From the NCBI RefSeq assembly GCF_964340395.1, contig NC_135558.1, positions 6,415,001 to 6,479,000 on the forward strand: DNA of 64,000 bases. The letters are read 5' to 3'. Shown here in pieces: positions 1 to 64,000 of the stretch; the stretch's first letter is position 1, and the number at the start of each line of letters is the position of its first letter. Position numbers and translations under genes: made by a program. This stretch comes from Glandiceps talaboti (lineage: Eukaryota > Hemichordata > Enteropneusta > Spengelidae). The notes below the pieces were generated by a model. It was given only the letters and a program-made list of their open reading frames with translations. It was not told where the DNA came from and ran no database searches.

Positions 1-158
1 CCATTACAAGTGTACAAGAATTGCTGATTTGATGCGTATAGCCATTTCTGTACTTAGAACTGTAGCTGATTGACAGTGTGTGTGTAATTTCTGACTTCCA
101 TAATTCCAGTCTGGTGATCTTCCTGCATTCAGATATAATCTCACATACTGAGGACAAA

Positions 159-2990
159 ATGGCACAGGTGAGAGTTCTACACATCTTTACTTTGATACTG
201 GTCTGTTATAGCATACATGTATTCTCATCACATACACTCTGCAAGGTGTACAATTCAACCTGTGTTGATTGCGGATATAGGGATCTAAACAAACTACCAG
301 ATGACATACCATCATTCGCTACCTACTTAGAGCTGTCTCACAACGTCATCACATCCCTACCACCAAATGGTACAATCCATCTAACAAACCTCCTTGTACT
401 TAACATCAGTTACAATTATGAAATTGGAAATCAAGAAATTGGCAGCATCGATACTGACTCTCTGAATGGACTGCATAATTTGAAAATATTAAACCTCATA
501 CAAAATGGAATCCATACAATTGATGCCACAGCATTCAAGGATCTTCAAAACTTGGAATTTTTGGATATCAGCAGTAACCTTCTCACGGCAATCCCAAACC
601 AACAGTTTTTCTATCTCAAAAGTTTGAGGACTTTGAAGATCTTCAGAAACAGCCTTACTACACTGTCCCCTTTGTCTATGGAAGGACTCTTTAATTTGCA
701 ACATCTGAACTTAAAGCACAACGAAATCAGTGATTTACCAGATGATGTCTTCAAAGACCTCACAAACTTAACAGCAATAAGCTTACAACAAAACACATTA
801 TCATGTCTACCGTACAAATCACTTCTACCACTGAAAAACATTGAAGCTATTGATTTGAATTACAACTTTTTTGATGCAGAATGTGATATCATAACACTTG
901 AAAACTTCCCAAGACTAACCACACTATGGCTATCGGACTGTAACCTGGTTGAAGAAGACCTACAGACATTGGGTTTAGAACATGTGGCACTAAGAGAGCT
1001 CACACTGGGTGGTAACATAATAACACCACTCACTTTCACTTTCCTTCAAAATGTACAAAATGTTTCTAAGTTGGATCTCTCAGGTAATGAAATCACAGGT
1101 TATGATTTGGAAGAACTTTCAAATGTGTTTAAAGATCACGTAATCACAACAGTACTGGAAGAGCTGGACCTTTCTGACAATGATCTAAATCCGCTACCTG
1201 ATGGAGGATTCCAGTGGTCTCCACAACTCAAAATACTTCGTATTGACTTCAATGAACTTGAATTCATTCCTTCAGGTGCATTTACAGGTGTGGAACATCT
1301 GTTATCATTAGACTTGGGCTCAAATTACTTGTCTGATATCACAGAATTGTCTTTTAACCTGCAAGGACTTTTCACTTTGGAACACCTTTATCTGTATACT
1401 AATGAATTTAACGGTGAAATTCCTCAAAATCTTTTCTCAAATCTTACATCTTTACTAGAATTAAACCTGTCTTATAATAGATTTACTTCAATCAATCCTA
1501 ACTGTTTCACTTTCCTGTCAGCACTTGAAACTTTAGATTTGTCTTCAAATCTTTTTCATCAGATCCCAGATTCAGTCTTTTCACCCTTGACATCACTCAA
1601 AGACATAGGACTGAGTGGCACGCTGACTGTAACCCGTAACTTTATACCCATAATTGGTGACAATCCCTTCAGAAATTTGACAAATTTGATAAAAGTATCA
1701 CTATCGCCCAATCAAATTCAGTCTTTGTACCAGACAGATAATGAAGCTTTGAGGTACCTTATTATCACTGATGGAGCAGAAGATGCCCTCCTGAATTTGG
1801 AAGCCTTCCATAGAATCAAACTCCCACGTCTCACTAACCTATTCATTCTTGCTGTTGGTTTGACTTACAATTGTTCTGATCAGGAACATAAATTTTGTGA
1901 TCAAGGACACAAATTTCCATCAATAACAACTTTGGAGCTATTTTTGACTCCCTGTAAAGAACCTACTACAGAAGGACTTGCGAGGTTCTTAAAGTTATTT
2001 CCTAACCTTGAAGCATTTTCTATGAAAGGTGAGCAACAACCTATGATAGATTCCCATTACATAGAGAGTATGAATGTACTGCCTGACAGCTGGAAACATC
2101 TTAAATCGTTAGATTTGACCCGGAATCAAATCAAGCAGATCAACATGGATGTCATAAAGTCCAACCCTAATCTGAAATTCATCAATATTGGTGACAACCC
2201 ATTTGACTGCTCTGGTTGTAATATGAAGGATTTCACAGACTGGTTAAAAACAGATAAGAAAACCCAAGTAAAAAATGTAGATGACTTTAGTGCCTACAAA
2301 TACTTGTGCCAGAAACCACTTAATAAGAAGGGAATTCTTCTTTACAACTTAAGCTTTGGGTGGGAATGTAATCTAGCATTTATTGTCTCTGTTCCCTTAG
2401 TTAGCTTTTTTGTCTTCATAGCCTTAATCATTACACTTTGTGTCTATTTTCAATGGCATATCCGTAACTTGATATTTCAAATCAAACTGAAATGTCGTGG
2501 TTACGACCTTCATGTCAATGATGAAATGCAACTATTGGATATGAAATATGATGCATTTATTGTCTATAATCAGCATGACAGGCCTTGGGTTATGCAGCAA
2601 TTAGTTCAGAACTTAGAAAATAATGATCAACATAATTTCAAACTCTGCGTTCATGAACGTGATTTCATGCCAGGTGTTGAAATTTTTGATAACATTCTAG
2701 ATAGTATAGAGAATAGTCGCAAGACTGTGTTGATACTGTCACCTCAATTTGCAGAAAGTGAGTGGTGTTATTTTGAGATGAGAATGGCTCAGAACTATTT
2801 GTTTGAGGAAAAACGAGATGTAATCATTTTAGTATTACTAGAGGAAATTCCAGATCACTTAATGCCCAGAGTTTTACGTAAATTACTTACTACAAAAAGG
2901 TACATAAAATGGACCAAGAACAAAGTAGGTCAAAGACTCTTCTGGAAGAAATTGAAACTTGCACTGAGGAAAGGTGATAAGATGAAATAA
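159..2990 (+). CDS. Toll-like receptor, single exon, vertebrate-type (single cysteine cluster)
   Basis: Membrane receptor of innate immunity, 943 aa from the ATG at 159 (aaaATGg context). The frame is open upstream to about 78 but holds no earlier ATG. A signal peptide (MAQVRVLHIFTLILVCYS) precedes a cysteine-bearing N-terminal cap, then about 20 leucine-rich repeats, one C-terminal cap (NPFDCSGC...WLK), a membrane helix near residues 739-763, and a cytoplasmic TIR domain from about 795. The TIR shows box 1 (YDAFIVYN), box 2 with the BB-loop proline (RDFMPG) and box 3 (RLFWKK), as needed for MyD88-type signalling. There is only one cysteine-rich cap before the membrane, so it is of the vertebrate (sccTLR) type, not the Toll/multi-cysteine type. 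No intron is seen. The frame looks intact. Ligand and one-to-one orthology cannot be read from sequence. It probably lies within a DHX16 intron on the other strand. Confidence 0.95.
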   Translation: MAQVRVLHIFTLILVCYSIHVFSSHTLCKVYNSTCVDCGYRDLNKLPDDIPSFATYLELSHNVITSLPPNGTIHLTNLLVLNISYNYEIGNQEIGSIDTDSLNGLHNLKILNLIQNGIHTIDATAFKDLQNLEFLDISSNLLTAIPNQQFFYLKSLRTLKIFRNSLTTLSPLSMEGLFNLQHLNLKHNEISDLPDDVFKDLTNLTAISLQQNTLSCLPYKSLLPLKNIEAIDLNYNFFDAECDIITLENFPRLTTLWLSDCNLVEEDLQTLGLEHVALRELTLGGNIITPLTFTFLQNVQNVSKLDLSGNEITGYDLEELSNVFKDHVITTVLEELDLSDNDLNPLPDGGFQWSPQLKILRIDFNELEFIPSGAFTGVEHLLSLDLGSNYLSDITELSFNLQGLFTLEHLYLYTNEFNGEIPQNLFSNLTSLLELNLSYNRFTSINPNCFTFLSALETLDLSSNLFHQIPDSVFSPLTSLKDIGLSGTLTVTRNFIPIIGDNPFRNLTNLIKVSLSPNQIQSLYQTDNEALRYLIITDGAEDALLNLEAFHRIKLPRLTNLFILAVGLTYNCSDQEHKFCDQGHKFPSITTLELFLTPCKEPTTEGLARFLKLFPNLEAFSMKGEQQPMIDSHYIESMNVLPDSWKHLKSLDLTRNQIKQINMDVIKSNPNLKFINIGDNPFDCSGCNMKDFTDWLKTDKKTQVKNVDDFSAYKYLCQKPLNKKGILLYNLSFGWECNLAFIVSVPLVSFFVFIALIITLCVYFQWHIRNLIFQIKLKCRGYDLHVNDEMQLLDMKYDAFIVYNQHDRPWVMQQLVQNLENNDQHNFKLCVHERDFMPGVEIFDNILDSIENSRKTVLILSPQFAESEWCYFEMRMAQNYLFEEKRDVIILVLLEEIPDHLMPRVLRKLLTTKRYIKWTKNKVGQRLFWKKLKLALRKGDKMK

Positions 2991-3159
2991 GTAGCTGATT
3001 TCTAAGCATTGGCAGTAAATATTCAATAGATTTCATAAAATGTGTACATTTTCATAGTGACACCATCTTTTTCTTAGGCAATATGTTAAAGCTGTACTTG
3101 CTGTAACTGGAGAATTGTTTTTTATGATCAGACAACCAACAATATATTCCTGAAAATTG

Positions 3160-3770
3160 TTCAAATACCAATGATTTGGCATTATACATGTCAATTAGAG
3201 ATTGATTTTATCTGTAAATAGTAAAGTATCAGGTTAAAATCATGACTGATGATTTTAGGGCGTGGACCCAAAAATCCATGTGACTGTATTTATTGTACCA
3301 TACAATGTGTACAGCCACACACATATGTTTACACACAGGTGATTCAATGTTGTTCAGGGTGTATGATAGTACAAGTAAGTCACTATATCTAACAAAACAG
3401 TTTCAAAGGTGAAGAAATCCACTGGTCCTGGGTCCGGGACTCTAAATTTTTGGGGGCAGACCACACAAACCTTGTCTGGTTTGTCGGACCAGTACCTTAC
3501 TGATAAAAAGTCGTTTGAGTATACAGATTCATAGGCAAGATTTAATGTTTCACATTAGTACCAATAATTTGGCATTATACATGTCAATTAGTGGTTGATT
3601 TTATCTGTAAATAGTAAAGTATCAGGTTAAAATCATGAACGATGATTTTAGGGTGTGGACCCAAAAATCCATTTGACTGTATTTATTGTACCATACAATG
3701 TGTACAGCCACACATATGTTTACACACAGTTGATTCAATGATTTGTTCACCCCTGCAGTTTAGAAAAACT
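3160..3770. repeat. Two direct partial copies of a dispersed TTAA-type MITE
   Basis: About 185 bp at 3165-3355 recurs at 3553-3740 with few differences, about 388 bp apart. Both copies carry the family landmark TTTTAGGGYGTGGACCCAAA. The same family appears near 30357-30790, 52326-52687 and 59330-60015, the first and second of these in the opposite orientation to this pair. Confidence 0.8.
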
Positions 3771-4084
3771 TTCTAGTTACAGCTTGTACAGCTATGAATG
3801 ATCTTTGAGATATATTGAACTTCTCTTACCACAAAGACTGGAGTTCTGATCTTAGAGTATGAATTATTCACCTGGGATATTTTGGCTAAATGAGTTAGCC
3901 TTCTTTAGGAATTCAATGATGTACATGTATACTTGTTAAAGACAAATACATTGTTATGACAACGAATTTATTAATTAATCAAAAAAATTTAATAGACCAG
4001 TGACTTTGATATTCACTCTGCTCATCACTATACTGTTATGACATATGGGCAAAAATACTTGAATTTTATCAATATACTAAGTAC

Positions 4085-4560
4085 ACAGATACTTGAAATT
4101 TATCACTCAATATTATTGAAAATATTACACAGACACTTTTGAACTGTCATAAATAACATAGTACACAGACAGATACTTTCAAACTTTATCAATATTAACA
4201 TAGTACACAGACAGGTACTTTCAAATTTTATCAATATTAACATAGTACACAGACAGATACTTTCAAACTTTATCAATGTTAACATAGTACACAGACAGAT
4301 ACTTTCAAATTTTATCAATATTAACATAGTACACAGATAGATACTTTCAAACTTTATCAACGTTAACATAGTACACAGACAGATACTTTCAAACTTTTAT
4401 ATCAACGTTAACATAGTATACTGACACTTTCAAACTTTATCAATATTAACATACTGTAGTACGCAGACAGACACTTTCAACTTTATCAATGTTAACATAG
4501 TACACAGATTCTTTCAAAGTTTATCATTAATTTTTTTTGAAAATATGACACTAACACTTT
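4085..4560. repeat. Minisatellite, 42-bp unit, about 10 copies
   Basis: The unit reads TTAACATAGTACACAGACAG followed by ATACTTTCAAACTTTATCAA. Copies between about 4160 and 4420 are nearly identical; those at both ends are shortened or diverged. An open frame on the minus strand (4103-4369) is only this array read through. Confidence 0.9.
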
Positions 4561-5516
4561 CAAACTGTATCAATATTAATGAAAATAGTAAACAGAAAGT
4601 TTACAATATTATAATTAAGACTTTGTGTACCTTAGTATATATTGTACTCAAGACAAATTTTTAACTGCTGTTTTTTTCTCCTTTTAGTTTGCAATAAATT
4701 TGTAAAAATGTTCTTACATACAGATTCCTACATACATGTATGTTGTTTTTGTTTTAATAAATGAAATAAAATGTGGCTGAATGTTTAGAAGTGTTATTTT
4801 ACTTCCACAAGTAGACATACTCATTTCATGTTTCTCGTTTACCTCCATGTTTGTTTGGAATTTGGAATTCAGAATACTTTGTATTATTATTACTGCTGAT
4901 TACGATTGATATACAGTCTACAGAACATTAAAGAAAGGGAAGAGATACTTTGTGAACTCACTATGTTTACCAAAAACTTGCATGGTAAAGGAGATAGAAT
5001 GCTTTTATAGTTTCATTCACTTTCACTTATCAGTACAGAGTTGGCATTGATCAGAACTTATAACAGGCAGAAGAGACACATGGGCTTTCCTAGGCAACTT
5101 CTGTTTAAACATGTTTTTGATTTTCTATTGTTAATGTAATTACCATAACAATACAAGCAGTCAACAATATGTTTAGCAGAAGCAAGGCCCATACATCACT
5201 TCCGCCTAAGTTCTGATCAATGCCAACTCTAAACTGATAAATGAGAGTGACATCACTGCGATATCAAAGTTATTATTAAACAGTGAATTCATAAAGTATC
5301 CTTCCCATTGTAAATATTGGATACTAAAACCTGCAGGTGAGTTCCTAATGTGTGCTTATTACAGGCTTATCATCACTAACTTTGCAGGTTTTGAATACAA
5401 GTTCAAAAAGTTGATGGCCTTCTGAAGATAACAAGCAGGTTTCAAACACCTTGACATGGATTTGACCCCATAATAATTCTTATTTTTATTGTGCATTAGT
5501 AACAAGTCTGATCTTA

Positions 5517-11061
<5,545 letters not shown>

Positions 11062-11865
11062 CGTTTTTTTTCAATTGTTATTCTCTCTTCAAAATATAAA
11101 CACAAGTTGGCTTTCTATATAGCTCTCAGCAAGACTTCATTTCCAGTATTGACTATTAGTAATATAGTATATTGTTGTTTACACTTTTTACACTACAGTC
11201 AAACGTCCATGAAACGTTTCAGCTCATCCCTGGGGTCTCACCCACCGTTGTAACTTCTACTCGAGGAAACTTTCATATTACGTGACGGACCATAAATACT
11301 TGACGTTCACATATACAGATACAGATGATATTTTCAATATTTTCGAACTAAAGTTTTCTTGGGATCAACAACTACAACATCACACGCATGGAAATCCTCA
11401 AATACGGAAACTCAAGTGACCCCGCGCAGTAATGAAGTGCGCCACCAAGCGCAATCGGGAAAGTCTACACATATTTTGATGACATCACTTTCGAGACCCT
11501 CTAAGTTCCAAAATGAATTGAACAGTTATTAGATGCGGAAATAATGAAAATGTTGTGTTCTTGTACAATTTGTACCAGTCGAAACTTACAAAAATCTTAT
11601 ATACATCATAAATAGGTTATATCCAATAGACGGACTGCTTTCTTTTCTGTTGGTGGCGCCCACGAAATACCTACGTTTGGTTTTGTAAATTTCCTCCGTG
11701 CTAAGGGTGCTTCCTACCAACAAGTTGTGACGTACAGTACACAGCAACAACAAATCGTTGAAGTTTGAGATTTTCACTGGGAGAAGACCGCCCCGTTTGA
11801 ATAGAACTACGCTTTTTTACGGAATTCGGTGAAGCCAGAGCACTCTCTCTGCATATTTTTACAGA
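11062..11865. promoter_or_regulatory. Shared intergenic promoter region of DHX16 and SSNA1
   Basis: The start codons of DHX16 (-) and SSNA1 (+) face away from each other across 804 bp. The interval is richer in CpG than the surroundings (for example around 11395-11480). No TATA box is convincing near either start. Two housekeeping genes in this layout suggest a bidirectional promoter; this is inference from position. Confidence 0.55.
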
Positions 11866-14800
11866 ATGACGCACCAAGGAGCAGCTCTTCAAAGTTATAA
11901 TAATGAGTTAGTGAAATGTAAGTGACAACATTAGTTTAGCAGTGTCGTTTGCTTTTACGTTTATTTTAGCTGAAGTTTGAAAGTACGATTAGCGGAATAC
12001 AAGTGGTCACAGTGCATATGGAAGTCAGTGACTGCCTTCACTATTTTGTATCGGTATGAAATTATTCAAAATATTGAAGAAGGAATCAGTCGTATATATA
12101 TACCCACCGTTCAATTCAACGAAGAATTTTATTACGAGTGCAAGCTGGCAATGAGCTCTAGACTTTTTGCCTATGCATGCCCAAACCTGTTCAGGATCAG
12201 GGTGGTTGATAATGTAATGTGTATTGTTTTTGAACCAGTCAACCAACCGAACTTTACAAGACTCTTAATTTAAAAATCATTTTATCAAAACTTCTTTTTC
12301 CGATGCGTTCTTTATGCAAAAAAGGAGAAAGTGAGATATAGTAATACTATGATGATATTGTTATTTCCTATTTTCGTGTGGGTCACTGTCATTACATGTT
12401 ATGTATGTTGTTGTTTGCAGATGTATGTACTAGTATTTTATACCAGGCCAGTGTACAATTGATCAAATGTAGATTTAACGTGTTTATTTAATTACTTTTA
12501 AGTTTTATCATGTACAATGCACACATGCATTCCCTAGTTTTTATTTGTAATTTTTAGATCATGTTTAAAATTAAAAATAAAAGGGTATGTTTTCATCAGG
12601 GTAATAGTCCTTCAAGTTTATTTGAAGTCAGTGAATAGTAATTATACCATCACCACTAATATCAAAGAAAAATCAGGGAAAGTAATGGCAATTTTGAACG
12701 TTTTGACTCATATTTCAAACACAGCAGAACCAATGATATAGGCACATGTCGTTACATAGAATGACTAGGGTGTAAATTCCATATTTTTTGTTCAACTTGG
12801 CTTACATGAGGTGTAATTTCCAATGTTTTTCATTATGTAGGTATTGAAGACCTTTGTACAAAGAGAGATGAACTTCATAAACAGATCCTAAATGAAGAAG
12901 AAGAAAAACAGAAGATTCAAAATGATTTGAGGATTCTTTCAGAAAGGCTAGCAAAAGTTAACGAAAGTGTGGCTAAAAAGATTGCAGCAAGAAATGAATA
13001 TGATAAAACTATTGCAGAAACAGAGGCAGCATACATGAAGGTAATGTAATGTAAACCCTAGATGTGTTGTGTGTAGAGTTGCAGGACATATGTATAACCA
13101 AAGAAGTTAATTAAGTTAATTAACTGATGTGTAAATGTAAAATATTGTTAGTCTATGAAGAGCTATCATTTAAAAAACAAAAGAGCATTTTGATATGTTC
13201 AAGTATAGAAGTAATGATTGTATATTTAAAAGAGAAATCACTACCTGGCGTCAATTTAAGCTCAGGATGTTTTTACAAATTTTTAAACTGCTACAGCTTT
13301 ACAAAATCATCAACAGTTGAAATAGTCAGATGTAAGTACTTACATCATATAATGAAATGTTATCAACTTTGTAAAAAAACCCAAAAAAAACATACTTAGC
13401 GTTACTGGGATGATGCGATGATGCTGTCAATCTCAAAGACTATGTTAAAATTATTTTAAAAAGCAAACAAAATTGTTCAAATTAAATACACTATGCATGT
13501 AATTTGCAATCTTACAATAATTTAATTTAGAATTGTGAAATATAACTGAATGTTTGATTTGATAATTTGTACTTTCATGGTTTCCATATCTGTCATTCAT
13601 TCTCATTCACATTCATGTATCATGTATATTTGTTGATCTATACACAAGACATCAAGAGTGGCGGACAAACATGACAAAAGAAAACTTTCACTTCTCTCAT
13701 ATTGAGAGAAAAATAAAGGCTCTCAGAATAATAATGGGGAAAAGTGGAATAATATGATGATTGCCGAAAATGTTCCAAGATTTGTGGACAGAATTTCAGT
13801 TTTTGACCAAATTGTTAACTCGTGATAAAGGAGTGCCAATAATGTAAAATATTTCAATCTTTTCAAAAGGAAATCATGTAGTTCTGACATTATGTCAAAC
13901 TCTAAATTCTTAAAATCTTGGTAATTTGTACAAAAATGGCAGACTTTTTATTACACGTACAGAGTTTATGATTATTTGATGTTTCATGAGTCTTTCCTAT
14001 GTTTGTAAAAACTCAAGAGTTTCATGTCTTGTGTACTAGATAAACATTTTGTATTTTGTTCATCATGCACCATTCTAACAGTATTTGGATATCTGTGTTT
14101 TTTGTCTTTGTTCATTTTCTCTCACAGATTATTGAGAGTTCCCAAACATTGTTAAATGTTTTACAACGAGAATCGTCTGTCTTAAAAGACAAGGGTGTTC
14201 CAGCATTCAGCAACCTGCCTTTATAGTTCATCATTATGTGTGTTAGTAACCACATTTATGCATGCACTTGACATTGCAGTGCTTTCTAGAACTGCTGTAA
14301 TAATCTAAGTCCCCTCATTCATGTAATCCTGCCACCCCTGATTTCAAAATGAAATGGAATATTCTTCCTTTGAAAACTGCTACTTTTGTTCATAATTTTG
14401 TATACATTTAATTGTACATGATAATATAAAATAATGATGAGTTGTTACTTAGAGGGGTAGGCAGATGTGTCGGGTCACCCTAACATGGCGTGTCATAAAG
14501 ACTACAAAACTGAGACAAAGTGTGTAAACATGTAACATTTCAGAGGGTGCATAAGGAATGAGCTATCTGTAAGCTGTCATACAGTATAAAAGAACTCAAA
14601 TGATCTTGAACAGTTATTTCCAAACTCACAGCAACATATTTCTGTAGCCGACCATTTCAACTGAATCACCCTGTTTTCATCAGCTGTCACTTATCATGGG
14701 AGGCCATGTGATCATAATAAGTTAACTTTTACATGTACATGTACACATAAACATTTATGTTTTGTAAAATTTCAATACCATCGGTTATTATAGAGCTGCC

Positions 14801-16902
14801 AAACAAGGAAATCATTTGTATAGATTTTCTCCAAAACCCAAACTCAAGATTAAACTTGAGAACGTTTTGTTTTGTAGAAATCGATAATCTGTCAGTATGA
14901 TCCCCAAATCTGAGTTTACCCCAAAAAATGAAAACCTGGCCCAAAGCTCAGTTTACAAAAAGGTTGGAAACCTGGTTATGTTAGAAAGTACTGCAATGTA
15001 TCATTCTATCAATCCTATCCTCTCCTTTCCTATGACTGTCATCTTCCTGTATTAATATTAATTCCTTATCCCTTTCCTTTATTCCATCATTTTTTCCCAG
15101 CAGGATAATTCTGGAGATCGTCAGCATGGACGTATTGCCTGTGTTGTAACCTGTAGAGTAGTGCAGGGGTTTTCAAAGTGTCTACATCAGATTTACTTTA
15201 TTTGGGGTAAAATTTGGTTATTGATAGATGATATCCATAGTGATTCACTTTCTGTGACTGTCCCTATGACTGATTTGCATGTAGTATTTGACGAAGGCTT
15301 AAAGCATGTTCTGTTGTTTTTGTTTTGTTTTTTCTTCAATCATTACCCTCGGTTTGTTATTCTTGAAAAGTGATCTAAGTTTTCTGCATATTTTAATCTC
15401 ATATATTAAAATCTTCCAATAAGTGATGTTGTCATAAATGACCCATTTGTGATGAATACCACAACTTGGGGAAGAAACTCAAAAATTATAACATGAATAT
15501 GACAGTGAAGTGACATAGTATTTTGTTGTTGGTTGTTAATTGTGTTGTCCAGTCATTACTTGCCAGGCTACCCTATCTGCCAGCGTGATCTGAATGACAT
15601 GACATGATGTATACAGTCCATGAAATGTTTTGAACTATGAAAACTGATGAACCACCAACCACTAAGATGCTTTAAATCCTGTCACAAAATATGAAGTATA
15701 AGCTTAGTCAGATTCTAAAGACAACTTCACAAAACTCTGAAGAACCCCGGATATTTTGACACTTTAGCCGAAATAACAAATCTTCAAATAATCACCTCAG
15801 TGACAATTTCAATGATTTTAGTTCATATCAACATATATTTGTAGACATTTTGAAAACCTGTACACTCTCATTTGGTGGTCACTGTATTTGTTGCCCGAGT
15901 CTCTGTCATCACAAAGCCTTTTTATCAAATACCTTGTAGCTGGAATGCATTGCCCTGGATTGCCAGTTCAGTGCCAATGTCTGGTTATCATAGACAGTGA
16001 CTGAACTCGAAAGCCAGGCAAAAATTAGTTTATACTTCCAAGTAAGAAACTGCATGTAGAAATACCAATCTGATAAATTCTGATGTAGTGAACTTGGCGT
16101 GATTTCTTTATTTACCTCCTATTTTTCTTGGTGTTTATTCTCTTTTGTTCTGAGAGTGCCTTGTACCTACATCTGATTCATTACTATGGAATTCTCATAC
16201 AAATTTTGATTGCTGAGTGGATTATAATAAGTCAAAACATATGGGTAAATCATATTTAGAATGCTCTGTTTGAAAAGACACAGACAACAACATTATTGTT
16301 ATTGTGTAGGTGAATTTCTTTGTTTCAATTTCAATTGTGAAGTTTCATATTGTAAGACAGATTCTAATTGGCTACTCGTAAGTACAAGATTTGTACATGA
16401 ACTCCTATGTATTGTATCAAGATGTGGGAACAAGGTGCTCACTTACAGAACAAAAAAGACCATAGGAAAGAGAGGTCAATAAAGAAATGGTGACGAGTTT
16501 ACTTCATTAGATTTTAATCAGATTGGTAGGAAATACTAACTGTTTAGATTCTATCAACCCTTGCCATGTGATTACAGTAATGCTTGCTTGTATATCTTAG
16601 TCTATGCATGTAGTGATCTCGGCCATTGTAGATTAGACATTTTGTCCAGCTACAAGTGAAATCATTAAAGTTATCAGACTTTGTGATCACATTGACAATG
16701 AAATTGGCAGCAATTATAGTTATAATCTTGTCATTGGTTGCAAAATTTCTCATTTTGTGTCATCTGTTTGTTTCAGATTTTGGAAAGCTCACAGACTTTG
16801 TTACATGTATTAAAACGAGAATCCGTCGGACTTGACAAAACCCAACCCACAGCTGCCACCAGTGTTACATCATTGAGCAAGTCTAAAGAACAGATGTTAT
16901 AA
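11866..16902 (+). CDS. SSNA1: SSNA1 (NA14), microtubule-binding coiled-coil centrosome/cilium protein
   Basis: SSNA1 self-assembles into fibres, binds microtubules and acts at centrosomes and ciliary bases. Exon 1 is 11866-11917 ([18 protein letters not shown]), exon 2 is 12841-13040 and the last exon is 16777-16902, all in phase, giving 125 aa (human 119). Exon 2 encodes the family coiled coil ([17 protein letters not shown] ... [21 protein letters not shown]). The last exon reads [16 protein letters not shown], very close to human [16 protein letters not shown], with a Thr/Ser-rich tail. A second possible last exon lies at 14128-14226. An AATAAA near 17361 could be the polyadenylation signal. 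Intron 1 (11918-12840) contains an open stretch on both strands at 12025-12246 that I could not assign. Confidence 0.93.
14128..14226 (+). CDS. SSNA1: Alternative last exon of SSNA1 (isoform a)
   Basis: After a clear acceptor (CTCACAG) this exon reads [16 protein letters not shown], a duplicate of the downstream terminal exon ([16 protein letters not shown]). It then has its own tail ([16 protein letters not shown]) and stop. Its phase equals that of the exon at 16777, so either can follow exon 2, giving 116 or 125 aa. The two encode the same coiled-coil end but different tails. No donor follows, so it must be terminal. It could also be a decaying duplicate, but it has no stop or frameshift. 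Confidence 0.82.
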   Translation: MIESSQTLLNVLQRESSVLKDKGVPAFSNLPL

Positions 16903-17387
16903 ACTTAAATCAAGAACTTTTAACTTTATACACTGTACAACATGGACTTCTAACTATCCTCTTTGTAAAATTTAATATTTCCAACCATACACCCACATAT
17001 ATACTGAATTGTAGTATAGTCCTATTGTTTTGTGAGAATGGACCAGTCCATTGTTAGAGTTATAGGGATGCACACTTCACCATGGTTGTTGTCAGCTGTC
17101 TGTCATCCCTACATTTGCAATTTTGTAGTTTAGTCCTATTATGTTCACACAATGGACTAGTCCATTATAAAGCATAAGGGGGGATTTCAAACTTAAATAA
17201 TTGTAATATACTTTGATTTGAAATGAATATGTCAACTTTAATAACAAGATCTAAACCATAGACAGGATTGTCAATGCTTAAACTTTGTACATATTTTCTT
17301 GAATTCAACAAGATATATCACTCTAATATTATTTGCTTATGTACTTAATGGTTTTGTCATAATAAATATTAAGAGAGTAGAATTTAT

Positions 17388-17416
17388 ATGTATCTGTGTA
17401 TCTATGTAACTACATG

Positions 17417-17484
<68 letters not shown>

Positions 17485-17745
17485 CCTGTACATGTCCATG
17501 TATGACTGTGTATGAGTATGTGTGCATGTATACAGGCATGTGTTCTTGTGTGTATGTGTGTGTTTATGTATGAATGTATGTATCTATGTATGTATGTACG
17601 ATGTATGTATGTATGTATGTATGTATGTATGTATGTATGTATGTATGTATGGTATGTATGTATGTATGTGTATGTATGTATGTATGTATGTATGTATGTA
17701 TGTATGTATGTATGCATGCATGCATGCATGCATGCATGCATACCT
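17388..17745. repeat. Compound GT / TA / ATGT microsatellite
   Basis: (GT)n at about 17424-17448, (TA)n to 17475, interrupted ATGT repeats, then about 35 ATGT units (17570-17712) and (ATGC)n to 17745. All six-frame open stretches here (MYVCMYVC or YIHTYIHT) come from the repeat. Confidence 0.97.
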
Positions 17746-19230
17746 GTGCATGTCCATATGTGTATGCCATACTATGGGTAGAATGATTAAAATGCATCGC
17801 ATAATTCTGTTATCTATGAAATCTATAGGCACTGTGATCTGATAAGACTGACTGAAATTAACTAAGACAAAAAAATATTAAGCAAACTAATTAATCTTCA
17901 ATGTTGACAAGGATATTGAAATAATTCTGCCCTAAAAAGTAAACAAGGACAGTTTACATAAACATTATGTTATAGTACAGTATTTTTGTTTAGGTTTGTA
18001 AACAGTAAATCAGAGGAGTTCCCAAGATGTTTACTATGTTTGCTAAGTTACTAGTTCCCTCAGCCCAGACGATTACTATGTTTGCTAAGTCACCTGTTCC
18101 TCAGACCAAGTTGCATTCTAATAGAATAAATAATGATTAGACACCAACACCAAAAATATGGAATTCACCAGTTTTATTTTTTATTGGAACCAACCCCAGA
18201 AGAATTCTGCTGTCGGATGATTGTGACGATGGAAAAAGAAGCCAGGAAAACTAAAGAATTGACAAGTGGAGGAGAAACACGAAGTATGGAAACTACGTCA
18301 ACCACATGTCCTCCCCCCTCCCCCCACCACACTCCCACCCCTGTTTTTCACCACCCACCTCCCCCACCTCCTTGATTTAACCCCCTTTCTACCCCACCCC
18401 ACCCCACTCCCCTTCCACACCCCCACCCTAACCCCCCCCCCCCCCTGGCTGGAGTGTGAACCATGGTGCACTACAGTAACACCCCATAACAATAAGGATC
18501 CACCATGATGCACCACAGGTTTGGGGGAACCCATAGTACACCACGGATACACCTTACTGCTATTAGGATGCCACCGGAGCACACCACAGTAACACGATGT
18601 TAACATACGGTGTTACAATGGTGTACCACAATGACATAAGTACATCCAAAAGAATGCACCATAATGTACCACAGGCCGGGGGGAACCTATGGCACACTAC
18701 AGATACACCTAATGGATATAAGAATGTCATTATGGTCCACCAAAGTAACACCCTATCACCTCCAGCCACCCATATATCCCCAACCTCCCCCATCCCCCTG
18801 CCCTCCCCTACACCCACCCACCTGCCCCCCTTCCCAGCACCCCACCCACCTACCCATCCTCCCAACCACCAACCCTGCCCTCCCCTACACCCACCCACCT
18901 GCCCCCTACCCACCTACCCATCCTCCCAACCACCAACCCTGCCCTCCCCTACACCCACCCCCTTCCCACCCCCCACCCACCCACCCACCCACCTACCCAA
19001 CCAACCACCCACCCACGCATGCAGTCAACGTAATCTCCAGTACTATTGGCTCCTTCTCCACCTGTTCAATACTTTATATGTTTTCAACTGGCTTCAGTGT
19101 CAACAATCACCCTCCAGCAGAAACCCAACCCCTATTAAACCCCTCCACACATGTCACTCTCACTTGGACGACAGCCTGCAGATAGAGAAGAGATAAAAAA
19201 GCATTTGTATCAGCATTATGAATTTGTAAA
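17746..19230. other. Gene-free stretch with degenerate tandem repeats and a C-rich tract
   Basis: No exon is supported. About 18450-18765 has degenerate tandem units built on ACCATGRTGCACYACAG and AACACC. About 18290-18440 and 18765-19015 are pyrimidine-rich on the plus strand, with a block of about 65 bp (ACCCACCTACCCATCCTCCC and following) repeated in tandem. Proline-rich open frames here are composition artefacts. Confidence 0.75.
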
Positions 19231-19701
19231 GTTTTATTCAGGTTAATACTGACATTTTTAATCAGTACATTCATTTTAAATCATCGACCACAGAACAACA
19301 CATCATTTTATGTCAAGAGATAATTACAGAAAGATGTGTAAACAATCACTCCCCAAACATAATCAAGTCAACAAGTAAATCGTAATTTATTACACTGTTA
19401 TCAAGTCTGTGATGAATATTTCAACTTGGTGGTTACTGATAACAAAATATGTCAGTACGTTTTATTAAGTATAGTTTTATGACACAGATATAAAATTATA
19501 TAAAGAATTTTCTTATGATTTAAAAAAAAATACAGGCATTAATAATACAAGATTGACACCTCCCCCCCCCCCCGTTAAATAATGCAGCGTCCCTAAAAAT
19601 TGTCTACTGAACACCACTGTAATTATTGGAATCTTCATATTTTGTTGACTTCAGTATTATGTACTGGTATATAAGATGCTTTAACATGGTGAACAGTATA
19701 T

Positions 19702-20936
19702 TCAAATGTGTGTGTGGTAGTGGATATCTGATAGTGTCAGAAACTTACAACATCGTCCAAGTCGAAAGACTCGACGCAGAAACCTCCGCAGCCGTTTAAA
19801 ACGGCGCAGAGGTTTCTGCGTTGGTGTTTCTTCCTCTTGGTTTTCTTCTGTTACTTCTGTTTGGTTTTGTTCTTCTTCCACTAAAGAAAATATACACTGG
19901 TAGTTTATAATCACATTATATGAAATTTATGGCTGTGTGTCACTTTCTTATGAACTTCATATATATAAAAAACTATGAGTGACTTTGATCAGGGTTTTGG
20001 GACAAACACAAACAATGTAAAAATACTACAATGTATTAATATTACTAATAGGTTTTCAAACAATGTTTGTAAACCACTGACCTCTTTGCCACAAGAAACG
20101 TAACAGTCAAGACCTTATATATTCCTAAGAGTTTTTTTTGTTACTCCAACAGAAATACTTGTTCTATACACTGATTTGATATGAAACAGACGAAGTGTTG
20201 GTATCGGTATCTAAGTGTACACCACAATATATTAAAACTGTTTATGATTTCAAGTGATGGTATGGCTAGGTTGGAATATTGATGATGGTACAGTAATTTG
20301 TAAATCTGTAAATATAATTGTAATTGTTTATAACTTACCTTTCTGACTAAAAAAATTGTCAAAAAATGCGACCCTTGTCGCTACTGGAACGCAGCACTCA
20401 GCCGCCCAGTCACGTGGATGTGTCAATGTCTTTTGTAAGACATCGGACTGGGCGGCTATTTTTCTTATTATAGCATTCCGTTTTTTTTGATAATCGATCT
20501 GCAAGTTAAGGCAACAAATTGAAAATTAAAGGTACAATAACATATTAATAAAATAAAATAAAATGCAAAAAAGAAGCCGTACGTGCATGGCAAGTTATTT
20601 AGTATCCTTGAGGAATTCGTTGTTTTACATGTATTTCGACTTTATTCAAACAAAGCCGTTTTCTCTATTTTTCCGGTGTAGGTTTGTTTATACAGAAAAT
20701 CTTTTTAAAAAAAATTATAATTACATTGAACAAAAACAAATAATTTAGGAGTAGGTTTACAAAGTTTGTATATAAATGTTTTGGTTGATGACACAAGGCT
20801 TAGTCGTTACTTGTTTCATTTCCATACAAAAGAAAAATATATATACACACACACTTACCCAAAAACGGGCCCCTTCACCCTTTAAACTGGCCACCAAAGT
20901 TTCTAACGTATGGGTTTGTGTTCTTATCATTCTCAT
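19702..20936 (-). CDS. Unrecognised small three-exon gene, acidic then arginine-rich protein
   Basis: Three minus-strand exons fit together: 20859-20936 (ATG at 20936, in-frame stop just upstream), 20339-20498 and 19702-19880, giving 138 aa. Splice sites are near consensus (TTTTTGG/gtaagt, cttgcag/ATC, GAAAG/gtaagt, ctttag/TGG). Phases agree (0, then 1), and in the middle exon only this frame is open. Exon 1 reads TLETLVASLKGEGARFW, exon 2 has DWAAECCVPVATRVAFFDNF. Exon 3 is strongly acidic (EEEQNQTEVTEENQEEE) and then cationic and amphipathic (KPLRRFKRLRRFLRRVFRLG). AATAAA signals on this strand near 19461 and 19229 fit a 3' end. A donor-like GTAAG in exon 3 could add another exon to the left. 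I recognise no family; an acidic region masking a basic helix is only an idea. Confidence 0.55.
19774..19821. repeat. 48-bp imperfect palindrome inside exon 3 of the unrecognised gene
   Basis: ACGCAGAAACCTCCGCAGCC pairs with the reverse of GGCGCAGAGGTTTCTGCGT across a TTTAAAA centre, with few mismatches. It encodes the arginine-rich segment. Confidence 0.85.
20400..20457. repeat. Stem-loop inverted repeats inside exon 2 of the unrecognised gene
   Basis: A perfect 12-bp pair (AGCCGCCCAGTC / GACTGGGCGGCT) encloses a second pair (ATGTCTT / AAGACAT), forming a nested hairpin in the coding sequence. Confidence 0.85.
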
Positions 20937-21065
20937 TACTTATTATTTCATCAGTACAAAGAGTCTTTACTAAGACCGCATAGAATAATTATTCTGTACA
21001 TGATGCACGTGTTTGTTTGTTGTCATTAACTGGAATTCGATTGGTCGAAAGTTATAAACGTAACA

Positions 21066-21197
21066 ATGGACGAACCAATGAATTTCGATTTCGACGTCAT
21101 TATATCTGACCGCATGAGGGCGTTGTATAAATTCGAAATCTGGAAAAGGCGGGAAAAGGCGAAATATTTCGTTGAACATATTTACACAAAAATGTAA
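21066..21197 (+). CDS. Candidate 43-aa small ORF, divergent from the unrecognised gene
   Basis: Intact ATG-to-stop frame with a good start context (acaATGG). The product begins MDEPMNFDFDVIISDRM, acidic, and ends with a basic, aromatic stretch (YKFEIWKRREKAKYF). It starts 129 bp from the oppositely directed ATG at 20936. CCAAT-like boxes (attggt near 21040, accaat near 21075) and raised CpG suggest promoter DNA, so this could also be a chance frame in a promoter. A GTAAAA at 21194 could be a donor. No family is recognised. Confidence 0.3.
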   Translation: MDEPMNFDFDVIISDRMRALYKFEIWKRREKAKYFVEHIYTKM

Positions 21198-21249
21198 AAG
21201 ATGTGATGACATGCATATGTAAGAATGATAAACATATCTCACCAATGCA

Positions 21250-21922
21250 CGAAACTACGCGCCTACTGTAAACTGACATTGAAAGTCTTACTTGTGTAGG
21301 GATAGCTGCAATTATTTTAGCGTTATTTTTGTGTTTCGGTTTTTTCAGAGTTTTTTTTTAGCATTTCGGGATTTATTACTGTTACATTTGTTGCAGCTTG
21401 TTTAAGAATTACTTGTTATATTTGATAACGTATTTTCGTGATTTTTCGTGAATAATCGAGTAGGTTAGGGGACGAGGTACTCATATCCATCAGAGAGCGT
21501 GTAAATTTGAAATTGTAGGCTTGACCTGTGTTTTGCATTGGTTGTGCTTCATTAAAAACAGTTTTAAACACATGTCATTTCCGATAAATCAATAGTGTAT
21601 AATAACATTAGGGACTAGCCTGGGCAGAAATTACTAGAGGAGGGACAGATGTTTTTCAAAAGCCCAGTGCGTGAAATATATTGACTGCACTCCTGTCCTG
21701 CACAAAGTTACTCCCACCCCCAACTAATCATTGTGATGGAAAACTATGGCACAAAAATAGTGACCATTCTCTTAACACTTGATTGCAAGGGAAATGATGG
21801 CTTTCTCCAAAGTACCGGTCCCCTAATATCAGCTGCAATTGTGTCCAGTTCTTTTTTTCTGTGAAAAGTCCATCCTAAACGTTAGGTGAGATGTGATCAC
21901 AGGGAGCCTAGAACCCTGTTTC

Positions 21923-21984
<62 letters not shown>

Positions 21985-22610
21985 CTAACCAACCAACCAA
22001 CCAACCAACCAACCAACCAAACAAACAAACAAACAAACAAACAAACAAACAAAACAAACAAACAAACAAACACAACATGTTGAGTAGTTCTATTTATTAA
22101 TACAAAATGTTTTTGTTTTGTTTTTGTTAAATTGTTAATTTTTGTTTTTACACTTTTTTGACCTTTCTCTTTTCTCTAGTCCCTACTGGGCTGTGTGGAC
22201 TATTCCATATAGTGGATGACAAGGCCACGGGAAACTGCTTTCTGAAGATATACCAGGAAAACATCACCACAAAGAAAACATATTTTATATCTATATAAAA
22301 AATGTAAGAAAAGAAAGAGTTGAATTTCTGATAGATGAACTACTTCATTCTCCTTCCCAGAGCGGCCTTAGCGCTATCCGCTACGGAATCTAATTCATGA
22401 AATGGAATGTGCCCTCTGCCTGATGAGTGGAACTTCAGTTGTGACCATAGACCCTACACGTGTACAATACAATCCAGGCGATTGGGCATTTTGAATTTTA
22501 ACCCCCCCCCCCCCCCCCCATTTTTTTGGTGGGGGACTCAAATAACGAATTCAAAACCACCATCCGCACGGATTCCACGATAATGTTGCGACATCGACAT
22601 ACATACTTTG
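21250..22610. other. Gene-free stretch with CAA/CCAA/CAAA microsatellite and poly-C
   Basis: Nothing convincing is coded. (CAA)n at 21920-21983, (CCAA)n to 22018 and (CAAA)n to 22070 form a compound microsatellite; its glutamine-rich frame is an artefact. A run of about 18 C lies at 22502-22519. A good acceptor (ctcttttctctag near 22179) is followed by a 36-codon open stretch to 22299, which I cannot connect to another exon. Confidence 0.6.
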
Positions 22611-22622
22611 TGGCTTTTTTGT

Positions 22623-22720
22623 ATGGTGCCCTCTACAGTGAACAAACGAAAGTTTGATGAAACACGCTTACATCGTGTGAGGGCAGGCTACCAGGCCGAA
22701 GAAAACAACACGCGAGTAAG
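22623..22720 (+). CDS. Candidate exon, possible 5' exon of MRRF
   Basis: An open stretch from the ATG at 22623 (MVPSTVNKRKFDETRLHRV...) ends in a good donor (GTAAG/gtatgt) inside a CpG-richer patch. Spliced to the acceptor at 24116 it would run in frame into MRRF. The usual MRRF start at 24128 already gives a mitochondrial presequence, so this is more likely 5' UTR, if it is an exon at all. Confidence 0.3.
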
Positions 22721-22843
22721 GTATGTGCGTACACGTACACGTGTGAAGTGAAGTGTTTGTACAATGTGTTTCAATAGATGGAAAGATAGGATGGATATGA
22801 AAGTATTTGCTATTCGATGTTAGCGTGGAATCTACTTATTTGA

Positions 22844-23025
22844 TTAGGCTTCCGCTTGCTGACTTGCAACTTGATCGAGTGACGTACATTCCAGTAACTG
22901 ATGATAACGATTAGCATTTCTCCTAGCGTTGACAAGGTCAGGAGTTGAAAGTTGACAACGAACATTTCGTTCGGCATGTTCAATTTGCAACATTGTTGAT
23001 GATCGAAGTAAGGGACTCTGCCGAA
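22844..23025 (-). CDS. Candidate terminal exon on the minus strand, unassigned
   Basis: An acceptor-like TGGTTTCACAG is followed by 60 open codons ending in TAA, including HAERNVRCQLSTPDLVNARR and NANRYHQLLECTSLDQ. Composition looks protein-like and CpG is higher than around it, but no upstream exon or family is recognised. It overlaps the interval just after the plus-strand candidate at 22623. Confidence 0.25.
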
Positions 23026-23339
23026 CCGTGTTCTGTGAAACCAGTACAAAATGTGATACCATTCAAATAGTTAATAATTTATTGTACAATGATGTTATTA
23101 GGGCTAGAGTGTGTAGACTGTAGCTGTATAATTTAGTGCAATGTTATGTGATAATATGCATGCACAGAAGACACACTGGCGTACTTCATATTGCTGTATC
23201 CCATTCTATACCCAATACGACATGTATAAGTGTCAATGGTTCTTTTAGGAATTATGTCACTGTATGTGCTACAATGTTAGTAGACTGTATTATAGGCTGT
23301 GTTGTTCAGCCTTAGTATCAGGCTACAACTGAAAGCATG

Positions 23340-23525
23340 GTACGATGGGTTGCACAGACTACCAGATCTGTTTCAATGTATCTCTATATGTATAGCAGGC
23401 ACAGACTACCAGGTCTGTGTATCTCTATATGTATAGCAGGCACAAACTACCAGGTCTGTGTATCTCTATATGTATAGCAGGCACAGACTACCTGTTTCAA
23501 TGTATCTTTATATGTATAGCAGGGA
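23340..23525. repeat. Minisatellite, about 47-bp unit, 4 copies
   Basis: Units contain GGCACAGACTACCAGGTCTG followed by TGTATCTCTATATGTATAGC. The last copy lacks the GGTCTG part. Confidence 0.85.
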
Positions 23526-24127
23526 TTAATCTACATTTACACACCCCATAAACAGCTCTTCTCCACTATGCATGTAAAATATAGGTAAACCTTAACAGTA
23601 AAACGTTCAAATTAAAACAGCTTATAACCACTGTTGTTTTGGACATCATTAACCCTATATAAACTTATATCAAATCTACACCTGACATATATAGCCAAGC
23701 TATAAAGTTATACAGATACAGTGACCATGTCATAGATCTAGGTGACTTAATATTGAGTGTGTTTCCAGCCAGCTGAGCCCAAAGACTTGCCATATATGGT
23801 CACTGTCTTGATTTGAAAATGACAGCATGACAATAACTGAAAGAACCATGGTTATTTTCAGGTTATGTAAGCATGCCCTACACTCACTTATGTTACATAG
23901 ACAAAAACAATGACAGATCTTTAGGTCCACATATGATAATAGTCTAGAGAACAATTCATGTTTCTAGGCCTTAATATTGGCTGCACTGTTCAAGCTGGTA
24001 CTTTACATTTAGCCCTGGGGAGAGCATAAAATCTTGATGTTGTATATACAATCATCTCTTGAGGCGGTAGTCAATCTATGTTGTTATTTATTTATTTATT
24101 TATTTCCTTTCCAGTACATGGCCAATT

Positions 24128-24804
24128 ATGTCTAGTCTACGAATACTTCGACATCTGTACACTTCAAGTCGGATACTACAACAAGTGAAACTTATACAAA
24201 CGACCAAATCATGCAGAAGTCCATATTTATTAAATAATAATTGCTATGTTGTGACAGTTCTACCTATACGATGTTATGCAAAGAAAAAAGGTGAGTATTT
24301 TTATCATATGCAAATACCTTTATGAGCTAGGAGTTAGGCTTGTAAACACATGTGGATTGATTTTTGCTACTTGAATTTCTATACTGAATTTTCAAAATAT
24401 TCGATATAATATTCACTTTTATATAGTTACTGTGTTTCTAAAATAGATTATATCTTTTTGTTTTCATATTATTTGAATTAACCACTTTGATATAAAGGAA
24501 CAAAATTTTGGTGTGAAAAATGGTTCTCCAGCAAAAAAAAGGTTGCCAAGAAGAAAAGAATAAATTAATCCTATGTTATCTTTATAGCACCACTAAAAGG
24601 ATGACACTAATGCTATGACCTGGGATTGAAACATTGGCCTTTAACATGACAGTGTATTATAAAGTTGAATAAACATCGTTTACTATAGAATGAGAGATTT
24701 GTCAAGTGTGTACTATGTAAACTAATCAGCTTTTCCTTAAACCATTAGAAAGATGTATACCAAGAACAATTTGAATTGACCCAGCTGTTTTTAAAGAAAC
24801 TATG

Positions 24805-24837
<33 letters not shown>

Positions 24838-27810
24838 GTCAGTCAGGCTGACACCAGGATCATTTCATAAACTCTCCTTGTGGGAAGTAAAATGTACATT
24901 ATTCCAATTGTACAATTAATGGGAATATAAACAATACAGTTGTGAATACTACGCACTTATAATCCTTAAAGCCTGACAATTTTTTTGGGGGGGTGGGGGT
25001 GGGGGGTGTAATTACATAGAGTTACCAAAAACCAAGTCCTTCATCCTCTCTACCAGGAGGGTATTTGTTTTTATACACAAAAAAACTACAACTTGGGATA
25101 TATCACACAAGTAAATGATATTTTTTGTCCCCCAAGGACCTGTTTCGAGAATGACATTTGAGAATCAAGAGCAAATTTAGAAAGTTGATCTGCATGTATT
25201 CTTATGTTGTGGGTATTTTCCAGGAAAGAAGCACACTTCCAAAATTGATGTGAGTCGTTCAGCAGATGATGATATCTTAGATCTTCAAGATGTGAAATAT
25301 AAGATGCAGACTGTCTTAGACCATCTTAAAGAGGACTATGTAAAACAGGTTACAGTTAGAACATCACCAGGTAATTTGGTATTTATGTGTCAAAACCCAA
25401 AGGGGGAATATCCAAGCAGTATAACTTATCATGTCACATGTAAACACACAAACATATACACATGTAAACACACATGTACATGCACACAATTTAACATATA
25501 CCGAGTACATACACACTTACACACACACACACACACACATACATATAAACGTATACACATACACACACACAGTAATTATTAAAATCGTTTTTCTGAATCA
25601 GTTTCTGAGCAGAAGTTCTCTGTATTTTATAAATGATTGGTTGGTGATTTCCTAGAATAGACTCTTTCTGTTCATGAGTTATGTAAAGGTTGCTGCTTGA
25701 CATTAAATTCCTGAAAAACATTAATTTTAATCATCCCTAGATATCAATTATACAAAATCAAATTCATATTTGTATATTTTATATGCATCTTTCTGCAGCA
25801 TGTTGTCCAAAATAGATATGGTGCGAAATAGTTGATTGTTTTGTGAAAGCTCAGAATTAATTAAAGTATGCAAGTAGGCCCATTTGTATACACAGGTATA
25901 CTAAAAACTCATTTGCATATAATTATCAGAATAAAAATTGCATACTAATGAGCTCATTTGCATAGCTGACTCAAGATTACATTAGCATAAGGAGGATCTC
26001 TTTTCCATGAAATCAAAGTGAAAAATTTCCTAATTTCCTTTGTAGGAGCCCTGGACCACATTCTTGTGTCAACTAGTGATGGTAAAATACCCTTGAATCA
26101 ACTTGGACAGATCAGTATGAAATCATCTCAGAAATTTACCATAAACATGATCAGTTCCCCTCAGGTAAGAGTTTATGCAAATGATTTGGTCCAGAACTTG
26201 AACTATTATTGACTGAATTACTGATTAAAAGTCATTATGTAATGAATTAGAAACTATTAATTTTCAGTGTTTCCTTTTTCTGTTACCTGAGTTTTGAAAC
26301 AAAAAAGAATTTAGATGTATCAACAATTCTCAGTGCCTGAAATAGTATTTTGCTTCCAAGCAGTGTCTTAAAATAATGATTGTTTTGAGTTTCGGTTGAC
26401 ACCATGACTTCCGCCCCATGCACTACACTTGCATTTACTATAGGTGTTATTTTGACCCTCTAGCAACAGGTACTGAGAATAAGTCGACCATCTTGTTCTA
26501 TATTAACCCTCTAGCATGATGTAAAATGCTATTACAGGTACTGAGAAAAAGTCGACCATCTTGTTCTATTTTGACCCCCTAGAATGATGTAAAATGCTAT
26601 TACAGATACTGAGAATATGTAGACCATCTTGTTCTGTTTTGACCCTCTAGCATGATGTAAAATGCTATTACAGGTACTGAGAATATGTAGACCATCTTAT
26701 TTTATTTTGACCCTCTAGCATGAGGTAAAATGGTATTTCAGTCAATCTTCTTGTTCTATTTTGACCCCCTAGCACACTTTACAGATACTGAGAATTATTA
26801 AATTCTTTAAAATATAGGAATTAACTAACACTCTTCTCTACTGCATATGTAATCTATTTTGACTAAACTAGTACTAATATTGTCATCTCTAAGGACGTTT
26901 GTCAGACTCTTTGTCTCCTGATTTGAATTCTTGTTTCTCCCTACACTAACAGGAAGTGAATGCTGCAATGAAAGCTATACAGAACAGTGGTATGAATCTC
27001 AACCCTAGCTGTGATGGTACAATTATTAATGTACCTATACCTAAGTAAGTATTCTGTCTGGTCTAGTCTTGTGTCTCAAAACCAGGAGTCATGATGGTCT
27101 AATGGTTAGAGTGATCTGCTTGGAATCTGCAGGTTTGAGTCCTGTTGCTATTTGTTTCTGAATGTTATAAAGTCCTTGGGCAAGAATTGAGCTATGATTG
27201 TGCCCAGTTACACCCAACTTTGTAATTGGGGACCTAGTAGGATAGAGGTTGCAATGTGAATGCTTTAATCCTATGTGCTTATAGAGGCTATAATGGATTG
27301 TATGCTCTAAAGGGAGTTGAGATATTTCTATATAGGGCTGTTGTGCTGCAGTGTGCATACACAGAAACTGGAGTCTCTCTCCAATGTCTGTGGTGCATGT
27401 AATAAAAGTACAGTGCTGTGATAGTGACATGTGTATCATTATTGTAACATTATTCTTCTCTTCAATCCTCTTCACAGTGTATACAGTATGTTGATGTTAA
27501 AATATACATGAATATCAAACTTACACAAAATATGCAAATTTCGTTAACCTAGATTGTCATTTGTTGCAGAGTGACCAAAGAACACAGAGAAAGTCTTGCA
27601 AAGAATGCCAAAGGGATGTGTGACAAGACCAAAGTGAACTTGAGAAATGTGAGGTCAAAGGTCATGGCAGACATCAAGAAACATAAAGACCATTCCTCCA
27701 AAGATACATTGAGACTTCTTGAAAAACAAGTTCAGCAAATAACTGATGAATTTAATGAAAACGCTGAACATTTACTGTCTGCCAAAACGAAGGAATTGTT
27801 GGGACACTGA
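24128..27810 (+). CDS. MRRF: Mitochondrial ribosome recycling factor
   Basis: MRRF, with mitochondrial EF-G2, splits post-termination mitoribosomes. Five in-phase exons: 24116-24290 (ATG 24128), 25224-25370, 26046-26164, 26953-27044 and 27570-27810, giving 253 aa (human 262). Residues 1-55 are basic and hydroxyl-rich with few acidic residues (MSSLRILRHLYTSSRILQQV), a mitochondrial presequence ending near RCYAKKKGKK. The remainder is the RRF fold: VKYKMQTVLDHLKEDY (helix 1), the beta domain with GKIPLNQLGQISMKSSQ, and the final helices with KVNLRNVRSKVMADIKK, the conserved RxxxR-type site. Exon 1 begins at an acceptor (ctttccag), so an upstream noncoding exon exists. An ATG at 24119 opens a 5-codon uORF overlapping the true start. 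AATAAA at 28027 is the likely polyadenylation signal. Confidence 0.94.
26440..26790. repeat. Minisatellite of about 75 bp, 5 copies, in MRRF intron 3
   Basis: Unit: TTGACCCTCTAGCATGATGT, then AAAATGCTATTACAGGTACT and GAGAATAAGTCGACCATCTT. The same unit in reverse occurs at 58085-58365 in an LMX1 intron. Confidence 0.85.
27086..27475 (+). mobile_element. tRNA-derived SINE in MRRF intron 4
   Basis: The head resembles a tRNA gene: an A-box region TGGTCTAATGGTTAGAGTG (27092-27110) and a B-box GGTTTGAGTCC (27131-27141). A non-tRNA body follows, containing GTCCTTGGGCAAGA, a pattern common in deuterostome SINE cores. The head lacks a tRNA 3' half, so it is a retroposon and not a working tRNA gene. 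Its 3' limit and target duplication are not clear. Confidence 0.75.
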
Positions 27811-28630
27811 GGTTGTTGGAAATTATGGATTGTTTTTTTGTGGAAGATGCTGCGTGGGTGATAAGGGGAAAGTATGGTTTTTGACACTTTTTGTACATCT
27901 TAGCTTAAGACGAAGATGCAAGCCTGAAAATGTGATTATTTCGTACTCAGTAATGAACGACTGGTGTCTGATATGTGTTAGAATAATATATTCTAAGTTG
28001 TAACACCAATCGTGTTAGCATACTCAAATAAAATGAATAAATACATATGTAAACTGTAACATCGGGTGAAGTTGTCTTTGACCTATCATGAACTTTGACC
28101 TTTTCAAGTTGCGTTCAATGATTGACCCAGACAAATGGGTATTGTATCAAGATTTCATATAATTTGTCATTTTTGTCCCCATTCAAAGTATAGGGAAATG
28201 CTGGTGGACTATGGGATAACATTGAAGCACTAAGGTCCATTGATGTCAACAAATTATGTTTGTTGCCTATTTATCAGTAAAAAAGTTTGCAAAATAAGGG
28301 CTGTGTTATGCCCATTACCGGGCCGTACATCACCTATGAGCCAAGTTTGAATGTAACTAGCTTGAGCATGTCAGAGATACAGATGATCACATATGCACTG
28401 GTACATGGACATATGGATGGAACCATACATATATATACCTCTGGACTTTGTGGAGCTAACAAGTTTGTTAATGTTTTCAAATCAGTGGGATTCTTCTCTG
28501 AAGGCTTCACATTGCCCCTAGTTGTGCAGTGTGCATATGATACACAGTACCTGGTTGTTCCATGAACAGTCCAGATAAACATACAAGTGACAAATCAAAC
28601 TGTACAAACCACAAGTGATATGTCACATTT

Positions 28631-28734
28631 TAGTCTGCAAGGTACGCCGTGATGGGGCGCCCTCAAACATCAGGCAATCCCTAACAGAGAGAGGAGGCCG
28701 GTGAGGGCAAAACGTCACGACGTATCTTAGTCTA
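28631..28734. mobile_element. Palindromic MITE copy 1, 9-bp target duplication
   Basis: 104 bp with ends TAGTCTGCAAGGTACGCCGT and, reversed, TAGACTAAGATACGTCGTGA. GTCACATTT flanks it on both sides (28622-28630 and 28735-28743). No coding capacity. A 9-bp duplication points to a Mutator-like (MULE) helper. Confidence 0.85.
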
Positions 28735-28824
28735 GTCACATTTGTGCCAAGTTTGAATGAAATTGGCTTGTGTATTTTAGCAAAATGGCTGTCCAAACAT
28801 GAACAGTCAAACAGAGCCCTATCA

Positions 28825-29600
28825 AGGCAGTCCCCCTCCACACAGTATGCTGAATATCCCATAATTTTTCTGATTTGTATGCTCAGACATGAGCTCTTTC
28901 AATGTAGGCAAATCTCATCTGTGTACAGGGTTTTGTGAAAACATTTAAAAACTTTGCAAACCATAGAACTGTTACTGATGAGGTTCTGAATGCCTGCTTT
29001 CATTGGTTCTGATTTCAGTGATTTTTGGTGGAAGGAGAAAGCAATTTTTATGAAATCAGTCAGATTTCTAGAAATGTTAAGCATTACAATTATAATTGCA
29101 TACTATATAGCACAAGGTTGCTGACAAATTAAAATGAAAGTTACAAATTTGTAAAGAAATGGCCTAACAGCTAAATTTTACATATGCTGTGAACAACATA
29201 ATTCTCAGTCAAGAAATCATCAACTCAAGTTGAGTCGTCAATCTGTGTAAAGGGTTTTAACATGTAAATTTCTTTTGTTCTACCCATTCAAAACAGTCAA
29301 TATCCTTATTGGAGTCATAACAGGTGCGAGTTTCATTGTAATTATTCTGCAGGGCTTGCAAGAAAGTTGGTTAGAAAAATTCATAAAATTGCTTTCTTCC
29401 ACCAAAAGTCACCAATTTCTGTACCACTGAAAATGGGTATTCAGAAACACATCAGTAATCATTCTATGGTTTGAAAATGTCAAAAATGTTTTTACAAAAC
29501 CCTGTACACTGGTGAGTTTTTGATGAAAAGGAAAAAATGTCTGAGCATGTTAATGAGAGAGCTGTGGGCTATTCAGTGTACTGTGCACCAGTCATATAAT
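28825..29600. repeat. Long imperfect inverted repeat, about 270-bp arms
   Basis: The arm at about 28835-29100 matches the reverse complement of about 29335-29595. Shared landmarks include CACAGTA..CTGAATA, GCTCAGACAT, GTGTACAGGGTTTTGT, AAACCATAGAA and TTTTGGTGGAAG. The spacer is about 235 bp. Identity looks near 70-75 percent, so it is old. A foldback transposon is likely. Confidence 0.75.
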
Positions 29601-29803
29601 ATCCTGCTGGGGCTAAACCACATGGTGGACAAGAAAAGCTACAACATACATTACTTACCTCTGCAGCAGGTTATTCACTGATGTCATAATGTAGAGTCTT
29701 CCATCATTACAGTCATGAAAAGTGTCACCAACACACTCACTTGACTTCACTGAGGGATGGTGGTTGTTGGCTGTTCATGATACAAGTCGTGTCACAATAT
29801 GTA

Positions 29804-29818
29804 CCACTAGAGGGCGCT
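29804..29818 (+). promoter_or_regulatory. CTCF-like consensus site
   Basis: CCACTAGAGGGCGCT fits the 14-base animal CTCF core CCASYAGRKGGCRS at every position. This is the best of many such sites in the window (see findings). Binding is not shown by sequence alone. Confidence 0.5.
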
Positions 29819-30356
29819 GTTTATTACTAAAGCTGTCCTTTCAAACTTTCATTCCTAAAGATTTGTTTTTTCAGAGCTCTGGAGTATTACAAAATATGAC
29901 TTAATTGTCATATTCTCTGTATGGACTAAATAACAACACATATCATACTTGTAATATATAGCTGGACTTTATTAATTCATGTACGTAAAATAATTGATTG
30001 TTACATTGTATATCAAAATAATTTTAGAAATGTCACTTTCATAAAAATAATGCTGACTAGCAAATAGAGACAATAATAAAACTTAGCCAACTAACATAAT
30101 TTTGTCAAATGTTTGATTGGCCTCTGCTGACCATCTCTATTATGGAATAGCCCATAATGTAAACCCTAGATTGCACACTTACCTACAGAAAAAATGGAAT
30201 GTCTGGGCTCCCCTAGGAGAGTTATTTTTGCAGTAACCTCATCACTGAACTGAAAGTGAGGAAAATTATCTTGATATTTAACACTATCTATCCTGTAAAT
30301 TCTTTTGAACTGAAATTGATATTTAACACAATCTATCCTGTAAATTCTTTTGAAGT

Positions 30357-30790
30357 GGAACGATTTATTGAAACTTTTGTTAGATATAATTGACTTACTC
30401 ATAAAATATGATACATACTGAACAGTATTGAATCACCCGTGGGTAAATATATGTATGTAGCTATACACAGTATGATGCAATAAAACCAATCAAATTCATT
30501 TTAGGGTCTGCACCCAAAAATCAGTACATCAATGACTAATGATTTCAACTTATTACTATACCACTTATAGATAAAAAAAAATCTCTTATGGCCAGCCACC
30601 ATGTTAGACTGTAAGATACGTCGTGATGTTTCGCCCTCACACGTGTTAGGGGTTGGCCGATGGTTGAGGGCGCCCTGTCACGGCGTACCTTACAGACTAC
30701 CGCCATGTAAGATATCTAATTCTTGGTATTTTAGTATATTGTTGGTTGTCTGCCAAAAAAAGTGATAACCCAGTAACAGCTAGTAAGGGT
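30357..30790. mobile_element. TTAA-type MITE copy, interrupted by palindromic MITE copy 2
   Basis: Both halves align to the complete copy at 52326-52687: GAACAGTATTGAAT on the left, ATATTGTTGGTTG and ACAGCTAGTAAGGGTTTAA on the right. The break falls where the palindromic element (30605-30699) was inserted. Confidence 0.75.
30605..30699. mobile_element. Palindromic MITE copy 2, 9-bp target duplication
   Basis: 95 bp with ends TAGACTGTAAGATACGTCGT and, reversed, TAGTCTGTAAGGTACGCCGT. Flanked by CCACCATGT (30596-30604) and CCGCCATGT (30700-30708), 8 of 9 matching. Nested inside an older MITE. Confidence 0.85.
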
Positions 30791-31799
30791 TTAATTTATA
30801 CCAATGTTGAAATAAATGAAAAGGGTATATGCTGGTTTTTTGGTTTGAGACTATGACAACCCCATGACGCATGAGTGGCATACTTGGGGTATTTACATGA
30901 GTGCTTACAGTGTTCTCTCCGGCAGTATGTGAGTGAAAATGCAGCAGAAAAGATTGCAAGCACGAGTGCAAATGCTGTTGAGTACCCACACTGGCACTCA
31001 TGTGGCACGGGGTTCTGTAATTATTACACATTTATCACAAACAACAAATTTCTGTAAAATGACACTATGCGATCACACCCTTTGGTGTGGAACAAATGAT
31101 TGTGTCCTCATTAGCATGCAGGTATGCAATAATAATTTTTTTCAGTATTGCACTGCAGGGCAAATACCACTAGAATTCACAAGTAGTGGTGCAAGTAATC
31201 TCTGGTACATATGTATTAATGATTACTAACAATTAGCAATCAAAAAGTGTACCTTTTAGTAAAAAGAAAATACCTATTATTTACACAGATTACACACTAA
31301 TTTGTAGTGGTATGTAGTAAAACCTGGGTTGTGCCATTGGGCTGGTTTCTTGGCCCAATACCAAGCCTGAGTTTTAGTATATACCACTTTGATGATAGTA
31401 TATCAATGTCTGCGTAGCACTTCTGTAAGGCTTGTGAGAACCCTGTGTTCTGTGACATTTACACTTGGCAGTCAATATGGCAGTTAAACTTTACTTGTTA
31501 CCTAACCTAACAGTGCTGAGAAACAAACATGTCTGTCTCACCCTGATTTCCTTGGCAAAAAACATACAGTAATTTCTCACTCTGATTTCCCTAGCAACAA
31601 CATAATTTCTCACGCTGATTTTCTTGGCAACAACATAATCTCTCTGATTTCCTTAGCAACCACATACTTTCTCACTCTGTAAAGCTTTCATAAAATGAAT
31701 TAATGTTCACTTCACTGATGAAGAAATAAAGACTTGATCATATTTTGATGTCCATACAGAATAAAACTTTGGTCTTCTCCATGTTTCCATGTCAGGTGA

Positions 31800-37868
<6,069 letters not shown>

Positions 37869-38147
37869 TTTGCACGTAAATGGTTCAAATGGCTGGGGTC
37901 ATTCCGGGGATAAACCCTATCTAAAAACGACGTCTAAACTTTTGATTAATGGCAGGTGGCGGCCGGCAACCACTGACTTTCTGAAATCATAAAATAATTG
38001 TGTAAAACATAATGTCATAAACCCATACTGGTTTTAAGCATCAGACGTGGGATTATTGACCCTATAACAGTTTACCATTGTAGTGACACCCCCGGAAATT
38101 CGCCTGCCCATAACAGAGTGAAACACACCGAACCTTTATTGCTGATC
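37869..38147. promoter_or_regulatory. Bidirectional promoter region of PHYHD1 and PPT2
   Basis: Only 279 bp separate the divergent start codons, so both promoters and 5' UTRs must fit here. The interval is CpG-richer than the flanks (GGCGGCCGGC near 37959, ACGTCTAAAC near 37930). No TATA box is evident. Confidence 0.65.
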
Positions 38148-41100
38148 ATGTCTGGCGATAGATCGTACCCGGTGTTAAGGTTGTCTATCTGGTTGTGTTT
38201 ATATTACTCTGCTCTATGCAGTGCATATAAACCCATAATTGTTATACATGGCATTCTTGATAACCCGTCATCCTTCGATTTGATGGTACAATTTATTACA
38301 GAGGTGAGTTAACGTAATATTACTTTTAATATGTATTGATTCACAGGCAAAAAATGGGGTGTTTACTGGATCACAAGCCATCGTGTAAATGTAAATTTTA
38401 ATAAGGAAATCGTGAGCAATTTTATTCCACTTCGTCTGATTACACAGTATTCAGTATAAAGGAACAATCACATCAGTAATTCTGTCATATTTTCCTAGGA
38501 ATCCTGATGACGATCAATCCCACTGCATCGATGGGCCGTGGGGGAGGGGTTCGTTGTGGTTCGATAGACTTGTAATGGGGTTCGATGTCTGAACGGTCGG
38601 TCGTTATGTAAAATAAATAATATTTATTATAGCATCTAAGAATTTCCTTATTATATATTGTAAATTGATATTGATATAATCACTATTAGACTATAATATT
38701 CCAATGCTTTGCGTTCGGCATGCGATATTTTAACGTTTACGTAACGGGAAAGTCAGAGCTAGAGGAAAGTGTGTGGTTGTTAAGCGCACAAAAGTAGTGT
38801 GTAGGTGTGATCCACTTTTACACATATAGCGTTATTATGGCTTCCTTGTTATGTACCATATGTGATTTATGGATCATAGTGAAGCCGGAAACTATGCCAG
38901 AAATCCATAGGTACTTCCTCCACCTGATTTGCTTCTTTATTTTAAAATCCTACCTATGTACGTTTGTTCACATATGGTGTACACGACAGCACCGGTGCAC
39001 CGCGTACCGGCGCCCGATGCATCGGCAACACAACAGATAATCACGCCATATCACGTGGACTGTTGTAATAGACCACGGGGTAGTGACTTTCTCATCCGAT
39101 ATTTAAATGAGTATGGTATCTATTGTCAAGGACTTTCTATTGTTTAAACATATACCTGTACAATGTATTGTATTGTATAGTACTTCAGTTATTCTATTTG
39201 TTTTAAACTGTGAAAGTATGCAGGAAAAACTATATTGTATAACTGGTACTGTAATGTAGGTCATGTTACTGTATAAAGTGCACACCCTGATTGATCTATT
39301 AGCCCTACACATGGTACATGCTCTCTCACACCATGCATTCATAACAGGTATTGGTTTGAATTGAGTCGTATGGCATCATGCAATGAAAGATTTTACACAG
39401 AAATTTATCCAATCACATATGACTAGATGAGTAAACTCTTTCATACTAGCAATAGCAGTACTAGTATTATGCACTCACTTATTGTCTGGCTATGAGGCTA
39501 CTACTAGTAGATATGGTCTATTATTACCCTGAGGTCTGTTATGCAGTAACTATTTCCGAATTCCTGAGGCAGAAATCTGAGGGAAGTACTTACTACATAA
39601 CAGCACAAGGGTAATATGACATCTACTAGTGTCTGAATAAGGCCAGGCAATAAGTGTTTTACACCACATAATATTCTCAGGTACATGTTATTTCCATAGT
39701 TAAAGCAAATCACTGGTTATAGTAGTTGCCATACTGCCCTAGGGAAAATGCAGTATGGATGTACATCATCTTTGACTCCAAAAAACCCCACTCCAACAGG
39801 CACCGCACAACCCTCATTAACATATTAAAATGAGCAAAGTAATTTGAAAAACTGGTTCGTTACGCTGGGCCCCATACACAGTGCTTGAATTGGGCCAAAT
39901 TTTGCCAAAATTGCCAAAAATACATTCTTGGTAGATTCTTTGTCATTAATTTGGGCGATTACGTACAACACTGTATGAGTTGTGGGTATTAATAATCCAA
40001 ATCAAATTCAGATAGAATCTAGGCTACTAGGCATAGTCCAGTTAGTAAAAAACAATCCATATGGATTTAGTTACTTCACACAGACACTTTCTCATAAACT
40101 ATTCCATGCTATTAGCGTTTTAACCAAATGATTTATATGATGCCTCTGGGTAATATTATGAGGGTAACATTCCTAGGGTAACATTCTGACTGGTGTCACT
40201 GTGGAAACATAGCCCAGAGAGAGTTGGTTATCTGGCTTAAAATTTGTCATTTGTTAGCGTGTATTTAGAGTCCGATAGCCAAGTCTACTTCAGAAATTGT
40301 ACTCACACAGTGATGTGATCACACAAAGAAGTTATATTGGGTAATAACTTCACACTTTTTTTATCCCATCTGTGATGCCCTCACCTCAGAAATTCTAGTA
40401 AGAACTTTCAGAATTTAATGATTGTGATTTACGGTTCTCTTTACTTTAGTCACACCCAGGGACCAGTGTAAACATTATTGATTTATATGATGACCTGGAG
40501 AGTCTGTCACCGCTATGGCAACAAGTTAGTAATTTTACCATCAAAGTACGAGAGATTACAAAGAAGGCAAAAGATGGAGTTCATATGATTGGATTTTCAC
40601 AAGGTAGGTATTCAGTATTAATAACATTGCTACAATCTATAATTTACTTGTTGCTGCAGTAAATGAATATAGTTACATGTAATCAGATGTACAATTTTAC
40701 CAACATTGGCACAGTCTGAACTGAGGAGCCATTGTAGATTAAAGTCTGTTTACAAAAGCCAAATACTTGAGCCCCCCCCCAAAAAAAAAAAGAAAAAAAA
40801 AGAAAAAAAAAGAAGAAAAAAAAGAATTGTTTCTGGTCAGCACGCATCACTTAAATATCCTTGCATCAGACTTGTACATGTGCGTTTGTCCAGCCAATGC
40901 AGTCTGCAGATCCATGGGGAAACATAAAATAACCTTCCCTACTTCAGTAAAGACAACTGCAGAGCCAATCATGAACAAGCAAATGACATCTGTCCCACAT
41001 ACACACTTGCTCTAAAGTAGTAAATAAAAAGAACAGTAACTGCCATAGATAGTAGACTGAGTGACAGGTTTCTTGAGAATAAAAAAAAAAAAATCTGCGT

Positions 41101-44100
41101 CGTTGCACCTTTTTAGACAAACTGCCCTGACCAGAAACAATTCTTTTATTTTTTTTACCTAATGCACTGTAAAACCAGAGCTGTAAAACCTATAGACTGT
41201 GAGATACTACACATTGCGTCATTTTACTCTCTTTAGTTGATGAGTGGTAATGGTAAAGTTAGACAACTTATTTGTGATAGTTGCTATGGCAATCTGGAAT
41301 GAGTTCAGTCATTTGCAAAATGATGGTTAAGTATGCTTCAACACTTAGAATGCTATGTGTACTTTTTGAATATGCAGTAAAAACTACACCAAAAAAAAAA
41401 TGTAAAAATCTCAGCTTGTGCCCCTTTCATTGACAATGTGTGGCTCCATTTATTATTTACATTATCTCATCCTGTAGAATATGCCTCTAGAGGATAACAT
41501 CACTGGGTGAGCTGAAATGACAAAAATATTGAACGATTTGTTACAATAGTGATTAGAAATGATTGAATGTGATTTATTGGATGTTCTATTACTTTCTAGG
41601 TGGAATTCTAGCCAGAGGAATTCTGTCAATGATGCCAGACCACAATGTTCAGACTTTCATTGCTTTGTCAACTCCCCAAATGGGACAATATGGAGGTAAA
41701 ATTAACACTACTATTAGACTATCAGAAAGTTAGTGACTGCTTTTCTTACAAAGATTTATATGATTTTGTCTTCTGACTCAGACTGAGTCAGATTTGACTT
41801 TAGACAATTGTTAGTTCACTGTTGTACTTATTGGCACCGTCATATGCAGGAATTTATTAAGGGGGCAACTCAGACAGGATATCTTTCAGAGGGGTGATGA
41901 ATATTTGGTAGTACCAGTAAAAGTTGTACAAGTACAGCAGAAAAATACTATTTATCCTTTGTACTCCCTGTGTCTTCAATACATCAACTTGTTACCACAC
42001 CTTTTGAGGTCGGAAATTTAGGAAGAAAGGTCGGAACTAGTCAGAAACGAGTCTTTTGAATAAGGGAAACACTCTAGAACTGTACTTTAATGAATCATGT
42101 GACTAAGTTTTATATTTTTCATTTCCAGATACCAGCTATTTAAAGTGGCTTTTCCCAGAAACTATAAAAGAGGAACTTTACAAGTAAGTAGAAAATCAAA
42201 ATCAGGTCACTTTATTACTTTAAAGGCCCATGTTCCAATCCCAGGTTCTTGCATTAGTGATATCTTATCAGTAGAGCTATAAGGATGAGATCATTTTTTT
42301 TCCAAGATCAACTTTTTCGGTAGTTCTGCTAGCTCTGCTTGACCAGACAACTGTTTGCCACACCCATATTTAGAGCTAAAACAGGAAAAGTTTACCAGAA
42401 GACTGAAAATAACATAAATAATTTTAAAAGATGTGTATTACCCCATTATGTACACATGTAACATATTTGCTACTTGCACATATTAATAGTTGGAGAGTGT
42501 ATGGATTGTATTAGACAAATGAACATCTGTTACACATACCCCAATCAGAGAACAATGTACTAAATTACACAAGTGTTTGCTAGCTGTTACTGGTCAATTT
42601 ATGCAAAGTAACAAAGTAACTAAATACTTATTATAATGGTACTCTTTATTAAGCTAAAGAATAGTTATTATAGAACTTTAATCTGTTTATAAAGATACAT
42701 TATAATTTTGATGTGAAAATGAATATGTTTGTATTTTGGGTTCATGTCAAACATAAAATGTTGCTATTTTGGGTTCATGTCAAACATAAAATATTGCTAC
42801 TTTGGATGTTAAACATAAAATATTATTACCGACAGAATCAGAAAATGTATGACAATAATCCCGATTTTTGTGGAAGTCTATTTTGCATCATCAGGGTATG
42901 AACTACAAAGGGCTTGCACCACATATTTCACCATAGACATGTAAACCAAGTTGTAGTAATATCTGAGATCTCATTTCTTGACTGTTTTCTTGATTTATCA
43001 GAATTAGGAGAAATGACAAGTCATGTTAAGTTTTATCGAATTAATTTGAGATGCCTGTAACAAGTTTGATTGTAAGATACGTTGTGTTGTTCATCGCTGA
43101 TTGGCCTTCTCTTTATAGTGGTGGCTGATCAGGGCTTGAAATTAACATTTTTCTTATGGTAGTCCCAGCAGGCTACCAATTTCAGAAAGTGGTAGCCCAA
43201 GGATGGTGACCAATAATCCTATATTTCTGAACTGAAAACAGAGTTCTTCTATTGGAAATATGTAAATAGTTTCATGTCAATAAATCATCCATCATCCTGT
43301 AAATCATCACATAATTAGTGGTAGCCTGAGTGGGCTTCATCACATAATCAGTGGTAGCCTGAGTGGGCTACCAGCTGCAAACTATGGTCGCTCCATGACC
43401 AGAATTGGTAGTCTGTGGGCATGGGACTACTGTTAATTTTGAGCCCTGTGTAACAAGTGTATTTCCATATGCATAGGTTTAATTATTACATTTTTAGCAC
43501 AACTGAACTTGTTCAGTAGTGCTATAGGGATCACCCGGCGTCTGTCTGTCTGTGTGTGTGTGTGTGTGGATGTGTGTGTGTGTGTGTGTGTGTAAACAAC
43601 TTAAAGTCAAAAACCGCTGAACCGATTGCCACGATATTTGGTGGGTCCATTACTTTGGGTGTCTAGTTGGGAAATTGTTCAAATCAAAATGATCGCATCA
43701 CAGGTGTGTGATTTGGGTCAAAAAATGTGATTTTTGGTCAAAAAACTTAAACTCAGAAACTACTGGGCAGATTGGTGCGAAATTTGGTGGGAACATTCTT
43801 AAGGGGGTGTAAAGTAAGATTTGTTCATGACGGGATGATTCCATCAGTGATATGCAAATTAGGGCTAAAAATGTGTCTTTTTGGTTAAAAATCTATAATT
43901 CTAAAACTACTGAGCAGATTGGGCTGAAATTTAATGGGAATGTATCTAGGGATGTATGGACGAAGAAATATTAAGCATACCATGATTCCATGAGTGATAT
44001 GCAAATTAGGTGTAAAAATGTTCATTTTTGGTCAAAAACTTATATCTCAAGAAGTACTTGGTCAATTAGTCTGAAACTTGGCAAGATGTTTCTGAAACTG

Positions 44101-47100
44101 TTATTCTGCAGATTTTCTTAAAAACATTTTGACAAAATTGGCCCTAGCAACCATGACCACACCCTTTAGCAACAACCAAATGACAGTATATTTTGGTCAA
44201 ATAACAACATCATCTGGTAAGCAAGTGAGTAAACATTCAAAAAATGTATGCAAATACCCTAGCAACCATGACCACGCCCATAGCAACAGCCAAACGGTGG
44301 TGTATTTCACAAAGATAACAATAGGGTTTAATAGATAATTGAATAAACATCCAAAAAATGTATGTAAATTTGCATAGCAACAAGACCACGCCCATAACAA
44401 CAGCCAAATAATCACGTATATTGCAAAGATAACAACAGGAATAGAAAGACAGATGAATAAACATTCAAAAAATGTATGCAAATACCCTAGTAACCATGAC
44501 CACGCCCATAGCAACAGCCAAACGGTGGTGTATTTCACAAAGATAACAACAGGGTTTAATAGACAATTGAATAAACATTCAAAAAATGTATGTAAATTTT
44601 CCTAGCAACAAGACCACGCCCATAGCAACAGCCAAATGATCACGTATATTGCAAAGACAATATCAGGAATTCATACACAAGTGAACAAAAACATACACAA
44701 ATGTATGCAAATATATCTAACAACATGACCACGCCCATAGCAACAGCCAAATGATAGCATTTATCGTAAAGATAGCAACATGGTTGGATAGGCATCTGGA
44801 TAGTTATTCAGCAAATAAACACCTATTGTTAGCATAGACTAGCATATGGATAAACATTTTTAAAAACTACAGTTGTGCTACAACGCCATTGGCGGTATTT
44901 TTTATATTTTAGGATCTGTTACAAAGAGTTTGGTCAGAATATTTCTTTTTGTAATTACTGGAATGGTAAGTGAAATCTTATTTTTGTTTAATTTCTACTT
45001 TGTTCAAAAATAATCTTATCGTTGACTGTCACATTGATTGAATAAAAAATGTTAATGATATTCAAAAGGTGATGACGTTTAAAGGAGAATAGAGGGAAAC
45101 TAAAATTAAAGGATATCTGGTGATGGTGAGATGGAAAATAAGGGATGGTGTTGAAGGGAAGGAAGGGAACACAAAAGATGGGATATGTATTGGGAAAGTG
45201 GATGGAAAGGAAAAGTATTAGACTGATAAAAATGGAGATATCAACAGAGGTAGAAGGATGAGTAGAGTGATGAAATAGACATGACATAAGAGTTAGACAG
45301 ATAGAAAAATCTGAGATATATATGTCTGAAGAGACAGGGACAGAAAGACAAAATAGAGAGTGCTACAGGTAATCTGTAAGGTATGCCATGACGGTGTGCC
45401 CTCACACAATGGTCAACCCCTGAGGAGGTTGGTGAGGGTACATGGTCAACCCCTGAGAAGGTCGGTGAGGGTACATGGTCAACCCCTGAGGAGGTTGGTG
45501 AGGGTACATGGTCAACCCCTGAGGAGGTCGGTGAGGGTACATGGTCAACCCCTGAGGAGGTCGGTGAGGGTACATGGTCGACCCCTGAGGAGGTCGGTGA
45601 GGGTTACATGGTCAACCCCTGAGGAGGTCGGTGAGGGTACATGGTCAACCCCTGAGGAGGTCGGTGAGGGTACATGGTCAACCCCTGAGGAGGTCGGTGA
45701 GGGTACATGGTCGACCCCTGAGGAGGTCGGTGAGGGTTACATGGTCAACCCCTGAGGAGGTCGGTGAGGGTACATGGTCAACCCCTAAGGAGGTTGGTGA
45801 GGGTTACATGGTCAACCCCTGAGGAGGTCGGTGAGGGTACATGGTCAACCCCTAAGGAGGTCGGTGAGGGTTACATGGTCAACCCCTGAGGAGGTCGGTG
45901 AGGGTACATGGTCAACCCCTGAGGAGGTCGGTGAGGGTACATGGTCAACCCCTAAGGAGGTTGGTGAGGGTTACATGGTCAACCCCTGAGGAGGTCGGTG
46001 AGGGTACATGGTCGACCCCTGAGGAGGTCGGTGAGGGTTACATGGTCAACCCCTGAGGAGGTCGGTGAGGGTACATGGTCAACCCCTGAGGAGGTCGGTG
46101 AGGGTACATGGTCAACCCCTGAGGAGGTTGGTGAGAGTACAGCAAAAATGATATATCTTACAGTCTATGCTACAGATCGCGAGAGTGATAGAAGTATGAA
46201 ATGAACCAGACTAGGAATTGAAATAAACATGTACAAGAGTAGAGACATCAGAGAGAAATTTAATAGTGAGATTGTATTTTATTGGTAGATCCACACCACC
46301 ATGATTTGTACCTTAAACAAAATGTATACCTACCTGTTATCAACAATGAAGTCACCTCCAGTCACAGTGATGGTAAGTATATATTTGACATATGTTTCAA
46401 ATAACACCATGATCCTGTAGGTCATTTATTTTATGTTATTTTTGATGCCATTGACATGCTGAGATGGAATCATCATCAACACAGATAACCAGCTAACAAC
46501 TTACAAGTTCAACGCATAATTTTAGCTTATACCTTGAATCCAGATGCATCCCAGGCCCATACTATGCACGCATGATTTTACCATAGTCCCTGAGAATTTT
46601 TTGGTTGTAGAAGACATTTTGTCACGGATATATTGTTGGTGATTTCCATATGTTAACCCCAGTTAACCCCTGTATGTTTCTGACACTAGTTAGCTTACAT
46701 ACAAGAACTGGATGATATTCAATATTGTAGTTTATAATTTGGCTAACAATTGAACTGTTGTAACAGTGTTATGTCCACTGTATTTGATAATGATATTTTG
46801 TATTGCAATTTTTTGTTTCAGAAATCAAGAAAAATTTCTTAAAGATCAAGAATTTGGTGTTGATAGGAGGACCTGATGATGGAGTCATTACACCATGGCA
46901 ATCAAGGTGAGAGGTCATGTGTGTAGAATGCTTAAATATGATTGGATGACGATTTCTTTGGAAATCTGAAAGCAAGGACATGATTGCAAATAGCGCCCTC
47001 TGTGTTGGTTTTTTTCTGTTGTATTTTGAGGGGGCATTTGCTGCTCATTGTTTCAACCAATTGTACAGTTGTTTGTAAATATTGACATGTTGTATACTTA

Positions 47101-48005
47101 TCAAAGCAAAATTGATGACTTTCGTACAATAGCATACAAAGATATGCAAGAAAATGTGTATGGTGCACTGAATGTAGATAAGAATAAGTAAACCAAACCT
47201 GTTAAAATAATAAAAAGTTGTGAAAATTTCAACCACATTTGTGTCAAAACAGTTTTGAAATTCCAGTATTAACAGCTATAAGAAGGTAAAATCAACCAGT
47301 TTTTTGTAACCAGAATGCCCAATATATATGGTAATCTATGCAAATTTTACTAAATTTTTCCCCTCTGTTACCAAGGTTACCCAATAAAATTATGGTTGTA
47401 GGTTTGGAAATATATTTAACTTTACTAGATTCTCCCAGGATATTTACTTTTGTTTGAGATATCAGGTATTTGTTTACCTATTCAGTGTAATTTCCTGCCT
47501 TAACACACTTTCTTTCCATGAAATTTTTTTTCCAGTCAATATGGTTTCTATGATAGCAATGAGAAAGTACAAGATATGACAGATCAGAAGGTGAGTATCT
47601 GTCTGAAATGTTGGCAAATTGCCAATACTCAAAGCCTATTATATTTCAGAAAAAAGGTTCTGTTTGAGAATATATTGTTTATGGTGCCAAGAATCAATAG
47701 AACATTAAAATATAGTTACTTTGGAACAGTGACTTGGAAACAGATACGGTGGTTCAGTCCATTTACTACGGGCCTTGATCATGCAATGATTTAGTTATTC
47801 AGCGTTAATGTCTCTCGCTCCAAAACTGACAGAATAATGTATGTCTTTTATTGTTCCACAGGTCTATCAACAAGACTCCTTTGGTTTGCGGACATTAGAC
47901 AAACGTGGAGCAATTAAAATGTACACTGTGGCTGGCGTTGAACACACAAACTGGCATAAGAATGAAACTGTCTTCAAAGACTGCGTACTGCCCTGGCTGA
48001 CTTGA
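38148..48005 (+). CDS. PPT2: PPT2, lysosomal palmitoyl-protein thioesterase 2
   Basis: Secreted/lysosomal alpha/beta-hydrolase that cleaves thioesters such as palmitoyl-CoA. Nine in-phase exons: 38148-38303, 40450-40603, 41600-41695, 42129-42183, 44913-44965, 46289-46372, 46822-46906, 47536-47590 and 47862-48005, giving 293 aa (human 302). Residues 1-27 form a signal peptide ([16 protein letters not shown]), followed by [16 protein letters not shown] with the oxyanion-loop HG. The triad is visible: Ser102 in GFSQGG, Asp219 in [11 protein letters not shown] and His274 in [10 protein letters not shown]. The spacing equals human Ser111/Asp228/His283 shifted by nine. A GTG codon upstream is not the start; ATG 38148 gives the signal peptide. 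Introns 1, 2, 4 and 5 carry several mobile elements. It is transcribed divergently from PHYHD1. Confidence 0.95.
39504..39630. mobile_element. Foldback MITE in PPT2 intron 1
   Basis: CTAGTAGATATGG..TATTACCCTGAGGTCTGTTATGCAGTAA pairs with the reverse complement of the other end, CTAGTAGATGTCATATTACC, then CTTGTGCTGTTATGTAGTAA. The arms are about 40 bp and only about 35 bp apart. Confidence 0.7.
40775..41165. mobile_element. Inverted-repeat element in PPT2 intron 2
   Basis: AAAGAATTGTTTCTGGTCAG (40821-40840) is matched in reverse by CTGACCAGAAACAATTCTTT (41127-41146), with A- or T-rich sequence outside both. A degenerate A-run precedes it (40781-40825). Confidence 0.6.
42713..42830. repeat. 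39-bp tandem repeat, 3 copies
   Basis: Unit: TATTTTGGGTTCATGTCAAA followed by CATAAAATGTTGC. The third copy is shortened. PPT2 intron 4. Confidence 0.85.
43131..43448. mobile_element. Non-autonomous hAT-like element
   Basis: Ends are CAGGGCTTGAAATTAACA and, reversed, CAGGGCTCAAAATTAACAGT. The inner TGGTAGTCCCA and GGCTACCA motifs are also inverted. CAGGG ends are typical of hAT MITEs. No matching 8-bp duplication directly abuts it. TGTAACAAGT at 43056-43065 recurs at 43449-43458, so it may have entered with, or into, a remnant of the palindromic MITE (TGTAAGATACGTTGTG at 43071). Confidence 0.65.
43494..44881. mobile_element. TA-flanked element built of two satellite arrays
   Basis: Ends GCACAACTG (from 43497) and CAGTTGTGC (to 44878) are inverted and bordered by TA. 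The left part (43600-44110) holds about four units of 130-145 bp with ACTACTGRGCAGATTGG and GATATGCAAATTAGG. The right part (44135-44815) holds six units of about 113 bp with GACCACGCCCATAGCAACAG, alternating between two subtypes. No coding capacity is supported. It ends 33 bp before PPT2 exon 5. Confidence 0.75.
45370..46167. mobile_element. Palindromic MITE copy 3, expanded by an internal minisatellite
   Basis: The left end TAATCTGTAAGGTATGCCAT and the right end (reversed) TAGACTGTAAGATATATCAT are those of the palindromic MITE. TGCTACAGG (45361-45369) and TGCTACAGA (46168-46176) are the target duplication. Between them about 22 units of 33-34 bp (GGTCAACCCCTGAGGAGGTC, then GGTGAGGGTACAT) fill 45411-46140. 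Unexpanded copies are 95-104 bp. In PPT2 intron 5. Long open frames through the array are artefacts. Confidence 0.9.
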
Positions 48006-51000
48006 TGTTATAGCGCCCTCGTAGGTATGCTAGGTAGGGTTGTAAGCCTTGAAGTACAAACCTTATAATGGATTTTTATTCACAAAATTGTCATTTTGCA
48101 TAAAGTCAGCTGTGAATATTTTATCTAATTACCAGTCTTTCATTGGTAATTTTTGTGCAAAATTCATGAATATTATAATGTATATAAAATGTTTTTATGA
48201 TTAAAAAATTGGACCACTTTTTAGAGTTATAACGAACTTGTCCCTTCGCACTTTTGTCACCATGGAAACATGTAAGCACATGTATAAACTGAATGATAAC
48301 TTGTCACATTGTGTAGACATTCATTTGCATAATTTTGCATATGTTAATTTGTATTTCAAGGAAATTTACATTTGCCAATAATAGTAGGTTTGAAAAAGAA
48401 GCTGCAAGTGCCTTACTACAAGTTAATCCCACAATGCAATGCTTCAGGTGCTGATCATGAACAAAAGCAATGAGTTATGAATTTACAATTTAATGCAAAT
48501 AACACCACCAATATTTTCTTATTAAAATTCAAGAGATGTGTTAAGTTTTGTATTGCTTTGACAATTATGGCAACTGAATTTATTTCATTTTTACTGAGTT
48601 TTATTAAAAGATACCAAACAGAAAATGAAAAAAATACGATTTTGTTTGTATTTAGCAGTTCTTTTAACAGGATGTCAGCATTGATATAACCATAATAACC
48701 TCGGTTATATCCAAGACAGAAACTTTATTGTTATATTTGCATATCAATGTGTAAATGTTGCATAATGATAACGATATGCATAACAAATTAGGTCATTTGC
48801 ATACTATTTTAATAACAGTTGACTAGGGTGCTTTCTTAATATGAATTTGCTTATCAATGCGTAAATTTTGCATAATGATAATATGCATAGCAAATTAGGT
48901 CATTTGCATATCATTTTTAATAAGTTGAAAAGGGTGCTTTCTAAATATGATGCAGCTGATTATGTGAGAATAAATATGATTAAGTTTTTTATAAGAATTT
49001 TATTAGTTTTATGGAGATTTGACTTATTCTCATAATCTTAAAATCAAAATGACTTCCCATATAGAATACAAATTATGTCATTATCTAGTATTTTCAAGAT
49101 ATATATCTGTTGAAATGTATTACTTATTATTAAGTTGTTATATATTTGTTTTGTGTATTATTCACATATTAGATATGTAGATGTTTATTTATAATGTAGT
49201 TTGTTACTTAAGCTTTTTATTCGGCTTATATGAAAGCGTAAGATGATTGGTTGATGTGTAAGAAATGTTGCTGTCTTTAGCCAATCAGAATCCTCTGAGT
49301 TAGATTTAAGCTTTGATAGTGCTAAGCATTATCAAAGCTGATTGGTGGATACATAGATTTGTTTAGCCAATGAAAACAGGTTTTGTATAATTCAAACTGG
49401 AGTGGTTGTCCAGTACTTGTGTGTGAGTGACATTCTCTTGGAATATGTTGACTAACATGATTCATTGCAACACAGTCACCATGCAAATTCTGACCATCAT
49501 TTTGGATTTGGCAGATATATTTGCATAATATCAGAAATGGAGAAAAAGCCGTTTGTAAATCATGCCAATTTCTTGTCTGAGACAACTTTTTAAAATGTAA
49601 TTACACCAGTGTTCATATACAAAATGGCCAAAGAGGTGTTTGACTGGCGGAGGAGGGTTTTAGACAACATGAACTTGAACACTGATCCAAATTCCTGATA
49701 GTGTGCCAGTCAGCAAGGGTTAAGGGTAGTTTACTGACTGGGCTCTCACAGTATTGACTCCCTAGCCACATGTGAAATTGGAAGACAACCTCACTTTAAA
49801 TTTGGGTAATGAATATCTAATGTTTAGCCCCATATTCAGGAAATGTACAATTAAGATACCAGGATATATATTGTGATATATGACATGATAGCATTTATTT
49901 TGATTGGTGAAATTTATCAATGTACAAATTATTTCTCTTCACTTTTTTCAGTAAATGTGAAAGCGTTGTCACATCTTTTTGTAGTATAAATACCGGTAGT
50001 GCAATACATACATGACAGTATTTACCTTACCTCAGTTACCACTATCGTTATGTATTTCTGTATCTCACCACTAGAGGGTGTGATTTATGGGAAGGTGCAT
50101 TGATATGTATTTTGACTTTCAACATATTCACCTCATTACACTTGAGTTATTTCTGTATTTCTGTATTTCACCACTAGAGGGCTAGATACATGTGGAAGGC
50201 TTATTGACCTGGAATTTTTTTCACTTTCAACATTGCTTTGTTTCATGGCTACAGAAACGAGTCGTGAATGTTTTTTTTTTGTACAATATGTTTGTAAAAT
50301 TGTTTATAAAAAAGCCATTATTGTGTAGTCACACAGGAAAACCACAAACCAAACAAAAGTATTTGATGTTATGATAAATAGTAGATGACATACAATCTTT
50401 CCTTGACCAACTTTGTAGCCATTTTGAAAAGAAGGGTTCAATTTCTTGCATTTGTGTCTCAGAAGATGAAAGAAAATTCGTTTATATTATATAAATTTGT
50501 GAAATATTTAATGAGGCAAAATATAATAACAATATATGTATTGTTGTGGATGTAACTTGGTTTTATTTGGATGCTGTTGAACAGGTTTTAAATATTTGAC
50601 TATAAATGATGACATGTGTGTGTGTGCATATTGAAAACAACATGTATATCCAAGTTCTGAAAATAAATGAATAGTTATTTCAAATCTATGTGAATTCTTG
50701 TACAAAACAACCAATCTATACCGACCAGCATGTGCACATGATACATGTACAGAAACCACCACCAACACACACAAACACACACACTTACATACATACACAC
50801 ACACGCACACACACGCACACACACACACACACACACATTCTGTGAAAGGATTGATATTTTCTGGGTTTAAATTTCTCCAAGTCAAATCACAAATCAAATA
50901 TTAAGGAAGGCAGTGGTTATCTCAAGGCTGCTTAATTTTCCCAATTCAGCTGATAAGTTGTGTAGAGAAGTGAACTGAAATTCAACCTACCTGGTGTCCA

Positions 51001-52325
51001 TATCATGACCCTGGATCTTGACACAACATAACAGCATGGCTACAAGGAACAGCTCCCTCTCCAGATAGAAATGCATATGAATAGCGCCCTCCAGTGGTGC
51101 AGTTTGATGTAATGAAATAATAATTTGTGTATAGAAGTCTTGCCTTGATAAACCATCAAAATTACCAAGCACCTGATGGTCTCAACATTTTCCAAGCAAC
51201 TGGCACTGCACTTTCATAGGACACTGAAAAATCGTCATTTACACCAGTGAGGGTGCTGTCTACTGCAAAAGCAGGATCTCTGTGGTGTATGATGGGGATG
51301 TTTTGTATCATGTGTATACATATGTGTATGTGTGCATGTATATGGTTGAGTGTGGGTGGGACCAAGAAATGTGAAGCAGTGAACAATGTAGCATAACTAT
51401 ACACCCAGGGCTACAACCACCAAATGCTGAACTGAGGATATTAATTCATTCAAAGTTTAGCCACTTCAAGAAATTAACTGACAAGAACTATGAACCAAAG
51501 TCCATCACAAACTGTAAACACAGTATACTACATTCAAATGTCCTGTGCATGACGGTTTGTATACAGAAACACACACAATTACTGTACAAAACACTTTGTA
51601 GACAGACACCACATTTCTTCAGTTCCACACATAATGTCAAGCAGAGAGTTTGAAAGAACACACCCAAGGAGAAACACACGATCACATAACACATTGAGAG
51701 ATTGAGAGAACACATCCAATCATCAGATTGTCATGGAAATCAATTTTTATTGTGAGAACTGAACCGTCAACAAACTTTACTGCTACATCAACTACAGAAG
51801 TTTCCTGAGTGATGACAATTTCAAAACTAGACTTTAAAACTCCAAAGGGAAAAAAACGGTCCTCAAAAAATGAACAAAATAATTAAGTTAGTTTATCTTA
51901 CAAAGCTGGACACAAAACATGGAAACCCTGCATGAAAAGGAGGCTGGAGAGATATCTACAAGTTATGCTTGCCTTGTAACAATGTCTATGTATAATTGGA
52001 CCAACTATTACAAACAAACAAACTGACCTCCGACCTCCTTCTTACTATATATTTACATAGCGACACATGACAACACAGTGCATCAGACAATATAATTCCA
52101 TCTATCTCTCAGACTTTATAAATACATTAAAAATGGCAAGTACATTTGTTCACATATAATCTAAAATCTAAACAATTTGCTTTCAAAGATAAAAGCGGTC
52201 ATTTTTATAATCTGTACAAAAAAAGGGGAAAACCAGGTACGAGAGTGTAAGTTTTGCTTTTCAATCAAGTAAACAAAACAAGAATTAGCAGACCCTATTT
52301 TCTTTATCATCAACTTTGTTGTAAC

Positions 52326-52687
52326 ATTAAAGCGGCACTAGCTATAGCAGCAACTGGCCCAATTTCTGAAACTGTTTTGTTCCCATATAATGACTTCATC
52401 ATAATATTATACACCTTGAACAGTATTGAATAACCTTTGGGCAAACCTATTTGTGTAGCTGTACACACACTATGGTACAATAAACTCAATCAATTGATTT
52501 TGGGTCCATACCTAAAAATCAGCTACCAATGCATTCATGGTTTCAACCTCTTAATGTACTACTTATGGATGAAATCAACCTCTAAATAACATGTACACTG
52601 TTTTATTTATCAATTTTCAGTGAATAATATTGTTGGTTGGCTTGTAGAAAAAATATTACCCTAATTACAGCTTGTGCAACTTTAAAG
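52326..52687. mobile_element. TTAA-flanked MITE, complete copy
   Basis: TTAA borders an element whose ends are AGCGGCACTAGCT and, reversed, AGTTGCACAAGCT. The inside contains GAACAGTATTGAAT, AATTGATTTTGGGTCCATAC and CCACTTATGG-like sequence shared with copies near 3160-3770, 30357-30790 and 59330-60015. A TTAA target is seen in piggyBac-type MITEs. Confidence 0.75.
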
Positions 52688-54399
52688 TGAATACATTTTT
52701 TTTCCACAATGTAATTGTAATGATTGGTACAAGACTGGAACTTCAGTTTGTGTTAACCCACTTTATTCTACTAAACAAATATTCAAGAAAATGTTTGGGA
52801 GTAAATTAACAGACCCCCCCCCGTGAAGAAAAGTGTACATTTTGTGAATTAAAAGTTACCCTCATCAAATTCATAGTCTAGATAAGTCTTTTAAATATTG
52901 AAATTCAATGGTAGATCAAATTCATAGTGATAAAATATAAGAAAATATTACTCAGTTTTGGAAATGTCTGAATGTCAAATATAAAGTTGTATGGATATTT
53001 GGCTTCAGTTTTACTCAATGGACAGGTGTCAATTAAAAAAAAACCATTTGGGTGGGAATTTTATACAAAAATTAATGCATTAAATGGTATATCATAAATA
53101 AGAATTCAATCAATTAAGTAATAATCAAATCATATCATATCATTGATTGTCTTTTCACTGATTTCAATCATGGGGAGTGCAGTGGTGGGTGGGCTGTAGG
53201 GCAGTATTTCTAGACAAATGAATGGCATATGTTACCTTTGAAATATCTTAAAAGGTATCATTTTCTCTATTTTAAAAAAAATAAAGAAGAGATTTCTTTA
53301 ATGTAACAGTTTCTATTTTGTTGTAAAAACCAAAAATGTACATTGAGCTGGGTGATTGGGTGGGGAATGAAGTGATTAATGATTGTCATAAGGCTTGAGA
53401 AGTTGTCAATTTCTGCAATCCTCTAGTTTGGTGCCCTCAGTGGTGAGATTTAACAATTTTTCAGGAGGTTTACCAAGTTGCCATCGTAAACAGTCTGGTT
53501 ACAATAGATGATACAATACTATCATCAAACACAGACTTTGTCTTTGATTGTATTTAGTATCCCAGGAGTCAGCAGTTAACATTACATAAAAATTCCACAT
53601 TCTTGTAAGCCACAGCATGTGTCCATGGACACACCGAAAAATAATCTCTTGTAGTATGGTACCATCGTGGACAGCGCCATAAAGACGTCCATGAATTTTA
53701 CAATTATGAGATTGCCGCAACAAAATATCAACCAGCTTTATCCTGTTCAAAGTTCAACAAATTGTGATTCATTTTAGGAGTGTTTATTTGGTGATTGTTC
53801 ATATGTTTGTTTGGTGATTATTTCCATTGCCAAAGATTTAAGTTGCTATGGTTACAGTCTTAGTTCTTACATCTATGATAAGATTAAGAAACTTTAAGTA
53901 CACAACAACACTAGAGTGGGTGATGTATTTTGTAAATATTTTGCTAGAAATACAACTTCAAGTATTTCTTGGCTAGCTAATTTAGCCAAACTGACCGTTC
54001 ATTCTTTTTAAACAAAGGCAATATTTATGCTGTCACCAAACATACATAATTGTTTTATTTTTAAGTTTCATTGTGCTCTTCAATTGGTTCTTGGTAAAAA
54101 TTAATTTCTTTTGGGAATCTCTGTAAATTTCATATTAATGAATATAAACAAAGACTTTTTAATATAAAACTTTTCAACACCTACTATAGTGACTTTCCCT
54201 ATATTTATAACTAAGTACCCACTGCCAGACTTTTACATCAGTTTGTATTAAAATCATATCCCATTGAGTACCCTGTGCAAACCTTTATCTACCTTCACAA
54301 AAAATTACATCTCTATTTCTTTGACAAAAGAAAAGACTGGCTTTGCAAGACTCTCTCATACTTTATGATCTAGTCTAGTTCCAGACGGACTGTATTCCG

Positions 54400-54718
54400 C
54401 ACTATGTTAACTTCACAATTATACCGTCTAGTCAAGCCCATGATTCAAGGCGTTAATTGTGGTTCAACCCCACGGTGGGTGAAGCACAAAAGCATGTCAG
54501 TAGTAATCCATCACAAATTGACAGACTGTTGTCATCTCTCATTAATATTTGTTTGATAAAGCTGTTTTGACTATGTCCAACCAGGACTCCATTCTGTTTA
54601 AACTAAAATCACGTGGGGATGCAATGTTTATATGAACGCTGTAGGTGGGCACACAGAATTCTGTGCGAGAGTCACGGCCTTGACTAGATGGTATAAGTGT
54701 GAAGTTAACATAGTACTA
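54400..54718. mobile_element. MITE with 37-bp terminal inverted repeats
   Basis: ACTATGTTAACTTCACAATT...CGTCTAGTCAAG at 54401-54437 is inverted as CTTGACTAGATGG...GTGAAGTTAACATAGT ending near 54715, with 3 mismatches. The interior of about 240 bp is unrelated. A block at 54240-54360 is also repeated directly at 54780-54895. Confidence 0.75.
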
Positions 54719-55932
54719 ATCTATTATGATCATCACCATGCCATTTTCTAGTAAAGAATATCCATTACAAAATTTCTGATACCTTATTTCCCCCGCACCC
54801 TCTGCAAGCCTTTCTCAACCTTGTACAAAATCACCTGTCTATTTCTTTGAAAAAAGAAAAGTGTACCCTTTGCAAGACTATCTGACCATACATTACGATA
54901 ATCACCCTCTATTCCATTGAAAAGTAGACTGTCTTGAAATACAAAGAATAAGTGGACTAAACCAAAATGATGAAAAAAGAGGGGAGGTGTCATTGATAAG
55001 CATAAAAGTGTCACAATTGCATTATTAAAAGAAGCTAAATGACCTGTGTAGAAATCTTGAAGACGATCACAAGAAAGAGTATTTAGTGTAAAGCTATAAG
55101 TTACTGTACAGAAACCATCCAGCATGTATTGCACATAAGTTTAAGTTTAAAAATGCTAGACAATGTCAAATATATGTACCATTCTTTATCAAGCAAATAA
55201 GTGAATTTCATACCGTGAAGTTCTGTGTTCGTTCACAGAAACACATTTAACAAATAAACTATGCCAAGTAATAAACAAATGATAAATACACCAGTTTTAG
55301 CCACTTTTCGCTACTCCCATGTGCCAATCTACAAGTGCGTAAACAAACAAATTGACTAAATCATGTTGTTTTGATATGTCTTTAAAAAGCCAATGACCAA
55401 ATTAGATATTTATTTTTGTTTATAATACAAGTGTTAAAAGTTTACCATAGCAACTGATTTTTGTTTGTTAATGTTAACTAGTAAAATTGTACTTTTTATG
55501 TTTTTTACTCAAAATAAATATAAATATTTTGCTGATAAAAATCTACCATGATGAAAGAAAGAGAGGGCAAGGTCATTATTTCTACTAGCAGATTAAGTGT
55601 TATCTAACACTGAGTGTTTTTAAGGGAAGGGCTGTATGTAAGTAAAATCTGCCTCGGTTTGCCAGCTATGTCACTAGGCCTCAATCACTATGGTAACATT
55701 TGTATGAAAGTGGATAAATGTTTTACCAGATTTATCCCATTCCTATTTGTGGGGTTTTTGAACCTTTGCAAAAATAATGCTTTGGGTTCATGAAAGTAAA
55801 GCAAAAACTGTTCTCATTTGTTCATGATATTCATTGTTCAATTCTGACAACCCCAGTTTCGTTTGTTGTAGTATCTGTTCCACAGATAACATTAGAGAAT
55901 AAACCAAAGAACAGGGGGTGTTACACAGCTAC

Positions 55933-58900
55933 CTACTCGGCTCCATTGAAATAAGAGTTTTGCATGGAATAAAGTTTATCAATTGGATTTCCCATCCGCC
56001 CACCGTTTGTTGGTGGTAAAGCATCTGGACTCGGGACTGGCTGACTTGTTGCTAGGAGACCACTTTCCTCCATCATGCGGCCATCCATTGGAGGACCGTC
56101 AGGATGAAACATTGGATCTGGTTGTCCTGGATACATTGACTGTCCTGTCATTGGAGTCATTTGATTGGTTGGAAACATAGATGAGGGCGGATAGGAATGG
56201 TCCATATTTTGTGGTAAATGGGGGAGACCAGGTTGAAGTGATTGGTGATGATAGTTATGGTTTAATAAATCTTCCGGCATTGGGTACTTCATACTCACTT
56301 CTTTTAAGTCACTGTTGTTTTCTAAAGGATAATTACCTACAAATAAATATAAAAAAATATTTATGTATAAGATGGGTGTCCACACAGCAATTTAATGAAA
56401 TTGAATATGCCATATTTTGATTAAGTTTAAAGATGAGTTGCATGAGAGCATCCCAGATTGGAGAAAGTGAGGGTCACACATTTTGTTATGTATGCTAAAC
56501 ACATGGCAATACAAGGCCCAAGCAGTCAGTGAAATTGATAAGATAATGTGTTCCTAACATTAATAAATAATCAAATCCCGAAGAAGCAGAACTTCTTGAA
56601 TTACATATAAACCAAGAATGTTATTAACATTTCCCAGGAAAACTTTGTGAAAGGATGATTTTCACAGTAGCACAGTGTACCACACCATCCAGCCCAAATT
56701 GGCTGTTGAATAGCGCCCCCTTGTGGTCAAACTATACAATCGTTTATCTTTCAGACGACTGGCATGGCATATGTATTGAGGAATAAGATTAGAGACACCT
56801 GAGGGACAACAGGTCCAGCCTTGCATCTGATAAAGCCAGTAACAACCATGACATCAACCTGGCCCTATATAAGCTTGACATCAATAACATGAATGTCACA
56901 GTGTATACAGAGGCCTCAGGTCTAATTCTTCCATCTTACTCAACTCTTCAGAGAGTGAAATTACAAAAGAGTGCTTCTGGGGAAATACACAGCTGTTACA
57001 TACAGCAGTAGAATACTAGGGCACAAAGGTTCCATACTGACGAAATCCTATATGCTTGAAATATTACAAAAAAATCAGCATATCACTAATTGTTGCTTCA
57101 AAAATGGTGCATAACGTAATTCATTACACATCAGAGTCTCATTATATGTACACATAATCTTTGCATTGTTTCAAATAGGAACATCCTGTCAGGATACTTA
57201 CTAAGTAAGTAAATCTGACAATGCCAGCAAAAAAAAGTAGTGCCTAGTTTTAACACTGTGGTTTTTACAAGATGTTCTCAAATTTTAACAAATCTAACTG
57301 AATCGGAAAATACTAAATACAGAAATTATTTTCTCCACCATATAAATATTCACTCAACATGGAATAATACAATACTGACCAAATATAGTTGGTTTGGCCT
57401 TTGAATCTGGATGTAGCCAGCCCTTCACACATTGGGTGGACTAACATCCAAAACTAACATCCTAAAATACAAACGCCCATTTTTTACAATCACCTGTTCT
57501 CACGGCTATAAATAAGGGCCCGGTAAAAAAACAACCAGCTCTTCCTCAATGTTTTTCCAACTACTTTTCATGGATCTATTTGAAAAAACCTTTGTTTCAA
57601 CCAAGTTATTTCCATCATTGGGCAGATTTATGAGTCACATACTAGATAATACTCTCCACTTTTCACATTTTCCTGTCTACTTTTAAAATGAGCTATATCC
57701 CTGGTTCTATGGGAGAAACCTTTCAATATTACAGGTTTAATAATATTTACTCTATTGACTCCCATTGTTCTGATTCTATACATTCTATACAATTCTTTAC
57801 TTCTTGTCATTGATTTCATAGATACAACAACATTTCTGGTGTCTCAAATTTCAAGGAAATTAAAAATTTTCATGAAATCAATAACCATGACTTACTTTCA
57901 TCTTGTTTATCTTTCAAAGCTCGTCTATTTTGTTGCCTTGATAGTCGTCGTGGCGATGACCCTTCAGTACTATGACCCTGTTCCTGCATGTGTCGGCGCT
58001 GTAATTTTTTCATCTATAGAGAAACATAAAATAGGTTTTAAAAAAAGAAGATATAGATAGATATTCTTAGTATCACACCAGACCCTGGATAATTTCAGTA
58101 CCTGTAATAACATTTTACTTCCCACTAGAGGGCCAAATAGAGCAATGCAAGATGATTTACTTATTCTCAGTACCTGTAAAGGCAATTTGCATCATGCTAG
58201 AGGTCAAAATAGAACAAGATGGTTGACTTATTCTCAGTACATGCAATAGTATTTTACCTCATGACTTGAGGGTCAAAATAGAACAAAATGGTTGACTTAT
58301 TCTCAGTACATGCAATAGCTTTTTACATTATGACTTGAGGGTCAAAATAAAACAAAATGGTTGACTTTAATATTTTCACACATGTCTATAGTAATGCATA
58401 TGTAGTGTGTTTAGCAAAAGTCATGATATTGACCAAGAAATCAAGTGATCATTATTTTTTGTCATGCCTTGGTGTAAAATTCAGATACACAAGAATTGAG
58501 ACACAGGAAGGGATGGAATCCATTCACAAAATTACAAGATATTGAGTGGCAGTGGAACAACTATCAAATTCACACAGTTAGTGTTGGGGGGGGGGGGGGG
58601 GGCTTTCATGCACAGAATCTTACTTTTGTCACACTGACTTACTTTCATATCTAAATTCAGTTTAATGACGTACCTTAGCTCTTTGATTCTGAAACCATAC
58701 TTGGACAACACGTACACTTAGTCCTGTGTCTGCTGCAAGTGATTCTCTAACCTAAAAAGGAAATAATTCATAAATAATTATAATTTTTATGAAATTCTCA
58801 AAACATTTTTCTGAAAAGCTGATCAGCTAGATTTTATCACTTCTTTCTTTACAAATAGCCAATCAAAGTGGTTCTGGCTAACATTTTTTTGGCTAATATT

Positions 58901-60257
58901 TTTTCAGTAAATCTTAAAAAAAGAGCTTACCTTTCGACATGGTTTTTGGGAGACTTCAAATGATTGTTTAAAAGCCCTTCGTTGTGCTGTAGTCAGGATA
59001 GTCCTTGGTCGTTTTGGTCCCTTCCTACCATCACCATTACTGGAGTTCATGTTACCACTTCCATTGTTTTGTGTTATGCTGCTCATTCCCGAATCACTGT
59101 CGTTTTCTAGGTTTGTTGAGCTTGTGTGGTTGTCAAGAAAACTTTCATCGATGATGTCACTGTCATCACACATATCATCTGAATGATGACCTGTAAATGG
59201 AAGAAATTATATGAACTAAGCAAACTTGTTTCTATGGAAACAGACATATCCATATCATTATCATCCGACATATCTGAATTTATGTGAAGGATTTATGAAA
59301 TGCAGACTTATTTCTATGGAAACAGAAACCATCATTTTTGTATATTGCATATTTGTGTAGCCGTATACACCTTAGGGTGCAATATATAAAATCAAATTGA
59401 TTTTTGTGTCCGCACCCAAAAATCAGCACCTTCAGTGAAGCATGATTGCAACTTATTATATATGGATAAACAGACCTCTAATAGGGAACTTGCAATCCAG
59501 ACAGAGCATGCTCAGATGCAAAGGCCTATGGGATTATCTGTGGTTATCATAATATGTAATCTGGAGCTACTGATAAAATAAACCCCCCACAATGGTCAGG
59601 GTAACTATGAATTGATTATTTGTGGTTATAAACAATGTATCAACATTGTTTACAATACTAATTTATTTAAGTACTTATTATTACATTTCCCATGATGCAA
59701 CATTCAACATGGCGGGTTTGCAAGTTGCCCATTGATGTATAATGTATATGTTTTCTGTCTGTCATTTCTGTATATATCTGTTGTTTTTTTAAAGTATTTT
59801 TTGAAGTATTTTTTTATGTGTATATTTTAACTATCTCTCATACTCCCACAGAAAGGGGTCGTAGAGTAAATAAATTATTATTTTTATTATTATTATTATT
59901 ATTGACATTCACAATGTTTAATTATTGGTATTTGAACAATTTTCAGTAAATACATGTGTACATATTGTCTGATGGAAAATATACTAATAATATCCTAGTT
60001 ACAGTTAGCACAGCTTGAAAGATATTTCAGCAATCTTACCTGATGGACTTGGTTGAACTGAACCGTACTCTTTCTCATAATCTACTTTACAAAACAACTG
60101 ATTATCTCGAACCACAAATTCATCTCCTTTCTGCAACCTCTGGTTACAGATTACACAAAGAAAACATCTGAGATGATAGACGTTAGACAGCGCCCTCATA
60201 ACTAACTCATTGGATGGAATGGATTGCAGACAACCATTGCACTTGGTACTGAATAAT
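55933..60257 (-). CDS. LMX1: LMX1 LIM-homeodomain transcription factor, LIM2 to C-terminus
   Basis: LMX1-type factors pattern dorsal limb, kidney, eye and monoaminergic neurons in vertebrates. Five minus-strand exons keep phase: 60040-60257, 58931-59190, 58674-58751, 57896-58013 and 55933-56336, about 358 residues. The first has the whole second LIM domain (zinc ligands in [15 protein letters not shown] and LFCKVDYE). Then comes an acidic Ser/Asn-rich linker. The homeodomain [20 protein letters not shown]... [14 protein letters not shown] is split after CRK as in vertebrate LMX1. The tail ends [15 protein letters not shown], the LMX1 signature (human GNPIDRLYSMQSSYF). The upstream exon must end in phase 2 and encode LIM1; none was found to 64000, so the 5' part lies to the right. 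It is a single invertebrate form, equally related to LMX1A and LMX1B. Confidence 0.95.
58085..58365. repeat. Minisatellite of about 70-76 bp, 4 copies, in an LMX1 intron
   Basis: Units contain TTATTCTCAGTACCTGTAAT, then AGCATTTTAC and GAGGGTCAAAATAGAACAA. It is the reverse complement of the array in MRRF intron 3 (26440-26790). Confidence 0.85.
58584..58602. repeat. Poly-G run
   Basis: About 19 consecutive G after TTAGTGTT in an LMX1 intron. Confidence 0.95.
59330..60020. mobile_element. Interrupted TTAA-type MITE beside the LMX1 LIM2 exon
   Basis: The left half (59330-59480) has GTGTCCGCACCCAAAAATCA. The right half (59925-60018) has AATTTTCAGTAAAT and AGTTACAG..AGCACAGCTT. Between them lie an element with GGGAACTTGCAA / TTGCAAGTTGCCC ends (59488-59730) and a stretch ending in (TTA)n (59750-59902) that resembles the 3' tail of a non-LTR retroposon. 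Confidence 0.55.
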
Positions 60258-63200
60258 CTGAAAAAGTAGAAATAAAAAACAGAAAATTAGTAAATCATTA
60301 ACTTCATTATGAGAGATCAAACTTTTACATCTTGTAATGAACACTGTGGGAACAGTTCACAAATACTTTGTAAAACAAAAGTATATTCTGTTTGGTTTGT
60401 TAGAGGGCGCTATTTACAAAATCACCACCACAGAGAAATAGTCTGACAGAGCAACCATCTCCCCTCAACACAGTGTACACATGTGTAAATGTATACTGAT
60501 GATGGTTCATTCATTTTTGTCAGTTGTTTTTGACGTTCAATCTGATATTACGACCATGTTTCTAGTAATGTAGGTGCTAGACCTGAATGTAGTGTGACTG
60601 CATACTCCATGAATTTTTGAAAAGATTTGATCACCAAACGAATTGGTGAATGAATCCATGATTTTCTTCTTCTATATACTAATGTTACTAACTGAAATTA
60701 TCACAAACTAAGCTGTTAAACTTATCCTGAAATGGTTACTGTTTTGTGATTTTGATAGCAGCTAAGCTTTGGTATAGTGAGGTGTATATACATTACAGTG
60801 ACGCGTGAAACCAAGTATCAATATATGTTAGGGGTCACGTAAAAGGTGTTTGTTAGAACAGAATGTTCAGTACAATAGACCTTATGGTCTTTTAGTACAA
60901 GGGAACTAAGTGAGCATTCTAAAAACTTCATGTAACCAATTGCGAAGTTATACTCACTTATGGTGTATTGCTTTGATGCTGTGATGTAACACAGTTAGCA
61001 AATAAAACAAAGTAAAACTCCACTGATCTGCTAATTTATCAATAAATACTTTTGATTCCAAAGTCAGCTCTGTTGAGGCTGTCAACTCCTTTTGGTCCCT
61101 GTACTTCTGCAGTAACTTAACCTTTGACCCCCGATGTCATCTCCACATCACACATACATCCTAAACCTTCTTCCAACCCAGCAGTAAATATCCCAAACAA
61201 CAGGGTCACTTGACTATTTTCTGCTTCAGTGCTTCTGCACTAGATAAATAAAAATCTGATCCCGGGTCCCACTGAGAAAGGAGAATCCGAAGTATGTTTT
61301 CTATCACCCCCTGTCACGGTCCCTGTCTACTTTTACATCTACTCAAATGCTACACATTGTTGACACAAAACTGTTGAAAAAATCCCCAATGAAATAGAAC
61401 TGGGTATCCACTCAACTTTTACATTTCATTATCATGTTTCATTGTTTTTACTAACGTTTAAGTATCTCAGTAAACAGGTACAAGTTACATTGCTGTAACA
61501 GACTAGATCATACTTTTGGCTTAAACCCATGATAAAACGATTAGGGAATTCAGGTGTGCGCATGTAGATATCCCATATTTAATTCCCTTTCGTTTTTACA
61601 GAAAAAAAGCGTTCACAAACACTATAGTTTTGTGCATATCAAATATTACATTTCTCAATCAAATTTTCTTTTCTACCCTCTTTATTCAGTATGTTCCTAC
61701 TGTTTTCTAAAGTCCTGAAAAATCTGTGTTTTGTCTTTAAACTGTTGCATCTTTGACATATGCTACAATTCAGAGAAATAATTGAGAAGTAAGAGTGCAT
61801 TTCCATCGGTTTTGTATAAAAGCAGGTAGGTGCAAGTACAACAAATTGTTGTGTTTTTATTACAAACATCTCCTGTTAATGGGGCCTAATAGTAATATAT
61901 GGTGCCTTCAGAGACATTAAAAAAGTGCCACAGTGTATCCATTCCACATGGATTGTTAGCTATTGTTTATTCTGACAACTAGCTAAGAAAACTACATAAT
62001 TAGGATACCAACTAATATTTTTTGGTTCGGAGAAGATAAGGTCTAACATTCTACACAAGACTAAATGAAAAATGTTAATGATTTTGACCAATAATGTATT
62101 TAACAATTTAAACATTGTCTTCAATTCTCCTTTGATTAGCAGTATGTATCTTAAAAAAACACTTTGATTAATTTATTGTTAATTACTAATAACTGCTAAT
62201 TTGCTGAGCGATAGATAGCATTGTTTTGTTACAATTTACTCAGCAATAGGTAGAATTGTTTTGTTAACTTTACTACAGATACTAAAAACTGTGAACAAAG
62301 TAGAAGAGAATTGGTACAACCTTGGGTTTCGTTTAATGACGCCGTTTACTTAGGTTTCATTTAAATGGACCTACATTAGTCAGTGGTGGTGGCTAATTGT
62401 ATAAACATACTTCAGCAGAATGTAATTGTAACCGTAATTAATTCATTTGTGGTATGTTTTATTGGCGGTGTTATCAAAGAAACAGGGTTGTCATGATAGT
62501 CAAATCAAATTCACTCAATTACCATTTATTATCTTTGTATGACATGATTACTTGTAATTTTTGTTAGTACAATACTCTTTTAATGTGGTAATTCTGTTAA
62601 TAGTACATTTTAGACCAGAGTTCTTTCTTTATCGTTTCCTAAAAACCCCACTGGAATGACTTTGACAGGGTACAAATGACTCAAATCAAAAGGAAAGTAG
62701 AGAAACTAGATTTTATTTAAGTCCATTTTCTACCGCTCTGTCAAATTCATACCTTTATGAATCAATACATGTGTCAGAGAATATGGTACTTGTAGTGTTG
62801 TGGGAGCTTTACAGATTGACCAAGTGACAGATAAACCACAATGACAGAAAGAATAACTATTATTAACATTGACAGTTTTTTAAAGATTTATTAGGTGACA
62901 GATGGACTTCAATTTGTATGTGGCTATATACAAAAATGAATTGTTTAAACTTAAACTTTCAAGCCAATGTTCAATGACTTTGCATTTTGCAGAAAGTGAC
63001 AGACGTACGTACGGACAGAAACAGCCTGGTATCTCACCCTTCGGGAGCTAAAGATCCAGAAAAACATTTCACAAAGTTACATGCAGTAGTATTTCGCATT
63101 CATGCTTAGGTTTTTTATGGAACCCTCTTTAAATCATGCTGACAAAAAAATAATAAATTTCCATTGCATTGCACTTTCACTCATTCTAAAACAGTAATTA

Positions 63201-64000
63201 TGAAATTCAAAAATATTCTCTAGAATTGTATTTAGGTGACATTTAATAGATGAAAGCTTAAAGTCAACACATGACTTTGAGGGAAAATAGATTATCATAC
63301 TATTAAAGGCACAGAATGACAGCCATAAGAATTGTGATAAAGGTAGTAAGAACATGCATCAAGATGAGCTGAAAAAGTTGAAACAAGATTTCTGCGAGAA
63401 AATATATTGGGAATTATCACAGGTACCAAATTGCCTCAAATATCAATACGTACAAATTTCAGCTAAAAAAATCAAAACAAACCTCAGAAAAAGAAATACT
63501 TTTATTACCAAAGATACGTATTGACAGCAGTGTAAAACTGCAGCATATCATAATTTAGTGTGTCGTAAAGTATCTTGTAAGATCATTCCATCCAAGATGG
63601 TAAAAATGTAAGAACACAGATTGTACATGGTAGAAACATGACCTGACTAAAAATTCTTGTGTCTTCGTCTGACTTACGTCATTGAAGTTTTTTCATAGCA
63701 ACTACACATGTACGTGTTTGAGTGTAACATAAAGGTGACGAGTGGAGTCGTAGATTTCAACCACATGGGCCATGCGGTCTTCTAACCCGGAGGGTAAACC
63801 CTCAGTCAAGTATTTGCGATAGAATTTCATTGGACAACCCAGTGAGCAAAGTAGTATCAGATTTGTTATTTGAGTAACCAACATTTTATCAGCACACATT
63901 TCTTGTTTAAATCTTTAAGTGACCACCTGCAACTACATCAGTATGCCTCTTTACCGAGAGACTACACACATTAGCACCTCTTTTACCCAATTTTATGAAT
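60258..64000. other. LMX1 intron (inferred), no LIM1 exon seen
   Basis: A LIM1 exon with its Cys/His ligands was looked for on the minus strand and not found. The sequence is AT-rich with few repeats. CTCF-like AGAGGGCGCTAT lies at 60402. One open stretch at 63702-63899 is listed separately. Confidence 0.55.
63702..63899 (-). CDS. Candidate 65-codon ORF, unassigned
   Basis: ATG-to-TAG frame, 65 aa, with protein-like and locally CpG-richer sequence (MKFYRKYLTEGLPSGLEDRM, then AHVVEIYDSTRHLYVTLKHV). No acceptor is clear upstream and no family is recognised. It could be a terminal exon of an unknown gene or a chance frame inside the LMX1 intron. Confidence 0.25.
   Translation of the reverse strand: MCADKMLVTQITNLILLCSLGCPMKFYRKYLTEGLPSGLEDRMAHVVEIYDSTRHLYVTLKHVHV

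Follow-up and report, generated by a model that had tools for sequence, protein, structure and literature searches.

A hemichordate chromosome with linked MHC-paralogon markers and a Toll-like receptor pair nested in a DHX16 intron

Genes of the window

The window, meaning the whole 64,000-base stretch that was analysed (C11:6415001-6479000), lies on a hemichordate contig, C11, which comprises 25,083,287 of the 590,416,875 bases (4.2%) of the assembly. A preliminary description had named seven genes here, a Toll-like receptor (TLR), DHX16, SSNA1, MRRF, PHYHD1, PPT2 and LMX1, and all seven were found in the span given for them, on unequal evidence (Table 1). DHX16, MRRF, PHYHD1, PPT2 and the TLR were matched by search tools, LMX1 was matched only as a LIM-type gene, and SSNA1 was recognised by reading. 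The genes of the window are compact.

Table 1. Features of the window, in window coordinates, with the evidence for each.
Feature	Position	Strand	Evidence
TLR, single-exon (LRRs + TIR)	159..2990	+	open frame, Pfam LRR_8 + TIR; best solved-structure match TLR3; antisense within DHX16 intron
DHX16 intron, right-hand part, holding the TLR	1..5517	-	donor, acceptor, length, joined reading
DHX16 5' half, six recognised exons, ATG at 11061	5518..11061	-	exons read; solved-structure identity
SSNA1	12810..16899	+	read by eye
MRRF, mitochondrial ribosome recycling factor, recognised exons	25181..27807	+	Pfam RRF; 6nu2
PHYHD1, recognised exons	32563..37189	-	Pfam PhyH; 2opw
PPT2, recognised exons	40450..48002	+	Pfam Palm_thioest; 1pja
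LMX1 3' half: LIM2 exon, homeodomain exon start, C-terminal exon	55936..60286	-	Pfam; LMX type by reading

The solved-structure search set three of the genes apart by score: DHX16 reached 892 bits against the DHX16 chain 5z56 (runner-up 508), PHYHD1 217 bits against 2opw (runner-up 37), and PPT2 201 bits against 1pja, compared with 26 for PPT1. The top match of MRRF was the mitochondrial ribosome-recycling factor 6nu2. DHX16 is truncated by the left edge of the window, and more of its exons lie near C11:6407.4k, 6404.7k, 6403.7k, 6401.3k and 6400.3k.

For SSNA1, the solved-structure search returned no match and Pfam gave only an irrelevant match below threshold. The main coiled-coil exon occupies 12810-13046 (+), and the last exon has two candidates, one near 14044-14223 and the other near 16726-16899; the name comes from comparing the coiled-coil exon and the exon reading ESSQTLL with the SSNA1 sequence. 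Pfam reported two LIM domains for LMX1 and no homeodomain, the query having contained only the start of the latter. In the solved-structure search Lhx3/Lhx4 ranked first, and no LMX chain appeared among the 44 matches listed, so that the gene is presumed to be LMX1 from its LIM1, LIM2 and C-terminus read against LMX1. Provided that both LIM exons are parts of a single gene, the exon of its first LIM domain (C11:6547431-6547592) lies about 72 kb to the right of the LIM2 exon.

In the mitochondrial genome, ATA reads as Ile and AAA is nearly absent, and next to cox1 come a Ser tRNA and cox2 instead of nad4L. These features point to a hemichordate; an echinoderm source was rejected on the genes after cox1, since in echinoderms nad4L takes that place.

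A Toll-like receptor pair inside a DHX16 intron

The open frame of the TLR runs from 66 to 2990, and its ATG lies at 159. This gene and a tandem twin, 96% identical over 4.0 kb, both lie antisense inside one DHX16 intron of 13,124 bp (C11:6407394-6420517), which has GT-AG ends and across which the DHX16 reading joins at both sides. The TLR is not an independent neighbour in the block. In the solved-structure search its best full-length matches were TLR3, ranked first, TLR5 and TLR7, and TLR4 was absent among the best 60 of 90 matches. TIR domains were matched 141 times in the genome, on 19 contigs, with 24 matches on contig C5.

The preliminary description had used this TLR to tie innate immunity to the ancestral region, and that claim is contradicted by the nesting of the gene beside a near-identical twin and by the scatter of TIR matches. 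That a TLR belonged to the ancestral region, and that the window gene and human TLR4 come from one gene, we regard as very improbable. The TLR does lie physically within the block, and C11, whose length is 4.2% of the assembly, has 21 of the 141 TIR matches (about 15%), more than its share; however, 13 of these 21 belong to a single array at 10.79-10.86 Mb and the window pair, which sits within a single intron, accounts for two more. The wide distribution over contigs and the ranking of TLR3, TLR5 and TLR7 also speak against this reading. As proof of ancestral immune linkage the TLR was therefore rejected, on intron nesting, the tandem twin, TIR scatter and the best match to TLR3. We infer instead that it arrived later: it would stand outside the proto-MHC heritage, as one member of a large, scattered family, and it lies in the DHX16 intron, where it was tandemly duplicated. 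Proximity is then a limited guide to ancestral immune linkage, the sole immune gene here being an intron guest.

MHC-paralogon markers on the chromosome

Seven marker families, PBX, RXR, Notch, BET, PRRC2, GTF2H4 and SYNGAP1/DAB2IP, were picked by hand as classic members of the MHC paralogon and located in the assembly. All seven have a place on C11, which has seven of the eight marker places in total. Each of PBX (3/3 matches on C11), PRRC2 (2/2), BET (1/1) and GTF2H4 (5/5) has a single place genome-wide, and the genome accordingly looks unduplicated, as before the two vertebrate rounds (a pre-2R state). The three SYNGAP1/DAB2IP matches all fall within a single 22-kb place on C11, where their profile ranges overlap, which suggests a tandem copy. 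RXR was searched through its DNA-binding domain; this gave 61 nuclear-receptor matches, the best of which lies on C11 and has an RXR-like reading that contains the stretches AVQEERQR and ELAVEPKTD. Notch has two places, one on C11 and one, scoring slightly better, on C4.

RXR, Notch, PBX and BRD are thus linked on one chromosome, together with PRRC2, SYNGAP1/DAB2IP, GTF2H4 and several LIM genes. Eight double-LIM loci were read among the 75 LIM matches in the genome: C11 has five of them (LHX2/9, LHX3/4, LHX6/8, LMX1 and an LMO4-like gene), and three are elsewhere (ISL on C13, LHX1/5 on C19 and another LMO on C18). The matches left unread include four more on C11, at 10.43-10.45 Mb, and many on other contigs. 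A table in PMC2211742 assigns the human LHX2/9, LHX3/4, LHX6/8 and LMX1 members to 9q33-34 and to chromosome 1. The four control loci looked at, for families outside the paralogon, all map away from C11; they are ISL, LHX1/5, the other LMO and Runt, the last of which is on C4. C11 may also bear genes from another linkage group.

Within a 264-kb region surrounding the window, nine non-TLR genes were named, and all nine have human counterparts on 6p21, 9q33-34, 1p13/1q or 19p13; eight other flank frames of the same region were sent to Pfam and received no human gene. The flanking STXBP gene scored 74.9 bits against squid Sec1, 73.9 against STXBP1, 57 against STXBP2 and 37 against STXBP3. PRPF38B and FBXW5 are presumed names, given by reading, and the counterparts of STXBP, PRPF38B and FBXW5 are taken to lie on 9q34, 19p13 or 1p13. 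For nine flank frames, Pfam found no family in five, Sec1, Ly6 and WD40 below the cut-offs, and SHIPPO just above. Codon-usage gene finding across this region lacked the power to list exons. The human positions of DHX16, PPT2, MRRF, PHYHD1, SSNA1, FBXW5, PRPF38B, STXBP1-3, LMO4, PRRC2, BRD, SYNGAP1/DAB2IP, GTF2H4 and RUNX2 are taken as background knowledge.

A story of this kind could be told for any 60-kb stretch of conserved genes, so that chance or reader bias might account for the pattern; many human positions were taken as background, genes were named by eye in the preliminary description, and the markers were chosen by the authors. Against this, seven of eight marker places fall on a contig that makes up 4.2% of the assembly, and the four control loci are all off it. 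With RXR entered once, by its best match, and the length share as expectation, p is about 2e-9 for at least seven of eight places on C11; this test contradicts chance co-location, and we give the chance explanation almost no credence. The same count, sample though it is, bears out the enrichment for paralogon genes that the preliminary description had proposed to check.

Ancestry of the chromosome and of the local order

C11 (25.1 Mb) very probably descends from the ancestral linkage group behind the four vertebrate MHC-paralogon regions, with genes shuffled within it, reciprocal loss in vertebrates and the TLR outside the heritage. Descent and reciprocal loss are taken from published reconstructions. 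Whole-genome duplication would have copied the ancestral group to give human 6p21, 9q33-34, 1p/1q and 19p13; genes would have stayed on their chromosome while their order was shuffled inside it, and extra vertebrate copies would have been lost on differing arms. The survivors would be DHX16 and PPT2 on 6p, MRRF, PHYHD1 and SSNA1 on 9q, and LMX1 on both 9q and 1q. Genes found only on 6p in human (DHX16, PPT2) lie here beside genes found only on 9q (MRRF, PHYHD1, SSNA1), which is what one would expect if duplication was followed by reciprocal loss. Because the hemichordate genome looks unduplicated, the human 6p/9q split agrees with the differential loss that had been suggested for it. The chromosome thereby offers an unduplicated outgroup view of the one from which the MHC and the three regions related to it would derive.

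Of the earlier interpretation, the placement of the block on a chromosome with paralogon framework genes holds; its reading of the gene order as ancestral is not supported, and the TLR link is contradicted. The markers extend from 1.0 to 23.0 Mb of C11, and the block genes are not known to be neighbours in human. Because the markers are spread over 22 Mb, the co-location is a matter of whole-chromosome ancestry, not of a proven 60-kb gene order.

It is unlikely that the order DHX16-SSNA1-MRRF-PHYHD1-PPT2-LMX1 forms an ancient micro-block in its own right, older than the chordate-hemichordate split and preserved either because regulation of LMX1 constrains it or through inertia. The compactness of the genes would suit it, as would their human counterparts, presumably on paralogon arms throughout (the TLR aside), and, if both LIM exons form one LMX1 gene, the gap between them is of a type able to hold long-range enhancers. 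STXBP and PRPF38B are also found near each other, at C11:6315-6334k, and are presumably neighbours at human 1p13.3, so some adjacencies may survive. Overlapping eQTL intervals of the two genes on mouse chromosome 3, given in PMC11473901, point the same way. However, the markers are scattered along the whole of C11, and no two of the six genes are known to adjoin in human. Extensive rearrangement of gene order inside linkage groups is, moreover, described in PMC7269912. A weaker version, in which part of the arrangement is ancient (the tight cluster of genes from different arms with the long first gap of LMX1 at one end and STXBP-PRPF38B nearby, together since the deuterostome ancestor as a surviving pre-MHC core), is only slightly less doubtful. 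The descent of the whole chromosome from the ancestral linkage group remains the preferred reading.

That the four human MHC regions share an origin has already been published (PMC6193309 and PMC10751288), and the second source names rxr, notch, pbx and brd as framework genes. A broader proto-MHC chromosome (MHC, NKC and LRC together) is considered an artefact of later fusions in PMC8302630. The proto-MHC linkage is already described in outline, and the age of the local cluster is the sole potential novelty. Our literature search found no publication joining four of the six window genes, nothing relevant by title on linkage groups together with LHX, PBX, Notch or RXR, and none on point among the titles listed for hemichordates and the proto-MHC; this does not show that these matters are unpublished.

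The MHC paralogon and the amphioxus proto-MHC were reportedly described by Abi-Rached (2002), Castro (2004), and Danchin and Pontarotti (2004), works cited in PMC10751288 and PMC6193309. As in the amphioxus proto-MHC, the rxr, notch, pbx and brd places share a chromosome with the window genes. Unlike it, the present case is a hemichordate in which DHX16, PPT2, MRRF, PHYHD1, SSNA1 and LMX1 lie close together, and a different contig carries a second place of Notch type. Lineage-specific TLR families occur in invertebrate deuterostomes, and the many near-full-length single-frame TLRs found here on many contigs, some in arrays, resemble them, whereas the window pair differs in that the gene whose intron contains it encodes a spliceosomal helicase. 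An expansion of TLRs in amphioxus is reported in PMC6224433.

C11 also resembles the bilaterian and chordate ancestral linkage groups in its chromosome-scale retention with internal shuffling. The 19p13 arm presumably corresponds to chicken chromosome 28. According to PMC7269912, this chicken chromosome descends from the linkage group CLGC, and our guess is that C11 is CLGC. Chromosome-scale retention with internal shuffling has been described for amphioxus and scallop, and hemichordates and other deuterostomes have been compared with 24 ancestral groups (PMC7269912 and PMC11175523).

Gene identities in the window and its flanks

The preliminary description had named seven genes, TLR, DHX16, SSNA1, MRRF, PHYHD1, PPT2 and LMX1, and all seven were confirmed as present with corrections, the names LMX1 and SSNA1 being given by reading. 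The solved-structure search identified DHX16 clearly (892 bits to DHX16 vs 508 for the next sequence), as it did PHYHD1, PPT2 and MRRF, and Pfam detected LRRs and a TIR domain in the TLR. The LMX1 candidate contains two LIM domains (Pfam), and its solved-structure matches were topped by Lhx3/Lhx4 with no LMX chain in the list, so the name rests on a reading of the LIM exons and the C-terminus. SSNA1 was read by eye as one coiled-coil exon and two similar candidate last exons carrying ESSQTLL, which are perhaps alternative ends; neither Pfam nor the solved-structure search of window frames confirmed it. Both DHX16 and LMX1 extend beyond the window. A minisatellite (33-bp unit, 22 copies, 95% matches) lies between recognised PPT2 exons.

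Three further genes could be named when the region was widened to 264 kb: STXBP (best matches squid Sec1 and STXBP1, the Pfam Sec1 score of this single exon being under the cut-off), PRPF38B (Pfam PRP38, with the B form assigned by reading) and FBXW5 (an F-box and one WD40 in Pfam, the name by reading). Human STXBP genes lie at 9q34, 19p13 and 1p13, PRPF38B at 1p13 and FBXW5 at 9q34; STXBP3 and PRPF38B are near neighbours at 1p13.3. The recognised STXBP and PRPF38B exons are about 14-19 kb apart on C11 (NC_135558.1, the contig holding the window), possibly a conserved adjacency and the sole hint of an old adjacency here. PMC11473901 gives overlapping mouse intervals for STXBP3 and PRPF38B on chromosome 3. 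Eight more flank frames were run through Pfam, and none was assigned to a human gene. Some open frames in the flank resemble, by eye, parvovirus (densovirus-type) capsid and replication proteins and may perhaps represent an endogenous viral insertion; the single frame of this kind run through Pfam matched no family.

A TLR pair inside a DHX16 intron

One DHX16 intron (13,124 bases, GT-AG), whose flanking exons when joined give readable protein sequence across the junction, houses in antisense both the TLR of the window and another TLR, in a frame of 955 codons. Across 4,008 aligned bases, flanks included, this pair shares 96.2% identity. The window TLR is a guest in DHX16. Among solved structures it matches TLR3 best, and the best 60 of 90 rows contain no TLR4.

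The TIR family has at least 141 matches on 19 contigs, with 89 of the 141 in open frames of at least 800 codons, across 17 contigs. Contig C5 carries 24 and C11 carries 21, so the TIR content of C11 exceeds its length share; yet 13 of these 21 form one array at 10.79-10.86 Mb, mostly of frames of at least 900 codons, and two are the window pair. Because the TLR is nested together with its twin, belongs to a family spread over many contigs and matches TLR3 best among solved structures, its closeness to the block reveals little of the ancestral region, and the earlier proposal that it links innate immunity to that region is judged wrong.

Coordinates of features (C11, the contig holding the window; other C numbers, further contigs of the assembly)
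Feature	Position	Remark
DHX16 exons beyond window	to about C11:6400.3k	
DHX16 intron	exon end window 5518; next exon start C11:6407393	
TLR copy	C11:6408318-6412318	antisense to DHX16
TLR copy	C11:6414612-6418558	window -388 to 3558; antisense to DHX16
SSNA1 candidate last exon	window 14044-14223	read by eye
SSNA1 candidate last exon	window 16726-16899	read by eye
Minisatellite	window 45409-46141	
LMX1 first LIM exon, LMX type	C11:6547.4k	
STXBP-PRPF38B	C11:6315283-6334500	
Parvovirus-like frames	C11:6384559-6390200	
TIR array	C11:10785417-10859358	
SYNGAP1/DAB2IP C-terminus	C11:10043695-10065629	
Notch NODP	C11:23006761; C4:25652993	
Nuclear-receptor matches on C11	C11:198455, 1723451, 1754832, 1915986, 1983202, 8148515	among best 12
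Double-LIM loci on C11	LHX2/9 1.0 Mb; LMX1 6.5; LHX3/4 13.5; LHX6/8 21.4; LMO4-like 22.7	names by reading
Double-LIM loci off C11	LHX1/5 C19; ISL C13; another LMO C18	names by reading
Mitochondrial contig	C40:1-51222	

Marker families, LIM genes and the mitochondrial contig

The assembly comprises 590,416,875 bases in 47 contigs, C11 accounting for 25,083,287 bases (4.2%); the window occupies C11:6415001-6479000. Contig C40 is mitochondrial. Three COX1 matches of equal score recur on it at a spacing of 15,435 bases, so it probably carries the mitochondrial genome assembled head to tail. Its cox1 has four ATA codons, at least three of which fall where Ile is expected. AAA occurs neither in cox1 past the likely start nor in the frames read as nad1, nad2, cox2, atp6, cox3 and nad4; elsewhere on C40 there are two in the nad5 frame and one in the cob frame. 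The gene order is nad2, Asn, Trp, Ala, Tyr, cox1, Ser tRNA, cox2. These codon and gene-order features very likely point to an acorn worm (Hemichordata) rather than to an echinoderm or amphioxus.

Seven marker families, chosen as known members of the MHC paralogon (PBX, RXR, Notch, BET, PRRC2, GTF2H4 and SYNGAP1/DAB2IP), were searched for in the whole assembly, and the matches were assigned to contigs. All matches were on C11 for PBX (3/3), PRRC2 (2/2), BET (1/1), GTF2H4 (5/5) and the SYNGAP1/DAB2IP C-terminus (3/3, inside 22 kb), where overlapping profile ranges suggest a tandem copy. Notch NODP had one of its two matches on C11, the other, slightly better scoring, being on C4; a single Notch gene is usual for invertebrates. 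RXR, identified from its own sequence, was the top of 61 nuclear-receptor matches and is on C11. Counting RXR as one, seven of eight marker places (distinct loci of matches) are on C11, with p ~2e-9 by length share and p = 7e-7 were C11 to hold a tenth of all genes. Enrichment for MHC-paralogon genes, on which the preliminary description had staked its interpretation, was thus found in this seven-family sample. Published work gives human PBX positions (PMC2211742) and names rxr, notch, pbx and brd as framework genes (PMC10751288). As a separate observation, six of the best 12 matches to the nuclear-receptor DNA-binding domain are on C11, five in its first 2 Mb.

Of the 75 matches to LIM, 14 are on C11. 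As a control within one gene family, eight double-LIM loci were read, five on C11 and three elsewhere, chosen among better-scoring rows with places already known; this set excludes a group of four matches at 10.43-10.45 Mb of C11, as well as the remaining LIM genes on other contigs. A table in PMC2211742 places human LHX2, LHX3, LHX6 and LMX1B at 9q33-34, their sisters on chromosome 1, and ISL1/2 and LHX1/5 on 5q, 15q, 17q and 12q. Paralogon-type loci were on C11 in 5/5 cases vs 0/3 for other types (Fisher p 0.018, or 0.029 without LMX1, for loci picked knowing their places). The Runt gene is on C4, and RUNX2, the human Runt member at 6p21.1, lies beyond the MHC.

Linkage at chromosome scale

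Marker and LIM genes occur on C11 at 1.0, 8.1, 10.0, 12.5, 13.5, 15.9, 17.5, 20.6, 21.4, 22.7 and 23.0 Mb, and the linkage is best read as the descent of one whole chromosome. Because these genes are scattered over 1.0-23.0 Mb, finding 6p and 9q genes together within 60 kb is the expected product of shuffling inside such a chromosome; if whole-chromosome descent is true, other C11 blocks should look similar. For the sample examined, the paralogon interpretation proved correct at the scale of the chromosome; an ancestral age for the tight 60-kb cluster and its gene order, taken earlier as pre-duplication, is unproven.

The existence of a wider proto-MHC with NKC and LRC as further parts is disputed in PMC8302630, and the present data have no bearing on that dispute. 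PMC6193309 derives all four human MHC regions from one pre-1R chromosome, and PMC11175523 describes 24 linkage groups in the deuterostome ancestor, matching bilaterian ones, and 23 chromosomes in two hemichordates with generally one-to-one correspondence. The whole-chromosome reading of C11 agrees with this published linkage-group work, in which linkage of this kind is already known.
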